Assembly (NCBI RefSeq): GCF_030503595.1
Contig: NZ_CP129966.1
Location: 1,612,001 to 1,676,000, forward strand
Direction: 5' to 3'
DNA from: Corynebacterium sp. P4-C1
GTDB taxonomy: Bacteria; Actinomycetota; Actinomycetes; Mycobacteriales; Mycobacteriaceae
Length of the DNA stretch: 64,000 bases
Below are positions 1 through 64,000 of the stretch, piece by piece. Position numbers and translations under genes: made by a program. How positions within the stretch are numbered: position 1 is the stretch's first letter; the number at the start of each line of letters is the position of its first letter. Under the pieces are notes generated by a model, which was not told the origin of the DNA, made no database searches, and saw nothing but the letters and a program-made list of their open reading frames with translations.

Positions 1-91
1 CCAGGTAGCTGGATTTGCGGTTATGGGGGGCTGGCTGGTCGCGGGGTCGGGGCTGCGGCACACGCGGGGGCGGGGTGCGGAGGCACGGGCG

Positions 92-1369
92 CTAGCGCCC
101 CGCGTAGTACCGCCCCATGAACTCGTCGCGGTAGGCCTCGTAGTCGCCGGCTTCGATGGCGGCGCGGATGTTGTCTACGAGGCGCACCATGAACTCCAGG
201 TTGTGCAGGGTGCACAGTGTCCCGGCGAGGTATTCCTTCGCACGGAGCAGGTGGTGGATGTACGCGCGGGAGTAGTTCTCGGAGACGTAGCCGCCGAATT
301 CCTCGTCCACGCCCACGAAGTCGCGGCGGAAACGGGCGGCCATGAGGTTCATGCGGCCATCCAGGGTGTATACCCCGCCGCGGCGGCCGAGGCGGGTCGG
401 GGCGACACAGTCGAAGGTGTCGGCGCCGGCCTCAATGGCGGTGAAGAGGTCGTCGGGTTCGGAGATGCCCAGAAGGTGGCGGGGCTTGTTCTCGGGCAGC
501 TCGTCGGTGACCCAGCCGACGATGGTGCCCAGGTTCTCCTTCTCCAAGGCGCCGCCGATGCCGAAGCCGCCGAAGCCGCGGCGGCCTTCAGAACGCGCTT
601 CGCGGTCGAGTTCGAGCAAGCCGTGGGTGGCTTGTCTGCGCAGGTCCTCGTACTGAGCGCCCTGCACCACAGCCCAGAGGGACTGGAGGGGCTTGCCGGT
701 GCGGACGCGGGTGAGGCGGTCGTGCTCGAGCAGGCAGCGGCGGGCCCACAGGCGGGTGCGCTCGACGGAATGCTCCTGGTAGGCGCGGGTGTCTACGAGC
801 GTGGTCAGCTCGTCGAAGGCGAACATGATGTCGGCGCCCAGCTGGTGCTGGATCTGCATGGACACCTCCGGTGTGAAGCGGTGGGAGGAGCCGTCGATGA
901 AGGACTTGAAGTCCACGCCGTCGTCGTCGACACGCGCCATGCGGTCCTTGTTGGCGGCGCGGATGTCCTCGTCGGTGAGTCCTGCGACGTCCATGGCCAG
1001 GACTTTCTTGAAGCCGACGCCCAGGCTCATGACCTGGAAGCCGCCGGAATCGGTGTAGGTGGGGCCGTGCCAGTTCTCGAAGGCGGCCACTCCCCCGGCC
1101 TCGTCCACGATGTCGGGGCCGGGCTGGAGATAGAGGTGGTAGGCATTGGACAGGATCGCCTGTGCGCCGGTTTCGCGGATCTGCTCCGGGGTGAGCGTCT
1201 TCACCGTCGCCTTGGTGGCCACCGGGATGAACGCGGGTGTCTGGATCGGTCCGTGCGGTGTGTGGATCACGCCTGTGCGGCCGTGGCGGCCAGGGGCTTC
1301 TTCGAGGCGGGTGCCCACTTGGAAGCTGAGGTCGGGGGCCGGATCAGCGTTGGAGGGGGTATCGGTCAT
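92..1369 (-). CDS. tgt: tRNA-guanine transglycosylase (TGT), zinc site missing
   Basis: Enzyme family that exchanges the wobble guanine of GUN-anticodon tRNAs for a 7-deazaguanine base. The 425-residue product shows TDSGGFQ (Asp107), FDCVAPTR (Asp320, the family nucleophile) and NYSRAYIHHL at 365-374. The bacterial zinc motif CxCxxC that normally precedes NYSRAY is absent: residues 354-364 read VDEEFGGYVSE with no cysteine, although the His of TLHNL (389) remains. FDELT replaces the usual FDECT. The start overlaps the end of the upstream MMPL gene by 4 nt, so the two are probably co-transcribed. No queuosine synthesis gene is seen nearby, so the enzyme would rely on salvaged base or act on another substrate. 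Family assignment is firm; activity is uncertain. Confidence 0.9.
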   Translation of the reverse strand: MTDTPSNADPAPDLSFQVGTRLEEAPGRHGRTGVIHTPHGPIQTPAFIPVATKATVKTLTPEQIRETGAQAILSNAYHLYLQPGPDIVDEAGGVAAFENWHGPTYTDSGGFQVMSLGVGFKKVLAMDVAGLTDEDIRAANKDRMARVDDDGVDFKSFIDGSSHRFTPEVSMQIQHQLGADIMFAFDELTTLVDTRAYQEHSVERTRLWARRCLLEHDRLTRVRTGKPLQSLWAVVQGAQYEDLRRQATHGLLELDREARSEGRRGFGGFGIGGALEKENLGTIVGWVTDELPENKPRHLLGISEPDDLFTAIEAGADTFDCVAPTRLGRRGGVYTLDGRMNLMAARFRRDFVGVDEEFGGYVSENYSRAYIHHLLRAKEYLAGTLCTLHNLEFMVRLVDNIRAAIEAGDYEAYRDEFMGRYYAGR

Positions 1370-3786
1370 GCTGTGGCGTGCTCCTTTTCAAACTGGCGCT
1401 CCAGCTCCTCACCTTCGATGTCGAGGTTGGGCAGGATGCGGTCCAGCCATTTCGGCATCCACCAAGTGGTGGTGCCCAGGATGAACATGGTGGCGGGGAC
1501 GAGGGCCATGCGGACGAAGAAGGCATCGAAAAGCACAGCGGCGCCGAGCGCGAAGCCGAAGATCTTGATGAACGGCAGCGGCTGGTCGATGAACGCGACG
1601 AAAACGGCGATCATGATGATGGCGGCGGCGGTGACCACGCGGGCGCCGCGGACGAAGCCTTCGACGGTGGATTCTTCAACGGCATCGAGAACGGCTTCCG
1701 GGTCGTCGCCGGGGCGGCGGAGGCGCGTGTACTGCTCGCGCATGCGGGTGACCAGGAAGACTTGGTAGTCCATGGCCAGGCCGAAGGTGACTCCGATGAG
1801 CAGAATCGGCAGGAAGGACAGGATCGGCCCCGGGGTGTTCACTAGACCTGCCGCGCCCTCCTGGAAGACCATGACGGTCGCACCGAAGGCCGCGCCGACA
1901 GACAGCAGGAAACCGAGCCCCGCGATGAGCGGCACCAGAATCGACCGGAAGACGATGATGAGCAGGAGGATCGCCAGGCCGACGACGATGGCGAGGTATA
2001 TCGGCATCGCGCCCGCCAGCTCCTCGGTGATGTCCATCTGCACCGCGGTGAAGCCGGTCAGGCCGACATCGACACCGGTCGCGTCCTCGATCTCGGTGTC
2101 CATTTCACGCAGCGCGTGCGCGGTGTCCACCGTGTACTGGTTGTCCGGTCCGGTTTCCGGGGTGGCCAGGATCTGCGCGGCGGTCATGTCTTCGTTGACG
2201 CCGATGAGCTGCGCGTGACGCACACCCGTCACCGAGCCAGCGCGCTCCATCGCGTACATGAAGGAGGACAAAGCGGCTTTTTGCTTATCGACGTCCCCCG
2301 CTTCCCCATCCACCGCATCATCCGGAATGGACCGCATGTAGGGGGCGAGGCCCTCCGCGTTCGGGTCGGCATCGTGGGCATCGACGACGAGCAGGAACGG
2401 CGCGTTGACGCCTTCGCCGAATCCCTCGGCCATGAGGTCTGCGGATTTGCGCTGGGTGGTGTCGGTGTCGCTGTTGGAGTCGGAAGGCAGGGACATCTCC
2501 ATCTGCAGCACCGGCAAGGAACACACACCGAGCAGGATGACCACCGCAGCCATGACCAGTGCCGGGACTCGGCGCACGATGTTCACCCAGGCGCGGCCGA
2601 GAGAGCGGGTGTTCAGATCCTTGCCCGGGCGGTCACCAGGACCGGGATTGCCGGCCACGCCCGGGATCTTGCCGGCGAAGATCTTGTCGCCGAGCAGGCC
2701 CATGAGGGCCGGCAGAAGTGTGATGGCCACGGACACGGCGATGGCCACGGTCGCCGCGGCGGACAGGCCCATCCAGGAGAGGAATTCGATGCGGGCGAGC
2801 ACCAGCGCGACTAGCGCAGTGAACACGGTGGTGCCGGCGAACAGCACCGACGAACCCGCGGTCCCGACCGCGAGGCCGGCGGCTTCGGGGCCGGGAAGGC
2901 GGTGGCGCTCCTGCTTGTAGCGGGACAGGATGAACAAGGCGTAGTCGATGCCCACGGCCAGACCGATCATGACGGCCATGATGGGTGTGACCTCGTTGAG
3001 CTCCGTGAAGCGGGTGGCAATGAGGATCAGGAAGGTGCCCAGGCCCACCCCGATGACGGCGGTGATGACGGGCATGCCCGCGGCCACGAGGGAGCCGAAG
3101 GTGACCAGCATGACCAGGAAGGCCACGCCGATGCCGATGATCTCGCTGGTGGTCTTGATCTCGATGGGGTCGCCGAAGCCAGGGCCGCCGGCCTCAACTT
3201 GCAGGCCCTTCGACCGGCCCAAATCGAGCGCCTCGTTGACGACAGCACGGTCTTCATCGGTGACCTGCATGGAGGTCTCCGCGCCGAATTCGAAGGTGGT
3301 GTAGCCGATGCGGGCGTCGTCGGAAAGCAGCTGAACGTTGTGGGCATCGGCCTTCGCGCGCTCCTCCGGCAGCCCCATCTCCGTCATCTGGGTGACGATT
3401 TGGTCCGTCTGCTCCCGGGATACGGTGACCGGGTTGCCGAAGCGCTGGGTCCCCGCCATGTCCGGCAAGTTATCTTTGATGTAGCCGACCGTCTCGTCGA
3501 TGGTGGCCATATTCCCCGGCTCATCCAAACGCTGACCATCGGGGGCCTTGAACACCAGGTTCACCGACGGGGCCTGGACCGGGTCGCTGATCCCGGGGAA
3601 ATTCTCGCCGAGGGACTCGAGTGCGTCAATCGACGGTGTTCCGGAAATAGCGAAGTCGGACGAAAGCGGCTTCGACAGCGTCAGCGCTCCGGCCACACCT
3701 GCGGCGAAGAGCAACAGCCAGGCGACGATGACCTTCCATTTATTCAGGAATGACCATTTGCCGAGCCGGTAGAGGAACTTCGCCAC
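1366..3786 (-). CDS. MMPL/RND-family membrane transporter
   Basis: 806-residue inner-membrane protein of the MMPL (YdfJ-like) branch of the RND superfamily. These proteins use the proton gradient to export lipids or small molecules, and in mycolata often envelope lipids. There are two related halves, each an N-terminal helix, a large extracytoplasmic loop and a helix bundle. The conserved intramembrane motifs are GLAVGIDYALFILSRY in the first half and GVTFGLAMDYQVFLVTR in the second. GTG start preceded by AAAGGA. It lies 22 nt after a large stem-loop that follows tRNA-Ser and overlaps tgt by 4 nt. The substrate cannot be deduced from sequence. Confidence 0.88.
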   Translation of the reverse strand: MAKFLYRLGKWSFLNKWKVIVAWLLLFAAGVAGALTLSKPLSSDFAISGTPSIDALESLGENFPGISDPVQAPSVNLVFKAPDGQRLDEPGNMATIDETVGYIKDNLPDMAGTQRFGNPVTVSREQTDQIVTQMTEMGLPEERAKADAHNVQLLSDDARIGYTTFEFGAETSMQVTDEDRAVVNEALDLGRSKGLQVEAGGPGFGDPIEIKTTSEIIGIGVAFLVMLVTFGSLVAAGMPVITAVIGVGLGTFLILIATRFTELNEVTPIMAVMIGLAVGIDYALFILSRYKQERHRLPGPEAAGLAVGTAGSSVLFAGTTVFTALVALVLARIEFLSWMGLSAAATVAIAVSVAITLLPALMGLLGDKIFAGKIPGVAGNPGPGDRPGKDLNTRSLGRAWVNIVRRVPALVMAAVVILLGVCSLPVLQMEMSLPSDSNSDTDTTQRKSADLMAEGFGEGVNAPFLLVVDAHDADPNAEGLAPYMRSIPDDAVDGEAGDVDKQKAALSSFMYAMERAGSVTGVRHAQLIGVNEDMTAAQILATPETGPDNQYTVDTAHALREMDTEIEDATGVDVGLTGFTAVQMDITEELAGAMPIYLAIVVGLAILLLIIVFRSILVPLIAGLGFLLSVGAAFGATVMVFQEGAAGLVNTPGPILSFLPILLIGVTFGLAMDYQVFLVTRMREQYTRLRRPGDDPEAVLDAVEESTVEGFVRGARVVTAAAIIMIAVFVAFIDQPLPFIKIFGFALGAAVLFDAFFVRMALVPATMFILGTTTWWMPKWLDRILPNLDIEGEELERQFEKEHATA
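2283..2293 (-). repeat. CGTCGATAAGC motif, copy 1
   Basis: Lies inside the MMPL gene, read as Val-Asp-Lys in GDVDKQKA. Upstream flank GGGGGA, downstream AAAAAG; nearly the same flanks surround the variant copy in pstP (60198-60208). Confidence 0.85.
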
Positions 3787-3808
3787 GGGGATCCTTTCCT
3801 AAAACAAA

Positions 3809-3872
3809 AAGTTCGTGGTTTGGGGAGTGAACACGGCGACATTTCGCCGAATTTTACCCAAACCACGAACTT
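3809..3872 (-). terminator. Large stem-loop after tRNA-Ser(CGA)
   Basis: Perfect 16-bp inverted repeat: AAGTTCGTGGTTTGGG at 3809-3824 and its complement at 3857-3872. The 32-nt loop contains a second hairpin (CGGCGA/TCGCCG). Reading the minus strand it comes directly after the tRNA, and the descending arm runs into TTTGTTTT, as in an intrinsic terminator. It ends just upstream of the MMPL start, so it could also control read-through into that gene. Confidence 0.8.
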
Positions 3873-3880
3873 CGTGAAAG

Positions 3881-3968
3881 TGGCGGTAGCGGCGGGATTT
3901 GAACCCGCGGAGGTTTTACCCTCACTCGCTTTCGAGGCGAGTACCTTCGGCCGCTCGGACACGCTACC
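3881..3968 (-). tRNA. tRNA-Ser (anticodon CGA)
   Basis: 88 nt including an encoded CCA. Acceptor GGTAGCG pairs with CGCTACC, discriminator G73, long class II variable arm, anticodon loop CTCGAAA giving CGA (reads UCG). Confidence 0.95.
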
Positions 3969-4045
3969 GCAGAACAGAGTAGCGGTAGCGTGCGCGGAGA
4001 ACCAAATTCCTAGGCCCCCGGGCCGAAGCCGCCGGGAAGCGACGC

Positions 4046-4258
4046 TTAGTTCTCGTCGCGGGAATCCTGGATCTTGCCAGCGACCTCGTTGGCCTTGTCC
4101 TTGATTGCGTCGCCGGCCTCGTTCAGCTTGTCCTTCACACCACCGGTGAGCTGGTCAGCCTTGCCCTCGTTCTGCAGGGAGTCGTTATCGGTAACGTTGC
4201 CCAGAGCTTCCTTAGCGTCGCCCTTGACCTGGTCCAGCTTGCCGTTGAGATCAGCCAT
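4046..4258 (-). CDS. CsbD-family small stress protein
   Basis: 70-residue hydrophilic helical protein with the CsbD pattern: an N-terminal G-x-x-x-Q-x-K-G-x-x-K segment (GKLDQVKGDAKEALGNVT) followed by lysine/alanine-rich heptads. CsbD proteins are general-stress-induced in many bacteria and have no known biochemical activity. AAGGAGAAGGA lies just upstream of the ATG. It stands alone between tRNA-Ser and tadA. Confidence 0.88.
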   Translation of the reverse strand: MADLNGKLDQVKGDAKEALGNVTDNDSLQNEGKADQLTGGVKDKLNEAGDAIKDKANEVAGKIQDSRDEN

Positions 4259-4311
4259 GATCCTTCTCCTTCTAAATCGTTTTCGCTTACCTTGCCCATG
4301 GTAGGGAAAAC

Positions 4312-4363
4312 GTGCTGCCCTTTCGATAACAATTCAGTGTCAACTGGACCACGCGGGCAGCAC
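4312..4363. repeat. 9-bp inverted repeat upstream of csbD
   Basis: GTGCTGCCC (4312-4320) and GGGCAGCAC (4355-4363) are separated by 34 nt in the csbD-tadA gap. It could be an operator pair or the stem of a long terminator for tadA. No T-run follows either arm closely, so the role is open. Confidence 0.45.
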
Positions 4364-4365
4364 AC

Positions 4366-4827
4366 TCAGCGGAGGCGCCCGAAGAAACCGGTCATGAGGC
4401 GCGCGGTCTCCGGTTCCAGGACACCGCCGCGCACCTCGACGGTGTGGAGGTGGGAGGGGTCGCGGAGGACGTCGATAAGCGAGCCCACAGCTCCCGTCTT
4501 TGGCTCGTATGCGCCGAAGACGACGCTTTTCATGCGCGCGCCCAAGATGAGGCCGGCGCACATCGTGCACGGCTCGAGGGTGACCACGATCTCGCAGCCG
4601 TCGAGCCGCCAGGTACCCAACGCGCGCGCCGCATTCCGCGTTGCGACGACCTCCGCATGCCCCGCCGGATCCTGTTCCGTCTCGCGGCGGTTCGTCCCCG
4701 TGGCCAGCTCAGTGCCGTCAGGGCCGTACACCACAGCACCGACGGGAATGTCGGCGGCGGGAGTGGTGCGGGCGACCTCGATGGCGCGGCGCATCCGCTC
4801 CACGGCGCGTCGTTCGAGCTGGCTCAT
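4366..4827 (-). CDS. tadA: tRNA-specific adenosine deaminase TadA
   Basis: Converts A34 to inosine in tRNA-Arg(ACG), the tRNA encoded twice in this window. The 153-residue product has the cytidine/deoxycytidylate deaminase zinc site: HAE at 57-59 (His ligand and catalytic Glu) and PCTMC at 86-90 (two Cys ligands). The length is normal for bacterial TadA. Its start lies 14 nt after the end of the upstream tRNA-adenosine-deaminase-associated gene, which indicates one operon. Confidence 0.94.
   Translation of the reverse strand: MSQLERRAVERMRRAIEVARTTPAADIPVGAVVYGPDGTELATGTNRRETEQDPAGHAEVVATRNAARALGTWRLDGCEIVVTLEPCTMCAGLILGARMKSVVFGAYEPKTGAVGSLIDVLRDPSHLHTVEVRGGVLEPETARLMTGFFGRLR
4470..4480 (+). 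repeat. CGTCGATAAGC motif, copy 2
   Basis: Inside tadA, antisense to it, encoding Leu-Ile-Asp (GSLIDVL). Upstream flank GCGGAGGA. Confidence 0.85.
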
Positions 4828-4841
4828 CGGTGTGCGCGGGG

Positions 4842-5366
4842 CTAGCTGAGCGCTTGGTCGAGCTCGTCGATGAAACCGAGCTCCTCGGCGATGCGGTCGA
4901 TGACGTCGGAGGGGTCGGCGGCAGAGTCGTCGATAAGCACGCTCATGACCTGCTCGCTGAGGCCCACATCGTCGAGAATCTCGAAATCCCCGTCGGCCCA
5001 GCCGTCGATGTTGTCCAGCTCGTCCGGGTCGATGTCCGGGATGTCGATGTCGGCGGCGTCCAGCACGTCCGCGGCGAAATCGTCGTCGACCGCCATCGTC
5101 GCGTCCGAGATGAGCACGCGGGTGCGCGATGGGCCCGGACGCACGATGACCAGGTACTCCTCCTCAACATTGAGGAGCGCGAACGCCGCCCCTTCGCTGC
5201 GCAGTCCGCGCACTGCGTCAACGGAGGTGGCCAGATCCTCGAAATCGTCGTCGAATTCAGCGACGACCCACTCGCCGTCCCGCCTGGCAACGGTGACCGC
5301 GTAGCCGTCTTCGAAGGCGCCACCGTACCCGCCGCCCTGGCCCGGTTGCCCGCGTCCGTCACTCAT
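4842..5366 (-). CDS. TadA-associated acidic protein
   Basis: 174-residue, strongly acidic protein (many DD/DE/ED runs, for example EFDDDFEDL) of the actinobacterial family commonly annotated as tRNA adenosine deaminase-associated. It lies immediately upstream of tadA on the same strand. No catalytic motif or membrane segment is visible. Function is unknown; the constant pairing with tadA suggests a role in tRNA editing, which is inference. It is divergent from tyrA with only 39 nt between the two starts. Confidence 0.8.
   Translation of the reverse strand: MSDGRGQPGQGGGYGGAFEDGYAVTVARRDGEWVVAEFDDDFEDLATSVDAVRGLRSEGAAFALLNVEEEYLVIVRPGPSRTRVLISDATMAVDDDFAADVLDAADIDIPDIDPDELDNIDGWADGDFEILDDVGLSEQVMSVLIDDSAADPSDVIDRIAEELGFIDELDQALS
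4928..4938 (+). repeat. CGTCGATAAGC motif, copy 3
   Basis: Inside the TadA-associated gene, antisense, encoding Leu-Ile-Asp (SVLIDDS). One of the copies with a poorer upstream G tract (GCAGAGT). Confidence 0.85.
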
Positions 5367-5405
5367 GCCTAGTCAGACTACTCGCGTTGTGGAAAACTTG
5401 TCAGC

Positions 5406-6482
5406 GTGAACGAGCAACACCGTACGGCAGGCATCCAGGGGTCCGACGTCAGCGTCAAGGGGCGGCGCACCCTGCCCCCGACCTGCGTCATCGGGCTCGG
5501 GCTCATCGGCGGTTCCATCATGCGCGACCTCGACGCCGCCGGGCTGCCCGTGTACGGCTACAACCACTCACGTTCCGGTACGCGCGCCGCGACACGCGAA
5601 GGCTTCGACGTTTCCGACGATCTGTCACGGGTGCTCTCCCGCGCCTCCTCCGACGGGGCGCTCATCGTCCTCGCCGTGCCGATGCACGCGGTGGAAGATG
5701 TCCTCGACTCGATCACGATGTACGCCCCGAACTGCGGTGTGACCGATGTCGTCAGCGTGAAAAAGCCCGTCGACGAGCTAATCAAGGAGCGCGGCATGCA
5801 ATCGCGCTACGTCGGCGGCCACCCGATGTCCGGCACCGAGGACTCCGGCTGGGGAGCATCCCGTGTCGGCCTGTTCACCCGCGCCGCCTGGGCGATCACC
5901 TACGACTACGCCACCGAGTGCGAGGACGCCGGCCAGCGCGTTCCCGCGGGGTGGGTGGACCTGTTCGGCCAGGTCTGCGAACTCGCCCGGGTGTGCGGTG
6001 CCGAAGCTGTCCCGGTGTCCGTGGATAAGCACGACGAGGCCGTCGCCCGCGTGTCCCACCTGCCGCACGTGCTGGCTGAAGCACTCGCAGTCGTCGGCGA
6101 CCGCGGCGGCACCCTCGCCCAGTCGCTTGCCGCGGGCTCTTTCCGCGGCGCCACCCGCGTGGCCGGCACCGAACCGGAGCTCGTCCGCGCCATGTGCGAG
6201 ACCAACGCCGATGCCGTTGTGAAGACCCTCGACGAGATCATCCCTCTGCTGCAGGACGCCCGCGCATCGCTCGCCTCCCCGCGCCCCGACCTGGAGCAGC
6301 TCGTCGGCGCCGGCTACCGAGCCGTGACCCGCATGGGCGCGCGCAAGGGAGCCCGGGCGGAATCCGTCTCGCCGGTGAAGATCTCCTCCCGCCCCGTCAT
6401 GCGCATCCAGCTCGGTGCCGACGGGTGGGTCAAAGCCCTGCGCCAGACAGAGTCGCTGGGCGGGCGCATCGACGTGTTCTAG
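5406..6482 (+). CDS. tyrA: Prephenate/arogenate dehydrogenase
   Basis: Oxidative decarboxylation step of tyrosine synthesis; corynebacterial enzymes mainly use arogenate. The Rossmann motif GLGLIGGS starts at residue 30 and is followed by GGHPMSGTEDSGW, typical of the family's substrate region. The 358-residue length includes an N-terminal extension of about 25 residues. GTG start with no clear Shine-Dalgarno, so possibly leaderless. It stands alone, divergent from the tadA pair, and its end is 65 nt from the target duplication of the downstream IS. Confidence 0.92.
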   Translation: MNEQHRTAGIQGSDVSVKGRRTLPPTCVIGLGLIGGSIMRDLDAAGLPVYGYNHSRSGTRAATREGFDVSDDLSRVLSRASSDGALIVLAVPMHAVEDVLDSITMYAPNCGVTDVVSVKKPVDELIKERGMQSRYVGGHPMSGTEDSGWGASRVGLFTRAAWAITYDYATECEDAGQRVPAGWVDLFGQVCELARVCGAEAVPVSVDKHDEAVARVSHLPHVLAEALAVVGDRGGTLAQSLAAGSFRGATRVAGTEPELVRAMCETNADAVVKTLDEIIPLLQDARASLASPRPDLEQLVGAGYRAVTRMGARKGARAESVSPVKISSRPVMRIQLGADGWVKALRQTESLGGRIDVF

Positions 6483-6547
6483 GGAAATCCCCGAACAGCA
6501 GAGAAGCCCGCGATCCGGCGGGATTGCCGGGTCACGGGCCACTCATG

Positions 6548-6564
6548 AAACGTGCGCCCGGAGG
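6548..6564. repeat. Left 17-bp target-site duplication of the IS481-family element
   Basis: AAACGTGCGCCCGGAGG, identical to 8053-8069. It duplicates the 3' end of tRNA-Arg plus 5 nt of its trailer. The bases on both sides differ, so the repeat is exactly 17 bp. Confidence 0.9.
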
Positions 6565-8052
6565 TGTCTGAAGTCATGACATAGTTGACACGGCGTGCCT
6601 GGGACATCATTCCTGATGGTTGACAGGTCAGTCGCGACATGGTTGACACTTAGGGGGCGGAAACATTCTGGGGTGATGGTTGACACCTCAGTCGCGACAT
6701 CGTTGGCACCTTCCGCTACCCCCGCGCGTCTGGTGCCGATGCGGGGATCAGTCGGGACATCGTTGACAAATGAACAGCCCGAACCGCAACCTTGCCATCG
6801 TCAAAGCCGTCCGTGATCAAGGTGAACCAGTCATCAAAGTCGCCAAACGCTTCGGCATCTCCCGCCAGCGCGTCTACAAGATTCTTGCCGAGTTCGACGC
6901 CGGCGGCGCAGAGGCCATCGCCCCGAAATCCCGCGCACCGCACACCCACCCAAATGCCGTGCCGGACAGCTTGCGCAACTACATCATCGACATGCGCAAA
7001 GAACTCACCAAAGCAGGACTCGACGCAGGCCCAGACACCATCGCCTTCCACCTAGACAGGCAGGGGCTTCGCACCCCGTCAACATCAACGATCCGCCGCA
7101 TCATCACTGACGCCGGACTCGTCGACCCGCAACCACAAAAGAAACCACGCAGCTCCTACATCAGGTTTGAAGCCGCCATGCCCAACGAATGCTGGCAAGC
7201 CGACATCACCTACCTCTTCCTCATCGACGGCAGACGCGTAGAAGTCCTCGACTTCATCGACGACCACTCCCGCTACCTGCTATCAATCACCGCCCGGCCA
7301 GCATTTACAGGCCCAGCAGTCGCAGCAGAACTCCAACGCCTCATCGACACCTACGGCCCACCGGCATCCACGCTCACTGACAACGGGCTGGTGTTCACCG
7401 CCCGGTTAGCCGGACGAAAAGGCGGCCGCAACGCTTTTGAGAAAGTCCTCACCGACAACTGCATCCAACAGAAAAACGGCCGGCCAGGACACCCACAAAC
7501 TCAAGGCAAAATCGAACGCTTCCACCAAACACTCAAACGCTGGATCAACGCCCAACCACCCGCCGAAACCATCCCCCACCTTCAACGACAACTCAACGAA
7601 TTCGCCGCCTACTACAACACCGAACGCCCCCACAGATCACTTGGGCGGCGCACCCCACAACAGGCATACACAACAGGACCCAAGGCCGAACCCAACCACA
7701 CCCCCGAAGAAGAATGGCGCGTCCGCAACGATGTCGTCGCCCCCAGCGGCAAAGTCACCATCCGCTACGCCGGCAGGCTCTACAGCCTAGGAATCGGACG
7801 CGCCTACTACGGCGAAGAAGTCCTGATGGTCATCACCGACAACCACATCACAACATCACTAAAAGAAACCGGCGAACCCATCGCCGAGCACTACATCGAC
7901 ACATCCCGCAATTACCAAAAAGCCTACTGGCGAAAAGGCCAACCCCCACTGACCTGAAAACCAAAACCGGCGCCTTGGAAAAATAAAAACCAAGACACCG
8001 GTTTGTCCACCATGTCGCGACTGATCTGTCAACGATGTCGCGACTGAGGACA
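6565..8052 (+). mobile_element. Complete IS481-family insertion sequence
   Basis: 1,488-bp element bounded by an exact 17-bp direct repeat, with TGTC...GACA ends. The first 26 nt of the left end and of the complemented right end match at 20 positions, including AGTC, GACAT and GTTGACA. The only gene is a DDE transposase. The terminal motif (consensus TCAGTCGCGACATNGTTGACA) is repeated inside the ends. GACAT cores at 6578, 6636, 6696 and 6756 are spaced 58, 60 and 60 nt, and two copies lie at the right end (8004-8024 and 8028-8048). The 205 nt before the transposase hold only these repeats. Insertion left the tRNA-Arg sequence intact. Confidence 0.9.
6770..7957 (+). CDS. IS481-family transposase
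   Basis: 395-residue DDE transposase. It has an N-terminal helix-turn-helix (VAKRFGISRQRVYKILAEF), then a second DNA-binding region. The integrase core follows, with Asp in WQADITYLF, Asp in STLTDNGLVF and Glu in QGKIERFHQTLKRW, then the rve tail (YYNTERPHRSLGRRTP). About 100 further residues form a C-terminal extension. All three catalytic residues are present and the frame is open, so it appears active. The ATG sits 2 nt after a GTTGACA copy of the end motif with no Shine-Dalgarno, so transposase binding to that copy could repress its own start. Confidence 0.93.
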   Translation: MNSPNRNLAIVKAVRDQGEPVIKVAKRFGISRQRVYKILAEFDAGGAEAIAPKSRAPHTHPNAVPDSLRNYIIDMRKELTKAGLDAGPDTIAFHLDRQGLRTPSTSTIRRIITDAGLVDPQPQKKPRSSYIRFEAAMPNECWQADITYLFLIDGRRVEVLDFIDDHSRYLLSITARPAFTGPAVAAELQRLIDTYGPPASTLTDNGLVFTARLAGRKGGRNAFEKVLTDNCIQQKNGRPGHPQTQGKIERFHQTLKRWINAQPPAETIPHLQRQLNEFAAYYNTERPHRSLGRRTPQQAYTTGPKAEPNHTPEEEWRVRNDVVAPSGKVTIRYAGRLYSLGIGRAYYGEEVLMVITDNHITTSLKETGEPIAEHYIDTSRNYQKAYWRKGQPPLT

Positions 8053-8069
8053 AAACGTGCGCCCGGAGG
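8053..8069. repeat. Right 17-bp target-site duplication
   Basis: Second copy of the repeat at 6548-6564. It overlaps the last 12 nt of the tRNA-Arg gene (minus strand). Confidence 0.9.
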
Positions 8070-8130
8070 GATTCGAACCCCCAACCTTCTGATCCGTAGT
8101 CAGATGCTCTATCCGTTGAGCTACGGGCGC
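8058..8130 (-). tRNA. tRNA-Arg (anticodon ACG), copy 1
   Basis: GCGCCCG acceptor with matching 3' strand, discriminator A, anticodon loop CTACGGA giving ACG. CCA is not encoded, unlike copy 2. The IS begins 5 nt past its 3' end, so its original trailer and terminator have been displaced by the IS right end. Confidence 0.95.
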
Positions 8131-8199
8131 GTGTTTTGCAACGAGATGTAACGGTACACCACGGTGAACAGCAGGCAAAATCGGCTGGTCGCAGAGCTG

Positions 8200-9561
8200 T
8201 CACAGCCCCAGAATCGATGTCGCGATGAGGAAGTAGATGACCAAGCCTGTGGCATCGCAGAACGTGGAGATGAAGGGGTTGGAAAACACCGCCGGATCAG
8301 CGCCGACGGTCTTCGCAATAATCGGCATCGCGCCGCCCACCGTCGCCGACATCGTGCAAATGGACAGCAGGGTCAGGCCGATCACCATCCCCATGTCCAA
8401 TCCGTAAACAAGAGTGGCCAGGGAGAACCCGAGGGCGCCCAGCACGGCGCCGAGCAGGAGCCCCACCCGGACTTCGCGCCACATGACTTTGAGGATGTCT
8501 GCTTTGTGGACGTCGCCAAGCGCCAATGCCCTCGTCACTGTTGTCGCGGCTTGGTTGCCCGTATTTCCTCCCGTGCCGGTGAGCAGCGGGATGAACAAGG
8601 AGAGAACCACCGCCTGCTCCATCTTGGCCTCGAAGATGTCGAGGACCTGCACGGTGAGGATCGCGGAGACGGCCAACACGAGCAGCCACACAATGCGGGA
8701 GCGCACCAGTTTGGTCAGGGGCGTGGACAGGTACGGCTGCTTCAGCGATTCAGAACCGCCCTGGCGTGCGCTGTCCTCGGAATCCTCGCTCTCGACGATG
8801 TGCTGCGCCTCATCGAAGGTGAAGATGCCCACGAGCCGGTTGCCCGAATCCACCACCGGCAACGCGAGCAGCGCCAGCGGCAGGAACCAGCGGGCGGTCT
8901 CCTCGGCATTGGCGCCGGCCTCAGCAGAGGGAGTCACTTCGAGCAAGTCCGCGATCTGCGTGTCACCGTCCGCCAGGAACAACCGCCGCATCTTCACGAT
9001 GCCGGTGAGCTGCCGGTCGCGGTCGATCACGGGGAGGGTGTACAGCGTTTCCAGGTCATCATGCTGCTCGCGAAGCAGCTCGCGCACCTCGTGCGCTGTC
9101 ATCGTTCCGTAGATCTCGGGGATCTCCGGGGACATTACGCGGCCGACAGTCCCCTTCGCGTATCCGAGGACCGCGTGGGTGTTCTCCTTGTCCTTCTCAT
9201 TCAGCTCTTTGAGCAGGCGTCCGGCGACGGGGCCGGGGAGCTCGTCGAGAAGCATGACGCGGTCCTCCGCACCCATTCCCTCGAAGAACTCGCCGACGCT
9301 CCCGCTGCCCAGCGCGTGCACCATGTCCGCCTGGTGGCGCGGGTCCAGCGCATCGAACACGACACCGGCGCGCTCGGGCGGAAGCAGGCGGAACAGCACC
9401 GCACCGCGCTTGGCGGGCAAATGCTCGATCAGTCGGATGATCTCGCTGAGCTCCGCCCTTTCAAGCAGACCGGAGATCTCCTCCGCACGGTCTGTGCGCA
9501 TCCGCTTTTCGACGAGCCTTTCCAAATCCCGCAGAGCCTCACTCTGCTGCGTAGCGGGCAT
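8200..9561 (-). CDS. mgtE: MgtE-family magnesium transporter
   Basis: Dimeric Mg2+ channel. It has a cytosolic N domain rich in helices (RLPPERAGVVFDAL), tandem CBS domains (VGRVMSPEI..., LPVIDRDRQLTGIV, LPVVDSGNRLVGIF) and a C-terminal domain of five helices with the family signature TGTGGNTGNQAATTVTRAL. I chose the ATG at 9561 (453 residues) because GAGAAAGAGGA lies just upstream; an in-frame start 12 codons earlier has no such site. The gene lies alone between tRNA-Arg copy 1 and the ABC cassette. Confidence 0.92.
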   Translation of the reverse strand: MPATQQSEALRDLERLVEKRMRTDRAEEISGLLERAELSEIIRLIEHLPAKRGAVLFRLLPPERAGVVFDALDPRHQADMVHALGSGSVGEFFEGMGAEDRVMLLDELPGPVAGRLLKELNEKDKENTHAVLGYAKGTVGRVMSPEIPEIYGTMTAHEVRELLREQHDDLETLYTLPVIDRDRQLTGIVKMRRLFLADGDTQIADLLEVTPSAEAGANAEETARWFLPLALLALPVVDSGNRLVGIFTFDEAQHIVESEDSEDSARQGGSESLKQPYLSTPLTKLVRSRIVWLLVLAVSAILTVQVLDIFEAKMEQAVVLSLFIPLLTGTGGNTGNQAATTVTRALALGDVHKADILKVMWREVRVGLLLGAVLGALGFSLATLVYGLDMGMVIGLTLLSICTMSATVGGAMPIIAKTVGADPAVFSNPFISTFCDATGLVIYFLIATSILGL

Positions 9562-9597
9562 GGCGTCCTCTTTCTCTCGTCCCTGTGTGAGCTGCAA

Positions 9598-9869
9598 TTC
9601 CCCTGCGAGATTAGTAGATCTGCCGACTCTTAGGGGCGGCCGGTCTCGTCTCGAGGCATGTAACAGTGCGGCAACGAACCTACCGCTTGATCGTTCAAGC
9701 GGTTGCTAAATGCGGAGAACTTTTTCTAGTTTCGGATAGCAAGCCAGTCAGTGAGAATAGCCAAACAAATACGAACTATTACGGCGACCTATTAAGGCGA
9801 AACGGAATAAAACATCACCCGCTTCCTTCACTCAACTGGAACGACGAAGACGAGGAAAGGATTTCCGAG
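9598..9869. other. AT-richer intergenic region between mgtE and the ABC cassette
   Basis: No credible gene. From about 9700 the base composition drops clearly below the surrounding GC level. It holds the inverted repeat at 9682-9703 and presumably the promoters of mgtE (leftward) and of the 105-residue gene (rightward). An open frame continues upstream of that gene but lacks a ribosome site and looks non-coding. Confidence 0.6.
9682..9703. promoter_or_regulatory. Perfect palindromic inverted repeat, candidate operator
   Basis: ACCGCTTGA, 4-nt spacer TCGT, TCAAGCGGT. The arms are perfect 9-mers and no T-run follows, so a protein-binding site is more likely than a terminator. It sits at the edge of the AT-rich region upstream of the ABC cassette. 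Confidence 0.5.
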
Positions 9870-10187
9870 ATGCACGAAAAGAAGTTCACCACTTCTCTGC
9901 CCCTTGACGAGATCCCAACCCGTCTGGCCAGTCTGGACAAGTTCAAGCTCAAGGATTCCTCCTCCGACAAGCTGAGCGCCACCGTTGGCAGCGTGTTCAA
10001 GTTCAAGATGATCGGCGTGTACTTGAGCGATAACTACCAGGCGCCCATTGCTATCGAGGCGACTCGCGAAGGCGACTCCACCACCGTGACCCTGAGCTCC
10101 AACTCCCCCGACATGTTCGCCACTCCGAAAGCCCAGGAGTTCTTCGAACGCGATTACACACAGATCCAGCAGCTTCTCTCGGCGTAG
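9870..10187 (+). CDS. Small uncharacterised protein, first gene of ABC cassette
   Basis: 105-residue soluble protein, not recognised. The ATG at 9870 is preceded by GAGGAAAGGA at a suitable distance, and the frame upstream of it is AT-rich and non-coding in character. It has mixed alpha/beta composition with no signal peptide, membrane segment or cysteine. It lies 28 nt before the ABC ATPase gene, so it is probably co-transcribed with it. A regulatory or substrate-linked role in the cassette is possible but unsupported. Confidence 0.7.
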   Translation: MHEKKFTTSLPLDEIPTRLASLDKFKLKDSSSDKLSATVGSVFKFKMIGVYLSDNYQAPIAIEATREGDSTTVTLSSNSPDMFATPKAQEFFERDYTQIQQLLSA

Positions 10188-10215
10188 ACCGAAGCGCAGA
10201 CCGAAGTGTGAACCA

Positions 10216-10869
10216 ATGAGCAGCGAGATCAGCTTTCTCCGAGACGCCACCGTGGGCCACCACGGCAACGCACTGCTCGAAAACGTCGATCTAGTACTGC
10301 AACCAGGCACCGTCACGCGCCTCATCGGCGCGAACGGCACAGGGAAATCGACGCTCATCCAATCAGCGCTAGGGCTTTTACCCCTAGTTAGCGGTACGTG
10401 GACTTTCCCCCATCGACCCGGAACGGAGGGTTACCAGCGCGCCATCGGCTATTTGCCGAGCACGGTTACCGGCTACCCGAACTTGACCTTGGACAACTGG
10501 TTTTCCCTCATCGCTTCCGGTTACGGCATCCCGCGTGCGGAGGTGGACACTCTCTGGGATGACCTCGGCGGCCGTGGAAACCCCTCCAGCATCATCGAGA
10601 ACTTATCGTCCGGGAACCGCAAGAAGAGCCTGTTCACGTCCGCGGTTGCTCTGCAGCGGGACGCAATTTTTCTCGATGAGCCATTTGAGGAGGTGGACCT
10701 TTACGGCCAGGAAATCATGGCCTCCAAGATCGCAGACCAGGTCGCCCGCGGTGCGGCCGTTCTCATCGTCTCGCACCGGTCCGTCGACCATCTCCTCCGC
10801 GTCGACACGACCGTGGAAATCAAGAACCATTCGCTGAAGACCGCTGCCGCCCCGGAGGCCCATGGCTGA
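10216..10869 (+). CDS. ABC transporter ATP-binding protein
   Basis: 217-residue ATPase subunit. Walker A GANGTGKST (about residues 38-46), a degenerate signature LSSGNRKKS in place of LSGGQ, Walker B AIFLDEPFEEVD, and the switch His in VSHRS. A short single-domain protein of the type that pairs with small exporters (CcmA/YxlF-like). It overlaps the start of the downstream membrane-protein gene by 8 nt, so translational coupling is likely. Substrate unknown. Confidence 0.88.
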   Translation: MSSEISFLRDATVGHHGNALLENVDLVLQPGTVTRLIGANGTGKSTLIQSALGLLPLVSGTWTFPHRPGTEGYQRAIGYLPSTVTGYPNLTLDNWFSLIASGYGIPRAEVDTLWDDLGGRGNPSSIIENLSSGNRKKSLFTSAVALQRDAIFLDEPFEEVDLYGQEIMASKIADQVARGAAVLIVSHRSVDHLLRVDTTVEIKNHSLKTAAAPEAHG

Positions 10870-11855
10870 CCAGGCGCGCACAATCAATCTGCTCCGAAAG
10901 AGCTTCTTTCCGCGTGCGCTCACCGAGCGCATCATCCGGTGTGTGTTCCGGTTCGCCACCGTCACCGGGATTCTGTTGGCTGGGAACGCTCTCGAATGGG
11001 GCGGGAACGCCATCGGCTTTCTCGTCGGGTGGACAGGGTTACTCGCGTTGGAAGCATCCCAGTCGAGGGCTCTTTCTACCGGTGCCCTCACATCCTTCTG
11101 GCCGGGCAACCGCAACCACCGCATCCTCGCCGGAATGACCGCTGTGGAACTCCCCGCACTGGTACTGCTCGCCGCAATCGTGTTCATTGCTCGCCCGAGT
11201 CCGCTGCAGGTCGCGGTCGCAGTAGCGCTCCTCCTAGCCCAGAATGTCATCCTCGTGGTCATGGAGGCGCGCAAGGCCGACGGGAAAGCTTCATTCGAGC
11301 AGTTCGTGCGCGACGGCGGTGTCACGTGCATCATTCCCGTCGTGCTCGCGGCGATCGCCGTTCCTGTACACGATGCGGCACCGATGGAGAACATCGTCCA
11401 ATCGGCGGGACTCGTCGCAGTCATCGGTAGCGAGATCGCTTTCGCTCGGCGTCTCAGCGGTTTCACGCCCGGGGTCTTTGTCCCCGACTATTTGCGCACG
11501 GAGGTGAGGCGCTTCGGGGGCCGCCAAGCACGATTCGTTTTCACCGGCGTGTTAGTCGCTGGGCTGCTCGCTGGTTTCGCCCCGATCATCGCCCTCGGCA
11601 TCGCGGTCTCCCTGTTCATCGGGGCACACTTATTGCACAGCATTTTCTTCTTCGCCGGCTCAGTGCCCGGCCGTGTGGGCCTAGTCATGCTCTTCACAGT
11701 GGCTACTTCGGTGCTTTGCGGCACAGCGTTAGTCCTCGACAAGCATGTTCAGTTCACGCTCCCGATCTTTCTGGGGGGGCGCAGCCATCGTTGCGCTCAG
11801 CGCGTTCGCCGCGCACAGCAGGCTTGACGACGAACGCATCGCCCGCAACATGTAG
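10862..11855 (+). CDS. ABC cassette membrane protein, frame broken near 3' end
   Basis: Hydrophobic protein with about eight predicted membrane segments, presumably the permease partner of the preceding ATPase; no family recognised. As read, the frame ends at 11827 with a basic tail (GRSHRCAQRVRRAQQA). Removing one G from the seven-G run at 11773-11779 continues the last helix as GGAAIVALSAFAAHSRLDDERIARNM and stops at 11855. The restored end looks natural. The extra G is either a sequencing error or a real slippage mutation that could switch the protein's C terminus. Confidence 0.75.
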
Positions 11856-11868
11856 ACCCCCACAAAAT

Positions 11869-11944
11869 TGGTGCGCCCGGAGGGATTCGAACCCCCAACC
11901 TTCTGATCCGTAGTCAGATGCTCTATCCGTTGAGCTACGGGCGC
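11869..11944 (-). tRNA. tRNA-Arg (anticodon ACG), copy 2
   Basis: Identical over 72 nt to the copy at 8058-8130 and in the same orientation, but with an encoded CCA. Only 1 nt separates it from the upstream tRNA-Ser, so the two are probably processed from one transcript. Confidence 0.96.
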
Positions 11945-11945
11945 A

Positions 11946-12035
11946 TGGCGGAGATGACAGGATTTGAACCTGCGGACCTCGTGAAAGGTCAACTCCTTAG
12001 CAGGGAGCCCCAATCGGCCACTCTGGCACATCTCC
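11946..12035 (-). tRNA. tRNA-Ser (anticodon GCT)
   Basis: 90 nt with encoded CCA. GGAGATG acceptor, discriminator G, long variable arm, anticodon loop CTGCTAA giving GCT (reads AGC/AGU). Confidence 0.96.
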
Positions 12036-12128
12036 ATAGCCTTGTTACACACTACCCACAACAGGGCAGCCGAACAAAAACTCACCGCACTGCTAACCGA
12101 CGGGGCTGGGGACATAGACTAATGAGCC

Positions 12129-13187
12129 ATGATTCGCCACGACCTCGACGCAATTCCCGCCTACGTTCCTGGCAAGACTGATCCGCATGCTTTGAAGCTG
12201 TCCTCGAATGAGGTCGCGGGTGCTCCCCTGCCCGCAGCTGCGGAGGCGATGGCGAAGGCAGCCATGCTGGGCAACCGGTATCCGGATATGGGCGCAGTTT
12301 CACTGCGCCGCGCCCTTGCCCGCCACTTGGGTGTCGAAGACGGGAATGTGGCTGTCGGCTGCGGCTCATCCGCGCTGTGCCAGCAACTCGCCCAGGCGAC
12401 TTCCACCGTCGGGAACAACATCATCTTCCCGTGGCGCAGCTTCGAGGCGTACCCGATCTTCTGCCGCATCGCCGGTGCCGAGCCGCGCCCCGTCCCGCTC
12501 GTCGACGGCAACCACGACCTCGAGTGCATGCTTTCGCTTATCGACGCCTCCACCTCCCTGGTGTTCCTCTGCTCCCCCAACAACCCGACCGGCGCCGTCC
12601 TTTCCACCGCTGACTTCCGCGCCTTCATGGCCCGGGTTCCGGAGCATGTGACTGTGGCGCTCGATGAGGCTTATTTCGAGTTCAACCGCGACCCGGACGC
12701 TGTCAACGGCCAAGAGGTCTGGCGCGATTACCCCAACCTGCTCTGCCTGCGCACGTTCTCCAAGGCTTACGGGCTCGCCGGAGTGCGCGTCGGATACGCC
12801 TTCGGCAACGCCGAGCTCGTCGCTGCCGTGAACAAAGTCGGAGTGCCCTTCCAGGTCAGCGCTGTTGCGCAGGTTGGGGCCATCGCCTCCCTCGAGCACT
12901 CCGATGAACTGCTTGCGCGCGTGGAGGACACGATCGAGGTCCGCGACGAAGTGGCCGACAAGATCGGGGCGGCGCGCTCGCAGGCCAACTTCGTGTGGGT
13001 GCCTTTCGACGACCCCGAGCGCGCCCCTGCGATTGCCGACCGCCTAGCCCAGCACGGCGTTCTCGTCCGCGCATTCCCTGAGGGGCTCCGCATCACAGTC
13101 ACCAACCGCGACGAAACTGACGAGCTCCTCTCTGCCTGGGATGCTCTGCAGGTCGCACAGGTTTCGGCCAATCATGCTCGTCGGTAA
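12129..13187 (+). CDS. pat: HisC-type (histidinol-phosphate/aromatic) aminotransferase
   Basis: 352-residue class I PLP aminotransferase of the HisC branch. It has the N-terminal LSSNE motif, CSPNNPTG, DEAYFEF, the lysine in RTFSKAYGLAGVRVGY and a C-terminal Arg in GLRITVTN. In corynebacteria this paralogue, usually called Pat, transaminates phenylpyruvate or prephenate-type substrates, with some histidinol-phosphate activity; here it lies outside any his operon. The pat assignment over hisC is inference. ATG start; divergent from the tRNA-Ser/Arg pair. Confidence 0.87.
   Translation: MIRHDLDAIPAYVPGKTDPHALKLSSNEVAGAPLPAAAEAMAKAAMLGNRYPDMGAVSLRRALARHLGVEDGNVAVGCGSSALCQQLAQATSTVGNNIIFPWRSFEAYPIFCRIAGAEPRPVPLVDGNHDLECMLSLIDASTSLVFLCSPNNPTGAVLSTADFRAFMARVPEHVTVALDEAYFEFNRDPDAVNGQEVWRDYPNLLCLRTFSKAYGLAGVRVGYAFGNAELVAAVNKVGVPFQVSAVAQVGAIASLEHSDELLARVEDTIEVRDEVADKIGAARSQANFVWVPFDDPERAPAIADRLAQHGVLVRAFPEGLRITVTNRDETDELLSAWDALQVAQVSANHARR
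12536..12546 (-). repeat. CGTCGATAAGC motif, copy 4
   Basis: Inside the aminotransferase gene, encoding Leu-Ile-Asp (SLIDAST). Upstream flank GGTGGAGG in motif orientation. Confidence 0.85.
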
Positions 13188-13225
13188 ACCGAGCGTCCCG
13201 GCTCGAAATCACTAAGATTGCGGGC

Positions 13226-13654
13226 ATGAAGCTGAATTATTCCCTCAACACTGGTTTCGCCTCGGGCGACGGCGCTCCGCCGACCCGGGACAACATCGAC
13301 TCGTGGATCGCTTGGGCGCCCGTGCCCGCATCCGACCTGACTGCCGACACCACGCTCGGCACGACTTTTTTCTTGACGCCACGCGCGATTCCCCAGCTCA
13401 GCGAGGACACTGTCCTCTTGGGCGTTCCTGTGGGCGAAGCTGGCCTCGACATTGACGCATCGCTCGACCCGCAACAGCTCTCCTACACCGACGGCGCGGA
13501 CGCGAAGGTGAGCACGTCCCGTCCAGTGGAGCTCGACGTGGTGCGCGTGGTCGCCGCGAAGACGGGTCCGGCTCGTCGACAAGCACAAAGCGCGCTTATC
13601 GACGTCCCCGGCGAGCGCCAGTTCCACATCATCCACGAGCTCTTTGAACAATAA
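13226..13654 (+). CDS. Uncharacterised 142-residue protein
   Basis: Soluble protein, family not recognised. No signal peptide, cysteine or catalytic motif is visible; the sequence is rich in Asp, Ala, Thr and Pro and looks beta-rich. ATG start 38 nt after the aminotransferase, so possibly in the same transcript, and followed by a terminator. Near its 3' end it contains an inverted pair of the interspersed motif, CGTCGACAAGC at 13574-13584 and the exact copy at 13594-13604 on the other strand. Confidence 0.7.
   Translation: MKLNYSLNTGFASGDGAPPTRDNIDSWIAWAPVPASDLTADTTLGTTFFLTPRAIPQLSEDTVLLGVPVGEAGLDIDASLDPQQLSYTDGADAKVSTSRPVELDVVRVVAAKTGPARRQAQSALIDVPGERQFHIIHELFEQ
13594..13604 (-). repeat. 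CGTCGATAAGC motif, copy 5
   Basis: Encodes Leu-Ile-Asp (ALIDVPG) and lies 9 nt from a one-mismatch copy in inverted orientation, forming a potential 10-bp stem within coding sequence. Upstream flank GCCGGGGA. Confidence 0.85.
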
Positions 13655-13655
13655 T

Positions 13656-13692
13656 CGGGCATATAATTGGAGTTAATTGCCCCATTTTTTCA
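13656..13692 (+). terminator. Probable intrinsic terminator after the 142-residue gene
   Basis: GGGCA and TGCCC arms with imperfect AT pairing between them, followed by ATTTTTTC. The stem is modest, and the embedded TATAAT at 13662-13667 could instead be a -10 box for the next gene. Confidence 0.5.
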
Positions 13693-13710
13693 ATTTAAAG
13701 GAGATTATTC

Positions 13711-14094
13711 GTGCGTTTTGTCGTCGATGTCATCATGACCGCCCTCGCACTGTGGCTGGTCACTCTCGTCGTTCCCGGTGTTGAAGTCATGGGCGGTGTC
13801 GGCGCCTTCATCTGGGTGGCGCTGGTGTTCATGTTCGTCAACGCCTTCATCTCCCCGGTGGTGAACCTGATCAGCCTGCCACTGAAGATCCTCACCCTGG
13901 GCCTGTTCTCCCTGCTGGTGAACACCCTGCTGTTCTCCATCGTCGGCTGGATTTCCGACGGCCTGGGCAACGGCCTCCAGATCGACGGCTTCTGGGCGGC
14001 ATTCTTCGGCGCGATCGTCATGGCGATCGCTTCCTGGATCGTCGAGGGAGTCTTCAAGGCGACCGGCCTGAGCGGCGACAAGACGAAGGCCTAA
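13711..14094 (+). CDS. Phage-holin-4_2-like membrane protein
   Basis: 127-residue protein with four membrane segments and the Phage_holin_4_2 pattern (WLVTLVVPGVEV, VALVFMFVNAFISPVVNL, LSLPLKILTLGLF-type, FWAAFFGAIVMAIASWIVE). Despite its name this is a widespread chromosomal family of unknown function, not a prophage marker. GTG start with AAAGGAG 8 nt upstream. Confidence 0.85.
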   Translation: MRFVVDVIMTALALWLVTLVVPGVEVMGGVGAFIWVALVFMFVNAFISPVVNLISLPLKILTLGLFSLLVNTLLFSIVGWISDGLGNGLQIDGFWAAFFGAIVMAIASWIVEGVFKATGLSGDKTKA

Positions 14095-14095
14095 C

Positions 14096-15009
14096 TTCAC
14101 AGCAGCTCGAGCCCGCTTCCGGCACCACCGCCGGACACGACTGGCGCGTGCACTCACCGCCGCTTCCCTGGCGGTCGTTGCAATTGGCGGCGGTGTCGTC
14201 GGCGCGGGCATTCCCGCGGCGGAGGCAGCTCCCAACGGCAACATCGTCACCTTCGGAGACTCCTACACCTCCAACCCGGATGAGCTGCGCAATGCCGTGC
14301 GCAAGGTCCCCCATCCCGCAGGTGCAGGACTTCGTTTACGGAAATGGCCAGCCCAGCCGACACGGTTGCCTGCAGTCGCAGGACAACTGGCCGCGCCAGC
14401 TCGGCCGGATCACCGGCGTGCCTATCGACGACTTCTCCTGCACCGCCGACTCTTCCCACACCATCCCCACCAGAGTTAACTGGGCGATCGGCTCCGGCAC
14501 GATCCACCGCGGCACGCGTGCCGTGGTCATCTCCGTGGGCATCAACGATTTCGGGCCTTACGGAATGGCGCGCGGCGCCGACCCGCTGAACCCGGGCAAG
14601 GTCCGCAGCGACTACGTGAACAACATCCGCACCGCCGTCAACAAGGCCCGCGCCGCGGCACCCGGTGCCAAGATCATCATCGCAGGCACCCTCTCCATTT
14701 CGGATCCGGGCCCGCTGAACACGCTGTGCTTCCTCAACGTCGTCCCCAACGCGCCCGCCGGCATCCCGATGCCACCCCTGCAGCAAGTGGAGAACCTCGC
14801 CCGCGACAACCAGCGCGCCGCAGCCGCGGCGACGGGCGCCACCTACGTGGAGATCAAAGACCCGTCACGGTCTCACAGTACCTGCGCGCCGGACCGGCAG
14901 CGCTGGGTTGCCGGAGTCGTCGACCCCGGTACTCCCCACCACATGTCGCTGCACCCGACGAGTGGCGGCTCGCGCTTCATGGCGGAGACGATCTCCCCCC
15001 CACGTGTAG
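14096..15009 (+). pseudogene. Secreted SGNH/GDSL hydrolase, disrupted frame
   Basis: Secreted esterase/lipase of the SGNH family read over three frames. The first part has a signal-peptide-like stretch (LARALTAASLAVVAIGGG) and block I GDSYTSNPDE, but no ATG, GTG or TTG precedes it in frame. A one-base insertion in the five-C run near 14310 moves the frame to VQDFVYGNGQPSRHGC, block III (VGINDFG) and the C-terminal His block (HHMSLHPTSGG). A second extra base in the seven-C run near 14997 prevents the natural end SPHV and stop at 15009. All catalytic blocks are recognisable, so decay is recent or the breaks are sequencing errors. Confidence 0.8.
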
Positions 15010-15032
15010 CTCCACACATCGGGCTTGAACTG

Positions 15033-15117
15033 CGGAGACGGCGGGATTTGAACCCGCGGAGGTGTGACCCTCGCTGGTTTTCAAGACCAGTGCATTCGGC
15101 CGCTCTGCCACGTCTCC
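15033..15117 (-). tRNA. tRNA-Ser (anticodon TGA)
   Basis: 85 nt, GGAGACG acceptor, discriminator G, long variable arm, anticodon loop CTTGAAA giving TGA (reads UCA). CCA not encoded. Third serine tRNA gene of the window. Confidence 0.95.
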
Positions 15118-15194
15118 CCGTCGCAAAGCAATTGCGACTCACTCACCTTACAACACCGCCCACCGGGTCCCGCTAACGGCGGAATGCCCGCCTT

Positions 15195-16445
15195 TTACGC
15201 CAGTGACGCCACGACGCGGATGAGCTGCTCCACGTCAGCCTCCGTGTTGAAGGGCCCCAACCCCACGGTGACGGCGCCGCCAATTTCCTCGATGCCCATC
15301 TCGGTGAGCAGCGGTGTCGCCTCTTCAGGAGTGGTCAGGGTGGTGACGATGCCGTTATCGAAAAGCCGCTCGTACACCGTCGCCGCAGGCACGCCCCGCA
15401 CCCCGAAGGTGAGCCGCGGAAGCCGTTCAGTGCTGGCCTCGGAGGCTGCCTCGCCAGTCACGCCGAGGATATGCACGGCCGGCAGGGTACCCAGGAAGGT
15501 GTACAAATCGTCGCGCAGGCCGTCCAGGTAGGCGGTCATCTGGTCCATCGACCTTGTCAGTCGGGCCCGGCGCGTGGTGCGGCCGCCCTGCTCCGGCACG
15601 AGGCTCGCCACGTGGTCCACCACCGCGGCGGCGCCGCCGGCGAGGCCCGGGGAGACGTCGAGAAGCAGCTTGTCCGCACCCGTCACGCGCGGGTCGCCGG
15701 ACAGGGCCTCCATGCGCTTGAACATCGCGGTATCGCGGACCACCAACGCCGCGATCTGGGGGCCGCCCAGTGCACCGAGATCGAGGCCGACAACATCGGC
15801 GCCCCACTCATCGAAATCAATCGAGTGGTACGGCGCGTACGACGACGCATCTACCACGACCCAGGCGCGCGAGCGCTCCCTCACCTCATCGACGATCTGG
15901 GAAACAGGAGTCACTGTTCCGAGGAGGGAATGGGCGGCGGGGAGGGTGACGAGGCGGGTGGAGCCGTCGATAAGCTGCGTATATTGCCATGCAGGAAGCT
16001 CGCCCGTACCCAAATCCGCGTGCGCGCTACGGACCTCCGCCGGGGCACGGCGCACAGCCGCCGTCAACGCCGGCGCATCCAGCGCGCTCACGACAATCGA
16101 CGAATCGTAGCGGAACAGCGGCTTCATGCCAGTGACCAGCGACGCGTACAGCACAGGAAGACTCGGGCCCAGCACCACGCGCTCCGCCGACGCCCCCACG
16201 AGATCCGCGACCGCATGGCGTGCCGACGCCACGAAAGTCTCCCCCTCCGGGCGCCCCAACGCCTGACGCGAATGCGACCCAGCATTGACCTCCGGGGCCG
16301 GCACCGCCGTGGCCATCCTGAACGACCGCGCCACCGCCGCAGAGACCCGCTCCGGCACCTGCGGACAATCATGCGCGTTCAAATACGTCCAGCCATCCGA
16401 AAGCGAGGTGTACAGCCCGCGCACGCTGGCCACATCGTAAGCCAC
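15195..16445 (-). CDS. Class V aminotransferase fold protein without PLP lysine
   Basis: 416-residue protein of the cysteine-desulfurase-like group (SufS fold). The frame is intact and the fold motifs align: YLNAHDCPQVP at the N-terminal cofactor region, VVVDASSYAPYHSID (199-210) and ADVVGLDLGALGGPQ (216-230). In active members the last segment reads S-G-H-K-x-x-G-P with the Schiff-base lysine; here it is L-G-A-L-G-G-P, Ala225 replacing Lys, and the PLP-stacking His region is also altered. Classical PLP catalysis therefore looks impossible. It is divergent from the galactan exporter genes. A structural or regulatory role is possible but unproven. Confidence 0.8.
   Translation of the reverse strand: MAYDVASVRGLYTSLSDGWTYLNAHDCPQVPERVSAAVARSFRMATAVPAPEVNAGSHSRQALGRPEGETFVASARHAVADLVGASAERVVLGPSLPVLYASLVTGMKPLFRYDSSIVVSALDAPALTAAVRRAPAEVRSAHADLGTGELPAWQYTQLIDGSTRLVTLPAAHSLLGTVTPVSQIVDEVRERSRAWVVVDASSYAPYHSIDFDEWGADVVGLDLGALGGPQIAALVVRDTAMFKRMEALSGDPRVTGADKLLLDVSPGLAGGAAAVVDHVASLVPEQGGRTTRRARLTRSMDQMTAYLDGLRDDLYTFLGTLPAVHILGVTGEAASEASTERLPRLTFGVRGVPAATVYERLFDNGIVTTLTTPEEATPLLTEMGIEEIGGAVTVGLGPFNTEADVEQLIRVVASLA
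15965..15975 (+). repeat. CGTCGATAAGC motif, copy 6
   Basis: Inside the degenerate aminotransferase gene, antisense, encoding Leu-Ile-Asp (QLIDGST). Upstream flank GGTGGAGC. Confidence 0.85.
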
Positions 16446-16560
16446 GACGACGCTCCCTTCCGGACGAAATCACAGTGTGTGGCTATTGAACACCACCCAC
16501 GCCACAAGCAACAAGTATGCCTGCACAATTTGGCCCGCGCAGGGCACTAGGGTGGTACAA

Positions 16561-17448
16561 GTGCAGGACAACGAACAGCTGCTTGCCGACGTCTCCCGCA
16601 TGACCTCGGCGGCCCACGACCACACCCCCGCCTCCAAATCGACGACCCTCTCGGCGTCCGCCTCCGACCTCGCGCGCGGCTGGAACCAATACGAGCTCTG
16701 GCTCCAACTCGGCTGGCAGGACATCAAGCAGCGCTACCGCCGGTCGACGCTCGGACCGCTGTGGATCACCATCGCCACAGGTGTCATGTCCCTCGCCCTG
16801 GGCCTGCTGTACTCCATGCTGTTCCAGATCTCCGTGCGCGAATTCCTCCCCCACGTCACCGTGGGCTTCATCGTCTGGGGCTTCATCTCCGGCTGCATCA
16901 AGGACGGCGCGAACGTTTTCATCGAGAACGAAGGGCTGATCAAGCAGCTCCCCTCCGCCTTGTCCGTCCATGTGTACCGGCTGGTGTGGCGCCAACTGCT
17001 GTTCTTCGCCCACAACATGGTGATCTGGCTGATCCTCGTGCTGATGTTCCGGATTCCTCTCGGGTGGAACCTACTGCTATTCATTCCGGCGCTCGCCCTG
17101 ATGGTCGTCAACGGCGTGTGGGTGACCATGCTCTTCGGCATCATCGCCACCCGCTTCCGCGACGTCGCTCCCCTGCTCGAAGCTCTGGTGCAGCTGCTCT
17201 TCTACGTCACCCCGATCGTCTGGACCACCAAAACCCTGCGCGAACAGGGCGGCGAAGTCGCCCAGCGCGCACGCATCGCCGAGCTCAATCCGCTCTACCA
17301 CTACCTCGAAGTCGTCCGCGCCCCGCTCATCGGCGAGCCCGTGGCCGCTTACCACTGGGGCATCGTGCTGGTTGGAACTGTCATCGGTCTCTTCCTCGCC
17401 ATGCTCGCCATGAAGCAGTGGCGCTTCCGCGTCCCCTACTGGGTTTAA
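16561..17448 (+). CDS. wzm: Galactan ABC exporter permease Wzm
   Basis: Membrane subunit of the transporter thought to move the polyprenyl-linked galactan (arabinogalactan precursor) across the inner membrane; homologue of Mycobacterium Rv3783. ABC-2 type with six membrane helices and the family features NQYELWLQLGWQDIKQRYRRSTLGPLW and, near the end, LNPLYHYLEVVRAPLIG. The start is uncertain: GTG 16561 follows TAGGGTGG with a probable leaderless promoter, ATG 16600 gives the more usual 282 residues, and the frame is open from 16477. The wzt gene follows after 39 nt. Confidence 0.88.
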   Translation: MQDNEQLLADVSRMTSAAHDHTPASKSTTLSASASDLARGWNQYELWLQLGWQDIKQRYRRSTLGPLWITIATGVMSLALGLLYSMLFQISVREFLPHVTVGFIVWGFISGCIKDGANVFIENEGLIKQLPSALSVHVYRLVWRQLLFFAHNMVIWLILVLMFRIPLGWNLLLFIPALALMVVNGVWVTMLFGIIATRFRDVAPLLEALVQLLFYVTPIVWTTKTLREQGGEVAQRARIAELNPLYHYLEVVRAPLIGEPVAAYHWGIVLVGTVIGLFLAMLAMKQWRFRVPYWV

Positions 17449-17487
17449 GCTCGAGATCCGCAACAGGTGTAAAACAAGGAGTTCACC

Positions 17488-18306
17488 ATGGTTTCCATTG
17501 ACACCTACAACGCCTGCGTCGACTTCCCCATCTTCGACGCCAAGTCCCGCTCCCTGAAGAAAGCGGTGATGAGTTCCGCCGGCGGCGCCATCGGCAAAAA
17601 CGATTCCAACACTGTCGTTGTGGAAGCGCTGAAGGACATCAACCTGCACCTGCGCGAAGGCGACCGCGTTGGGCTGGTCGGCCACAACGGTGCTGGCAAA
17701 TCCACGCTGCTCCGCCTGCTCAGTGGAATTTACGAGCCCACCCGCGGCGTCGCCGATGTCCGCGGCCGCGTCGCCCCGGTGTTCGACCTCGGCGTCGGCA
17801 TGGACCCGGAGATCTCCGGCTACGAGAACATCATCATCCGCGGACTCTTCCTCGGCCAGACCCGCAAACAGATGAAGGACAAGATGGACGAGATCGCCGA
17901 GTTCTCCGAGCTCGGCGACTACCTCTCCATGCCCCTGCGCACCTACTCCACCGGCATGCGCGTCCGCCTCGCCCTCGGCGTGGTCACCTCCATCGAGCCC
18001 GAGATCCTCCTCCTCGACGAAGGCATCGGTGCCGTCGACGCCGCTTTCATGGCCAAAGCCCGCATCCGCCTCGCCGAGCTGGTCAAACGATCCGGCATCC
18101 TCGTATTTGCCAGCCACTCAAACGATTTTTTGGCCCAGCTCTGCAACACCGCCCTCTGGGTGGACAAGGGCGAGATCAAGCAAGCCGGTCTCGTCGACGA
18201 GGTGGTCGAAGCCTATGAAGGACCCGAAGCCGGTGACTATGTCCGCGACCTTCTCACCCGCTTCGACGAGGAGGAGAGCGCCCCGGACACCGGCGAGCTC
18301 GGCTGA
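17488..18306 (+). CDS. wzt: Galactan ABC exporter ATPase Wzt
   Basis: ATPase partner of Wzm and homologue of Mycobacterium Rv3781. The 272-residue product has Walker A GHNGAGKST, the TYSTGMRVRLALG signature of the Wzt/TagH group, Walker B EILLLDEGIGAVD and switch His in FASHSNDFL. Its short C terminus lacks the carbohydrate-binding domain of O-antigen Wzt proteins, as expected for the mycobacterial type. AAGGAG precedes the ATG. A terminator-like hairpin and a reversed nuclease gene separate it from glfT1. Confidence 0.93.
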   Translation: MVSIDTYNACVDFPIFDAKSRSLKKAVMSSAGGAIGKNDSNTVVVEALKDINLHLREGDRVGLVGHNGAGKSTLLRLLSGIYEPTRGVADVRGRVAPVFDLGVGMDPEISGYENIIIRGLFLGQTRKQMKDKMDEIAEFSELGDYLSMPLRTYSTGMRVRLALGVVTSIEPEILLLDEGIGAVDAAFMAKARIRLAELVKRSGILVFASHSNDFLAQLCNTALWVDKGEIKQAGLVDEVVEAYEGPEAGDYVRDLLTRFDEEESAPDTGELG

Positions 18307-18334
18307 ATCGGGCGGAAAGGGCGACCATCGGAGG

Positions 18335-18345
18335 CGTCGATAAGC
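18335..18345 (+). repeat. CGTCGATAAGC motif, copy 7
   Basis: One of two intergenic copies, 28 nt after the wzt stop. Upstream flank ATCGGAGG. Confidence 0.85.
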
Positions 18346-18363
18346 TAGGCGCTGGATCGTTCT

Positions 18364-18459
18364 TGAAAAAATCAACAGCTCCCCGTTTTCGTCGCCCACC
18401 CACAAACCTCCTACCTGGCGATTTATGATTCCCCAATTTTCGGGGTGTCGATTTTTTCA
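18364..18459. terminator. Nested inverted repeats between wzt and the DUF559 gene
   Basis: A 10-bp perfect pair (TGAAAAAATC at 18364-18373, complement at 18450-18459) encloses a smaller hairpin, CCCC-AATTTTC-GGGG at 18431-18445, followed by GATTTTTTC. On the plus strand this resembles an intrinsic terminator for wzt. The right arm overlaps the last codons of the opposing gene, so it may serve both directions. Confidence 0.55.
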
Positions 18460-19437
18460 GGTGCGGATACGAATCAACTCGTCCAGGGCAACGCCCACCG
18501 ACGCAAGGGTCTCCTTCCCCACCCTCAGCACCGTCCACCCCAAAACGGCCGCCTGCATGTTGATCCGCGAATCCCGATCCCGGCGGCTCCGGCGCAAATG
18601 ATCCTCGCCGTCATACATGATCCCGATCTTGAGGCCGGACAAGGCGAGGTCGAATACCGTAACGATCTTCCCACCGCGTTCAAGCACCACCTGTTCTTCC
18701 AGATCGAGACCGTGAGTCCGACACACTGAGGAACATAAAAGGCGCATTTCGGTTTCTTTCGGTGAATCGGCACCATCACTCGAAAGCTTCAGCACCTGCC
18801 TCAACCACCTTTTCGCCAGTCGTTGCTTACCGCAGGACTCAATCTCACTGGGATCCAAGTTGAATCGCCGACGACACGCATCCACCAGCTGCACAGCGCG
18901 AACAGTTCGCGCATCCAAACCCGGAACGGGATGAATCTGCCATGCGTCGAAACCTCGCCGGACATGCTTCAATGCCTGGATCAAAGCATCGTAAGGAGGG
19001 GAAATCCGGATTGGCTGCCCGTGATAGCGGACGATCCAGACGCTCCGCTTCGGGTCTCTGAAAACCGACGGAGCGTAGACCGAACCCAGCTCAGTCTTGG
19101 CCACGGGCCCGTAGAGAGCGACGTCGCAGGCATCAACGAAATATCTAAGGCCGTACACCGCCAACGCGGACATTCCGCCTACCGAGTGGTCGGGCCGTTC
19201 GAGGGCCATCGCTACTGCGCGGGCTGCTGCCGGAACCCTGTAGACGATCTTCCGGGGATGAAAAAGGGAGTTCTTTCCCGCGAGTTCCAGCGGTCGAAGC
19301 ACCGGATGAGTTGTGAAGAAGCGGCGCGAAACACGCGTTCCGACGCCATCGTCTCGCAACACCGTGTGCACTAGACCGCTGACATCCATGTTGTTGCGCA
19401 GCGTGACCGTCCTGTCCGGAGCTTTTCTCGGCTTCAT
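18457..19437 (-). CDS. DUF559/Vsr-like endonuclease-domain protein
   Basis: 326 residues. The C-terminal 90 carry the DUF559 restriction-endonuclease-fold pattern: VFDLALSGLKIGIMYDGEDH, then RRDRDSRINMQAAVLGW and VLRVGKETL, matching the D...E-x-D-G-x-x-H and Q-like positions of that fold. The N-terminal 200 residues resemble the DNA-binding half of AbiEi-type antitoxin proteins, which often precede DUF559. It lies in reverse orientation between wzt and glfT1, breaking the usual cell-wall gene order, and its base composition seems somewhat less GC-rich than its neighbours, so acquisition is likely. Its activity and target are unknown. Confidence 0.75.
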   Translation of the reverse strand: MKPRKAPDRTVTLRNNMDVSGLVHTVLRDDGVGTRVSRRFFTTHPVLRPLELAGKNSLFHPRKIVYRVPAAARAVAMALERPDHSVGGMSALAVYGLRYFVDACDVALYGPVAKTELGSVYAPSVFRDPKRSVWIVRYHGQPIRISPPYDALIQALKHVRRGFDAWQIHPVPGLDARTVRAVQLVDACRRRFNLDPSEIESCGKQRLAKRWLRQVLKLSSDGADSPKETEMRLLCSSVCRTHGLDLEEQVVLERGGKIVTVFDLALSGLKIGIMYDGEDHLRRSRRDRDSRINMQAAVLGWTVLRVGKETLASVGVALDELIRIRT

Positions 19438-19518
19438 GCCTAGTTAGACTGCGCAACCCGACCTGCGGTTCCGTGCCCTCGGCGCGGGTAGGCGGTAGAT
19501 GAGGGGGCGCGTGGCAGA

Positions 19519-20502
19519 ATGGTGCGCATGAATTCCCCCGCTTTCGTTCCCCGTGGCAGTTCCAGTTCTGATGCCGCCGTAACGCTGAATCCGCAGGGCA
19601 CGACGACGGCCGCGGTGATCGTGACGCATAAGCGGGTGGAGCTGCTCCAGCACTCGTTGAAGCAGGTTGTTTCGCAGTCGCACCCGGTGGATTGGGTGAT
19701 CGTGGTGGATAACGGCTGCGAATCTGAAGTACAGGACCTGGTCACCGAACTAGCAGGCGAAAAAGCCGTCTACCTCCCTTCCCGGACGAATCTCGGCGGC
19801 GCGGGCGGTTTCGCCTACGGGTTCCTGCATGCGCTCGCGTTGGGCGCGGACGCGATCTGGTGCGCGGATGACGACGGCCGCCCCGCAGACAAGAACGTTC
19901 TGGAAACGCTCTACACAGTCGCGCAACGGGAAGGCCTCGCGGAGGTCTCCCCGGTGGTGTGCAATATCGACGACCCGAACCGGCTCGCGTTCCCACTGCG
20001 GCAGGGACTGACGTGGCACCGGCGCCGCGACGAGTTGGAGGGGGAATTCCTGCCGCAGTACGCGAGCCTGTTCAACGGCGCGTTGATCAGCGCGAGGGCG
20101 ATGGAGCGCATCGGCGTGCCGGATTACCGCCTGTTCATCCGCGGTGACGAAGTGGAGTACCACCGCAGGCTGGCCCAGTCGGGCATGAGGTACGGCACGG
20201 CGTTGACGACGGCGTACCTGCACCCGGATGGCTCGGCGGAGTTCTACCCGATCATGGGAGGCCGCGCGCACGCGCAATGGCCGGACAACGACACGAAGCG
20301 GTATTTCACGTACCGCAACCGCGGGTACATCATCAATCAGCGCGGGATGCAGAAGATGAAGCTGCAGGAACTGGTGCGCTTCGGCTGGTTCTTCCTTATC
20401 CAGCGCCGCAACCCGCGCGAGTTCAAGGAGTGGTTGAATCTGCTGCGCATGGGTGCAAACGAGAACTTCGAGCGCCCTAAGCGCAGCGGCTCACAGACCT
20501 AG
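19519..20502 (+). CDS. glfT1: Galactofuranosyltransferase GlfT1
   Basis: Family GT2 enzyme adding the first galactofuranose units to decaprenyl-PP-GlcNAc-Rha in galactan synthesis; homologue of Mycobacterium Rv3782. The 327-residue product has the nucleotide-sugar fold VIVTHKRVELLQHSL, WVIVVDNGC, NLGGAGGFAYGF and the metal-binding WCADDDGRP. A second ATG nine bases in (19528) is an alternative start. Its stop overlaps the converging GtrA-family gene by 4 nt. Confidence 0.92.
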   Translation: MVRMNSPAFVPRGSSSSDAAVTLNPQGTTTAAVIVTHKRVELLQHSLKQVVSQSHPVDWVIVVDNGCESEVQDLVTELAGEKAVYLPSRTNLGGAGGFAYGFLHALALGADAIWCADDDGRPADKNVLETLYTVAQREGLAEVSPVVCNIDDPNRLAFPLRQGLTWHRRRDELEGEFLPQYASLFNGALISARAMERIGVPDYRLFIRGDEVEYHRRLAQSGMRYGTALTTAYLHPDGSAEFYPIMGGRAHAQWPDNDTKRYFTYRNRGYIINQRGMQKMKLQELVRFGWFFLIQRRNPREFKEWLNLLRMGANENFERPKRSGSQT

Positions 20503-20957
20503 CGCGGCGGCTCGTCGATGACGACGCGGGCGGGTTCGCGGAAGATGAGCACGCGCTGCAGCACGAAGTTTGTCACGGTGGCCACGCCCTGTGCGATCAC
20601 GAAGGATACTGCGTCTTTCCACGGATCGACGAGGCCGAGGCTGCGCAGCGGGGCGTTGGTGACGGCGAAGAGCATCCACTGCACACCGAGGGTAGACGCG
20701 TAGAGGATGAACACGGCAAGCGCGCGTTTGCCAGTGATTTTCGCTTGGAAAGTGAACTTGGAGTTCAGCAGGTAGGCGACGAGGGTGCCGAGGCACCAGC
20801 CGAAAACTTTCGCCACGAGGCGGTCGTATCCGACGACGTGGGTGAGGGTGTACGTCAGCCCGAAGTCGAGGATGGCGCAGAAGACGCCGACTGCGAGGAA
20901 CCGGACCAGCTGTTTCTTCGCGCTTGTGGGCCGAGTCGCTTCTACCTTGGTTGACAC
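20499..20957 (-). CDS. GtrA-family membrane protein
   Basis: 152 residues with four membrane helices (FLAVGVFCAILDFGLTYTL and following) and the GtrA signature. The Mycobacterium homologue in the same cluster, Rv3789, was first proposed as a decaprenyl-phosphoarabinose flippase and later as a partner of GlfT1; either would fit a place next to glfT1 and dprE1/2. Convergent with glfT1, and preceded by 6 nt by the next gene on its strand. Confidence 0.88.
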   Translation of the reverse strand: MSTKVEATRPTSAKKQLVRFLAVGVFCAILDFGLTYTLTHVVGYDRLVAKVFGWCLGTLVAYLLNSKFTFQAKITGKRALAVFILYASTLGVQWMLFAVTNAPLRSLGLVDPWKDAVSFVIAQGVATVTNFVLQRVLIFREPARVVIDEPPR

Positions 20958-20963
20958 GCCGGA

Positions 20964-21887
20964 TTACTTTACCCGAAGCAGTGCGCGATAAAGGTCAAGC
21001 TTATCGACGGCCGATTTCCCCCCAGCCCCATATCCCCCCACCGAAGCAAGACGCACCAGGGAACCGGCGCAGAGCTGCTCGATCTGGCAGGCGCGCAGAA
21101 GACTGCCGTCGGCGGCGGTCCAGCCGAGGGCCGCCATGGCGGATTCGGCAACGTCGTCGGTGGTTGCGGAGTCGACGAGGCAGGACAAGGCAAGCACGGT
21201 ACACCAGAAGGCGTCGCGGGCTTGCTGGGTGCGCTCCCGCGGCAGGCTGTCCAGCACATCGGTCACGCCGGGGGCGAGTTCGGCAGGCCGGGCTAGGTCA
21301 AGGGCTTGCAGCAGCGGCAGGAAATCCATTGCCCGGGAGCGGGTGACCACATCCACCACGTCGGGGCGGACGCTGGCCATGACTGTCTCCACAGCGGACG
21401 GCCCGAGGAGCTGGGCGTTGATGGCGGCGACATCGAAAGGCTCGCCCGCGAAGTCGCCGGCACCGGCGACGCACAGGGCGCGCGGGGTGGCAGCGTCGCG
21501 CGGGTAGATGTCCATGAGGGTCAGAGTGAACTGCCACAGCCCCCAATGGAAGTACAGGACGTCGCCGGGGTTGCGCAGGTAGCCGCCGAGCGAGTCCGCG
21601 GCGTCGAGACGCCCGGAATCGCCGTGGTGCCTGGTGAAGCGACTCGGTGTCGGGATGTCCTCCGGCACCGCGAAGGCGGTGTGGATCGCGCGCTGGGCGT
21701 CCTCGAGAGAGCTGTCGGAGCTGAGGCCGATGTGGCGGAGGACCTCTTCGTCGGCAAGCCACGTGCAGCAGCGCACGAGCAACGTGCGGTTGCTGCGGGT
21801 GCCTCGGAGGCGGGCGCGAGCTGCATCGAGGTCGACGACAGACGCCACCTGCTGGCGGCTCTGCGGTCGGTACAACGTGCTCGGCAT
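20964..21887 (-). CDS. Uncharacterised protein, possible pRiA4b ORF-3-like domain
   Basis: 307 residues from the ATG at 21887; an open frame extends 70 codons upstream but is arginine/proline-rich and overlaps the neighbouring gene's end, so I exclude it. The first 150 residues (TLLVRCCTWLADEEVLRHIGL, AIHTAFAVPEDIPTPSRFT, GDVLYFHWGLWQFTLTLMDIYP) recall the plasmid pRiA4b ORF-3 domain by order and spacing, a weak assignment. The C-terminal half is alpha-helical and unrecognised. It lies in the dprE/emb neighbourhood upstream of the GtrA gene. Confidence 0.65.
   Translation of the reverse strand: MPSTLYRPQSRQQVASVVDLDAARARLRGTRSNRTLLVRCCTWLADEEVLRHIGLSSDSSLEDAQRAIHTAFAVPEDIPTPSRFTRHHGDSGRLDAADSLGGYLRNPGDVLYFHWGLWQFTLTLMDIYPRDAATPRALCVAGAGDFAGEPFDVAAINAQLLGPSAVETVMASVRPDVVDVVTRSRAMDFLPLLQALDLARPAELAPGVTDVLDSLPRERTQQARDAFWCTVLALSCLVDSATTDDVAESAMAALGWTAADGSLLRACQIEQLCAGSLVRLASVGGYGAGGKSAVDKLDLYRALLRVK
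20999..21009 (-). repeat. CGTCGATAAGC motif, copy 8
   Basis: At the 3' end of the preceding uncharacterised gene, encoding Val-Asp-Lys (SAVDKLD). Upstream flank GAAATCGGC. Confidence 0.85.
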
Positions 21888-21907
21888 AGGCCCCACCCTA
21901 GTGGGGA

Positions 21908-22402
21908 TCAGCGGGCGGTGGCGCGAGCCTGGGCCTCCGAGCCAGCGAAAATCAGGGCGCCAATGATGAGGCCGAGCAAGGTGTTGGGGCGCTTCACGCC
22001 GCGGCGGCTCAGGGCGCGGGCAAGCGCGTTCTGCACCGTAATGCCCAGGCGGGTGCCGCCGACGAGGACCGCAACAACGCCGAGTAGGATCCCCCACGTC
22101 TTCGCCGGTCCGGCAGCCTCGGGCGCGTCCTGGACGTGGGCGGTGAGATCGTTGCGCGGATCCTCGTCGAAGGCGTTGAAGACGGCGACTGTGCCACCGA
22201 ACGCCGCAGCGATGGACACCCAGGCCGCCGCACGCCCCGGCGTCGACCGCACGTAGTCCGGAACCGAGATGAAGGCAACCGCGTACGCGGCTTGGATCAA
22301 CCGGCCGCCGGTGGTGTTGTCGAGGGCGTTGTAGTCGATGCGGTCCTCCCCCGTCTGTTCCTGGACGGTCCCCGCTTTGGTGGTCTGCTCAGTCATGGCC
22401 AC
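21908..22402 (-). CDS. Uncharacterised membrane protein
   Basis: 164 residues with a hydrophilic N terminus and three or four hydrophobic segments (AAYAVAFISVPDYV, AAAWVSIAAAFGGTVAVF, WGILLGVVAVLVGGTRLGI, LLGLIIGALIFAG). Not recognised. Two start codons 6 nt apart are possible. It lies 20 nt upstream of the preceding uncharacterised gene on the same strand, so a small operon running toward the GtrA gene is likely. Confidence 0.7.
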   Translation of the reverse strand: MAMTEQTTKAGTVQEQTGEDRIDYNALDNTTGGRLIQAAYAVAFISVPDYVRSTPGRAAAWVSIAAAFGGTVAVFNAFDEDPRNDLTAHVQDAPEAAGPAKTWGILLGVVAVLVGGTRLGITVQNALARALSRRGVKRPNTLLGLIIGALIFAGSEAQARATAR

Positions 22403-22431
22403 CAGAATACTGCTGAAACAACGGCCGTAGA

Positions 22432-22662
22432 ATGGCCGGCATGGCTAATTCTGACGGCGCCCCGCACATTGCTGCCCAGCTCACCGACCTTCCGCTGGAT
22501 GATTTCATGACCCGACTCGTCGCCCAGGAGCTGCCGCTTCTGGATAGCACGAGCCGCTCAATCGTCTACGAGGAGCTGCGCGCGTACAAGGAATCGGGGC
22601 AGCCGACGATCACCAGCCAGGAGGGGCTACCGGAGCGAATCCGCGAGATCATGGAGCTGTGA
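22432..22662 (+). CDS. Small hypothetical protein
   Basis: 76 residues (73 if the ATG at 22441 is used). Acidic and helical (LDDFMTRLVAQELPLLDSTSRSIVYEEL), not recognised. Divergent from the membrane-protein gene with 29 nt between starts, and upstream of dprE1. The plausible composition and clean frame support it, but it has no motif. Confidence 0.6.
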   Translation: MAGMANSDGAPHIAAQLTDLPLDDFMTRLVAQELPLLDSTSRSIVYEELRAYKESGQPTITSQEGLPERIREIMEL

Positions 22663-22770
22663 TTCTTCTCGCTAATCAGACCCATTCGGGCATTTCAGGC
22701 CCGTCGGGACCCCAGCTCCGGGACTAGGCTGGCTCACAGTGCCCGGAGGAGGGCAACCGCAATCTATGGG

Positions 22771-24195
22771 ATGGAAGAGATGGAACTTCACACCACTGCG
22801 AAATCGCTCTACGGCTGGGGCCGCACGGCTCCGTCCACCGCACACGTCCTGTCCACGCCGGATGTAGATGTGATCAAGGAAGCCGTCCGCCAGGTCGCCG
22901 AGGATAACGCGGCGTTGCCGGAAAGCCGCCGCCGCGGCATCATCGCCCGCGGCATGGGCCGCTCCTACGGCGACCCGGCGCAGAACGGCGGTGGCCTGGT
23001 CATCGATATCCAGGAACTGAACAAGATCCACGACATTGACCCTTCGACAGGCATTGTCGACGTGGACTCGGGCGTGACACTCGACCAGTTGATGAAGGCG
23101 GCGCTGCCGTACGGCCTGTGGGTTCCGGTGCTGCCTGGCACCCGCCAGGTGACCATCGGTGGCGCGATCGGGCCGGATATCCACGGCAAGAACCACCACT
23201 CCGCCGGCTCCTTCGGCAACCACGTCCTGTCGATGGAGCTGCTCGTCGCCGACGGCCGCGTGCTGCACCTAGAGCCGGAAGGATCCGCGGACGACCCAGA
23301 CGGCTCGCTGTTCTGGGCGACGGTCGGCGGCATGGGCCTGACCGGCATCATCCTCCGGGCGCGCATCCAGATGACGTTCACGGAAACCGCCTACTTCATC
23401 TCCGACACGGTGCGCACGACGACCCTCGACGAGACGATCGAGGAGCACTCCCATGGCCAGGAGGAGGGCTACACCTACTCCTCGGCGTGGTTCGACGCGA
23501 TTTCCGCGCCGCCGAAAACGGGCCGCTCAACCATTTCTCGCGGCTCCCTGGCCACCTTGGCCCAGCTGGAGGAGTTCGCGCCGAAGCTGGCCAAGAACCC
23601 GCTGAAATTCTCCGCCCCGCAGCTGATGACAGTGCCGGACATCTTCCCGTCCTGGACCATGAACAAGCTGTCGCTCATGGCCATCGGCGAGGCGTACTAC
23701 ATGATGGGTTCGCCCAGCCAGAACGATATTTTGAACCTGACGCAGTTCTACCAACCGCTGGACATGATCGCGGAGTGGAACCGCGGCTACGGCAAGGCCG
23801 GCTTCCTGCAGTACCAGTTCGTGGTGCCCACGGACGCGGTAGAGCCGTTCAAGCAGATCATCTACGACATCCAGTCGAGCGGCCACTACACCGCCCTGAA
23901 CGTGTTCAAGCTGTTCGGCGAGGGCAACCGTGCTCCGCTGTCCTACCCGATGCGCGGTTGGAACGTGTGCGTGGACTTCCCGATCCGCAACGGCCTGCAC
24001 TCCTTCCTGGACCGCCTGGACGAGCAGGTCATGGAGTTCGGCGGTCGCCTGTACCTGGCCAAGGAGTCCCGCACGTCCGCCGAGAAGTTCCACAAGATGT
24101 ACCCGGAAATGGACAGCTGGCTCGAGACCCGCCGCGCCATTGACCCGACCGGTGTCTTCGCGTCCGATATGTCGCGCCGCCTTGAGCTCTCTTAG
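22771..24195 (+). CDS. dprE1: Decaprenylphosphoryl-ribose 2-oxidase DprE1
   Basis: FAD-dependent oxidation of decaprenylphosphoryl-ribose, first half of the epimerisation making the arabinose donor for arabinogalactan. The 474-residue product shows the FAD-binding motif [31 protein letters not shown] and, near the C terminus, [10 protein letters not shown]. The Cys there (about residue 400) matches the Cys attacked by benzothiazinone inhibitors in Mycobacterium (Cys387). Several close ATGs (22771, 22780) make the exact start uncertain. dprE2 follows after 56 nt, then aftA and emb, as in mycobacteria. Confidence 0.95.
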
Positions 24196-24251
24196 GTCGC
24201 TCAAGAGAAAAACGCTCACGAGATAACGAACTAAGAAAAGGGACAATCACA

Positions 24252-25016
24252 ATGCTCAATGCAGTAGGACAGGCACAGAACATCCTTCTTCTCGGCGGCA
24301 CCAGCGAGATCGGTCTCGCGATTGTCGACGAGCTCGTCTCCCGCGGCGGCTCCCCGACCGTCACGCTCGCGGCGCGCCAGAACAGCCCGCGTATCGACGC
24401 CGCCGTGGACGAGGTCACCAGCCACGGCGCCGGCGAGGTACGTGTGGTCGACTTCGACGCTTTCGACACCGCTTCCCACCCGGCAGTGATCGAGGAGGCC
24501 TTCGCGCACGGCGACGTGGACGTGGCCATCGTTGCCTTCGGCACCCTGGGCGACCAGGAGGAGCTGTGGCAGAACCAGGAGGCCGCCGTGGCCTCCGCAC
24601 AGACGAACTTCACCGCCCCGGTGTCCGTGGGCGTGCTGCTGGGCCAGAAGCTCAAGGAGCAGGGCCACGGCACCATCATCGCCATGAGCTCCGTGGCGGG
24701 CATGAAGGTGCGCCGCTCCAACTTCGTCTACGGCGCCACCAAGGCGGGCATGGACGGCTTCTACACCCAGCTTGGCGAGGCCCTGCGCGGTTCCGGCGTG
24801 AAGGTCACCGTCGTCCGTCCGGGCCAGGTCCGCACGAAGATGACGCAGGGGCTGGATGAAGCGCCGTTGACCGTCGATAAGCAGGATGTCGCAAAGGCCG
24901 CTGTGGCCGCCGCACTCGAAGGCAAGCCGAACGTCTTCGTGCACAAGCTCTTCGGCCCGATCACGCTCGTGCTGCAGCACATCCCCGCACCGATCATGCG
25001 CCGCTTGAGCTTCTAA
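24252..25016 (+). CDS. dprE2: Decaprenylphosphoryl-2-keto-ribose reductase DprE2
   Basis: NADH-dependent short-chain reductase completing the formation of decaprenylphosphoryl-arabinose. The 254-residue product has the nucleotide-binding LLGGTSEIGLAI, catalytic Ser in MSSVAG and YGATKAG (Tyr and Lys), and VRPGQVRTKMT. Second gene of the dprE1-dprE2-aftA-emb run. Confidence 0.94.
   Translation: MLNAVGQAQNILLLGGTSEIGLAIVDELVSRGGSPTVTLAARQNSPRIDAAVDEVTSHGAGEVRVVDFDAFDTASHPAVIEEAFAHGDVDVAIVAFGTLGDQEELWQNQEAAVASAQTNFTAPVSVGVLLGQKLKEQGHGTIIAMSSVAGMKVRRSNFVYGATKAGMDGFYTQLGEALRGSGVKVTVVRPGQVRTKMTQGLDEAPLTVDKQDVAKAAVAAALEGKPNVFVHKLFGPITLVLQHIPAPIMRRLSF
24872..24882 (+). repeat. CGTCGATAAGC motif, copy 9
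   Basis: Inside dprE2, encoding Val-Asp-Lys (LTVDKQD). One of the copies with a poor upstream G tract (GCCGTTGAC). Confidence 0.85.
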
Positions 25017-25054
25017 TACCGGGAACTGCCCCGCGCTGTGGGACACTGTCAGGT

Positions 25055-27058
25055 ATGACAGAGCACCTCACCGAGCAGCGCGAGCGGCAGGCAGGATCGA
25101 CCATCGCGGAGCCCAAGCGGGTTTCCGCCTACGCACCCGACGCTTTGTCCTTGACAGGCGCCGCGGTGCGTTTCCTGTTTTCTCTCCTCGGCGGCGGCGT
25201 CTTTGCGCTGGCCTGCTGGTACGTGCTGCACTCCGTTCCGTTGGCGGCGTTCAACGTCTCCATGGTCACCCGTGCGCTGGCGACGGCGTGCTCCCTGCTG
25301 GTCGTCGTCGCCGTCGGCGCGCTGACCTGGTTGTGGCTTCGCGACGGCGACGGCCACCGCCCCCGTTGGCGCACCGTTCTGACCGAGGTGGTGTGCACCC
25401 TCGCCCCCGCCGGCCTCGTGATTTCCGCGCTGGGGATTCCGCTGGCGTCGACACGCCTGTACCTGGACGGCATCCAGGTCGACCAGGGCTTCCGCACTCA
25501 GTTCCTGACGCGCATGGCGGAGACCGCCACCAACCAGGACATGAACTACCTCGACTTGCCGTCGTTCTACCCGCTCGGGTGGTTCTGGCTCGGTGGGCGC
25601 GCGGCCAACCTGCTGGGGATGCCGGGCTGGGAGGTCTACCAGCCGTGGGCGTTGGTCTCCCTGGCCGCCGCCGGTGCCGCTCTCGTGCCGGTGTGGCGTA
25701 AGCTCGTCGGCTCCCTCCCGGTGGCCACCGCAATCGCCGTGGCCACCACCGCGATCTGCCTGGCCATGGTGCCGGACGAGCCGTACGCCGCGATTGTGGC
25801 CATGGGCTTCCCGGCTGCCGCGGTGACGGGTTACCGCGCGATGCGCGGCTCCTGGTCCGCCACCATCGTCCTGATGCTCTACCTGGGTGTGTCCGCCTGC
25901 TTCTACACCCTCTACACCGGCATCCTGGCGCTGACGATGACCATCTTCACCCTGACCGCTGTCCTCTCCGGCTCCCGCGGTAAGCCCTGGTGGGTGCCGG
26001 TGCGCCAGCTGGCCGTCATCGGCTTCGGCTCCATCGCCATCGCACTGGTGGCGTGGTGGCCGTACTTGAAGGGGCTGATCAACAGCCCGGAGGCGGTCCG
26101 CTCCACCGCCCAGCACTTCCTGCCCTCGGAGGGCACCACGATCCCGCTGCCGTTCTTCGCGCTCAGCGCTGTCGGCGCGCTGAGTTTGATCGGCTTGATC
26201 TACATCATCGTGCGCTTCCGTGAACCGGAGATCACCTACCTCGCCATGGCTGTGAGCATCTGCTACGCCTGGGTCTTCGGCTCCATGGTGATCTCGCTGG
26301 CGGGCACCACGTTGCTGGGCTTCCGCGTCGAGGTGCTCATTGCTCTGCTGCTTTCCACCGCGGGCATTTTCGCGCTCGCCGACCTGCGCCTCGTCGGGGT
26401 GGACCTGCTCTACCCGGACATGCTCGGAGAACGGGGCAACCGCGCTGTCACCGCTATCTTCGTGGTGCTGCTCGGCGCCGGTGCTCTGGCATACGTCCAG
26501 CAGATCCCGGACGAGAACGAGAGCTTCATCGACCAGGCGTACACCAGCACCGACGGCAGTGGCGAACGCGCGGACCTGCGCGAATCCGATGTGGGCCGCT
26601 ACTACATCCAGATCAACGACTTCGTCCAGGAGCAGGGCTACAACCCGGCCGACACGGTAATGCTCACCGATGAGATCAACTTCATGGCCTACCACCCGTA
26701 CCACGGGTTCAATGCCTTCACCAGCCACTACGCCAACCCGCTGGGCGAATTCGACGCGCGCAACGAGACGATCGCGGGCCTGGCGCGCGGCTCCTTCGGC
26801 GACTTGGCTGACCCGGGGGCGTTCACGGGGGCCGTCGATAAGATCAACGAGCGTTGGCGCGCACCCGATGTCTTCCTGCTGCGCGGCAGCGAGGACGACC
26901 CGGAGGAGCCGTGGAAGACGCACATCGCCCACGACATCTTCCCCAGCCAGCCGAACGTGCGCTACGAGGCCCTGTTCTTCAACCCGGAGGCCTTCGATTC
27001 CGCTGACTGGACGGTCGAGCAATTCGGCCCGTTCGTGGTGGTGGTCCGTAACAAGTGA
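25055..27058 (+). CDS. aftA: Arabinofuranosyltransferase AftA
   Basis: GT-C membrane enzyme (GT85) that adds the first arabinose to galactan from decaprenylphosphoryl-arabinose. The 667-residue product has about eleven membrane helices, an acidic first loop (IQVDQGFRTQFLTRMAET) and a C-terminal extracytoplasmic domain from about residue 480. Its stop overlaps the GTG start of the Emb gene by 4 nt, so the two are probably translationally coupled. Confidence 0.93.
   Translation: MTEHLTEQRERQAGSTIAEPKRVSAYAPDALSLTGAAVRFLFSLLGGGVFALACWYVLHSVPLAAFNVSMVTRALATACSLLVVVAVGALTWLWLRDGDGHRPRWRTVLTEVVCTLAPAGLVISALGIPLASTRLYLDGIQVDQGFRTQFLTRMAETATNQDMNYLDLPSFYPLGWFWLGGRAANLLGMPGWEVYQPWALVSLAAAGAALVPVWRKLVGSLPVATAIAVATTAICLAMVPDEPYAAIVAMGFPAAAVTGYRAMRGSWSATIVLMLYLGVSACFYTLYTGILALTMTIFTLTAVLSGSRGKPWWVPVRQLAVIGFGSIAIALVAWWPYLKGLINSPEAVRSTAQHFLPSEGTTIPLPFFALSAVGALSLIGLIYIIVRFREPEITYLAMAVSICYAWVFGSMVISLAGTTLLGFRVEVLIALLLSTAGIFALADLRLVGVDLLYPDMLGERGNRAVTAIFVVLLGAGALAYVQQIPDENESFIDQAYTSTDGSGERADLRESDVGRYYIQINDFVQEQGYNPADTVMLTDEINFMAYHPYHGFNAFTSHYANPLGEFDARNETIAGLARGSFGDLADPGAFTGAVDKINERWRAPDVFLLRGSEDDPEEPWKTHIAHDIFPSQPNVRYEALFFNPEAFDSADWTVEQFGPFVVVVRNK
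26833..26843 (+). repeat. CGTCGATAAG(A) motif, copy 10, last base changed
   Basis: Inside aftA, encoding Val-Asp-Lys (GAVDKIN). Matches all positions but the final C. Upstream flank ACGGGGGC agrees with the extended consensus. Confidence 0.7.
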
Positions 27059-30000
27059 GCAAGAAGCAGAAAGTAGAATCACCCGCCGTGAATAAGGTGA
27101 CCAAGGTGGAGAAAATGAAGCACAGCACGCGGACGGACTCGCCCACGGAGGGCAGCACCCGCGTGGGAGCGGCTGCCTCGCAGCGCAGCCCGCGCACGCT
27201 GAACCTCACGGCGATGCTGTCGGGTGCGCTGGCTTTCCTGTTCTTCGTGCTCACCCCGCTGCTGCCGGTGAACCAGACCCAGTCGTCGTTCGACTGGCCG
27301 CAGGACGGCTCGCTGAATTCCGTGAACGCGCCGCTCATTTCGCTGGCGCCGGAATCGCTCGACCTGACGGTGCCGCTGAGCGTGACGGATTCACTCAATC
27401 CGGGCCAGACGAACGTGCTGTCCACGCTGCCGGAGGATTCGACGGAGGCGCTGGACCGCGGCCTTTTCATCACCGCGCCGCAGGACGGCGGACTGACGGT
27501 TTCCTCGCTCAACGAGGTCATTTTCGAGCTCACCCCCGCCGAGCTGGACAAGGCCCGCAAGGCTGACGACGCCGCGCTGCACGTGAGCGCGACGGGCGAC
27601 GGTGTCACGGTCGAGGTCCCGGGCACGGACTTCGCGGAAGAGACCGAGGACGACATGCGTCCCCAGCTCACGGGCATCTACACCGAGCTTTCGGGGGACG
27701 CCGCGCAGACGCTTATCGACGCCGGCCTCAGCGCCCACGTCGAGATCAACTCCCGCTTCACTTCTTCACCGACGGCCGTGAAGTGGCTAGCCATGATCGC
27801 CGGCACGATCTCCGCCATCGTCGCGCTGTGGTCCCTGGCCCGCCTGGATCTTTTCGACGGCCGCCGCCTGCGCCCGCTGCGCCGGGAGTGGCGCTCCTTC
27901 AAGCCGCTCGACGGCGTTGTCGTCGGTCTGCTGTTGTTCTGGCACTTCTTCGGCGCGAACACCTCCGACGACGGCTTCCTGCTCACCATGGCGCGCGTGG
28001 CCAACGACTCGGACTACATGGCCAACTATTACCGCTGGTACGGCGTGCCCGAATCGCCGTTCGGCGCTCCGTTCTACAACGTGCTGTCACTGCTGGCGAA
28101 GGTGAGCACCGCCTCGGCGTGGATGCGCATTCCGACGCTGCTGTCCGGAATCGCCATCTGGTGGGTGCTCTCCCGCGAAATCCTGCCGCGGCTGGGCGAG
28201 GCCATCGCCAACCGCCGCGTCGCCTACTGGACGGCCGCGTTCATGTTCCTGGCGTTCTGGATGCCGTACGACAACGGCCTGCGCCCGGAGCCGATCATCG
28301 CCCTAGGCACGATCGTCACCTGGGCGTCCTTTGAGAGCGCGATTGCTTCACGCCGCCTGCTGCCCGCCGCGTTGGGCACTGTGTTCGCCGCCTTCACTCT
28401 GGCGTGCGGCCCGACCGGCCTGACGGCGGTGGGTGTGTTCCTGGTGTGCCTGCCGCAGCTGCTGCGCATTGTCCGTGAGCGTTCCGCCACCGCTCCCCCG
28501 GCGGCGTTCATCCTGCCGTTTTTGGGCTTGGGCTTCGCCGTGATGATTCCGGTCTTCCACGACCAGACCCTCGCCGCGGTCCTGGAGGCGACCTCCGTGC
28601 GCTCCGAGGTCGGTCCTGCCCTGGAGTGGTTCAACGAGTACGTCCGCTACACCACACTCTTCGAAGCGACCGTGGACGGCTCTATGACCCGCCGCTTCGC
28701 CATGTTCACCCTGCTGTTCTGCCTGGGCCTGGTGATGTGGAGCATGTCCCGCTTCGGCGGGGTGCAGGGCGCGGAGAAGGCGCCGACGAAGCGCCTGCTC
28801 GCAATTTTCGCGCTGTCGATGTTCTTCCTCATGTTCACCCCGACGAAGTGGACCCACCACTTCGGCATCTACGCCGGTCTGGCCGGTGCGGCGGCGGCGC
28901 TCGGCGCGGTGGTGCTGGCGCAGATCGCGTCCCGCTCCGCCCGCGCCCGCACCTTCTCCCTGGCGGCAGTTATGTTCCTGCTAGCCATCTCTCTGGCCGG
29001 TTGGAACGCGTGGTGGTACGTCTCCTCCTTCGCGGTTCCGTGGTGGGATAAGACGGTCCAGCTCAAGGGCATTCAGGCCAGCTCGGTCATGCTGCTGCTG
29101 ACCCTGGTCACCGTTGTCGTCGGCGTGATCCAGACCTTGCGTTACGACCAGCGCCGCGCAGAAGCCGAGGAAGCGGGTCGAGTCCGCGAATTCGAGGCGG
29201 CCCAGGCCGCCGAGGGCTCCCGCTTCGCCAAGGTGATGACGGCACCCATCGCCGTCGCCTCCATCCTCATGGTCGCCTTCTCCTGCCTGACTTTTGCGAA
29301 GTCTTTCGTGGACCAGGCTCCCGCCTACTCCGTGGGCATGGGCAACATCCGCTCCCTGAAGGGCGACAAATGCCAGCTCAGCAGCGATGTGCTGCTGGAG
29401 ACGGACACCAACGATTCTTTCCTCACCCCGGTCGACGGGGTGCCGCTGGGCCGTTCGCTCGAATCCGGCACCGTCCGCGGTTTCCACCCGGAGGGCGTGC
29501 CCGCCTACATCGATTCGGACAACGAGGGCTCCGCGAGCGTCGGCGCGATCGGCAGCGACCCGGCCGCCGCTTCTTCGGACACAGGCTCGAACGCCGGCAC
29601 CGCGAACTCGGCGAACTCCGCGAACTCCGCCAACACCGGCGCGGCCAACAAGACCGACGCAGACGGCTCCACCGACAAGGCTGGCAAGGCTGGCGGCGGC
29701 GCGGCCGGCTCAACGGAGCAGGGCGAAGACGTCACCTCCGACACCGTCCAGTCCACGAGCCGCGCCGGCACGCAGGGCAACCGCTCCGAGGACCAGGTGG
29801 GCGTCAACGGCTCGACGGTGCGCCTGCCGTTCAATTTGGACTACAACCGCGTTCCCGTGCTGGGCACCTTCGATGAGGAAGCCCAGTCCTCCTCCGAGAT
29901 CAAGACCGGCTGGTACGAGCTGCCGGAGTCCACAGAGGAGGCACCGTTGCTCGTCGCATCCGTCGCCGGCCGTATCGCCCACCACGACATCAACGGCGAG

Positions 30001-30651
30001 GAGAAGAAGGGCCAGACCCTCAAGCTCGAGTACGGCACCCGCAATTCGGGCGGCTCCGTCACCAATATCGGTGAGGTGGAGATGATGGATCCGGGCCCGA
30101 GCGTGAAGTGGCGCAACGTCCGCTACCCGATCTCGGACCTACCTGAGGGCGCCAACGTGGTGCGCCTGGTGGGCGAGGACATCAACCTCGACCCGTACGA
30201 GTGGATGGCGTTGACCCCGCTGCGCAACCCGAAATTGGAGCACATCACGGATGTCTTCGACGCGGACACCCCGGGCCTGCTGGACTGGCCGGTGGCGCTG
30301 CAGTTCCCGTGCAACCGCACGTTCAACCACTACGCGGGCGTGACGGAGATTCCGCAGTTCCGCATCGCTCCGGATGCCCCGGGCAAGGAGCAGCTGAGCG
30401 GTTTCCAGGACTTCCTGGGCGGCGGCGCGATGTCCACGTCGGAGGCCGTGAACTCCGCCTACGAGATGCCGGGCTACCTCGACAACGACTGGCACCGCGA
30501 TTGGGGTTCGGCGTACCGCTACGTGCTGCGCACGAATTCGCTTGGCGACGCCCCCGCCCCCGCCCACATCAACCACGAGCAGATCACCCGCTCGGGCTGG
30601 TGGAAGTCGTCAGACATGAAGATCCGCAACCCCCACGAGGACGAGGAGTAG
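27055..30651 (+). CDS. embC: Arabinosyltransferase Emb
   Basis: GT53 arabinofuranosyltransferase that polymerises arabinan, the ethambutol target class; corynebacteria have a single Emb. The 1,198-residue product has an N-terminal helix, a periplasmic domain, a multi-helix GT-C core with the acidic motif NTSDDGFLLTMARV, and a large C-terminal carbohydrate-binding domain (GRIAHHDINGEEKKGQ..., WYELPESTEE). About residues 839-900 form a low-complexity insertion rich in Asn, Ser, Ala and Gly with NSANSANSAN repeats, absent from the core family pattern. GTG start overlaps aftA. The symbol follows common usage; some authors write emb. Confidence 0.94.
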   Translation: MSKKQKVESPAVNKVTKVEKMKHSTRTDSPTEGSTRVGAAASQRSPRTLNLTAMLSGALAFLFFVLTPLLPVNQTQSSFDWPQDGSLNSVNAPLISLAPESLDLTVPLSVTDSLNPGQTNVLSTLPEDSTEALDRGLFITAPQDGGLTVSSLNEVIFELTPAELDKARKADDAALHVSATGDGVTVEVPGTDFAEETEDDMRPQLTGIYTELSGDAAQTLIDAGLSAHVEINSRFTSSPTAVKWLAMIAGTISAIVALWSLARLDLFDGRRLRPLRREWRSFKPLDGVVVGLLLFWHFFGANTSDDGFLLTMARVANDSDYMANYYRWYGVPESPFGAPFYNVLSLLAKVSTASAWMRIPTLLSGIAIWWVLSREILPRLGEAIANRRVAYWTAAFMFLAFWMPYDNGLRPEPIIALGTIVTWASFESAIASRRLLPAALGTVFAAFTLACGPTGLTAVGVFLVCLPQLLRIVRERSATAPPAAFILPFLGLGFAVMIPVFHDQTLAAVLEATSVRSEVGPALEWFNEYVRYTTLFEATVDGSMTRRFAMFTLLFCLGLVMWSMSRFGGVQGAEKAPTKRLLAIFALSMFFLMFTPTKWTHHFGIYAGLAGAAAALGAVVLAQIASRSARARTFSLAAVMFLLAISLAGWNAWWYVSSFAVPWWDKTVQLKGIQASSVMLLLTLVTVVVGVIQTLRYDQRRAEAEEAGRVREFEAAQAAEGSRFAKVMTAPIAVASILMVAFSCLTFAKSFVDQAPAYSVGMGNIRSLKGDKCQLSSDVLLETDTNDSFLTPVDGVPLGRSLESGTVRGFHPEGVPAYIDSDNEGSASVGAIGSDPAAASSDTGSNAGTANSANSANSANTGAANKTDADGSTDKAGKAGGGAAGSTEQGEDVTSDTVQSTSRAGTQGNRSEDQVGVNGSTVRLPFNLDYNRVPVLGTFDEEAQSSSEIKTGWYELPESTEEAPLLVASVAGRIAHHDINGEEKKGQTLKLEYGTRNSGGSVTNIGEVEMMDPGPSVKWRNVRYPISDLPEGANVVRLVGEDINLDPYEWMALTPLRNPKLEHITDVFDADTPGLLDWPVALQFPCNRTFNHYAGVTEIPQFRIAPDAPGKEQLSGFQDFLGGGAMSTSEAVNSAYEMPGYLDNDWHRDWGSAYRYVLRTNSLGDAPAPAHINHEQITRSGWWKSSDMKIRNPHEDEE
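27711..27721 (-). repeat. CGTCGATAAGC motif, copy 11
   Basis: Inside the Emb gene, encoding Leu-Ile-Asp (TLIDAGL). Upstream flank GAGGCCGG. Confidence 0.85.
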
Positions 30652-30695
30652 CGGGGCAGCTTCGCTCCTCCTCCACTTCACTACAGTGGGGTCCT

Positions 30696-32624
30696 ATGAA
30701 GGACCTTTACCGACTTGTGAACGGACCGTGGCTGGAAAGCCACGTCATCCCCGACGACCGCGGAGTGGACGGCACGTTTCACGGCCTGCGCGACCGCGCT
30801 GAGGAGGATGTCCACGACCTAGTGAAGGACGGGCAAGGCCGCGCCAGCGACCTCTACGCCTCGTTCATGGACACCGGGGCGATCAACGCGGCAGGCCTCG
30901 CCCCTCTCGACGAGGACTTCGCGCTGTTGAGCGTCGCAGACATCGACGAGCTGGCGCACAACCTGGGCGTGCTCGACCGCCGCGGCGTCTCCGGCCCGCT
31001 GAGCTACTGGGTGGAGAAGGATTCGGAGGGCGACACGGCCGTCCCGTACCTCGTGCAGTCGGGCCTGGGCCTGCCGGACGAGGCGTATTACCGCGATCCG
31101 GCGCACGCGGAAACACTGGAGAAATACCGCGCCCACGTCGAACGCATGCTGGGCTTTTTGGATCCGTCGCGCCTGTTCGGCTTGAGCGCTGCCACCGCCG
31201 CGGAGCGCATCGTGGAAACGGAGAAGCAGATCGCACACAGCCACTGGGATGTCGTGGCCAGCCGCGATGCGGTGAAGACCTACAACCCGAAGCAGCTCAG
31301 CGACCTGCCGGACATCGTCCAAACGCTGCTGCGAGGCTCCGGGCTCGGCGACGGCCGCGTGATCGACATGATGCCGTCCTACACCGCCGACCTGGCCGGC
31401 ATGCTCCGCGCCGAGACCCTGCCGGACTGGCAGCTGTGGGCGACATGGCACATCCTCATTTCCCGCGCCGGCGTGCTGCCAGAAGAGGTCGGCGCCGCGA
31501 ATTTCGAGTTTTACGGCACCGCACTGTCGGGCGCGACCCAGCAGCGCGACCGCTGGAAGCGCGGCATCGCGCTGGCGGAGTCGCTGGTGGGGGAAGACAT
31601 GGGCAAGGACTTCGTCGATAAGCACTTCTCCCCGCAGGCCAAGGACGAAATGCTGAAGCTCGTCGACTACCTTGTCGCCGCCTACCGCGAGCGCATCAGC
31701 ACGCTGGCCTGGATGTCGCCGGCCACCCGCGAACGCGCGCTGGAAAAGCTGTCGCAGTTCCGCGCGAAGATCGGCTACCCGGATTCCTGGCGCTCCTACG
31801 ACGGCCTCGACTTCTCCCGCGACGGTGCCGACCTCGTGGCCAACGTGCGCGCCGGCGCGGAATTCGAGCACGATTACCAGGTGGCCAAGATCGGCAAGCC
31901 CGCTGACCGCGACGAGTGGGTGACCACCCCGCAGACCGTCAACGCGTTCTACAACCCGGTGGTCAACGACATCACATTCCCCGCCGCGATCCTGCGCCCG
32001 CCGTTCTTCGACATTGACGCCGACCCGGCCGAGAATTTCGGTGCGATCGGTGCCGTCATCGGCCACGAGATCGGTCACGGCTTCGACGACCAAGGCTCGC
32101 GTTACGACGGTGCCGGCAACCTCAACTCCTGGTGGACCGACGAGGACCGCGCCCGCTTCGAGGAACTGACCAGCAAGCTCGTCGAGCAGTACAGCGGCCT
32201 CGTCCCGCACGTCCTCGAGGGGAACGACACCAAGGGCGTCAACGGCGAATTCACCCTCGGCGAGAACATCGGCGACCTGGGCGGGCTCGGCATCGCCGTG
32301 GTCGCGTACAAGAACTACCTCAAAGACCAGCAGCTTGACGACGGCCCGGCCCTCCCCTTCGACACTGACGGCGCCTCCCCGGAACTCGACGGGAAGGAAT
32401 TCACCGGCCTGCAGCGCCTGTTTTTGTCCTGGTCGCGCATCTGGCGCACTGCCATCCGCCCCGAGATGGCCGAGCAGTACCTGGCCATCGACCCGCATTC
32501 ACCCGCCGAATTCCGCTGCAACGTCATCGCCGGAAACGTTTCCGAGTTCTACGAGGCGTTCCCCGAGGTCGACGAGGATTCCGAGATGTGGGTCGCCCCG
32601 GAGGACCGTGTGGTGATCTGGTGA
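30696..32624 (+). CDS. M13-family zinc metalloendopeptidase
   Basis: 642-residue neprilysin-like peptidase with zinc site HEIGH at 457-461 and the downstream Glu ligand in GENIGDLGG. NAFYNPVVNDITFPAAILRPPFF before the zinc motif is typical of M13. No signal peptide is visible, so a cytoplasmic oligopeptidase is likely, as for other actinobacterial M13 enzymes. The ATG at 30696 fits the family N terminus; the open frame upstream of it is a shadow of emb. Its stop overlaps the next gene's GTG. Confidence 0.92.
   Translation: MKDLYRLVNGPWLESHVIPDDRGVDGTFHGLRDRAEEDVHDLVKDGQGRASDLYASFMDTGAINAAGLAPLDEDFALLSVADIDELAHNLGVLDRRGVSGPLSYWVEKDSEGDTAVPYLVQSGLGLPDEAYYRDPAHAETLEKYRAHVERMLGFLDPSRLFGLSAATAAERIVETEKQIAHSHWDVVASRDAVKTYNPKQLSDLPDIVQTLLRGSGLGDGRVIDMMPSYTADLAGMLRAETLPDWQLWATWHILISRAGVLPEEVGAANFEFYGTALSGATQQRDRWKRGIALAESLVGEDMGKDFVDKHFSPQAKDEMLKLVDYLVAAYRERISTLAWMSPATRERALEKLSQFRAKIGYPDSWRSYDGLDFSRDGADLVANVRAGAEFEHDYQVAKIGKPADRDEWVTTPQTVNAFYNPVVNDITFPAAILRPPFFDIDADPAENFGAIGAVIGHEIGHGFDDQGSRYDGAGNLNSWWTDEDRARFEELTSKLVEQYSGLVPHVLEGNDTKGVNGEFTLGENIGDLGGLGIAVVAYKNYLKDQQLDDGPALPFDTDGASPELDGKEFTGLQRLFLSWSRIWRTAIRPEMAEQYLAIDPHSPAEFRCNVIAGNVSEFYEAFPEVDEDSEMWVAPEDRVVIW
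31613..31623 (+). repeat. CGTCGATAAGC motif, copy 12
   Basis: Inside the M13 peptidase gene, encoding Val-Asp-Lys (DFVDKHF). Upstream flank CAAGGACTT lacks the usual G tract. Confidence 0.85.
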
Positions 32625-33526
32625 TAAATCCCCGAAGCGAATCCCCGGCCAGCGGCTTCAGCGCCGCGCAGGAGCGCATGCGCCACGTCCCGGAGCCGTT
32701 GCAACCCGACGCTCCCCTCCCCCAGGGTGAGGTGGGTGCGGTCTACCCCGTCAACGAGCAGCACCTCGAGGACTTCCAGGTCGGCGGGGTGGAGCGCTCC
32801 CTCCCGCCCGCGGAGCAGTTGGCGCAGCTGGTCTCCTATATGGAGTCCAGCTACCCCCTGCCCGGCAGTACCCGCGCCGGCATTGGCGCCGACAGCACCG
32901 GTGCCGACACCGATGCCGTGGACCGGTACCTCGCCGCCTTGCCGGACCGCCTCACCCACGCGGCGATGCTGATGCTCGGCTCGGGCCTGGACCACACGAT
33001 GCCCGGTGTCGCCTATGGCATGGACGTGGATGCGCGCGACCTGCCCGATCTCGGTGCCCGCGTGTTCGTTCCCGCGGGTTCCGCGCAGCCGGCGGGCCGG
33101 TGGGCGGTGGCCCTGCATCCGGGTTTCGGCCCCCGTGCGGTGGAGCATTACTGGCGCCCCCTGGTGGCGGCGGTGGCGCAACTGTCCGGCACGACGATCG
33201 TCGACCTGAACGACACCTGCGGATCGGGTGCCCGCGGCACCCTCAACGAGGCGTTCGAGTACATCGCGGCGCAGAATCCGTCTGATGCGCGGGTAACGGT
33301 CTGGGCCGCGGGCGGTGGCGCAGCCCTGCTCGCTGAACAGCACCCGGCAGACTCGGTGGTGCTCACCTTCCCCGTCTCCGGGCCGCCGGCTGGACCGGGC
33401 GGGAAACCGGTGCAGGTCCGCACCACCGGTGACTACGCCGTCGCCCAGGCGGGGCCGGGAATCATCGCCACTCCGGAGGAGTACCGGCGGATCGTCCGCG
33501 ACATCGCGGATGACCTGCGCGCTTAA
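32621..33526 (+). CDS. Possible alpha/beta-hydrolase-fold protein
   Basis: 301 residues from a GTG that overlaps the M13 stop codon (GTGA), indicating translational coupling. The N-terminal 100 residues are Pro/Glu-rich. The remainder has hydrolase-like strands and turns (ARVFVPAGSAQPAGRWAVALHPGFG, TTIVDLNDTCGSGARGTL, ARVTVWAAGGGAALLAEQHP, IIATPEEYRRIVRDIADDL). The nucleophile elbow reads AAGGGAA with no Ser, so catalysis is doubtful. The family assignment is tentative. Confidence 0.65.
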   Translation: MINPRSESPASGFSAAQERMRHVPEPLQPDAPLPQGEVGAVYPVNEQHLEDFQVGGVERSLPPAEQLAQLVSYMESSYPLPGSTRAGIGADSTGADTDAVDRYLAALPDRLTHAAMLMLGSGLDHTMPGVAYGMDVDARDLPDLGARVFVPAGSAQPAGRWAVALHPGFGPRAVEHYWRPLVAAVAQLSGTTIVDLNDTCGSGARGTLNEAFEYIAAQNPSDARVTVWAAGGGAALLAEQHPADSVVLTFPVSGPPAGPGGKPVQVRTTGDYAVAQAGPGIIATPEEYRRIVRDIADDLRA

Positions 33527-33534
33527 GCCGGGGG

Positions 33535-34368
33535 TTACCGCTCCACGAGCGGCGGGTCGATGGTGTGGAGGCCCCAGAGCGCCCCGTCGGACATCCAGAT
33601 GGTCAAGGCGTCGGCGCCGTTGGCTGCGTCGAGCGCGTCCACGGTGTCGCGGTCAACGCTGAACGACAAGGTGGTCCGTTCGGATTGGTCGATCCACTTG
33701 TGCACGTCGTCGGTGTGCTCGTCGATATCCCCGTAGCTCATGGCGGCGGCGACCCAGTCCGGACCGAATGTGACTGACCCGGAGGCGGACTCGCGGTCGT
33801 CGGCCCAGCCGAATTTCGAGCCGACCGCCCCGTCGAGCTGGTCGGTGCCGAAATCCTGCTTCATCCCGTCCTCCGCGTACAAGGCATGGTTGGCCATGCC
33901 GCGGATGAGGGGCTCGGCGACGGGGTCGTCGATGATCTCCATGACGAATTTCGCCAAGTCGTACGGCGTCGTGCCGGACTTTCCCCAGTAGCCGCTGCTG
34001 TAGGTGCCCTCGAGACCGAATTCCTCGGCGACCTTGTTGATCGCGTCCGGGTACTCCTCATCCAGCTCAACGGCGAGCTCATCATCGGACACGCGGACCA
34101 TGCGCAGCACTTTGCCTTGTTCCTGCGGGGTTCCGTGCGCGAGCACGTAATAGCCCAGGTACAGCTTCGCCAGGGACAGCGCCGGGCGAGTCTCCCGGGC
34201 ATTCGGCGAACCCGTCCAGTGACCGTCGGCGTGGTAGACGGCCAGGTCAGTGCGCTCGCCGGGGTCGCCGGGAATGACGTCGACCGCGTCGGCCTGTGGC
34301 GCATTGAGTGCATTGAGCGCAGTGAGCAGGCCCGCGGTCACCGTGGCGGCGGCGAGGAATCTTTTCAC
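33535..34368 (-). CDS. Secreted serine-hydrolase (beta-lactamase-fold) protein
   Basis: 277 residues with a clear signal peptide (MKRFLAAATVTAGLLTALNALNAPQADA). The mature part resembles class A beta-lactamase folds in motif order: SLAK (SxxK) in ALSLAKLYLGYYV, SDD in place of SDN, and KFGW in place of the KTG region. Probably a cell-wall-associated hydrolase or penicillin-recognising protein rather than a true resistance enzyme. Convergent with the preceding gene, 8 nt between stops. A distant relative is encoded at 50689. Confidence 0.75.
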   Translation of the reverse strand: MKRFLAAATVTAGLLTALNALNAPQADAVDVIPGDPGERTDLAVYHADGHWTGSPNARETRPALSLAKLYLGYYVLAHGTPQEQGKVLRMVRVSDDELAVELDEEYPDAINKVAEEFGLEGTYSSGYWGKSGTTPYDLAKFVMEIIDDPVAEPLIRGMANHALYAEDGMKQDFGTDQLDGAVGSKFGWADDRESASGSVTFGPDWVAAAMSYGDIDEHTDDVHKWIDQSERTTLSFSVDRDTVDALDAANGADALTIWMSDGALWGLHTIDPPLVER

Positions 34369-34431
34369 AACAGCACATTATGCACTGGTCCACGCACACT
34401 GCGGAATCTGTGCGGGCCACGGACAGGAAGA

Positions 34432-35235
34432 CTAGAGGTGCAGGATCGAATCGCCTTCGTCCAGCGTCTCCTCGTCGACGGGTTCGTCGACCTCACACAG
34501 CGTCACCACGGCGCCAGTGGAGTCCACGGCGGTGAGCAGCAGGCCGAACGGGGAATTCTCCGGGCCGCGCAGCACCTCGCCGCCGAATTCCTCGATACGG
34601 CTGCGGGTCTGAGCGATATTGGCCACGCCCAGGTAGGAGCGCCAGAAGCTCGGCACGTCCGCGGGAATCTGCTCCCGCGCATCCCAGATGCCGGCGAACG
34701 CAGCACCGTCCTGCATGGCCAAAAGGTAGCCGTCGTTTTCCACGATGTCCCAGTTGAACAAGTCTCCGTAGAAAGCAGCGAGCTTATCGACGTCCCCCGT
34801 GCACGTGTATTCGTGCCACACCGGTGTCCCCGGCTCCCCGGCCGCGACGAAGGAATCCTCCCCCTCGGGCTCGTACAGGCCGAACCAGCCGCCGGCACTG
34901 TCGGCGCACAGCGCCATCGTTCCCAAGGAGACGCGCTGCGGTTCCGCCAGGACGCGCCCGCCGAGCTCCGCGACGCGCGCGGCGTCCCGCGCAATGTCCG
35001 TAGACAGGAAGTACGTCACCCACGCATCCGGCATCGCGGCGCCGTCGCCGTCGCTGGAGTCGGCCTGCGGCACCATCCCGGCCACCGGCATTCCCTGCAG
35101 GCGGGCGATCCGGTAGTCGCCCTCTTCGACATCCCAGCCAAGGATCCGGGAGTAGAAATACGCCGACTTCCTCGTCTCGGAGGTCAGAAGGTCGATCCAG
35201 TACGGCATGCCCTCACGGGCTTCGAATGCGGGCAT
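34432..35235 (-). CDS. VOC-family protein, two glyoxalase-like domains
   Basis: 267 residues made of two beta-alpha-beta-beta-beta modules (GMPYWIDLLTSETRKSAYFYSRILGW and VWHEYTCTGDVDKLAAFYGDLFNW), each about 120 residues. The metal ligands of glyoxalase I are not all evident, and such actinobacterial proteins have no agreed substrate. It ends 196 nt from the serine-hydrolase gene and lies 3 nt after the S4-domain gene, so it is likely co-transcribed with it. Confidence 0.85.
   Translation of the reverse strand: MPAFEAREGMPYWIDLLTSETRKSAYFYSRILGWDVEEGDYRIARLQGMPVAGMVPQADSSDGDGAAMPDAWVTYFLSTDIARDAARVAELGGRVLAEPQRVSLGTMALCADSAGGWFGLYEPEGEDSFVAAGEPGTPVWHEYTCTGDVDKLAAFYGDLFNWDIVENDGYLLAMQDGAAFAGIWDAREQIPADVPSFWRSYLGVANIAQTRSRIEEFGGEVLRGPENSPFGLLLTAVDSTGAVVTLCEVDEPVDEETLDEGDSILHL
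34782..34792 (-). repeat. CGTCGATAAGC motif, copy 13
   Basis: Inside the VOC gene, encoding Val-Asp-Lys (GDVDKLA). Upstream flank CACGGGGGA, a very close match to copies 1 and 16. Confidence 0.85.
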
Positions 35236-35238
35236 GGC

Positions 35239-35541
35239 TTAGAGGTTCCTCCACTTCTCCGGGTCGAAGTCGTCGTTGGCGGTGCGCTCGTCGAAATAAT
35301 CGTCCCCGCTGTCCCCGCTGTTCCCGCCGTCGGCCAACACGGTGGCGGACAGGGAGGCGGAGGGGATGGAGACTACGTCGCCGTCGACAAGCTCGTAGCC
35401 CCGGGAGGTGACTACCTCGCCGTTGACGTCGACCTCGCCCGAAGAAATGAGCTCTTTGGCGTGGCCGCCGGATTCCGCAAGATTCGCGAGTTTGAGGAAC
35501 TGGCCGAGCTTGATGCTCCCGCCCGTGATGCTTACATCCAT
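35239..35541 (-). CDS. S4-domain RNA-binding protein
   Basis: 100 residues. The N-terminal 65 form an S4 fold (IKLGQFLKLANLAESGGHAKELISSGEVDVNGEVVTSRGYELVDGDVV), like YbcJ/YaaA-type small S4 proteins that bind structured RNA or ribosomal subunits. An acidic tail follows. ATG start; 3 nt before the VOC gene. The variant motif CGTCGACAAGC lies within it at 35392-35402. Confidence 0.9.
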   Translation of the reverse strand: MDVSITGGSIKLGQFLKLANLAESGGHAKELISSGEVDVNGEVVTSRGYELVDGDVVSIPSASLSATVLADGGNSGDSGDDYFDERTANDDFDPEKWRNL

Positions 35542-35564
35542 GCCTCTATGTAAGCAGCCCGGTG

Positions 35565-35885
35565 TTAATCCAGCCGAACCGCGGTGCCCGTCGCGGCGAC
35601 GAGCATCATCGAACCGTCCGCACCCATCGGCGAATAGTCCAGCTCAACGCCCACGACCGCGTCCGCGCCGATCTGGCGGGCGCGCTCCCACAGCTCGTTG
35701 AGCGCGCTGTCGCGGGCCTGGATGAGCTCCTGCTCCCAAGAACTCGCGCGGCCGCCCACCATGTTGCGGAAACCTGCGCCGATGTCCTTGAACATGTTCA
35801 TGCCAGTGATCGTTTCGCCGCCGATGATGCGCATGTACTCGATGATTTCCCGGTCTTCGACTGTCTGCGTAGTAGTGAGGATCAT
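35565..35885 (-). CDS. YbjQ/UPF0145-family protein
   Basis: 106 residues from the ATG at 35885, which gives the family's conserved beginning MILTTTQTVEDREI. The remainder fits the heavy-metal-binding-domain (UPF0145) family: GETITGMNMFKDIGAGFRNMVGGRASSWEQEL, then ADAVVGVELDYSPMG. The members form pentamers and are of unknown function despite the name. Alone on the minus strand between the S4 and LysE genes. Confidence 0.88.
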   Translation of the reverse strand: MILTTTQTVEDREIIEYMRIIGGETITGMNMFKDIGAGFRNMVGGRASSWEQELIQARDSALNELWERARQIGADAVVGVELDYSPMGADGSMMLVAATGTAVRLD

Positions 35886-35925
35886 GAAAGCGATTTTAAC
35901 GTGGCTGCCCGGCCGCAGCCGGGGT

Positions 35926-36591
35926 TCAAAGCAGGCTCGTAGCGCCCTCAACGATCATCCACACCGCCAGCGCGATGAAGATCAGGCCCGTGGCGATGTC
36001 CACCACGTGTCCGTGCCGGTCGAGGAACCCAGCGAGTTTATCCACCAGCAGCGCAACACCCACGAACCACGCGAACCCGATGACCACCAGGGTGAGCAGG
36101 ATGACCAGCATCCATTCCCAGCCCATGCCGGGCCGCACGAATTGCGCGAAGACCGCCCCGAAGAAGAGCACCGCCTTGGGGTTGGACAAGTTCGTGGCCA
36201 CACCGGTGCTGAACGCCTTGCGTGTCGACGGCCCCGCCCCCGCCCCCGCTGCCTGGCCGGCGCCGTCCCCGCCAGCGGTTTCCGGCGGGCCCGGGTTTTC
36301 GCTGGCAGCCAGCCCGGCGCGGATGGCGCCGATGCCCATCCACAGCAGGTAGGCGCCACCGAGGAGCTGCAGGACAGCGAGGATTTCGGGGACGGATTGA
36401 ATGAGCGAGCTCAAGCCGAGCAGCGATGCCGCGATCCAGAAGGTGTTGCCCACCATGATGCCCACGGCGCACGCCACGCCCACCGCGCGCGACTTCACGC
36501 CCAGCCGGGCGATCTGCACGACATCGGGACCGGGGCTGGCGATCGCGGCAACCCAGATGCCTGCAAGGGCGAGGAGGGTGCCGGTGGTCAT
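35926..36591 (-). CDS. LysE/RhtB-family amino-acid exporter
   Basis: 221 residues, six membrane helices, with LysE features GIWVAAIASPGPDVVQIARLGV near the start, LQLLGGAYLLWMGIGAIRAG, and TGVATNLSNPKAVLFFGAVF. A Pro/Gly/Ala-rich cytoplasmic insertion (PPETAGGDGAGQAAGAG) sits between helices 3 and 4. It exports small amino acids or related metabolites, substrate unknown. Its start overlaps the SDR stop, suggesting an operon. Confidence 0.9.
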   Translation of the reverse strand: MTTGTLLALAGIWVAAIASPGPDVVQIARLGVKSRAVGVACAVGIMVGNTFWIAASLLGLSSLIQSVPEILAVLQLLGGAYLLWMGIGAIRAGLAASENPGPPETAGGDGAGQAAGAGAGPSTRKAFSTGVATNLSNPKAVLFFGAVFAQFVRPGMGWEWMLVILLTLVVIGFAWFVGVALLVDKLAGFLDRHGHVVDIATGLIFIALAVWMIVEGATSLL

Positions 36592-37301
36592 CAGCGTTCA
36601 GCTTGGTCGCGCGGCATGATGTTCATCGTGTCGATGTTGACGTGCGTCGGCAGCGACGCCACCCACCGGATCGCCTCGGCGATGTCCTCGGCGGTGAGGT
36701 TGAGCTTGCCGTCGTAAACTTCCGCGGCACGGGCCGTGTCGCCGAAACGGTTGAAAGCGAAGTCGGTCTTCACGCGGCCCGGGTCGATCTCGGTGATGCG
36801 GATGGGGGCGTCGACCTCCTCCCGCCGGAACGCTCGCGTGAGGGCGCGCAGCCCGAATTTGGCCGCGTTGTAGCCGGAACCGCCGACGTAGGCGTCCCAG
36901 CCGGCGACAGAGCCGATGTTGATGACCAGGCCTTCCGCCGCGACAATCGCCGGGTACAGCGCCTTGGTCACGCGCACGGTGCCCAGCACATTCGTCTGAT
37001 ACATCCAGTCCCAATCCTCCGGCTTGGCCTCACGCAGCGGGTCAAGCCCGCGCGCACCGCCCGCGTTATTCACCAGGACATCAACGCGCTCAAGTACGCT
37101 CGCAAGCTTCTCGACGCTCCCCTCATCCGTCACATCCAACTCCACCCCCACTCCGCCGATCTCTGCGGCGATGTCATCGCACAGCTCCTTACGGCGCGCG
37201 CAGACATAGACGGTGTACCCGTCTTTAGCTAGGGCCCTGGCCGCGGCCTCCCCGATGCCTGCTGATCCGCCGGTGACTACCGCAATCTTCTTCTCGCTCA
37301 T
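36591..37301 (-). CDS. Short-chain dehydrogenase/reductase
   Basis: 236-residue classical SDR with TGGSAGIGEA (cofactor), NNAG, catalytic Ser in INIGSVAG and YNAAKFGLRAL (Tyr and Lys). NADP preference and substrate cannot be told. I use the ATG at 37301 because it gives the standard SDR N terminus; the long open frame upstream is a shadow of the divergent acetyltransferase gene. Overlaps the LysE gene by one base. Confidence 0.9.
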   Translation of the reverse strand: MSEKKIAVVTGGSAGIGEAAARALAKDGYTVYVCARRKELCDDIAAEIGGVGVELDVTDEGSVEKLASVLERVDVLVNNAGGARGLDPLREAKPEDWDWMYQTNVLGTVRVTKALYPAIVAAEGLVINIGSVAGWDAYVGGSGYNAAKFGLRALTRAFRREEVDAPIRITEIDPGRVKTDFAFNRFGDTARAAEVYDGKLNLTAEDIAEAIRWVASLPTHVNIDTMNIMPRDQAER

Positions 37302-37362
37302 GTGGTGCAGTGTAGGCGTGCCCCTCGGCGGGCACTGGTTTTTAACGCGTACCCTTGCGCAT

Positions 37363-37965
37363 ATGGCCACGCTTGATGATGCGACAGAACACCCCAACCT
37401 CGCCGACCTCCGCGCCTCCCGCTGGTACAAGCCGGATTCCGACGAGCTGGAAACTGTCCGCCACGCCGCGTGGGAGCGCATCCGCGAACTGAATTCTTTA
37501 GGCAATTTGAATTCTGAGCGTGCGGAAGAGCTCTTGAAAGGCATCCTCGCCCCTGGTTCCGCCATCCCTGAAGTTTTCGCACCGCTACAGGTCGAATTCG
37601 GTGCGCACACCACCTTTGGCGAAGGGTGCTTCATCAACTACAACTGCGTCATTCTCGACGTCGCCGAGGTGACAGTGGGCAAGCGCACCCTGTTCGGGCC
37701 GGCGTGCCAGCTCATCACCGTCGAGCACCCGGTCAACGATGCCGCCGCGCGTGCCGACGGCTGGGAGCGCGGCCGGCCCATCACCATCGGCGACGACTGC
37801 TGGTTCGGCGCCGGCGCCATGGTCATGCCTGGCGTGACCATTGGTGACCGCTGCGTCATCGCCGCCGGAGCGGTGGTGGCCAAGGACGTGCCCGGCGACA
37901 GTCTCGTCGGCGGTGTGCCGGCGAAGCTGATCCGCCAACTGAACCAGCCGGGCGAGCCGAACTAG
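37363..37965 (+). CDS. Maltose/galactoside O-acetyltransferase-like hexapeptide protein
   Basis: 200 residues of the LacA/Maa/NodL group. An N-terminal helical segment (RHAAWERIRELNSL) precedes a left-handed beta-helix of hexapeptide repeats (GEGCFINYNCVILDVAEVTVGKRTLFGP), the catalytic His region TVEHPV and the closing GVPAKLIRQL. Acetyl-CoA-dependent acetylation of a sugar is expected; the acceptor is unknown. Divergent from the SDR gene. Confidence 0.9.
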   Translation: MATLDDATEHPNLADLRASRWYKPDSDELETVRHAAWERIRELNSLGNLNSERAEELLKGILAPGSAIPEVFAPLQVEFGAHTTFGEGCFINYNCVILDVAEVTVGKRTLFGPACQLITVEHPVNDAAARADGWERGRPITIGDDCWFGAGAMVMPGVTIGDRCVIAAGAVVAKDVPGDSLVGGVPAKLIRQLNQPGEPN

Positions 37966-38008
37966 CTCCCGATCTCCGCGGGAGGCACCACGGGTAGATT
38001 TGTCTGCG

Positions 38009-40279
38009 ATGTTCGACCTTTCCACCATTGGCGCCGACCTCCCCGTCGCGGACGTGATCGGGGACCTCCCGGTGCGCGGACCGCTCGTCGTGGAGGCGCC
38101 GCCGGGCACGGGCAAGACGACGTTGCTGCCGCCGGCGATCAACAACCTCACCGCAGACAACGGCGTCACGCTCGTCACCGCACCCAGGCGTGTCGCGGTG
38201 CGTGCCGCGGCGCGCAGGCTCGCGCTTCTCGACGCCTCCCCGCTAGGCGACCGCGTCGGCTACTCCATCCGCGGCGAGCACAAGGACGGCTCGCTGGTGC
38301 AGTTCGTCACTCCCGGTGTTTTGTTGAACCGCCTGCTCAAAGACCCGGAGCTGACCGGAGTGGGCGCGGTGATGATCGACGAGGTCCACGAGCGGCAGCT
38401 GGACACCGACCTGGTGTTGGCGATGGTGATGGAAGTGGCGTTTCTGCGGGACGACCTCTACTTGGCCGCCATGTCGGCGACCCTCGACGCCCAGGCACTG
38501 GCCGGCCACATGGACGCGCAAGTCCTGTCGACCGAGGCGGTCACCCACCCGCTGGATGTGAACTACCATCCGCACCCCGGCCGCGCGGAGGGATCGCGGG
38601 AGTTCTACCGCCACGTCGCTGAGCTGGCCGCGACACCGCCCGCGCACGACGGCCGCACACTGGTCTTCGTCCCCGGCGCACGTGAGGTGGACATGGTGTG
38701 CGCGCAGCTGCCCAGCGCGGCTCCGCTCCACGGGCGGCTCACCAACGCCGAGCAAGATGAGGCGCTCAACGGTGACGCGGAGGTCGTCGTGGCCACCTCC
38801 ATCGCCGAATCCTCGATCACCGTCCCGGGTGTCCACCGCGTCGTCGATGCCGGTTTGTCCCGCGTGCCGCGCCGCGACGCCGCCCGCGCAATGACGGGCC
38901 TGGTCACGGTCTCGAGTGCGAAGACGAGCGCCGACCAGCGTGCGGGCCGTGCCGGCCGTCTCGGTCCGGGCGAGGTGCTGCGCGCCTACTCCCAGTCCGA
39001 CTACCAGCATTTCGCCGCCGACATCGCCCCGGAGATCACCACCGCGGACCTCACCTCGGCCGCGCTCACCATCGCAGCCTGGGGGTCTCCCGACCTGCCG
39101 CTTCTCACTCAGCCGCCCGCCGGCGCGCTCGCCGACGCCCGCCGCACCCTCCACGCCCTGGGCGCCCTCACCTCGCCTGACGGAGACGGAACGGTCACCG
39201 GGCTGGGCGAGAGTCTCGCCGCGATGCCCCTCGATCCGCGTCTCGGCGCCGCGCTGCTCGCACACGGCTCCGGGGCCGCCCGCACCGTCGCGGCGCTCGC
39301 CGAGGGCATGAGCGGCGACCTCGCCCGCGCGCGGGCACCCCGCAAACAGGTCGACCGGTTCGCCAGCATGGTGCCCGCCACCGGCGACGTACCGGCCGGC
39401 GAGGTCATCGCCACCGCCTACCCGGAATGGGTGGGCAAACACCTCGGCGAGCGCGAATACCTGCTGGCCAGCGGCACCCGCGCACGCCTCGACTCCACGA
39501 TCCCGCCCGCCGAGTGGATCGCCGCCGCCGAAATCCAGCTCACCAGCTCCGGCGCCATCATCCGCGCCGCCGCCGGCACGGATTTTCCCGGGCACCGCGT
39601 CAAGGAAACCACTGCGGCCTCGCTTGTTGACGGCCGCCTCCGCTCCCGCCTCACCACCTCCATCGGCGCCATCGAGTTGACCTCCACCCCCATCAAGCTC
39701 TCCCCCGCCGAGGCTCAGGAAGCTCTTTCCGGTTTCCGCTTCGACTTCGGCGCCATCCCTTTGGGCGAGAAAGCGCAGCGTCTCAAAGACAGGATCGACT
39801 TCCTGCGCGCACGGCACGGGGATCCGTGGCCCGACATCGACAGCGGCGACTATGCGCCGGAGGTTGGGGAGCTGGCGCGGGGGGCGTCGATAAGCAAGCT
39901 CGACTTCTACGCCGCGATGATGCGGCAACTCCCCTGGCCCGAAGCCGCCGACATGGACACACTCGCACCCGAGCGCCTCGAGGTACCCAGCGGCTCCCAC
40001 CCCCGCGTGGATTATTCGACCGGGCGGCCCATCGTGCGCGTCAAGCTCCAGGAATGCTTCGGCCTCGCCGCATCCCCCGAGGTCAGCGGTGTGCGCGTGC
40101 TGTTCCACCTGCTGTCGCCCGCCGGCCGCGAGCTCGCCGTCACCGACGACCTGGCCAGTTTCTGGAGCGGGCCCTACGCCGACGTCCGCAAAGAAATGCG
40201 CGGCCGCTACCCCAAGCACCCCTGGCCCAAAGACCCCTGGAGCGCGCAAGCGACCGCGAAAACCAAGAACCGGATGTGA
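38009..40279 (+). CDS. hrpB: ATP-dependent helicase HrpB
   Basis: 756-residue DExH-box helicase. Walker A APPGTGKTT, DEVHER (motif II), SATLDA (III), and RAGRAGRLGPGE (VI), followed by the HA2 and HrpB C-terminal domains (DSGDYAPEVGELARG, HPRVDYSTGRPIVRVKLQECFG, AVTDDLASFWSGPYADVRKEMRGRYPKHPWP). Near-complete length for the family. The RNA substrate in bacteria is unclear. Start ATG 38009; a TTG nine bases upstream is also in frame. Confidence 0.94.
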   Translation: MFDLSTIGADLPVADVIGDLPVRGPLVVEAPPGTGKTTLLPPAINNLTADNGVTLVTAPRRVAVRAAARRLALLDASPLGDRVGYSIRGEHKDGSLVQFVTPGVLLNRLLKDPELTGVGAVMIDEVHERQLDTDLVLAMVMEVAFLRDDLYLAAMSATLDAQALAGHMDAQVLSTEAVTHPLDVNYHPHPGRAEGSREFYRHVAELAATPPAHDGRTLVFVPGAREVDMVCAQLPSAAPLHGRLTNAEQDEALNGDAEVVVATSIAESSITVPGVHRVVDAGLSRVPRRDAARAMTGLVTVSSAKTSADQRAGRAGRLGPGEVLRAYSQSDYQHFAADIAPEITTADLTSAALTIAAWGSPDLPLLTQPPAGALADARRTLHALGALTSPDGDGTVTGLGESLAAMPLDPRLGAALLAHGSGAARTVAALAEGMSGDLARARAPRKQVDRFASMVPATGDVPAGEVIATAYPEWVGKHLGEREYLLASGTRARLDSTIPPAEWIAAAEIQLTSSGAIIRAAAGTDFPGHRVKETTAASLVDGRLRSRLTTSIGAIELTSTPIKLSPAEAQEALSGFRFDFGAIPLGEKAQRLKDRIDFLRARHGDPWPDIDSGDYAPEVGELARGASISKLDFYAAMMRQLPWPEAADMDTLAPERLEVPSGSHPRVDYSTGRPIVRVKLQECFGLAASPEVSGVRVLFHLLSPAGRELAVTDDLASFWSGPYADVRKEMRGRYPKHPWPKDPWSAQATAKTKNRM
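39885..39895 (+). repeat. CGTCGATAAGC motif, copy 14
   Basis: Inside hrpB but in a frame different from other copies: it encodes Ala-Ser-Ile-Ser (GASISKL). This supports conservation of DNA rather than peptide. Upstream flank GCGGGGGG. Confidence 0.85.
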
Positions 40280-40326
40280 CTCCATTATTAACAAAGGCTG
40301 GGAAACTCCCAGTAAGTTAGACCTTT

Positions 40327-41808
40327 ATGAGCACAGCCCAAAGCCAACGCACCCACTCGGTGACCATCTGGACTCTCGTGTCCCTGATCATCGGCTCCAC
40401 AGTCGGATCCGGCATCTTCGCCCTGCCGCAGAACATCGCGTCTGTGGCCAGCCCCGGCGCGATGCTGATCGGGTGGGCGATCGCGGGAGTGGGCATGCTC
40501 TCCATCGCGTTCGTGTTCCAGATCCTCGCGCGGCGCAAGCCCCACCTGGACTCCGGCGTGTACTCGTATGTGCGTGCAGGCCTGGGCGATTTCATCGGCT
40601 TCACCTCCGGCTGGGGCTACTGGCTCGGCTCGGTGATGGCGCAGGTGGGCTACGCGACGCTGTTCTTCGGCACGCTGGGCCACTACCTGCCGTTCTTCGA
40701 CCAGGACAACCCCTGGGTGATGGCGCTGACTGTCTCTGTGCTCACCTGGGGCATTTTCTTCGCGCTGACCCGGGGTGTGAAGCAGGCGGCGCTGATGAAC
40801 CTGGTCACCACCATCGCGAAGCTGGTCCCGATTCTGGCATTCATTGTGCTCATCGCCTTCATCGGGTTCAGCTGGGACAAATTCACCCTGGACTTCTGGG
40901 GCGAGAACTCGGGCATCTCACTCTCCGACCAGATCCAGGGCATCATGCTGTTCACAGTGTGGGTGTTCATCGGTGTCGAGGGAGCCTCGGTGTACTCCAA
41001 GCAGGCGCGTTCCCGCCAAGACGTCGGCCGCGCGACCGTGATCGGCTTCCTGTCGGTGCTGGGCCTGCTCGTGGCTGTGTCGACGCTGTCCTACGGCGTG
41101 CTCACCCGCGAGGAGCTTGCGGCGTTGCCGGATAACTCGATGGGCGCGGTCCTCGAGGCGGCGGTCGGCCCGTGGGGCGGCGCGCTGATCTCCATCGGCC
41201 TTTGCCTGTCGGTGCTGGGCGCCTATATTTCCTGGCAGATGCTGTGCGCGGAGCCGATCGTGATGATGGCCTCCGACGGCCTCTTGCCGAAGCGTCTCGC
41301 CGCCAAGAACGAGGCGGGCGCGCCGTGGATGGCGCAGCTGGTCTCCACCGCGGTGGTCCAGTTCTTCGTCATCCTGTTCTTCACCAACGAGACCTCGTAC
41401 AACACGATGGTGCAGCTCGCGACCATCATGTACCTGCTGCCGTACATCTTCTCGGCGCTCTACCTCGTGCTCCTCGCCGTGCGCGGCAAAGGCCTGACGC
41501 ACCCGCACGCAGGCGAGCTTTTCGACGATTCCGGCCCCACCATCTCCTCCTCCGACAACCGCCGTCACCTCGCCATCGGCATCGTCGGCTTCATTTATTC
41601 GCTGTGGCTGATCTACGCCGCCGACCCGGTCTACGTGCTCTTCGGCGCCCTGGCGGTCATCCCCGGTCTCGTCCCCTACCTGTGGACGCGCCTGGCCAAC
41701 AAGGAAAAGGTCTTCAACACCTTCGAGTGGGTCGTCGTGGGCGTGGTCCTCATCGGTGCCGTCTTCGCGGTGGTGGGGCTGTTCAACGGCTCCCTGACTC
41801 TGGAGTAG
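40327..41808 (+). CDS. APC-family basic amino acid/polyamine antiporter
   Basis: 493 residues, about 13 membrane helices. Substrate-binding GSTVGSGIFALPQN in helix 1, YVRAGLGDFIGFTSGWGYWLG, and FVFIGVEGASVYSKQARSRQDVG resemble the ArcD/arginine-ornithine and lysine transporters of the APA subgroup. An arginine/ornithine or lysine role is inference. Its last 26 nt overlap the 3' end of the opposing small gene. Confidence 0.9.
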   Translation: MSTAQSQRTHSVTIWTLVSLIIGSTVGSGIFALPQNIASVASPGAMLIGWAIAGVGMLSIAFVFQILARRKPHLDSGVYSYVRAGLGDFIGFTSGWGYWLGSVMAQVGYATLFFGTLGHYLPFFDQDNPWVMALTVSVLTWGIFFALTRGVKQAALMNLVTTIAKLVPILAFIVLIAFIGFSWDKFTLDFWGENSGISLSDQIQGIMLFTVWVFIGVEGASVYSKQARSRQDVGRATVIGFLSVLGLLVAVSTLSYGVLTREELAALPDNSMGAVLEAAVGPWGGALISIGLCLSVLGAYISWQMLCAEPIVMMASDGLLPKRLAAKNEAGAPWMAQLVSTAVVQFFVILFFTNETSYNTMVQLATIMYLLPYIFSALYLVLLAVRGKGLTHPHAGELFDDSGPTISSSDNRRHLAIGIVGFIYSLWLIYAADPVYVLFGALAVIPGLVPYLWTRLANKEKVFNTFEWVVVGVVLIGAVFAVVGLFNGSLTLE

Positions 41809-42100
41809 CGCGCCCCGCCATCGCCAGAATGGAGTCGGAGGACACGAGCACGAATTCGTTGTCGAGCTCGTGCCCGGCTTCGACCAGCGTCAGGTTCGCG
41901 GGCAGTTCCTCCCTGGTCGCCAAAGCGACGGCGAGTGCTGGGAGGGCTTCCGAGTCAGCGACGATGTGCAGCTGCCCGATGGTGGTGCCGGCGACGAAAC
42001 GCAGCGCGGCGTCCACAATTTCTTCGGCCTCCTCGATTCCCACGGGGGCGTCCTCGCAATGAGCCACCGTGACCGCAATGGCCGTTTCAGTTCTGATCAT
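41783..42100 (-). CDS. Small hypothetical protein
   Basis: 105 residues with alternating beta-alpha pattern (AIAVTVAHCEDAPVGIEEAEEIVDAALRFV, TTIGQLHIVADSEALPALAVALAT, ANLTLVEAGHELDNEFVLVSSD). No family recognised. ATG at 42100 chosen because the frame upstream runs out of coding character. It ends antisense within the permease gene's 3' end. Confidence 0.65.
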   Translation of the reverse strand: MIRTETAIAVTVAHCEDAPVGIEEAEEIVDAALRFVAGTTIGQLHIVADSEALPALAVALATREELPANLTLVEAGHELDNEFVLVSSDSILAMAGRATPESGSR

Positions 42101-42158
42101 GACCGGTGACTGTAGCCCGGGTGCCTGAGGAATCTCTGTGGCACGCGTCAGGTCCCGC

Positions 42159-42911
42159 CTAAAGTTGGAACGCGAGGTACGTCGACAGCACAACCACCAG
42201 CGTGAGCAGGGCGTACCGCACGAGTTTCGCGCCGCCGCCGAGCACGGTGCGCGCCCCGAACTGCGCGCCGGCGACATTCGCCACGGCGAGCGCGAGAGCC
42301 AGCGGCCAGTCCACGAAGCCGGCGGAGATGAACACCACTAGGGCACCAATATTCGTCGCGCTATTCACCACCTTCGACATGGCGGCCGACCGGAGGAAAT
42401 TCTGGGCGAACAGCGCCGTGAACCCCATGATCAGGAACATTCCGGTGCCGGGGCCGAAAGTACCGTCATAAAACCCGACCGCTGCGGCCAGCAGCGCGGC
42501 AGCGGCGGTGCGGCCGCGCGTCAACCGGGGCCTGTTGTCGGTGTCCCCCGTCCCGAACTCCGGCTTCACCGCCACGAATACCCCCACGGCGATGAGAAGG
42601 CAGAGGATGAGGGGGCGGAGGAGGGCGGCGTCGACACGCGACGCGACGAGCGCACCAGCCGCAGACAGCACCCCCGCGGTCACTGCGTAGACCCAGGTGA
42701 CCCGGGGAACGCCGACTCGCCGGACAAGCGTGACCGCCGCGGATGCGGTGCCCGACACCGCCGCGATCTTATTCGTCGCCAGGATCGCCGCCGGCGGCAT
42801 GGGCGTGCCCGCCATGAGCACGGGAATGAGGATCAAGCCACCACCCCCAATGACTGCGTCGACCCAGCCCGCGAGCGCCGCCGCCGCAATCAGGATCACC
42901 CACATAGGCAC
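42159..42911 (-). CDS. TSUP/TauE-SafE-family membrane transporter
   Basis: 250 residues, seven or eight membrane helices, with the family pattern GWVDAVIGGGGLILIPVLM near the start and GFYDGTFGPGTGMFLIMGF in the second half. TauE/SafE proteins export sulfite, sulfoacetate or related organic anions; substrate unknown. GTG start; divergent from the AbrB-type gene with 20 nt between starts. Confidence 0.88.
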   Translation of the reverse strand: MPMWVILIAAAALAGWVDAVIGGGGLILIPVLMAGTPMPPAAILATNKIAAVSGTASAAVTLVRRVGVPRVTWVYAVTAGVLSAAGALVASRVDAALLRPLILCLLIAVGVFVAVKPEFGTGDTDNRPRLTRGRTAAAALLAAAVGFYDGTFGPGTGMFLIMGFTALFAQNFLRSAAMSKVVNSATNIGALVVFISAGFVDWPLALALAVANVAGAQFGARTVLGGGAKLVRYALLTLVVVLSTYLAFQL

Positions 42912-42931
42912 TCACGCTACTATGACCAACC

Positions 42932-43999
42932 GTGGAACAACGCAGCCGATGGATGATTGTCGCGCCGCTTTCGGTGCTCGTCGGATACGTGCTCGCACGG
43001 CTCCACGTGCCCGCCGCCTGGATCTTGGGCGCGATCGTGGTGTCGGGGTTTTCCGCTCTGGGCACCGGCCGCGAGCTGAAGGTGAACGCGAAGTTCTACA
43101 ACTTCTGCCGCGGGATCATCGGCGTTCTCGCCGCTGTCCCCCTCGCGGGGGTGCCGCCCGCGGAATTGCTGCACTACCTGCTGCCCGGCCTCGCGTCGGC
43201 GGCGGTGATCATCGGCATCGGCTTCGTCGGCGGGCTCTCGCTCGCGCAGTACGCGGGACGTAAAAGCCGCGGTAGCGAACTAACTGTCAGCCGCGAGACG
43301 GGCGTGCTGTCGATGCTTTCCGGCGGCGCGTCGATCATGATGACGCTTGCTGACGAACTCGGCGCCGACATGCGCTACGTCGCCCTCACCCAGTACCTGC
43401 GCCTGCTGGCGGTGTCAATGACCCTGCCCCTGGTCGCGTCGTTTTTGACCCATCCCGGCGACAACCACTCCGACGGGCTGGAGGTGACCTGGTGGATGTG
43501 GCTGCTCGTCATCGCCATCGCCCTGATCGGTGTGCCCATCGCCCGGAAGGTCCACCTGCCAGCGCCCGCCGTGTTCGGGCCGTTGATCCTCACCGCGGTG
43601 ATCGCGACGCTGCTGCCTGTGCCGATCGTGCCGCCGGAACCCCTGGCGGTCGTGGCGTTCATGTCCATCGGCTGGGCGTGCGGCGGCGGACTCTCGGTGC
43701 CCGCATTGAAACGGTTCGCGCGTCTGCTGCCCGCCACCATCACGTTCATCGTGGTGGTCATGGCGTCGTGCGCGATGATGGGCTTCGTCGTGGCGAAATG
43801 GCTGGGCATCACCTTCTTCGAGGGCTACCTCGCCACCAGTCCCGGCGCGATCGAGACCGTCTTGGCTCTCTCGTCGGAGGGCGGGGGCGGCCCCGCCGTC
43901 GTGGCGCTGCAGTTGATCCGCCTGATCTGCATCCTCATCTTTGCGGGGTCGCTGCCGAAAATTCTGCACGCGATGGACCGCCGGAAGGACGCGGGCTAA
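42932..43999 (+). CDS. AbrB-type (PF05145) membrane protein
   Basis: 355 residues with two repeated halves of about five helices each: VAPLSVLVGYVLARLHVPAAWILGAIVVSG and IAIALIGVPIARKVHLPAAVFGPLILTAVI. This is the ammonia-monooxygenase/AbrB membrane family, unrelated to the AbrB transcription factor. Possibly a transporter, unproven. GTG start, very close to the divergent TSUP gene, so they may share control. Confidence 0.85.
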   Translation: MEQRSRWMIVAPLSVLVGYVLARLHVPAAWILGAIVVSGFSALGTGRELKVNAKFYNFCRGIIGVLAAVPLAGVPPAELLHYLLPGLASAAVIIGIGFVGGLSLAQYAGRKSRGSELTVSRETGVLSMLSGGASIMMTLADELGADMRYVALTQYLRLLAVSMTLPLVASFLTHPGDNHSDGLEVTWWMWLLVIAIALIGVPIARKVHLPAPAVFGPLILTAVIATLLPVPIVPPEPLAVVAFMSIGWACGGGLSVPALKRFARLLPATITFIVVVMASCAMMGFVVAKWLGITFFEGYLATSPGAIETVLALSSEGGGGPAVVALQLIRLICILIFAGSLPKILHAMDRRKDAG

Positions 44000-44003
44000 C
44001 CGC

Positions 44004-44043
44004 GCGATCTAGTCGCGCAGTCTAGTCGCACGATCTAGTCGCG
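44004..44043. repeat. Three tandem GATCTAGTCGCG-like units
   Basis: Three imperfect copies of a 13-15 nt unit ending CTAGTCGC, in the gap between two converging stops. The last unit carries the stop codon of the DUF885 gene on the minus strand. The first unit can form a short GCGCGA/TCGCGC hairpin. A tandem duplication at the gene end or a weak bidirectional terminator. Confidence 0.6.
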
Positions 44044-45687
44044 TAACACCTCGCGGGCGAGCATGTCCATCGGCATGGAACCCAAGCGCAGGGCTTTGTC
44101 GTGGAATTCACGCAGGGTCATGCCCTTCTCGCAGGCCTTGGCGCGCAGGTCCATCCAGTCGCGGTAGCCGAGGGCATAGGACGTGGCCTGGCCGGGCCAG
44201 CCCATGTAGCGGTCGAGCTCGAAGCCCAGGTTCTGCTCGTTCATGGCCGTGTTGTCGCGCAGGAATGCCTTGGCGTAGGAGGCGTCCCAATGGCCGGTGC
44301 CATCCGGGGTCTTCTTGCGCAGGTGCACGCCGATGTCCACAGCCACGCGGGCGAAGCGCATGCGCAGAGAGTCGAGCAGACCCATGCGGTAGCCGAGGTC
44401 GTCGAAGAAACCGAGGTCCTCCATGAGGGTCTCGGCGTAGACAGCCCAGCCTTCACCGTGGGCGGCGTTCCAGTTCAGAGTGCGGCGCCACAGGTTGAGT
44501 GTGCTGCGCTGGGTCATGGCGATGCCCTGCTGCACGTGGTGGCCGGGCACGCCTTCGTGGCAGATGCGGGCGAGCTCGTGCCAAGCATGGAAGCCGTCTT
44601 GCCCCTGCGGCACGGACCACCACAAAATGCCGGGACGCAGCAGGTCCTCCGACGGCGGCGTGTACATCATTCCGCCGGTGCCGGCGGCGTCGACGCGGCA
44701 GTCGAGGCTGCGCACCTCCTCCGGCAGGGTGAACATCTCGCCGTCGAGGCGGTCGATCATCTGGTCGGAGACCCTCTGCATCCATTCGACGAGCTGGTCG
44801 TTGTCGGTGAGGGTGTAGTCGGGGTCTCCGTCGAGGCGTCGGTAAGCGCCGCGCGCCGTGCACTCCTCGCTGAAGAGCTCGCGGGCGACCTTCTGCTGCT
44901 TCTCGACGATCCCCGCCAGCGCATCCAGCGACCAGTTGTACGCCTCATCCAGGTCGATCTCGCGGCCGAGGAAGAACTGCGAGAACAGCTCGTAGCGTTC
45001 GCGCCCGACAGCATCCTCGTGAGAGGCCAGCGGTGCGAGCTCGGTCGACAGCCAATCGGCCATCTCGGCGAACGCGTTCTTCGCGCTAGCGACCGGCTCG
45101 GAATCGACGGCGAGGCCCATGGACTCCAGGAGAGAGCCGTCCTCGGCGAGCGCCTCGCACTGGCTGATCACAGCGTCGATCTGGCGTTGCGACGCCACAT
45201 CGCCCTGCCCCGCCGCCTCCGCCAGCGATTCGCGGTACCCCGCCAACGAGCGCCGCACGCACAGCATGCGCTCCGCCAAGTTGTGGAGGTCCTCCTCGGT
45301 GTCCTTCGGCATGACCGTCAGTGCGTTGCGGATGATCTGCACCGGGCAGGTGACGTTGTTCAGCATGCGCAAGTTCTCGCCCCGGTGGTGGAGGTCGAGC
45401 TCCACCACCATGCGGTCGCGCAGGATTTCACCGGTGACGTAGTCGACCTCGTCGAAATCGTCTTCGTCGTCGGAGGCGTCGGTGCCGTCGTGAAGCGCGT
45501 CGACGTCCGCGATGAGGTCGCGGATGCGGTCGGCGACGTCGTTCCAGTGCTCCGGGCTGAAGTCCTGCAGCTGGTCGTCGTGACCCGGGATACCGAGCTC
45601 CGTGGCGAGCGTCGGCGACAGCTCCGCGAGGTCGTAGACGAAGTCCTCGCACGTCGCGTCAAGGAGCGATGGGGCGCGTTCACTCAT
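44035..45687 (-). CDS. DUF885-family protein, probable metallopeptidase-like
   Basis: 550 residues of the DUF885 family. The conserved HEGVPGHHVQQ motif (HExxxHH-like) and the C-terminal NTAMNEQNLGFELDRYMGWPGQATSYALGY region are both present. The pattern is zinc-binding and peptidase-like, but few members have been studied. Soluble, no signal peptide. Convergent with the AbrB-type gene. Confidence 0.88.
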   Translation of the reverse strand: MSERAPSLLDATCEDFVYDLAELSPTLATELGIPGHDDQLQDFSPEHWNDVADRIRDLIADVDALHDGTDASDDEDDFDEVDYVTGEILRDRMVVELDLHHRGENLRMLNNVTCPVQIIRNALTVMPKDTEEDLHNLAERMLCVRRSLAGYRESLAEAAGQGDVASQRQIDAVISQCEALAEDGSLLESMGLAVDSEPVASAKNAFAEMADWLSTELAPLASHEDAVGRERYELFSQFFLGREIDLDEAYNWSLDALAGIVEKQQKVARELFSEECTARGAYRRLDGDPDYTLTDNDQLVEWMQRVSDQMIDRLDGEMFTLPEEVRSLDCRVDAAGTGGMMYTPPSEDLLRPGILWWSVPQGQDGFHAWHELARICHEGVPGHHVQQGIAMTQRSTLNLWRRTLNWNAAHGEGWAVYAETLMEDLGFFDDLGYRMGLLDSLRMRFARVAVDIGVHLRKKTPDGTGHWDASYAKAFLRDNTAMNEQNLGFELDRYMGWPGQATSYALGYRDWMDLRAKACEKGMTLREFHDKALRLGSMPMDMLAREVLRD

Positions 45688-45770
45688 GAGTGCAGAGTCT
45701 AACCCCGTAGAGGTAGTTTCCGCATACGCGAAAAATAGTCCGCTTGGTACGCTCTTTCGAGCCCCGAATG

Positions 45771-45797
45771 GACAACATTGTCTAGTCTCGTTCTAGA
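45771..45797. promoter_or_regulatory. Candidate operator upstream of the ROK regulator
   Basis: GACAA-CA-TTGTC at 45771-45782 and TCTAG...CTAGA (45781-45785 and 45793-45797) are dyads directly before the start codon. ROK repressors bind such AT-rich dyads, so autoregulation is plausible. Confidence 0.4.
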
Positions 45798-46886
45798 ATG
45801 AATGTTATGAAATCCTCGTGGTCTGCGTTTTCACGCCCCCAAAACCCTGCCGCGAAGTGTCTGCACCTGGTGAGATTGAACCCGGTGACATCGAGAAGCG
45901 AGCTTGTCACCGCGACCGGCTTGTCGCAGCCCACCGTCACACGCGCCATCGCCGCCCTCATATCCGCCGGCTATGTCACTGAGCGAATGGACCTGTCGAA
46001 GTCGAAGGGCCGCGGACGCCCCATCATCCCCCTCGAGCTCTCCGACTTGGAGCCCGTCTTCGCCGGCATCTCCGTGGGCACGACCGCGACGTACATCGCG
46101 CTGTTCGACATCAAGGGGCGCACCATCCGCGACCTCGACGTGGACGTGCCCGTCGCCGATCTCAGCCAGGACGACTTCATCCAGCACATCATGGCGGGCC
46201 TCAACCGCATCATGGCGGACCTCGCACGCCCCCTGGCCACCGTCGGAGTGACCACCTCCGGCGCCGTCAGCCCCGACGGCGTGGTCAACGCGCCGAACCT
46301 CGGGTGGCGCGACGCGAATATCGCCGCGCAGCTCAACGAGCAGTTCTCGGTGCCCGTCACCGTCTCCTCCGCCGTCGCCGCGATCATCGGCTCCGAAATC
46401 CAGTCCGGCGACATCATCGGGGATGCCCCCATCATGGCGATTTTCGCCGACGATTCCATCGGCGCGTCCGTCACAGCCGACAAGCGCGTCGTGCCCATCG
46501 CCGTCGACCGCGGGGACCTCACCACGCAGGGTCTCCTCGACCAGATCGGCAGCGGCGGGCAATCGCTTAACGACGCCATCTCCCTCTCCCGCACCGACCC
46601 CTCCATCCGCGAAGCCCTGGACCGCCGCGCCGGGGGCCTGGGCGAAGTCGCAGCGCAACTGATGGCCGAGCACGGCGCCACCACCCTGGTCGTCGCCGGT
46701 TCCGCCTTCATCGACGACCCGAAAGCACCCGCCATCTTCGCCCGCACCGTGCGCCACACGCTTGCCGACGGCACCGACGCCAGCCTCCGCATGATCCCCA
46801 CCCACCGCGAAATGGTGCGCGATATCGCCCGCGCCGTGGCCCTGGACCTCGTGCTGCGGGAACCCCTCGGAGTGACGCTACCCTAG
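45798..46886 (+). CDS. ROK-family transcriptional regulator
   Basis: 362 residues. The N-terminal winged helix-turn-helix (TSRSELVTATGLSQPTVTRAIAALISAGYV) precedes a ROK fold (GVTTSGAVSPDGVVNAPNLGW, VVPIAVDRGD). The kinase Asp and zinc-Cys motif of ROK sugar kinases are not evident, so it is a repressor rather than a kinase. The sugar effector is unknown, and the adjacent GT87 gene is not an obvious target. Alternative ATG nine bases downstream. Confidence 0.88.
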   Translation: MNVMKSSWSAFSRPQNPAAKCLHLVRLNPVTSRSELVTATGLSQPTVTRAIAALISAGYVTERMDLSKSKGRGRPIIPLELSDLEPVFAGISVGTTATYIALFDIKGRTIRDLDVDVPVADLSQDDFIQHIMAGLNRIMADLARPLATVGVTTSGAVSPDGVVNAPNLGWRDANIAAQLNEQFSVPVTVSSAVAAIIGSEIQSGDIIGDAPIMAIFADDSIGASVTADKRVVPIAVDRGDLTTQGLLDQIGSGGQSLNDAISLSRTDPSIREALDRRAGGLGEVAAQLMAEHGATTLVVAGSAFIDDPKAPAIFARTVRHTLADGTDASLRMIPTHREMVRDIARAVALDLVLREPLGVTLP

Positions 46887-46910
46887 CGCCGCTGCCTTAG
46901 GTCAGCTGCG

Positions 46911-48203
46911 CTAACCCAGCTGCCCTAGCCGTTCCGCGCGCTGGAAACGCAGCCAGTCCTTCTGCTCGCGCAGCCAGCGCCGGCGGGAGAGGATCTCCTT
47001 CTTGCGGAGCTCCAAAAGCGCATACAGGATGAACCCGGCCAGGAACGCTACCGCGCCGGGCACGTACATCCAGGTGAAGCCGCGCTCCGGGTGGTACTCC
47101 CACAGCAGTCCGGCACCGACATTCGCCGCGACAAAAGGAGCGCACACGGCGATCATCGCGCCGACGGAGAGCAACCCCGCGAACTGCCAGCGCACCGGGT
47201 TACCGTCGGCGAACCGGGCGGCGGCGCCGTTCGCCGCGGCGAAAACAGCCACACCAACGGGCACAATCCACACCCAGTGGTGGTACCAGGTGAACGGGGA
47301 GACCAGGCACGCACCATAGCCGGTCACGCCGACAGCGACGGGCATGCAGTCCAGACGCACCGCCAACCAGGCGGCGAAAGCGCACACGACGACAGCGGCG
47401 AGCAGCAGCAACAGCCATGTCGAGTCGGACTCGATACCGAGATTGCGCACGAGCACCGACTTCAGGGACTGGGCGCCCGGGTTGAGGTGGTCGCCGACGC
47501 GGCTGGATTTGAAGATGGCGTCGGTCCAGAACGCCTTGGCATCGGGCACCACGACGAAGCCGAGCAGCACCGTGACCAGGAATGTGAGGAAGCTGCCGGC
47601 CGCGGCCCACCACCGCCGCTGGATGAGGAAGAGGATCCCGAAAAAGGCCGGTGTCAGCTTCACCCCGGCGGCCAGCCCCACACCGATGCCGGGCAGGCGG
47701 TATTTGAGCGGCAGGAAATCGAGGCACACGAGCAGCATGAGCACGACGTTGATCTGCCCCCAGAACAGTGTCGCGTGCAAAGGCTCAGTCCCGAACAGGA
47801 AGAACGCGGCGAGGAGCGGCAGGATGAGCAGGAACGACATGGGGTTGACGTCGATGCGCATGCGCCGCAGGCACAGCCAGACCACCACGATGACACTGGC
47901 GGCGGTGGTGGTGTGCCAGATGGCGGTGACGGAGGCGTCGTCGAGCGCGCTCACCCACGCGAAGATGATGCCGGCGAACGGCGGGTAGGTGAACGGCAAG
48001 TCGTTGAAAATATTGCCTTCGTACAGGTTGGCGCCGGCGGTGACGCGCTCCCCTCCGCGCATGTAGATCCACAGGTCGAGGGGAATGTCGGTGTGGAACA
48101 CATTGTTGAGGTTCAGCGGGTTGACCAGGTACCGCGACACGATCAGAACCACAAGCACGCCAAGGCTCGCGATCACGGTCGTTCGTCCCGCCAGTTGTTT
48201 CAC
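46911..48203 (-). CDS. GT87-family polyprenol-dependent mannosyl/arabinosyltransferase
   Basis: 430 residues, about ten membrane helices, DUF2029/GT87 pattern: WIYMRGGERVTAGANLYEGNIFNDLPFTYPPFAGIIF in the first loop (acidic/Tyr-Pro-Pro motif), GVKLTPAFFGILFLIQRRWWAA, SLKSVLVRNLGI and PFTWYHHWVWIVP. GT87 members in mycolata modify lipoglycans using polyprenyl-phosphate sugars. The exact linkage is unknown. Confidence 0.88.
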   Translation of the reverse strand: MKQLAGRTTVIASLGVLVVLIVSRYLVNPLNLNNVFHTDIPLDLWIYMRGGERVTAGANLYEGNIFNDLPFTYPPFAGIIFAWVSALDDASVTAIWHTTTAASVIVVVWLCLRRMRIDVNPMSFLLILPLLAAFFLFGTEPLHATLFWGQINVVLMLLVCLDFLPLKYRLPGIGVGLAAGVKLTPAFFGILFLIQRRWWAAAGSFLTFLVTVLLGFVVVPDAKAFWTDAIFKSSRVGDHLNPGAQSLKSVLVRNLGIESDSTWLLLLLAAVVVCAFAAWLAVRLDCMPVAVGVTGYGACLVSPFTWYHHWVWIVPVGVAVFAAANGAAARFADGNPVRWQFAGLLSVGAMIAVCAPFVAANVGAGLLWEYHPERGFTWMYVPGAVAFLAGFILYALLELRKKEILSRRRWLREQKDWLRFQRAERLGQLG

Positions 48204-48293
48204 CCCCTGAACGGTACCCGCGGGGTAGCGGGTTTGCGGGGCCGCAACGCCCGACGGGGGCGATCGGCAGGGGGCGCGGCGCTACACAGGGCG

Positions 48294-49241
48294 CTACAGC
48301 TCGAGGGCGTCGAGCACCGCGTCGAGGGCCTCGCCGACGCCGGTGCGCCACAGGGCGGCGGCTTTAGTGTCCGCGCGCCCGGGCCCGCCGTTGATCACAG
48401 CGACGGGTTTACCGGCGGCCCGCGCGTCGAGCACCAGCCGGTACCCGCTCATCACCGCCAGGGAGGTGCCCACGGCAATCAGGGACGTCGACGCCTCCAG
48501 CCACTTCCCGGCCGCTTCTCGGCGCCCCCTCGGCACATTCTCCCCGAAGTACACCACGTCCGGTTTCATGCGCCATCCCCCGCACTGCGCGCACTTGACC
48601 ATGGTGAATGCCTGCACCGCCTCCTCGGGCAGTTCGACGTCGCCGTCGGGGTTGATCATGGACTCGTCCACCAGGACTGTTTGCAGGTAGCCGGGGTTGG
48701 CGGCATTGAGCCGGGCGTCGAAAAGCGTTCTGTTTTCGCGCGCGCCGCAATCGAGGCAGACGACGTGCTCCATGTCCCCGTGGAGCGCAATGACGTTGCG
48801 GGAGCCGGCCGCCAGGTGGAGCCCGTCGACATTCTGCGTGATGATGCCGCTGATCAGCCCGGCGCGCTCCAGCTCCACGAGAGCGTAGTGCGCGCGGTTG
48901 GGCGACGTCGCGCGCATCTGGCGGATGCCCACGAACGCGCGGGCCCAATAACGGCGCACCGCGGACGGAGAGTGCGAGAACTCCTGGTACGTCATCGGGC
49001 GGCCCTTGGACAGGCGGCCGCCTGGGGAGCGGTAATCGGGGATGCCGGACTCCGTGGACACGCCCGCGCCAGTGATAACCAGCGCGGGACCGTTGCGCAG
49101 AAGGGCGACGATGTCGGCGAGCGCCTGTTCCGGCGGTGTCGGCTCCGCAGTCTCATGCACCACCCGCTCGATGGAGCGGATCGCGCTGCGGTGGGCGAGT
49201 TCGACGGCCGGATCGGTGAATTCCGGTTCGGGGAAGGCCAT
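48294..49241 (-). CDS. cobB: NAD-dependent protein deacylase (sirtuin)
   Basis: 315 residues, Sir2 class. NAD site TGAGVSTESGIPDYRSPGG, QNVDGLH, catalytic His in LHGDMEHVVC, and two zinc CxxC pairs (CLDC, CAQC). Starts at the ATG at 49241 giving MAFPEPEF; upstream frame is antisense shadow of amn. Lies 14 nt after the amn stop on the same strand, so probably co-transcribed: both enzymes touch adenine nucleotide/NAD metabolism. Confidence 0.92.
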   Translation of the reverse strand: MAFPEPEFTDPAVELAHRSAIRSIERVVHETAEPTPPEQALADIVALLRNGPALVITGAGVSTESGIPDYRSPGGRLSKGRPMTYQEFSHSPSAVRRYWARAFVGIRQMRATSPNRAHYALVELERAGLISGIITQNVDGLHLAAGSRNVIALHGDMEHVVCLDCGARENRTLFDARLNAANPGYLQTVLVDESMINPDGDVELPEEAVQAFTMVKCAQCGGWRMKPDVVYFGENVPRGRREAAGKWLEASTSLIAVGTSLAVMSGYRLVLDARAAGKPVAVINGGPGRADTKAAALWRTGVGEALDAVLDALEL

Positions 49242-49255
49242 GTGCGTCACCCGCG

Positions 49256-50638
49256 CTACCGGAACGGAACTTCGCCCTGCGCGCGGCGCAGTTTGCGGGT
49301 GCGCAGGCGCTCGGGGTTCTTGGCCAGGCGCTCCATGGTGCGCACCGCGCACATCACGTGGGCTTCCTTGGAATTGGAGTAGAAGGCCTGCGCGGCGGCC
49401 GGCAGCTTCGGCACGGCATGCAGAGGCAGGTCGGACACGGCGAGCAGGGTCCCGTACGGGACGCGGTAGCGGTAACCGTTCGCCGCGATGGTGGACGACT
49501 CCATGTCCACCGCTGCCGCCGTGGAATTGCGCAGCCACTCCCACAGGTCGCGCGGCGCCTGCCACTCCCAGTTTCGGTCGTCAGTGGACAGGACTGTTCC
49601 GGTGCGCATGAGGGACTGCTCTTCCTCCCCGTAGATCTTCTTCACGGATTTCTCCAACGTGCGCTGGATTTCCGGCACCGCGGGGATCGGGGTCTCGGGG
49701 TCGATGTGGCTGTGCAGCACGTGATCACGGCGCTCGTAGGCGTTGCCCAGGATGAGGTCGCCGATGCGCATGCGGGCATCCAAGCCGGCACAGTGGCCGA
49801 TCATGATCCAGCACTCGGGGCGCAGCACAGCAAGGCAGTCCGTGATCGTCTTCGCGTTCGACGGACCGACGCCGATATTGATCATGGTCACGCCGTTGTT
49901 CCCGTCGGCCACGAGGTCGAAGCGCGGCATCTGGTACTTCGAGGCGAGGTCCATGGCCAAAGCGTCGACGCCGTCGACATCTCCGCGCTCGATCCGCGTG
50001 CCGTTGGGAAGGACGAGGGCGTGGTAGCGCGTGGTGTCGTCGGCAAGCTGGCTCAGCCCGAATTTCACGAACTCGCGCGTGTGCATCTCGTAGTTGGTGA
50101 ACAGGATGAATTTCTGCACCGAGTCGACTTCGATGCCGGTGTAGTGCTCGATGCGGGCGCACGCGATGTCGAAACGCTGCGGGCCGAAGTGGAACAGGGG
50201 TTTCTCGGGGCCGTGGAAGGCGTCCCAGTCGCCGTCGATGATCGCATCGTGGACGTCGTCGAGCGTGGGGCGCGGCGCCGTCGCGTTCGATCCGCGCTGT
50301 GCGCCGCGGATGTACTCGGGTGCGATCCCGATGTCGGAGTACCCGACGGAGATCTCGGCGTCGTAGTTCTCCGTCAGGCAGCGCAGCTGGTGGCGGAGGT
50401 AGCCCGACATCAGGTCCGGGCGCGACACCGCCGCGGAGTACACGCCCGCCTCATCGACGTAGCCGAAGGGTTCGGAGCGGTCGATCGGCTTCCATTCCTT
50501 GATCTCCACGGCGATCTTCGGGTAACGCACCTGCGAGTAATCCCCTCCGTCGCGCGCAATATCGCAGGCAGCGGAGTAAAGCTCGATCAGCTTATCGACG
50601 GCCCCGTCAACGCTTCCCACAACCTCTAACGCTCCCAT
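49256..50638 (-). CDS. amn: AMP nucleosidase
   Basis: Splits AMP into adenine and ribose-5-phosphate. The 460-residue product has an Amn-specific N-terminal domain (to about residue 190) and a nucleoside-phosphorylase-fold C-terminal half with IGHCAGLDARMRIGDLILGNAY and AVDMESSTIAANGYRYRVPYG. Full family length. Divergent from the lipoprotein gene; sirtuin gene follows. Confidence 0.93.
   Translation of the reverse strand: MGALEVVGSVDGAVDKLIELYSAACDIARDGGDYSQVRYPKIAVEIKEWKPIDRSEPFGYVDEAGVYSAAVSRPDLMSGYLRHQLRCLTENYDAEISVGYSDIGIAPEYIRGAQRGSNATAPRPTLDDVHDAIIDGDWDAFHGPEKPLFHFGPQRFDIACARIEHYTGIEVDSVQKFILFTNYEMHTREFVKFGLSQLADDTTRYHALVLPNGTRIERGDVDGVDALAMDLASKYQMPRFDLVADGNNGVTMINIGVGPSNAKTITDCLAVLRPECWIMIGHCAGLDARMRIGDLILGNAYERRDHVLHSHIDPETPIPAVPEIQRTLEKSVKKIYGEEEQSLMRTGTVLSTDDRNWEWQAPRDLWEWLRNSTAAAVDMESSTIAANGYRYRVPYGTLLAVSDLPLHAVPKLPAAAQAFYSNSKEAHVMCAVRTMERLAKNPERLRTRKLRRAQGEVPFR
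50590..50600 (-). repeat. CGTCGATAAGC motif, copy 15
   Basis: Near the amn start, encoding Val-Asp-Lys (GAVDKLIEL). Upstream flank TGACGGGGC. Confidence 0.85.
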
Positions 50639-50688
50639 GCGCCCAACCCTACTGAAACCCCGAAACCGACGGGCTAAAGTGCAATGCT

Positions 50689-51642
50689 GTGACCCACCCC
50701 TCCAAACGGAAGCTCCGCCTCGCCGCGGTGCTGTGCCTGCTGCCCCTGGCTGTGACTTCGTGCTCCGAGAAATCTTCCGGCCCCGAGCCCACTCAAGCTC
50801 CCGCCGCGTCAGACTCCAGCGCGCCCGACGTTCCCGCTGCAGGCCTCACCCTCGACGGCCTCGAGGAGAAAATCGCCGCAATCGAAGAGAAGACCAATAC
50901 CCAAGCGAGCTTCTCGCTTTTCGACGGCACCACCGCCACCAACGCCGGCTCCGGCGGCACCCTGCCCGCGTGGTCCACCATCAAGGTGCCCATTGCCCTG
51001 TCCGCCTGGGAGCACTGCGAAGACAAGGAGTTCGTCAGAGAGCAGACCACCGCCGCCATCGAGTGGTCCGACAACGACGCCGCCTACGCCCTGTGGCGCT
51101 GCCTGGGCTCCGACGAGGAAGCCAGCCAGATCGTCGGCGACGAAATCGCTTCCGCTGGGGTGTCGGTGCACGTGGAACCCGCCTTCGGCACCACCTCCTG
51201 GCCCACCCCCGCACAGGCCCGCTACGCCCAGCACCTGGTGACCGTTCCGGCCGACAACCCCGTCATCCAGGAGATGCACAAAATCGACGCCGAGCACAGC
51301 TACGGCCTAGGCACCATCGCTGATCTGCCGTTCAAAGGCGGTTGGTCCGATGCCCCGGATGCGTCCTTCCACGTCCGTCAGCTCGGCTTCTTCACTATCG
51401 ACGGCACCGACTACGGTGTCGCCATCGCCGCCCGCTCCATCCTCGGCTCCGAGCAGGACTGCCAGGACGCCCTGACAGAGCTGGCCGCCCTGCTCGCCGA
51501 TTCCTCCAGGCAGCTGCACCTGAAGAGCGGGCAGCCCGCCGAGCAAGACCTCGCGCAGAGCCCGCAGTCCGCACCCGAGCTGCCGCAGGGCTCCGAGCTG
51601 CCGCACATGCCCGACATGCCTGCGATGACCTGGAAGCCCTAA
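50689..51642 (+). CDS. Lipoprotein with SxxK serine-hydrolase fold
   Basis: 317 residues. Type II signal peptide with lipobox LAVTSC (Cys about 25), so membrane-anchored outside the cell. The mature part has class A beta-lactamase-like motifs: STIK (SxxK) in PAWSTIKVPIALSAWE, SDN in EWSDNDAAYALW, and KGGW in the KTG position. C-terminal Pro/Gln-rich tail. Likely a penicillin-recognising cell-wall protein rather than a lactamase. GTG start. Confidence 0.8.
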   Translation: MTHPSKRKLRLAAVLCLLPLAVTSCSEKSSGPEPTQAPAASDSSAPDVPAAGLTLDGLEEKIAAIEEKTNTQASFSLFDGTTATNAGSGGTLPAWSTIKVPIALSAWEHCEDKEFVREQTTAAIEWSDNDAAYALWRCLGSDEEASQIVGDEIASAGVSVHVEPAFGTTSWPTPAQARYAQHLVTVPADNPVIQEMHKIDAEHSYGLGTIADLPFKGGWSDAPDASFHVRQLGFFTIDGTDYGVAIAARSILGSEQDCQDALTELAALLADSSRQLHLKSGQPAEQDLAQSPQSAPELPQGSELPHMPDMPAMTWKP

Positions 51643-51720
51643 TCCCCCTCCTCCCCCGAGGAGTAGAACGGGGATGACGGATAACAGACGGATGAACAAG
51701 CGACTGGGAGGACTGCATCC

Positions 51721-53070
51721 ATGACTCTCGAAGAAACAACTATCGACCTGCTGAAGCAGCTGATCCGCAACGCATGCGTCAACGACCTCACCGCCGACTC
51801 CGGTGAAGAGGTCCGCAACGCGGAGACCCTCGAAGAGTTCTTCGCGGGCACTGATGTGCAGGTCCGCCGCTTCGAGCCCCACCCCGGTCGCGTCTCCGTC
51901 GCTTTCACCATCCCCGGTAGCGAGCCGTCCGCCGAACCTCTGACCCTCCTCGGACATACCGATGTCGTTCCCGTCGACGAGGACAAATGGACGCAGAAGC
52001 CTTTCGGTGCCGAGGTCGTCCAATCCGAGGACGGTGCCCGCATTTACGGCCGCGGTGCCACCGACATGCTCTTCATCACCGCCGCAATGGCAGCGGTGAC
52101 CAGGGAAGTCGCCGTCGCCGCGCAGAACGGCACCCCGCCGCGCGGCACCCTCACCTTCGTGGCCTGCGCCGACGAGGAAGCCCGCGGAGGACTGGGCGCG
52201 GGGTGGATGGCCGAGAACGAACCCGAAGCGTTCAGCTGGCGCAACTGCCTGTCCGAAACCGGCGGCTCGCACATCCCGGTCCAGGACGAAGACGCGGATG
52301 CCGACGCACTCGTGGTGGTCGTCGGGGAGAAGGGCGCAGCGCAGCGCCGCATCACCATCCACGGGGATGCCGGCCACGGGTCAGCCCCCTACGGCCGGGA
52401 GCTCACCGTCGGGCTCATCGGCGAAGTCGCGCGACGTCTCGCCGCAATCGAACCAGACGTCAAATCCGACGACCTCTGGCAGGGCTACGTCCGCTCCTTC
52501 CGCTTCGACCCGGAGACCGAAGCGGCGCTCATCGCCGGTGGGAACTACGAGGCTTTCGGCCCGCTGGCCCGCTACTCGCACGCCATGAGCCACCTCACCG
52601 TCTCCCCCACCGTGCTCCGCGCCGGCGGCGCCATCAATGTGCTTCCCTCCACGGCATACGTGGAGCTCGACATTAGGCCGTTGCCGGGGCAGGAACAGGG
52701 GGACGTCGATAAGCTCTTGCTCGATTCCCTCGGCGACCTGGCCGAACGCGTCGAGATCGAGCACCTGATCACCGAAGATGCGACCGTCTCCCCCGCGTCC
52801 GGGCCGCTTTACGACGCTATCGTCGACACCTTCCACGAGTTCTTCCCCCACGCCGATGTCGTGCCCACCATCGCAGCCGGCGGCTCCGACCTCCGCTTCG
52901 GGCGGCGCCTCGGCGGAGTCGGCTACGGCTTCGCCCTCCACGCCGCCGGACGCGGGTTTGGCGAGGTGCTCGACCAACTCCACTCCCACGACGAATTCGT
53001 CCACGTCGAGGATGTCGAGCTGACCGCGCGCGCGTACCGCAGCCTTGTGCGGCGCTTCCTGGTCGTTTGA
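51721..53070 (+). CDS. M20-family metallopeptidase
   Basis: 449 residues. Zinc motifs GHTDVVPVD, the Asp and DEEARGG (catalytic Glu) segment, and GDAGHGSAPYG in the dimerisation lid. Of the M20 group with ArgE/DapE/carboxypeptidase relatives; substrate unknown. GGGAGGA sits 9 nt before the ATG. Confidence 0.9.
   Translation: MTLEETTIDLLKQLIRNACVNDLTADSGEEVRNAETLEEFFAGTDVQVRRFEPHPGRVSVAFTIPGSEPSAEPLTLLGHTDVVPVDEDKWTQKPFGAEVVQSEDGARIYGRGATDMLFITAAMAAVTREVAVAAQNGTPPRGTLTFVACADEEARGGLGAGWMAENEPEAFSWRNCLSETGGSHIPVQDEDADADALVVVVGEKGAAQRRITIHGDAGHGSAPYGRELTVGLIGEVARRLAAIEPDVKSDDLWQGYVRSFRFDPETEAALIAGGNYEAFGPLARYSHAMSHLTVSPTVLRAGGAINVLPSTAYVELDIRPLPGQEQGDVDKLLLDSLGDLAERVEIEHLITEDATVSPASGPLYDAIVDTFHEFFPHADVVPTIAAGGSDLRFGRRLGGVGYGFALHAAGRGFGEVLDQLHSHDEFVHVEDVELTARAYRSLVRRFLVV
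52704..52714 (+). repeat. CGTCGATAAGC motif, copy 16
   Basis: Inside the M20 gene, encoding Val-Asp-Lys (GDVDKLL). Upstream flank AACAGGGGGA, same as copy 13. Confidence 0.85.
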
Positions 53071-53126
53071 TTTTTCTTACCAAACCACATGTGCGGCACC
53101 CCCGCTGTGCACTATCTTTGTGGGGT

Positions 53127-54629
53127 ATGACGACGCAGCTGACCCAGGAAAACTCGACCAAGACCATCAAGAACCCAGCTGACGGATCCATCGTCGGCAC
53201 GACCAACTACCACTCCGCGGACACCGCCCGCGAATACATCCAGCGTGCCCGCGCCAAGCAGCCCGAATGGGCCGCCACCCCCGTCAAAGAGCGCAAGAAG
53301 ATCATGCTGCGCTACCACGACCTCGTGCTCAAGCACCAAAAAGAGCTTCTCGACCTCATCCAGGACGAGAACGGCAAAAACCGCCGCTCCGCCTTCGAGG
53401 AAGTGCTCGACAGCGCCCTGACCGCTCGCCACTACGCGTACCGAGCCGGCAAGCTGCTCAAGGACGAACGCGCCAAGGTCGCGCTTCCGATCGCGACGAA
53501 AACCCGTGTCGAGCACGCCCCCGTCGGCGTGGTGGGCATCATCGCGCCGTGGAACTACCCGCTGGTGCTCAGCCTTTCCGACGCCATCCCCGCCATGCTC
53601 GCCGGCAACACCGTGGTGCTCAAGCCCGACTCCTCCACCCCGCTGACTGCACTACGCGCCGCCGAACTCTTCGCTGAGGCCGGCCTGCCGAAGGATGTCC
53701 TCAACGTCGTTCCGGGCTCCGGCCGCGAAGTCGGGCAGCTGCTCGTGCAGGAGACCGACTACCTCATGTTCACCGGCTCCTCCGCCACCGGCGCGAAGCT
53801 GGCCGCGCAGGCCGGTGAACGCCTCATCGGCTTCTCCGGTGAACTCGGTGGCAAGAACCCGCTCATCGTCACCGCCGATGCCGACGTGGACAAGGTCGTC
53901 AGCGGCATCCGCCACGCCTGCTTCTCCAACACGGGCCAGCTGTGCATTTCCATCGAGCGCATGTACGTCCACCGCGACGTGGCGGATGAGTTCATTCCGG
54001 CGTTCGTGCGCTGCGTCGAGAAGATGCGCATCGGCGGCGGCCACGACTGGAACATCGACATGGGTTCCCTCATCAGCGAGGACCAGGCTGACACTGTCGC
54101 CGAATTCGTCGAGGACGCCGTGGCCAAGGGCGCGACCGTCGCCACCGGCGGGAAGCGGCTGCCCAACCTCGGGCCAGCCTTCTACGCCCCGACCGTGCTG
54201 CTCAACGTTCCCGAAGACGCGAAGCTGTACCGCGACGAGGTCTTCGGCCCCGTCGTCTACATCGAGGTCGTCGACTCCCACGAGGAAGCCATCCGGAAAG
54301 CCAACGACACCGAGTACGGCCTGAACGCCTCCGTTTTCGGCAAGCCGTCCACCGCCCAGGAGATCGCTTCCCAATTGCAGGCGGGCACCGTGAACATCAA
54401 CGAGGGCTACGGCGCTGGCTGGTCCTCCATCGGTGCACCCATGGGCGGCTGGAAGCGCTCCGGTGTCGGCCGTCGCCATGGCGACGGCGGTCTGCTCAAG
54501 TACACCGAGTCCCGCACCGTCTCCGAACAGCGCATTGTTCCCATCGCCGGGCCCGACGGCCTCGCGCCCGAGAAATGGGCGCAGGCGCTGACCTTCGCCC
54601 TGAAGTACGGACGCGAACTCATGCGCTAA
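53127..54629 (+). CDS. gabD2: Succinate-semialdehyde-type aldehyde dehydrogenase
   Basis: 500 residues. NAD(P) site FTGSSATGAKLAAQA, catalytic Glu in FSGELGGKNPLIVTAD and Cys in FSNTGQLCISIERM, C-terminal GWKRSGVGRRHGDGG. Belongs to the succinic-semialdehyde group (GabD2-like) by overall pattern; exact substrate unproven. ATG at 53127 gives the family N terminus; upstream extension is not coding-like. Confidence 0.88.
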   Translation: MTTQLTQENSTKTIKNPADGSIVGTTNYHSADTAREYIQRARAKQPEWAATPVKERKKIMLRYHDLVLKHQKELLDLIQDENGKNRRSAFEEVLDSALTARHYAYRAGKLLKDERAKVALPIATKTRVEHAPVGVVGIIAPWNYPLVLSLSDAIPAMLAGNTVVLKPDSSTPLTALRAAELFAEAGLPKDVLNVVPGSGREVGQLLVQETDYLMFTGSSATGAKLAAQAGERLIGFSGELGGKNPLIVTADADVDKVVSGIRHACFSNTGQLCISIERMYVHRDVADEFIPAFVRCVEKMRIGGGHDWNIDMGSLISEDQADTVAEFVEDAVAKGATVATGGKRLPNLGPAFYAPTVLLNVPEDAKLYRDEVFGPVVYIEVVDSHEEAIRKANDTEYGLNASVFGKPSTAQEIASQLQAGTVNINEGYGAGWSSIGAPMGGWKRSGVGRRHGDGGLLKYTESRTVSEQRIVPIAGPDGLAPEKWAQALTFALKYGRELMR

Positions 54630-54903
54630 ACCTGTTCGCCTCCGCTATCCGGCCGGATTTTTCTTGCCTCATGTTTTCGGGCGTGCTTGATCGGCGGTCC
54701 TGCGTGGTGTTTCGCGGGATCGCCGTATCAGCAGTCGAGCGGTCCGGCAACCCCATGACAAGCCAGCTTGGCGACGCACGGGATGCCGTCGTGGAAAGCC
54801 TCTCCGCGGCCTTCGACGAGTCGGCTGCGTGGTCGATCGGTTTCTCGGCGCTCTTCCTGGTGTCGAGTCAGGACCCCACCCGTGCGGGGTGCGGGGTGCG
54901 GGG
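54630..54903. other. Intergenic region with GC-rich direct repeats
   Basis: 274 nt without a credible gene. Near its right end three adjoining TGCGGGG units (54884-54903) face a CCCCACCC run, giving a possible stem that could terminate the leftward GH13 gene. A CCGGCCGG with a T-run at 54650-54664 may terminate the rightward dehydrogenase. Confidence 0.5.
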
Positions 54904-56079
54904 TCAGGGCACCCACTCGTAGAGCGTCTCGTCGGCGGAGCGGATGCGGATACCGGGGGCGGGGTTGAGCCAGGCGTCGATAAGCAAATGCTCGGTGCCG
55001 TTGAAGACGCGGTAGCTGATTGTCTCGTTGGTTTTGTCGAGGACCTCAATGTCGGCGTGGGTGAGCCACGGGTGGCGGCGGCGCAGACCAATGAGGGCTT
55101 GGTGCTCGCGGAAGATCCAGACGCCGAGCTCGGAAAGCTCGTCAGGCGTCGCGGGCAGGGGCGGGCGGACGGCATCGTCTGCGCTGAAGCCTTCACCGCG
55201 GATGCCTTCAAAGCCTTGTTCGTCGCCGTAGTAGATGCTGGGCATGCCTGGCAGCGTCAGCAGGATCGCGAGGGCCAGGATCGACTTGTCCTGACCGACT
55301 TTGCTGGCGATGCGGTCGACGTCGTGGTTACCGATGAAGGTGTTGGTGAGCAGCCCGCGGGAGATATCGCGGTGGCGGGACAGGGCGTGGTCGAGTTCCC
55401 AGAAGTTGGCGTCGTGAAGCGAGCTCCAGATGGCTTTCCACAGCTCGTACTGGGTGACGGCATCGAGGGTGCCGTCATGGGCGATTTGGGCGTAGTCGCC
55501 GTGGATGACCTCACCGAGGAAGAGGGCATCGGGGTATTCGGCGCGCACCCGGGCGAGCACGTCGGACCAGAAGGCAGGCGGGACGGAGTAGGCGACATCG
55601 AGACGCCACCCGGCGATGCCGCGGGCCAGCCAGAACTTCATGATGTCGGCGACCATCTCCTTGACGCGCTCGTCATCGTGGTGGAGCGTGGCCAGTTCGT
55701 CGTGCCCCTCCCAGTTGGTGTTGCCGGCGAGCCCCTCGGCGACGGCGGGGTGGGTCGCGGCGACGTGGTTGAATACTCCGTCGAGCATCACTGTGATGCC
55801 GCGCGTGCGGCAGGCGTCCATGAGCCAGTCGAAGTCCTCGTTGGTGCCCAGACGGGAGTCGATGCGGTAGTGGTCGAGTGTGTCGTAACCGTGCCCGACG
55901 GACTCGAAGATGGGGGCGAGCAGCAGGCCGTCGCAGCCGAGTTCGATGAGGTAGTCGAGCCACGGCTCGAGGGAGCGGAGGCGCGGCGCGGCGTCGGCGC
56001 CCTCATCACCACGGTCGCGGATCGGGGCGCCGGTGGCGCCGAGGGGGTAGATGTGCCACCAGATCGTGCTGTCGAGCAT
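54904..56079 (-). CDS. GH13-family alpha-amylase-like glycosidase
   Basis: 391 residues, small alpha-amylase fold. Motif order: DGLLLAPIFESVGHGYDTLDHYRID, catalytic nucleophile in GWRLDVAYSVP, acid/base Glu in LFLGEVIHGDYA, IGNHDVDRIAS. No signal peptide, so intracellular; it probably acts on maltooligosaccharides or glycogen. It lies 116 nt downstream of glsA on the same strand. Confidence 0.88.
   Translation of the reverse strand: MLDSTIWWHIYPLGATGAPIRDRGDEGADAAPRLRSLEPWLDYLIELGCDGLLLAPIFESVGHGYDTLDHYRIDSRLGTNEDFDWLMDACRTRGITVMLDGVFNHVAATHPAVAEGLAGNTNWEGHDELATLHHDDERVKEMVADIMKFWLARGIAGWRLDVAYSVPPAFWSDVLARVRAEYPDALFLGEVIHGDYAQIAHDGTLDAVTQYELWKAIWSSLHDANFWELDHALSRHRDISRGLLTNTFIGNHDVDRIASKVGQDKSILALAILLTLPGMPSIYYGDEQGFEGIRGEGFSADDAVRPPLPATPDELSELGVWIFREHQALIGLRRRHPWLTHADIEVLDKTNETISYRVFNGTEHLLIDAWLNPAPGIRIRSADETLYEWVP
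54975..54985 (+). repeat. CGTCGATAAGC motif, copy 17
   Basis: Inside the GH13 gene, antisense, encoding Leu-Ile-Asp (LLIDAWL). Upstream flank TGAGCCAGG. Confidence 0.85.
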
Positions 56080-56195
56080 GATTCCTCCTGCCTGTAGCTG
56101 TATCGAAGCCGCGCTTTGCCCGGCTCAATAACGGCATCGACGTGTTCCACCTCGATGTTAGTGCTCTCCCCGGGGTGGCTTGGGCGCGCTCGGGG

Positions 56196-57752
56196 CTAGT
56201 CCCCGCGGTTGATGAGCGGCTCGAGGCGTTGACGGATCCGGTTGTGCCAGTGCTCGGCGGACTCTTCCAGATTGGGGCGCAGACCGCGGTGCGTGAGGTT
56301 GACGCGGGTGCTGCCGTCCTCATCTTCGTCGATATCGAAGATGTAGTCGTCCCCGGTCGGTTCGTCGTGCACGACGACGCGCTGGCCGTCGTCGCTCCTG
56401 TCGACGGTGAGCTCGCCGGGCGTGTCCTCTTCCCACCACTCCTGGGGTTTGCACACGACGCTGTAGGCATCCTTCCGGGAGGCTGTGACTGTGAAGGAGT
56501 CGGTGAAGTCCTGGATGGACTCGACGTGGGTGCCGTCGGAGAACTCGTAGTCCGGCATGGCGGATTCGGGGTCGTAGACGGCGACATCGAAACCGTCTTC
56601 GCGGAATTGGCGCAGTCCTTCCTTGATCAGGCGGCGGCCGGCTAAATTGAACGAGGTCACGTGGGAGAAGTCGAGGACGAGCTCGTCGCCGACAAGTTCG
56701 CGCTCAACGAGCTCATGAAGGATCTGCTCGGCGGCGGTGAAGTTGATCATGCCCTGCAGGCGCACGACGTTGGTCTCGCCCTCGCGGCGCACCGACCGGA
56801 TGCCCGGCGCGGAGTAGTAGTGGGAGCCCATCATGTGGAGGCCGAGGCTCTTGGACAGGCGGCGGAAGATCTCCACGCCGCGCACGGAATTGCCTTTCTC
56901 ATTCAGGCGCGGGGACAGCGACGCGGCGCCGAGCTGGCCGGGCAAGGTCCCGATCAGCCCGCCGGCCACGCCGGACTTGGCGGGGATGCCGACGGTGCTC
57001 ATCCACTTGCCGGAGCCGTCGTACATGCCGGCCGACGCCATGACGGACTGGGTGAGGCGGCAGGCCTGCGAGCTGAGCACGCGCTCCCCCGTGACGGGCT
57101 GCACGCCGCCGTTGGCTAGGGTGGCGGCCATGACGGCCAGGTCCTTGACGGTGACCAGGATGGAGCACTGCCGGATGTAGCTGGTCACAGCGTCGTCGAC
57201 ATCGTCCTCGATAATCCCGTACACCCGCAGCATGTGGGCCAGGGCCATGTTGCGGTCGGCGGTTTCGAGCTCGGCGTCGATGATGTCTTCGTCAAAACGC
57301 AGTTGGCGCCCCGCAAGACGGGAGAACACGTCCAGGACCATGGAGCAACGCTTTTCGACGGTCGCATCCGTCCCCGCCACCAGCTGGTTCACGGCGATGG
57401 CCCCAGCGTTGATCATGGGGTTGGTGGGGCGTTTCGTGTCGTCGTCGAGCGAAAGTTCGTTGAATGCTTCGCCGGACGGCTCCATGCCCACCACGCTGTG
57501 GACATTTTCCACCCCGCCCTGGTCCAGCGCGATCGCGTAGACGAACGGCTTGGAGATGGACTGGATGGAGAATTCGTAATCGTCATCCCCCACGGAGTAG
57601 AGGTTGCCGCTGCGGGTGCACAACGCGAGCGCGAGCTTGTCGGGGTCGGCGTTGCGCAGCGTCTCGATGTAGTCGGCGTTCTCACCATCGGTGATGTCGC
57701 GGACCTCGTCGAGGATGGTGTTCAAATATCCGGGGATCGGGGTGTTCGGCAT
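56196..57752 (-). CDS. glsA: Glutaminase A fused to STAS and SRPBCC-like domains
   Basis: Hydrolyses glutamine to glutamate and ammonia. The 518-residue product has a serine-dependent glutaminase domain at residues 1 to about 305, with SISK at 65-68 (nucleophile Ser and Lys), PTNPMINAGAIA and GLIGTLPGQLG. A STAS domain follows at about 320-425 (VVRLQGMINFTAAEQILHEL, LDFSHVTSFNLAGRRLIKEG). The last 95 residues resemble a short AHSA1/SRPBCC module (SVVCKPQEWWEED, VNLTHRGLRPN, AEHWHNRIRQRLEPL). Glutaminase-STAS fusions are known in actinobacteria; the third part is an inference from pattern. No frame break is seen. Confidence 0.88.
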   Translation of the reverse strand: MPNTPIPGYLNTILDEVRDITDGENADYIETLRNADPDKLALALCTRSGNLYSVGDDDYEFSIQSISKPFVYAIALDQGGVENVHSVVGMEPSGEAFNELSLDDDTKRPTNPMINAGAIAVNQLVAGTDATVEKRCSMVLDVFSRLAGRQLRFDEDIIDAELETADRNMALAHMLRVYGIIEDDVDDAVTSYIRQCSILVTVKDLAVMAATLANGGVQPVTGERVLSSQACRLTQSVMASAGMYDGSGKWMSTVGIPAKSGVAGGLIGTLPGQLGAASLSPRLNEKGNSVRGVEIFRRLSKSLGLHMMGSHYYSAPGIRSVRREGETNVVRLQGMINFTAAEQILHELVERELVGDELVLDFSHVTSFNLAGRRLIKEGLRQFREDGFDVAVYDPESAMPDYEFSDGTHVESIQDFTDSFTVTASRKDAYSVVCKPQEWWEEDTPGELTVDRSDDGQRVVVHDEPTGDDYIFDIDEDEDGSTRVNLTHRGLRPNLEESAEHWHNRIRQRLEPLINRGD

Positions 57753-57773
57753 GCGCGCTAGTGTAAAGCGAAA

Positions 57774-57810
57774 GGCCCGCCGATAAGAGCATTTTGCTTA
57801 TCGACGGGCC
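57774..57810 (-). terminator. Terminator of tRNA-Leu built from the interspersed motif
   Basis: Arms 57774-57790 (GGCCCGCCGATAAGAGC) and 57796-57810 (GCTTATCGACGGGCC) with a 5-nt loop, followed on the minus strand by TTTCGCTTT. The right arm contains exact motif copy 18, the left a two-change copy, so the stem is an inverted pair of the repeat. Confidence 0.8.
57796..57806 (-). repeat. CGTCGATAAGC motif, copy 18
   Basis: Second intergenic copy; forms one arm of the tRNA-Leu terminator hairpin. Upstream flank CACGGCC. Confidence 0.85.
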
Positions 57811-57819
57811 GTGCGTTCG

Positions 57820-57903
57820 TGCCCGGGGGGGGACTTGAACCCCCACGTTCTTGCGAACACTGGCACCTGAAGCCAGCGCGTCTGCCAATTCCGCCACCCG
57901 GGC
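57820..57903 (-). tRNA. tRNA-Leu (anticodon CAG)
   Basis: 84 nt with GCCCGGG acceptor, discriminator A, long variable arm, anticodon loop TTCAGGT giving CAG (reads CUG). CCA not encoded. Eight consecutive G in the plus strand are part of the T-stem/acceptor junction and pair correctly. Confidence 0.94.
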
Positions 57904-58005
57904 GGGCGACTAAGTAAACATAGCACGCGCACTCCAACAAACTCCAAATTGACTGGCTGAGGGCAATTTTCGGCTTCGCAGCTATGTTGTTGGAACCTGG
58001 AACCC

Positions 58006-58011
58006 TATACT
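58006..58011 (+). promoter_or_regulatory. Candidate -10 box of the FHA/PknA operon
   Basis: TATACT 58 nt before the fhaA start. No good -35 hexamer at standard spacing, which is common in corynebacteria. Confidence 0.35.
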
Positions 58012-58063
58012 ATCTGTCGAAACATTACTGCTGGGAGTGCACGCTGAGAGGAGGTGTGGGCGG

Positions 58064-58873
58064 ATGGGACTGATGGACCGTTTGGCCAAAGTGGACAGTT
58101 CGCTGCAGCGCGGACTGGACAACGGATTCGCCGCTGTCTTCGGCGGGCGCGTTGTGCCGGCGGAGCTGGAGGAGCTGCTGAAGCAGGAAACCCAGGACGG
58201 GCTGTTCACCAACGAATACGACGAGTTGATCACACCGAACGTGTTCGCGATCGGAGTGTCCAGCAAGGATTTGGAGAACCTCTCGCAGGACCCGGATCTG
58301 CCCACCGACCTCGCCGGCCAGCTCACCCGCTTCATCCGCAACCAGAACATCGGCCTGTACGGGCCTGTCGTCGTGCGAGTCGCGGAGGAATCCGGTCTGC
58401 GCACCGGGCAACTCCGCGTGTCGTCGTATGTCGATGAGGAACCGGACGTCGAAAGCGGCTTCGACGCGATTTTGTCGGACCGCTCACCCCACTCCCAGGA
58501 GGCACCAGTGACCCAGACCCAGACCCAGCCCCACGACGCTGCCAGCGCCGCTGTGAGCCTGCTCCTGCTGGACGGCACCTCGCGCACCTACCCGGTGCAC
58601 GAGGGCTCCAACATCCTGGGCCGCTCCAACGACTGCGATTTCCGCCTGCCGGACACGGGCGTGTCCCGCCAGCACGCGGAGATCATCTGGGACGGCACGG
58701 CCGCGTTCCTGGTGGACCTGCAGTCCACCAACGGCACCACGGTCAACGACCAGCCGGTGGAGAACTGGGAGCTCGCGGACGGCGACGTGATCACCGTCGG
58801 CCACTCGAATATCGAGGTCCGGATCGCGGGCACGCGCCCTTATCCGGGCCCAGACGGCACGGCCGGACAGTAA
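58064..58873 (+). CDS. fhaA: FHA-domain protein FhaA
   Basis: 269 residues. N-terminal DUF3662 domain (MDRLAKVDSSLQRGLDNGFAAVFGG...), linker, and a C-terminal FHA domain (GRSNDCDFRLPDTGVSRQHAEIIWDG, LQSTNGTTVND) that binds phosphothreonine. In mycolata it couples PknA/B signalling to peptidoglycan synthesis. AGAGGAGG precedes the ATG; a GTG 27 nt upstream is also in frame but less well placed. First gene of the operon. Confidence 0.93.
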   Translation: MGLMDRLAKVDSSLQRGLDNGFAAVFGGRVVPAELEELLKQETQDGLFTNEYDELITPNVFAIGVSSKDLENLSQDPDLPTDLAGQLTRFIRNQNIGLYGPVVVRVAEESGLRTGQLRVSSYVDEEPDVESGFDAILSDRSPHSQEAPVTQTQTQPHDAASAAVSLLLLDGTSRTYPVHEGSNILGRSNDCDFRLPDTGVSRQHAEIIWDGTAAFLVDLQSTNGTTVNDQPVENWELADGDVITVGHSNIEVRIAGTRPYPGPDGTAGQ

Positions 58874-58889
58874 GGTGGCTATCTAACTC

Positions 58890-59341
58890 ATGGATTCTGC
58901 ATTGATGCTCGGGGCCCGCTTCGGCCTCCTTATTCTTCTGTGGCTGTTCATCTTCGTGGTGCTGGCTGTCCAGCGCCGCGATATCAAGACGGCCGAGGTG
59001 GCGCAGCGCCGCACGTCCGGCGCGCCAGCTCCCGCTTCCGCACGCCGCGAAAAGGCGCACGAGGTGGTCGTGGTTGAAGGCCCCCTGCGGGGCTCCCACA
59101 TGAATATCTCCACGGTGGAGGACCTCACTTTGGGGCGCGCCGACGACAACGACTTCGTGCTCGGCGATGATTTCGCGTCTTCGCGCCACGCCCGCCTATT
59201 CCGCCGCGGATCGGACTGGTTCGTGGAAGACTTGGATTCCCGCAACGGCACTTTCGTCGGCGGCATCCGCATCGACCAACCTGAGCGCGTCCAGGTGGGT
59301 ACCGACATCAAAATGGGGCGCACGATTGTGAGGTTGATGCC

Positions 59342-59345
<4 letters not shown>
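58890..59345 (+). CDS. fhaB: FHA-domain membrane protein FhaB
   Basis: 151 residues. One N-terminal membrane helix (LLILLWLFIFVVLAV), then an FHA domain (LGRADDNDFVLGDDFASSRHARLF, DLDSRNGTFVGG). Mycobacterial FhaB (FipA) helps cell division under stress through phosphothreonine binding. Overlaps pstP by 4 nt. Confidence 0.92.
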
Positions 59346-60685
<1,340 letters not shown>

Positions 60686-62032
60686 ATGCGACGGCTGTTC
60701 TCCCGCGGACTGGAACTCTTCCTTCTCGTGCTGTCGGCAGCCCTGCTGCTGCTCATGCTCGTCGGTCTGGAATTGTCGCAGGGCAACGCCCTGACAGTCG
60801 ACATGCTGTGGCTCGTAGGCGGCTTCATCGGCGTTTACGCCATCGCCCACGTGGCCATGTGCTACGCCGCGCCGTACGCCGACCAAGTGATGCTGCCGCT
60901 GGCTGCGACACTGAACGCAATCGGCCTGGTGGTGATTTACCGCCTCGACCTGGAGACGGACTTCGGACTGTCACCCCGCCAGATGATGTGGTCTCTTGTG
61001 GGCATCCTGTTCCTCGTGGCCACGCTGCTCGTCGTGCGCGACCACCGCGAGCTCACCCGCTTCTCCTACCTGCTGGGACTGCTGGGCATCATCCTGCTCG
61101 CGCTGCCGCTCGTGTGGCCGCAGCCGCCCGACGCTGAGGCCCGCATCTGGATCTGGCTCGGCCCGTTTTCAATCCAGCCCGGCGAATTCTCGAAGATTCT
61201 CCTGCTGCTCTTCTTCGCGCAGCTGCTGGCGCAGAAGCGCTCCCTGTTCACTGTCGCCGGCTACCGGTTCCTGGGCATGACCTTCCCGCGTCTGCGCGAC
61301 CTCGCGCCGATCCTGATGGTGTGGGCCATCGCGATCGTCATCATGGGCATCTCCAACGACTTCGGCCCGGCGCTGCTGCTCTTCGCCACGGTGCTGGGAA
61401 TGGTCTACTTCGCCACGGGCCGCACCAGCTGGCTGGTCATCGGGCTCGGCCTCGTCGCCGTGGGCGGCCTGGCCGTGTACAAGGTCTCCGCGAAGATCCA
61501 GGACCGCGTGGCCAATTTCCTCGACCCACTGTCCAACTACGACACCACCGGCTACCAGCCCTCCCAGGCCCTGTTCGGCCTGAGCTGGGGCGGCGTGACC
61601 GGCACCGGCCTCGGCTTCGGGCACCCGCAGATGGTGCCGGTGGCGCACGCCGACTATATTCTCGCCGCCATCGGCGAGGAGCTGGGCCTCGTGGGCCTGG
61701 CAGCGGTGCTCATCATCTTCGCCATCCTCATCACCCGTGGTTTCCGCACCGCCCTCGCGGTGCGCGACACCTACGGCAAGCTGGTCGCTTCTGGCCTGGC
61801 GCTCACCATCGCGGTGCAGATCTTCGTCGTCGCCGGCGGCGTGTCCGCCATGCTGCCCATGACGGGTTTGACCACGCCGTTCATGTCGGCTGGAGGTTCC
61901 GCCATCATGGCCAACTACATTCTTCTGGGGTTGCTGCTGCGCATCTCCAACAACGCCAACCGCCCCGTCGAGGACACCGGCGCGGCATCGGACGCCGATG
62001 CTGGTGCACCGGGACTTGTGGGGGTGCGGTAA
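60686..62032 (+). CDS. rodA: Peptidoglycan polymerase RodA (SEDS)
   Basis: 448 residues, ten or more membrane helices. SEDS motifs: PGEFSKILLLLFFAQLLA, GPALLLFATVLGMVYFATGR, LSNYDTTGYQPSQALFGLSWGGVTGTGLGFG, and GLTTPFMSAGGSAIMANYILLGLLLRISN. Polymerises lipid II with the cognate PBP encoded next. Corresponds to Rv0017c. Confidence 0.94.
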   Translation: MRRLFSRGLELFLLVLSAALLLLMLVGLELSQGNALTVDMLWLVGGFIGVYAIAHVAMCYAAPYADQVMLPLAATLNAIGLVVIYRLDLETDFGLSPRQMMWSLVGILFLVATLLVVRDHRELTRFSYLLGLLGIILLALPLVWPQPPDAEARIWIWLGPFSIQPGEFSKILLLLFFAQLLAQKRSLFTVAGYRFLGMTFPRLRDLAPILMVWAIAIVIMGISNDFGPALLLFATVLGMVYFATGRTSWLVIGLGLVAVGGLAVYKVSAKIQDRVANFLDPLSNYDTTGYQPSQALFGLSWGGVTGTGLGFGHPQMVPVAHADYILAAIGEELGLVGLAAVLIIFAILITRGFRTALAVRDTYGKLVASGLALTIAVQIFVVAGGVSAMLPMTGLTTPFMSAGGSAIMANYILLGLLLRISNNANRPVEDTGAASDADAGAPGLVGVR

Positions 62033-63502
62033 ATGAATACGTCGATACGCTGGGGAGCTTTCGGTTCCATCCTGCTGACGGTGCTGCTGCTCGCGAACTT
62101 CACGTGGGTGCAGGCCTTCCACGAGGAGGAGTACGCGCGCAACCCGCTGAACAACCGCAACTTCATCGAGGCGAAGAAGGTCGAGCGTGGCCAGATCAGC
62201 GCCGGCGGCCAGATCCTCGCCGAGTCCTCCCCGGCGGGCGACGGGTTCTTCACACGCAGCTACCCGAACATGCCGTACTCTTTCGCCCCTGTCGTGGGCT
62301 ACCTCTCGGACCGCTACGGCGCCGCCGGCGTGGAGTCGGGCTTCAACGCCGATCTGAACGGCGAGTCCAGCGCCAAGGGCAACCGTTTCCTCCGCACGTC
62401 GCTGGAGGGCCGCGTGGGTGATTCCGTTGAGCTGACCCTCGACCCGAAGACGCAGGCAACAGCGTACGACCAGCTGGAGAGCCGCGGATACAGCGGCGCG
62501 GTGGTGGCGCTGCGGCCGTCGACAGGCGAGGTGCTCGCGATGGCGTCGAACCCGTCCTACGACCCGAACGAGGTCGTGAACGACGACACCGCCGAGGCGA
62601 CCTGGGAGAAACTCAACGAGGCCTCCGGCCAGCCGCTGCTCAACCACGCGACGCAGGAGCAGCTGCCGCCCGGCTCGATTTTCAAGATCATCACCACCGC
62701 CGCGGGCCTGAAGAACGGCTACACGCCCGATTCCCCGCTGACGGGCGACGCCGCAATCACGCTGCCGGGCACAGAGGTGCAGCTGACCAACTACGGCGGC
62801 CGCGCCTGCGCCGGCGGAGGCACCACCACCCTGCGCACCGCGTTCATGCTCTCGTGCAACACCGCCTTCGTGCAGATGGCCACCGAGCTTGGCGACGCCC
62901 CGTTGCGCGATACCGCCAACGCCTTCGGCGTCGGCCAGAACTACGACCTCGGTCTACCCAACGCCGCTGGCTCCCTCGGCGGACTGGAAGACCTCGCCGC
63001 CGTGGGCATGTCCGCCATCGGCCAGCGCGACGTCACCATGACCGCGCTGCAGGCCGCAGTCATGGCCGCGACCGTTGCCAACGAAGGCCGCCGCATGGAT
63101 CCACACGTGGTTTCCCGCGTGGTCAGCCCCGAGATGAAGACCGTCCGCCAGATCCGCCCACGCCAGGCCGCCGAGGCCCTGACCAAGGAGGAGGCGGAGA
63201 CCATCACCGACCTCATGTACGCCTCCGAGCGCAACACCTACGGCTACAACGGCAACGGGTTCGCATCCAAGACCGGCACCGCCGAGCACGGTGAAGGACT
63301 TCCGCCGCACACTTGGTACGTCGCTTTCGACCCGGACAAGGACGTCGCTGTGGCCGTTGTGGTCAAAGACGGCGGCGGATTGGGCGAGAGCGCCACGGGC
63401 GGCCAGGTCGCAGCACCGGTGGGCCGCACCATCCTGAACACCGCCCCGGCACCGAAGCAGGACGACAAGCAAGACAAGAAACCCGCAGGAGGCGCTGAGT
63501 AA
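62033..63502 (+). CDS. pbpA: Class B penicillin-binding protein PbpA
   Basis: 489 residues. N-terminal membrane helix, then a dimerisation domain and transpeptidase domain with SxxK in PGSIFKIITTAAG, SxN in LSCNTAFVQ, and KTGT in ASKTGTAEHG. Cross-links peptidoglycan together with RodA. pknA begins inside its stop codon (TAATG). Confidence 0.94.
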   Translation: MNTSIRWGAFGSILLTVLLLANFTWVQAFHEEEYARNPLNNRNFIEAKKVERGQISAGGQILAESSPAGDGFFTRSYPNMPYSFAPVVGYLSDRYGAAGVESGFNADLNGESSAKGNRFLRTSLEGRVGDSVELTLDPKTQATAYDQLESRGYSGAVVALRPSTGEVLAMASNPSYDPNEVVNDDTAEATWEKLNEASGQPLLNHATQEQLPPGSIFKIITTAAGLKNGYTPDSPLTGDAAITLPGTEVQLTNYGGRACAGGGTTTLRTAFMLSCNTAFVQMATELGDAPLRDTANAFGVGQNYDLGLPNAAGSLGGLEDLAAVGMSAIGQRDVTMTALQAAVMAATVANEGRRMDPHVVSRVVSPEMKTVRQIRPRQAAEALTKEEAETITDLMYASERNTYGYNGNGFASKTGTAEHGEGLPPHTWYVAFDPDKDVAVAVVVKDGGGLGESATGGQVAAPVGRTILNTAPAPKQDDKQDKKPAGGAE

Positions 63503-64000
63503 TGCACACCGACAACCGCGCTGAACTCCAGGAGCTCATCGGTTCCGATTACCAGCTCCAGTGGATCATCGGGCACGGCGGCATGTCCACCGTGTGGCTT
63601 GCCGACGACCCCGCCAACGACCGCGAAGTAGCCGTCAAGGTGCTTCGCCCCGAATTTGCCGGCACCGAGGAATTCCTCACCCGCTTCCGCAACGAAGCGC
63701 ACGCCGCCCAGGGCATCAACTCGGCGAATGTCGTGGCTACCTACGACTACCGGGAAATCCCCACCCGCGAAGGCTTCAATGTCTGCTTCATCGTCATGGA
63801 GTATGTTCGCGGCGAATCCCTGGCCGATCTGATCGCGCGCGAAGGCAAGCTGGAGGAGTCCGTCGCCCTCGACGTTCTCGAGCAGGCCGCCCACGGTCTG
63901 GCTGTCATTCACCAGCTGGGTCTCGTGCACCGCGACATCAAGCCGGGAAACCTCATGATCACCCAGAACGGCAAGGTGAAAATTACGGACTTCGGCATCG
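63502..64000 (+). CDS. pknA: Serine/threonine kinase PknA, 5' part, runs off window
   Basis: 166 codons before the window end. Kinase subdomains I to VII are visible: IGHGGMSTVWLA (Gly loop), VAVKVLRPEF (Lys), the helix C Glu in RNEAHAAQG, LVHRDIKPGNLMIT (catalytic loop) and ITDFGI (Mg site) at the edge. It controls cell shape and division in mycolata and phosphorylates the preceding gene products. Overlaps the pbpA stop by one base. The rest, including the membrane helix, lies outside. Confidence 0.93.
   Translation, partial: MHTDNRAELQELIGSDYQLQWIIGHGGMSTVWLADDPANDREVAVKVLRPEFAGTEEFLTRFRNEAHAAQGINSANVVATYDYREIPTREGFNVCFIVMEYVRGESLADLIAREGKLEESVALDVLEQAAHGLAVIHQLGLVHRDIKPGNLMITQNGKVKITDFGI

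Follow-up and report, generated by a model that had tools for sequence, protein, structure and literature searches.

Occurrence in the window

The window, that is the whole 64,000-nt stretch of Corynebacterium DNA analyzed here, contains 17 exact copies of the word CGTCGATAAGC and one CGTCGATAAGA variant, with 10 of these on the plus strand and 8 on the minus strand. Its GC content is 65.3%, not the approximately 62% originally estimated. The original prediction of an interspersed 11-bp motif is thereby reproduced in number, position and strand, and its description of the sequence context was also accurate. A C lies directly upstream of GTCGATAAG in 18/18 copies, and a G is found two bases further 5′ of that C in 15/18. 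The word GATAAG was said to be otherwise nearly absent; 18 of its 24 occurrences in the window belong to the motif. The two copies taken to be intergenic do lie outside predicted genes (Table 1). When up to one mismatch to CGTCGATAAGC is allowed, the window has 37 matches; 100 dinucleotide shuffles average 1.14, and not one of them reached 37.

Although the 11-bp motif is real, its extent had been misjudged. CGTCGATAAGC is the most frequent version of CGTCG-NN-AAGC, a gapped core whose two-base variable spacer had been missed and which is present in 50 copies in the window.

Table 1. The 50 CGTCG-NN-AAGC cores and the one CGTCGATAAGA variant of the window.
Sequence	Position	Strand	Remarks
CGTCGATAAGC	2283..2293	-	35-nt G-rich tract directly 5′ on motif strand (2294-2328)
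CGTCGGAAAGC	3318..3328	+	
CGTCGATAAGC	4470..4480	+	G-tract 4435-4469
CGTCGATAAGC	4928..4938	+	
CGTCGCCAAGC	8511..8521	+	
CGTCGAGAAGC	9243..9253	+	
CGTCGAAAAGC	9504..9514	-	
CGTCGTCAAGC	11822..11832	-	
CGTCGATAAGC	12536..12546	-	
CGTCGACAAGC	13574..13584	+	close inverted pair with 13594
CGTCGATAAGC	13594..13604	-	close inverted pair with 13574
CGTCGCAAAGC	15119..15129	+	G-tract absent (8 G, 15 C); may be a chance match
CGTCGAGAAGC	15656..15666	+	
CGTCGATAAGC	15965..15975	+	
CGTCGGCAAGC	16581..16591	-	
CGTCGATAAGC	18335..18345	+	outside predicted genes
CGTCGATAAGC	20999..21009	-	
CGTCGGCAAGC	21749..21759	+	
CGTCGATAAGC	24872..24882	+	
CGTCGCGAAGC	25336..25346	-	
CGTCGATAAGA	26833..26843	+	variant, final base changed; 35 nt upstream: 17 G, 10 C
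CGTCGATAAGC	27711..27721	-	core at same place in 8/22 aligned relatives
CGTCGCCAAGC	30540..30550	-	
CGTCGATAAGC	31613..31623	+	
CGTCGTCAAGC	32333..32343	-	
CGTCGATAAGC	34782..34792	-	
CGTCGACAAGC	35382..35392	+	
CGTCGAGAAGC	37106..37116	-	
CGTCGAGAAGC	38224..38234	-	
CGTCGATAAGC	39885..39895	+	
CGTCGAAAAGC	41517..41527	-	
CGTCGGTAAGC	44837..44847	+	inverted pair with 44898
CGTCGAGAAGC	44898..44908	-	inverted pair with 44837
CGTCGTGAAGC	45486..45496	+	
CGTCGTTAAGC	46565..46575	-	
CGTCGGCAAGC	46760..46770	-	
CGTCGAAAAGC	48716..48726	+	
CGTCGGCAAGC	50038..50048	+	
CGTCGATAAGC	50590..50600	-	
CGTCGAAAAGC	50916..50926	-	
CGTCGATAAGC	52704..52714	+	
CGTCGTAAAGC	52806..52816	-	
CGTCGCCAAGC	54766..54776	-	
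CGTCGATAAGC	54975..54985	+	
CGTCGTGAAGC	55410..55420	+	
CGTCGAAAAGC	57350..57360	-	
CGTCGATAAGC	57796..57806	-	outside predicted genes, beside tRNA; no G-tract (10 G, 16 C); imperfect inverted repeat
CGTCGACAAGC	60198..60208	+	
CGTCGGCAAGC	60610..60620	-	
CGTCGCCAAGC	62887..62897	-	
CGTCGGCAAGC	63597..63607	-	

Abundance and anatomy of the element

Throughout the 2,313,418 bp of the source genome, CGTCGATAAGC occurs 493 times (248 forward, 245 reverse), while the reversed pattern occurs twice. A pattern admitting both CGTCG and CATCG (CRTCGNNAAGC) has 1,399 matches genome-wide (701 forward, 698 reverse) against 98 for its reversed control. The comparison to a Markov model, proposed in the original prediction alongside the genome-wide count, likewise lies far above expectation: 464 kb of the source genome contain 276 copies of CGTCG-NN-AAGC where 17 are expected. 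Single deviations from the core are rare. Taken together, the 27 one-step neighbors of CGTCGNNAAGC total 347 compared to 334.7 expected, which is the background level, and two of them are approximately twofold over expectation (CGTCGNNGAGC, 72 versus 41.9; CGTCGNNACGC, 42 versus 18.8).

On its 5′ side, the core adjoins a 35-nt G-enriched, C-depleted tract that is sharply bounded at its outer edge, so that the whole is a one-sided element about 46 bp long. The G-richness had been recognized as a purine/G-rich stretch, but the extent of the tract had not. Core density climbs with the G-richness of the preceding 35-mer: C-rich 35-mers are followed by 0–0.5 cores per 10 kb, the G-richest by 307. 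In either coding orientation, the tract Gs lie mostly in wobble positions. A first sequence logo, with G at every third base, had suggested triplet-periodic recognition; this was rejected after a split by reading frame, as the rhythm tracks codon positions open to change and so stems from codon constraint acting on a tract that is simply G-rich. A G-quadruplex basis was also discarded, given the small excess of the GG-run pattern (145/276 tracts versus 128.6 ± 6.1 in phase-preserving shuffles).

Genomic distribution

The element is dispersed at about one copy per 1.7 kb and is present, without strand preference, in 21/21 sampled stretches of the genome. It falls in all reading frames and on both strands, and 248 coding sites give 186 distinct peptides, which speaks against an origin in one gene or peptide family. 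These observations support an element acting at the level of DNA rather than peptide, as originally predicted, and the excess over the Markov expectation and the wobble-position G-tract on either coding strand agree with this. Intergenic DNA is not favored, holding 10% of sites in 14.6% of the sequence. Spacing is more even than chance (CV 0.79 versus 0.985 ± 0.055), with none of 2000 simulations as low.

With the origin placed by dnaA (1,718,298) and the minus strand taken as leading between 0.45 and 1.76 Mb, the 276 cores divide into 132 leading and 144 lagging copies, and local GC skew gives 134 and 142. Neither division reveals the strand or origin-to-terminus bias that had been suggested as a test, and both contradict the earlier option of a replication-polar segregation motif. 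Plasmid-like contigs are depleted in the element: 19 such pieces from 12 motif-rich genomes carry 16 copies compared to 130.8 expected. These contigs are presumably plasmids.

Taxonomic range and site turnover

A comparison among related species was another check named with the original prediction. Many Corynebacterium chromosomes contain the motif, but it is patchy within the genus, having been lost or gained several times among relatives, and it forms dialects, which had been missed. Genome G001 uses the CATCG form, CATCGNNAAGC (46 versus 3.2 expected), G054 uses CGTCGNNAA[GT]C, and G012 possibly CGCGRCGTCAT. A candidate word in G021 was dismissed as part of an unrelated palindromic repeat, and other strong motifs were not evident in 52–126 kb from each of the motif-poor genomes G008, G043, G132, G206, G232, G230 and G011. 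Outside the genus, an order-wide search of 293 genomes with CGTCGNNAAGC alone found no enrichment. In 46 loci from Nocardia, Rhodococcus, Mycobacterium and others, CATCGNNAAGC occurs 42 times versus 10.9 expected. These occurrences are not counted as the element because 23 of the 42 occupy one conserved place within the shared DprE1 gene and the G-tract is absent.

One close species has kept individual sites more often than chance would allow, and more distant relatives show their turnover. In G009 (84% identity), 16/23 sites are kept versus 28% of control words (P = 4.8e-5), while nine less close relatives keep 8/56 (14%) versus 13.9% of control words; G172 keeps 1/2 and G229 0/3. At the aligned sites, relatives mostly carry ungapped variant words, which argues against a mobile or transposed repeat inserted as a unit.

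Competence and pilus genes

The source genome encodes ComEA, ComEC, DprA and a Tad pilus, in loci that include comEA-comEC-holA and tad. ComEC is found in 241/242 genomes, and the TadA-type ATPase (80/80), the DUF4244 pilin (79/80) and DprA (80/80) occur in motif-rich and motif-poor genomes alike. As all four are present regardless of the motif, the machinery does not predict it. None of ComEC, TadA, the DUF4244 pilin, the neighboring helicase, DprA or the PDDEXK_1 nucleases separates the two groups of genomes, and the inspected alignments of TadE, the Rv3654c-like pilin, the DUF4244 pilin and ComEA contain no feature that discriminates motif-rich from motif-poor species. TadA scores fall below 417 bits in 24/40 motif-poor genomes; this may be a matter of phylogeny, since the helicase also scores lower in most cases there. 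In another actinobacterium, Micrococcus luteus, tadA1, tadA2 and comEA are named as competence-related genes (PMC6667448).

A candidate self tag for DNA uptake

Of the functions listed in the original prediction, DNA uptake fits best, and the 46-bp one-sided duplex is probably a self tag resembling DNA uptake sequences. A surface DNA receptor would bind the element on free DNA, the most plausible candidates being a minor Tad pilin or a protein associated with ComEA. The pilus would pull the fragment across the mycomembrane and wall, and ComEC would pass one strand inward for recombination. If tagged DNA is preferentially taken up, genomes would acquire copies of tagged alleles more often than of untagged alleles, and the tag would consequently accumulate and stay near-perfect, while a change of receptor would let it drift into dialects. 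The great excess of cores on both strands equally, the background level of one-step words in total, the rise of core density with G-richness of the preceding 35-mer, even spacing without leading-strand bias, scarcity on plasmid-like pieces, site retention in G009 with no sign of unit insertion, the dialects, the encoded competence and Tad genes, and the precedent in M. luteus are all consistent with such a tag. Several results weigh against it: the two over-represented one-step variants, the lack of preference for intergenic DNA, site retention no better than that of control words in the nine less close relatives, the 1/2 and 0/3 sites kept in G172 and G229, and machinery that occurs with or without the motif and whose pilins and ComEA show no distinguishing feature in the alignments.

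A Chi-like recombination signal, read by an AdnAB-type end-processing helicase-nuclease with the 5′ G-rich tract as the RecA-loading strand, is an unlikely alternative to the uptake tag. AdnAB-type enzymes carry a PDDEXK_1 nuclease domain, which is found in 80/80 genomes (in the source genome, a 1,069-aa frame is among the matches listed), but it is equally present in motif-poor species. While the one-sided tract would suit recombinase loading on that strand, and scarcity on plasmid-like contigs would fit too, the uncontacted 2-nt spacer seems better suited to duplex recognition than to single-stranded reading. The lack of leading-strand bias and the patchiness within Corynebacterium also count against this signal.

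Similarly improbable is a hypothetical protein of the nucleoid, or one associated with condensin, that is dedicated to binding the element every 1–2 kb and so structures or marks the chromosome. Even spacing, presence in all sampled stretches without strand preference, and scarcity on plasmid-like contigs would be expected of such a site, yet the several losses and gains, the dialects among relatives and the turnover of individual sites would not. Least credible, and very much so, is a target of DNA modification or of a self-marking defense system with species-specific recognition. Two half-sites flanking a variable spacer and dialects between species recall such systems, but the lengths of spacer and half-sites are unlike those typical of type I sites, and genomes are usually poor, not rich, in the sites of restriction systems. 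The 35-nt one-sided composition tract, which a modification target leaves unexplained, together with the over-representation makes this option of the original prediction unlikely.

Significance

A 2016 review attributes sequence-specific DNA uptake to two Gram-negative families (PMC5031613), and in a survey of spaced motifs three Corynebacterium genomes are listed with CRISPR pairs (PMC5217627). Among the matches listed in open-licence PubMed Central, no title describes the motif or uptake sequences in Corynebacterium. The chances seem evenly balanced that the element represents a third, independently evolved uptake-sequence system, this time in Actinomycetota, in which naturally competent Corynebacterium species bring self-tagged DNA across the mycomembrane with a Tad pilus and dialects of the 46-bp element form exchange barriers within the genus. 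If uptake is its function, self-tagged transformation would have evolved again in a mycomembrane phylum, natural transformability may be shared by many Corynebacterium species, and a 46-bp tag on DNA could give laboratories a simple tool for work on the genus. The element also provides a testable system for the origin of dialects and limits on gene flow. If uptake is not its function, an abundant genus-wide chromosomal element with precise anatomy still lacks an explanation.

Comparison with known systems

Several known systems share individual characteristics with the element. HIP1 of cyanobacteria is likewise a very abundant, clade-wide over-represented word within genes, but it is palindromic and has no one-sided tract. 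FtsK-orienting polar sequences (KOPS) are also dispersed, G-rich chromosomal signals; however, they are polar from origin to terminus, whereas the Corynebacterium element is non-polar. Chi is a short, dispersed, non-palindromic chromosomal signal whose orientation in Escherichia coli is biased to the leading strand, in contrast to the present element, which shows no such bias, has a variable internal spacer and is patchy within one genus.

The overall profile is nearest to the uptake sequences found in Neisseria and Haemophilus, which belong to the two Gram-negative families where such tags are mainly known. Those of Neisseriaceae (DUS) are similar: they number in the hundreds to thousands, rarely show single deviations, form dialects and are spread over the chromosome (PMC5031613). 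They differ in sequence, intergenic sites are not enriched in Corynebacterium, and passages of that review on DUS mention no long composition tract (PMC5031613). For Haemophilus influenzae, 1,465 uptake signal sequence (USS) cores are reported at a spacing of about 1,000 bp, with AT-tracts and a 31-bp full-length USS in the model (PMC7811141). The USS of Pasteurellaceae resemble the Corynebacterium element in having around a thousand copies, a short core that hardly varies and is flanked by sequence of biased composition, and dialects. The flank is AT-rich in USS and G-rich in Corynebacterium, and the sequences are unrelated; the gapped core and the Tad locus genes also set apart Corynebacterium, where uptake itself is surmised. 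The envelopes to be crossed also differ, as Corynebacterium belongs to a phylum with a mycomembrane in place of the LPS outer membrane of USS hosts.

Copy number and core anatomy

The 11-mer CGTCGATAAGC is the commonest form of a gapped core, CGTCG-NN-AAGC. The original prediction of 17 exact copies in the window and one with its last base altered, 10 on the plus and 8 on the minus strand, was reproduced, and the window holds 50 gapped cores in total, plus the variant CGTCGATAAGA. The genome is a single contig of 2,313,418 bp, of which the window covers positions 1,612,001–1,676,000. Across it the 11-mer occurs 248 times forward and 245 times in reverse, while the reversed pattern, used as a control, occurs twice. 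The Markov comparison proposed earlier, run at order 4 on a 464-kb sample (the window and 20 spaced 20-kb stretches), gave 276 gapped cores against 17.0 expected.

The spacer is AT in 96 of these 276 cores, and enrichment extends to the seven next most frequent dinucleotides. One-change neighbours of the 11-mer are scarce in the sample except for central-base changes. The 27 one-step words sum to 347 against 334.7 expected; most lie at or below expectation, and CGTCGNNGAGC (72 vs 41.9) and CGTCGNNACGC (42 vs 18.8) alone are clearly over-represented. These two could represent sites that have decayed or variants that are tolerated. Directly 3′ of the 11-mer, C is disfavoured (0.04 of 96).

A one-sided DNA element

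On the motif strand, the 35 nt before the core (−1 to −35) are G-rich and C-poor, with a skew of 0.19–0.44 in each 5-nt bin; at −40 and beyond the skew lies within −0.09 to +0.11, and 3′ of the core it is clear in the first bin only (0.18). Core and G-tract therefore form a one-sided element roughly 46 bp long. Core density is 0–0.5 per 10 kb behind C-rich 35-mers and reaches 307 per 10 kb behind the G-richest, and 89% of the 276 sites exceed the random median. In the two reading contexts with enough sites to judge codon positions, G is enriched at the wobble position (0.79 vs 0.47, n=40; 0.58 vs 0.35, n=27), in the second context at first positions too. The triplet rhythm of the raw logo is thus due to codon positions.

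By the codon-usage gene calls made here, 159 of the 276 sites fall in the antisense Leu-x-Asp frame, 62 in the sense Val-x-Lys frame and 27 in the remaining four; 28 lie outside predicted genes (10% of sites vs 14.6% of sequence). All frames are used and the 248 coding sites encode 186 distinct peptides, which supports the earlier claim of a DNA-level signal and speaks against a protein motif. Coding sites are more often antisense (173) than sense (75), probably because Leu-x-Asp codons tolerate the motif better.

Features of the window and of the genome's competence and pilus loci
Feature	Position	Remark
Core	window 15119	without G-tract
Core	window 57796	without G-tract; adjoins tRNA
GATAAG/CTTATC repeat	window 57796-57840	imperfect, inverted, terminator-like; made by the copy next to the tRNA
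Arabinogalactan (cell-wall) gene region	window 19519-24195	conserved; part
GlfT1	window 19519-20502	
DprE1	window 22771-24195	
dnaA	contig 1,718,298	
CpaE homologue	tad locus	TIGR03815
TadA-type ATPase	tad locus	
Two T2SSF proteins	tad locus	named here TadB and TadC
DUF4244 pilin	tad locus	
TadE-like protein	tad locus	score under family cut-off
Minor pilin	tad locus	Rv3654c family; score over cut-off
Helicase	tad locus	neighbouring
comEA, comEC, holA		adjoining one another
DprA		present

Distribution and turnover

GC skew switches sign in accordance with dnaA. The suggested test for strand bias relative to origin and terminus revealed none: 132 sites are leading and 144 lagging (minus strand leading at 0.45–1.76 Mb), or 134 and 142 when split by local GC skew. 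Sites are spaced more evenly than chance would give (CV 0.79 vs 0.985 ± 0.055; as low in none of 2000 simulations). Uptake signal sequences of the Pasteurellaceae are evenly spaced.

The wider pattern CRTCGNNAAGC also takes in CATCG. A count on 19 pieces of secondary contigs, drawn from 12 motif-rich genomes and reaching no further than the initial 20 kb of a contig, gave 16 copies where the density of each genome predicts 130.8; masking in two of the pieces lowers this prediction by about 2. These pieces, taken to be plasmids, have lower GC than most chromosomes.

Relatives (labelled G plus a number) mostly carry ungapped variant words opposite the sites; a few alignments have small gaps in or beside a site, and no insertion of the unit was seen in alignments with relatives. 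In G009 (84.3% identity) the motif survives at 16 of 23 sites of the window, compared with a survival of 28.3% for control words (P 4.8e-5). The same-species G183 retains all 12, not a significant excess over its control rate of 86.2%; G172 retains one of two and G229 none of three. Across the DprE1 region of nine less close relatives, the core persists in 8 of 56 comparisons, as control words do (13.9%). Density is thus upheld while single sites turn over, a pattern more in keeping with a drive acting across the genome than with a fixed function at each site.

Phylogeny and dialects

Among 242 genomes of the genus, copies range from 0 to 782 for the 11-mer and from 51 to 2,032 for CRTCGNNAAGC. 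Sorted by eye on the latter, with motif-rich meaning at least three times the reversed control, 184 are motif-rich, 11 intermediate and 47 motif-poor. In an order-wide search (298 genomes, 76 genera), CGTCGNNAAGC is enriched in 4 of 5 genomes of the genus, and none of 293 outside it exceeds about 1.8 times its own control. Named relatives are the basis for taking this genus to be Corynebacterium. A DprE1 tree of 37 loci, labelled from 11–21 kb per relative with five rows unlabelled, requires four rich/poor changes, at least three on well-supported branches, and nests poor species within rich ones.

Dialects include CATCGNNAAGC in G001 (46 vs 3.2 in 100 kb; G-tract present) and CGTCGNNAA[GT]C in G054 (spacers TC, GC, GA); the spacer is relaxed in G036 and G005. 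G012 lacks the main motif and carries CGCGRCGTCAT (loci L192, L209, L253-L255; gapped form 23 vs 1.6 in 86 kb) without a G-tract, possibly a distant dialect whose tie to the main motif is uncertain. About 9 copies of a palindromic REP-like repeat occur in 126 kb of motif-poor G021 (74% GC; L134-L138, L196, L212); the repeat includes both CGTGCAAAAA and the inverse of that word. Over-represented words in G005 (L159-L163; 13–14 copies) resemble a portion of a CRISPR repeat of type I-E.

Machinery and interpretation

An uptake-sequence-like system is probably the best account of the element, ahead of a Chi-like signal and a chromosome-organising site. The genome encodes tad and competence genes (Table), and in Micrococcus luteus, also an actinobacterium, competence-related genes include tadA1, tadA2 and comEA (PMC6667448). 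ComEC is matched in 241 of the 242 genomes; among 40 motif-poor and 40 motif-rich genomes, TadA, the neighbouring helicase, DprA and PDDEXK_1 domains each occur in all 80 and the pilin in 79. Such machinery is near-universal in both classes, so gene presence is uninformative for the uptake reading and the Chi reading alike. Alignments of the pilin and ComEA from about 20 species contained no diagnostic feature.

The ComEC match is missing from G185 (90% complete, intermediate motif count), interrupted by a stop in G124 and double in G014, G091 and G229. The DUF4244 pilin lies about 2–4 kb from the helicase in many motif-poor genomes, against about 0.7 kb in most of the motif-rich genomes compared (by eye; exceptions include G036, G056, G071 and G237).

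Haemophilus has 1,465 uptake sequence cores, spaced about 1 kb apart, with an AT-rich flank (PMC7811141). The element shares with the uptake sequences of Haemophilus (PMC7811141) and Neisseria (PMC5031613) its copy number, its near-perfect conservation and its division into dialects; like them it is dispersed over both strands, is scarce on plasmid-like DNA and joins a core to a compositional flank. It is unlike them in sequence and in the composition of the flank, and the phylum and the type of pilus are different as well.
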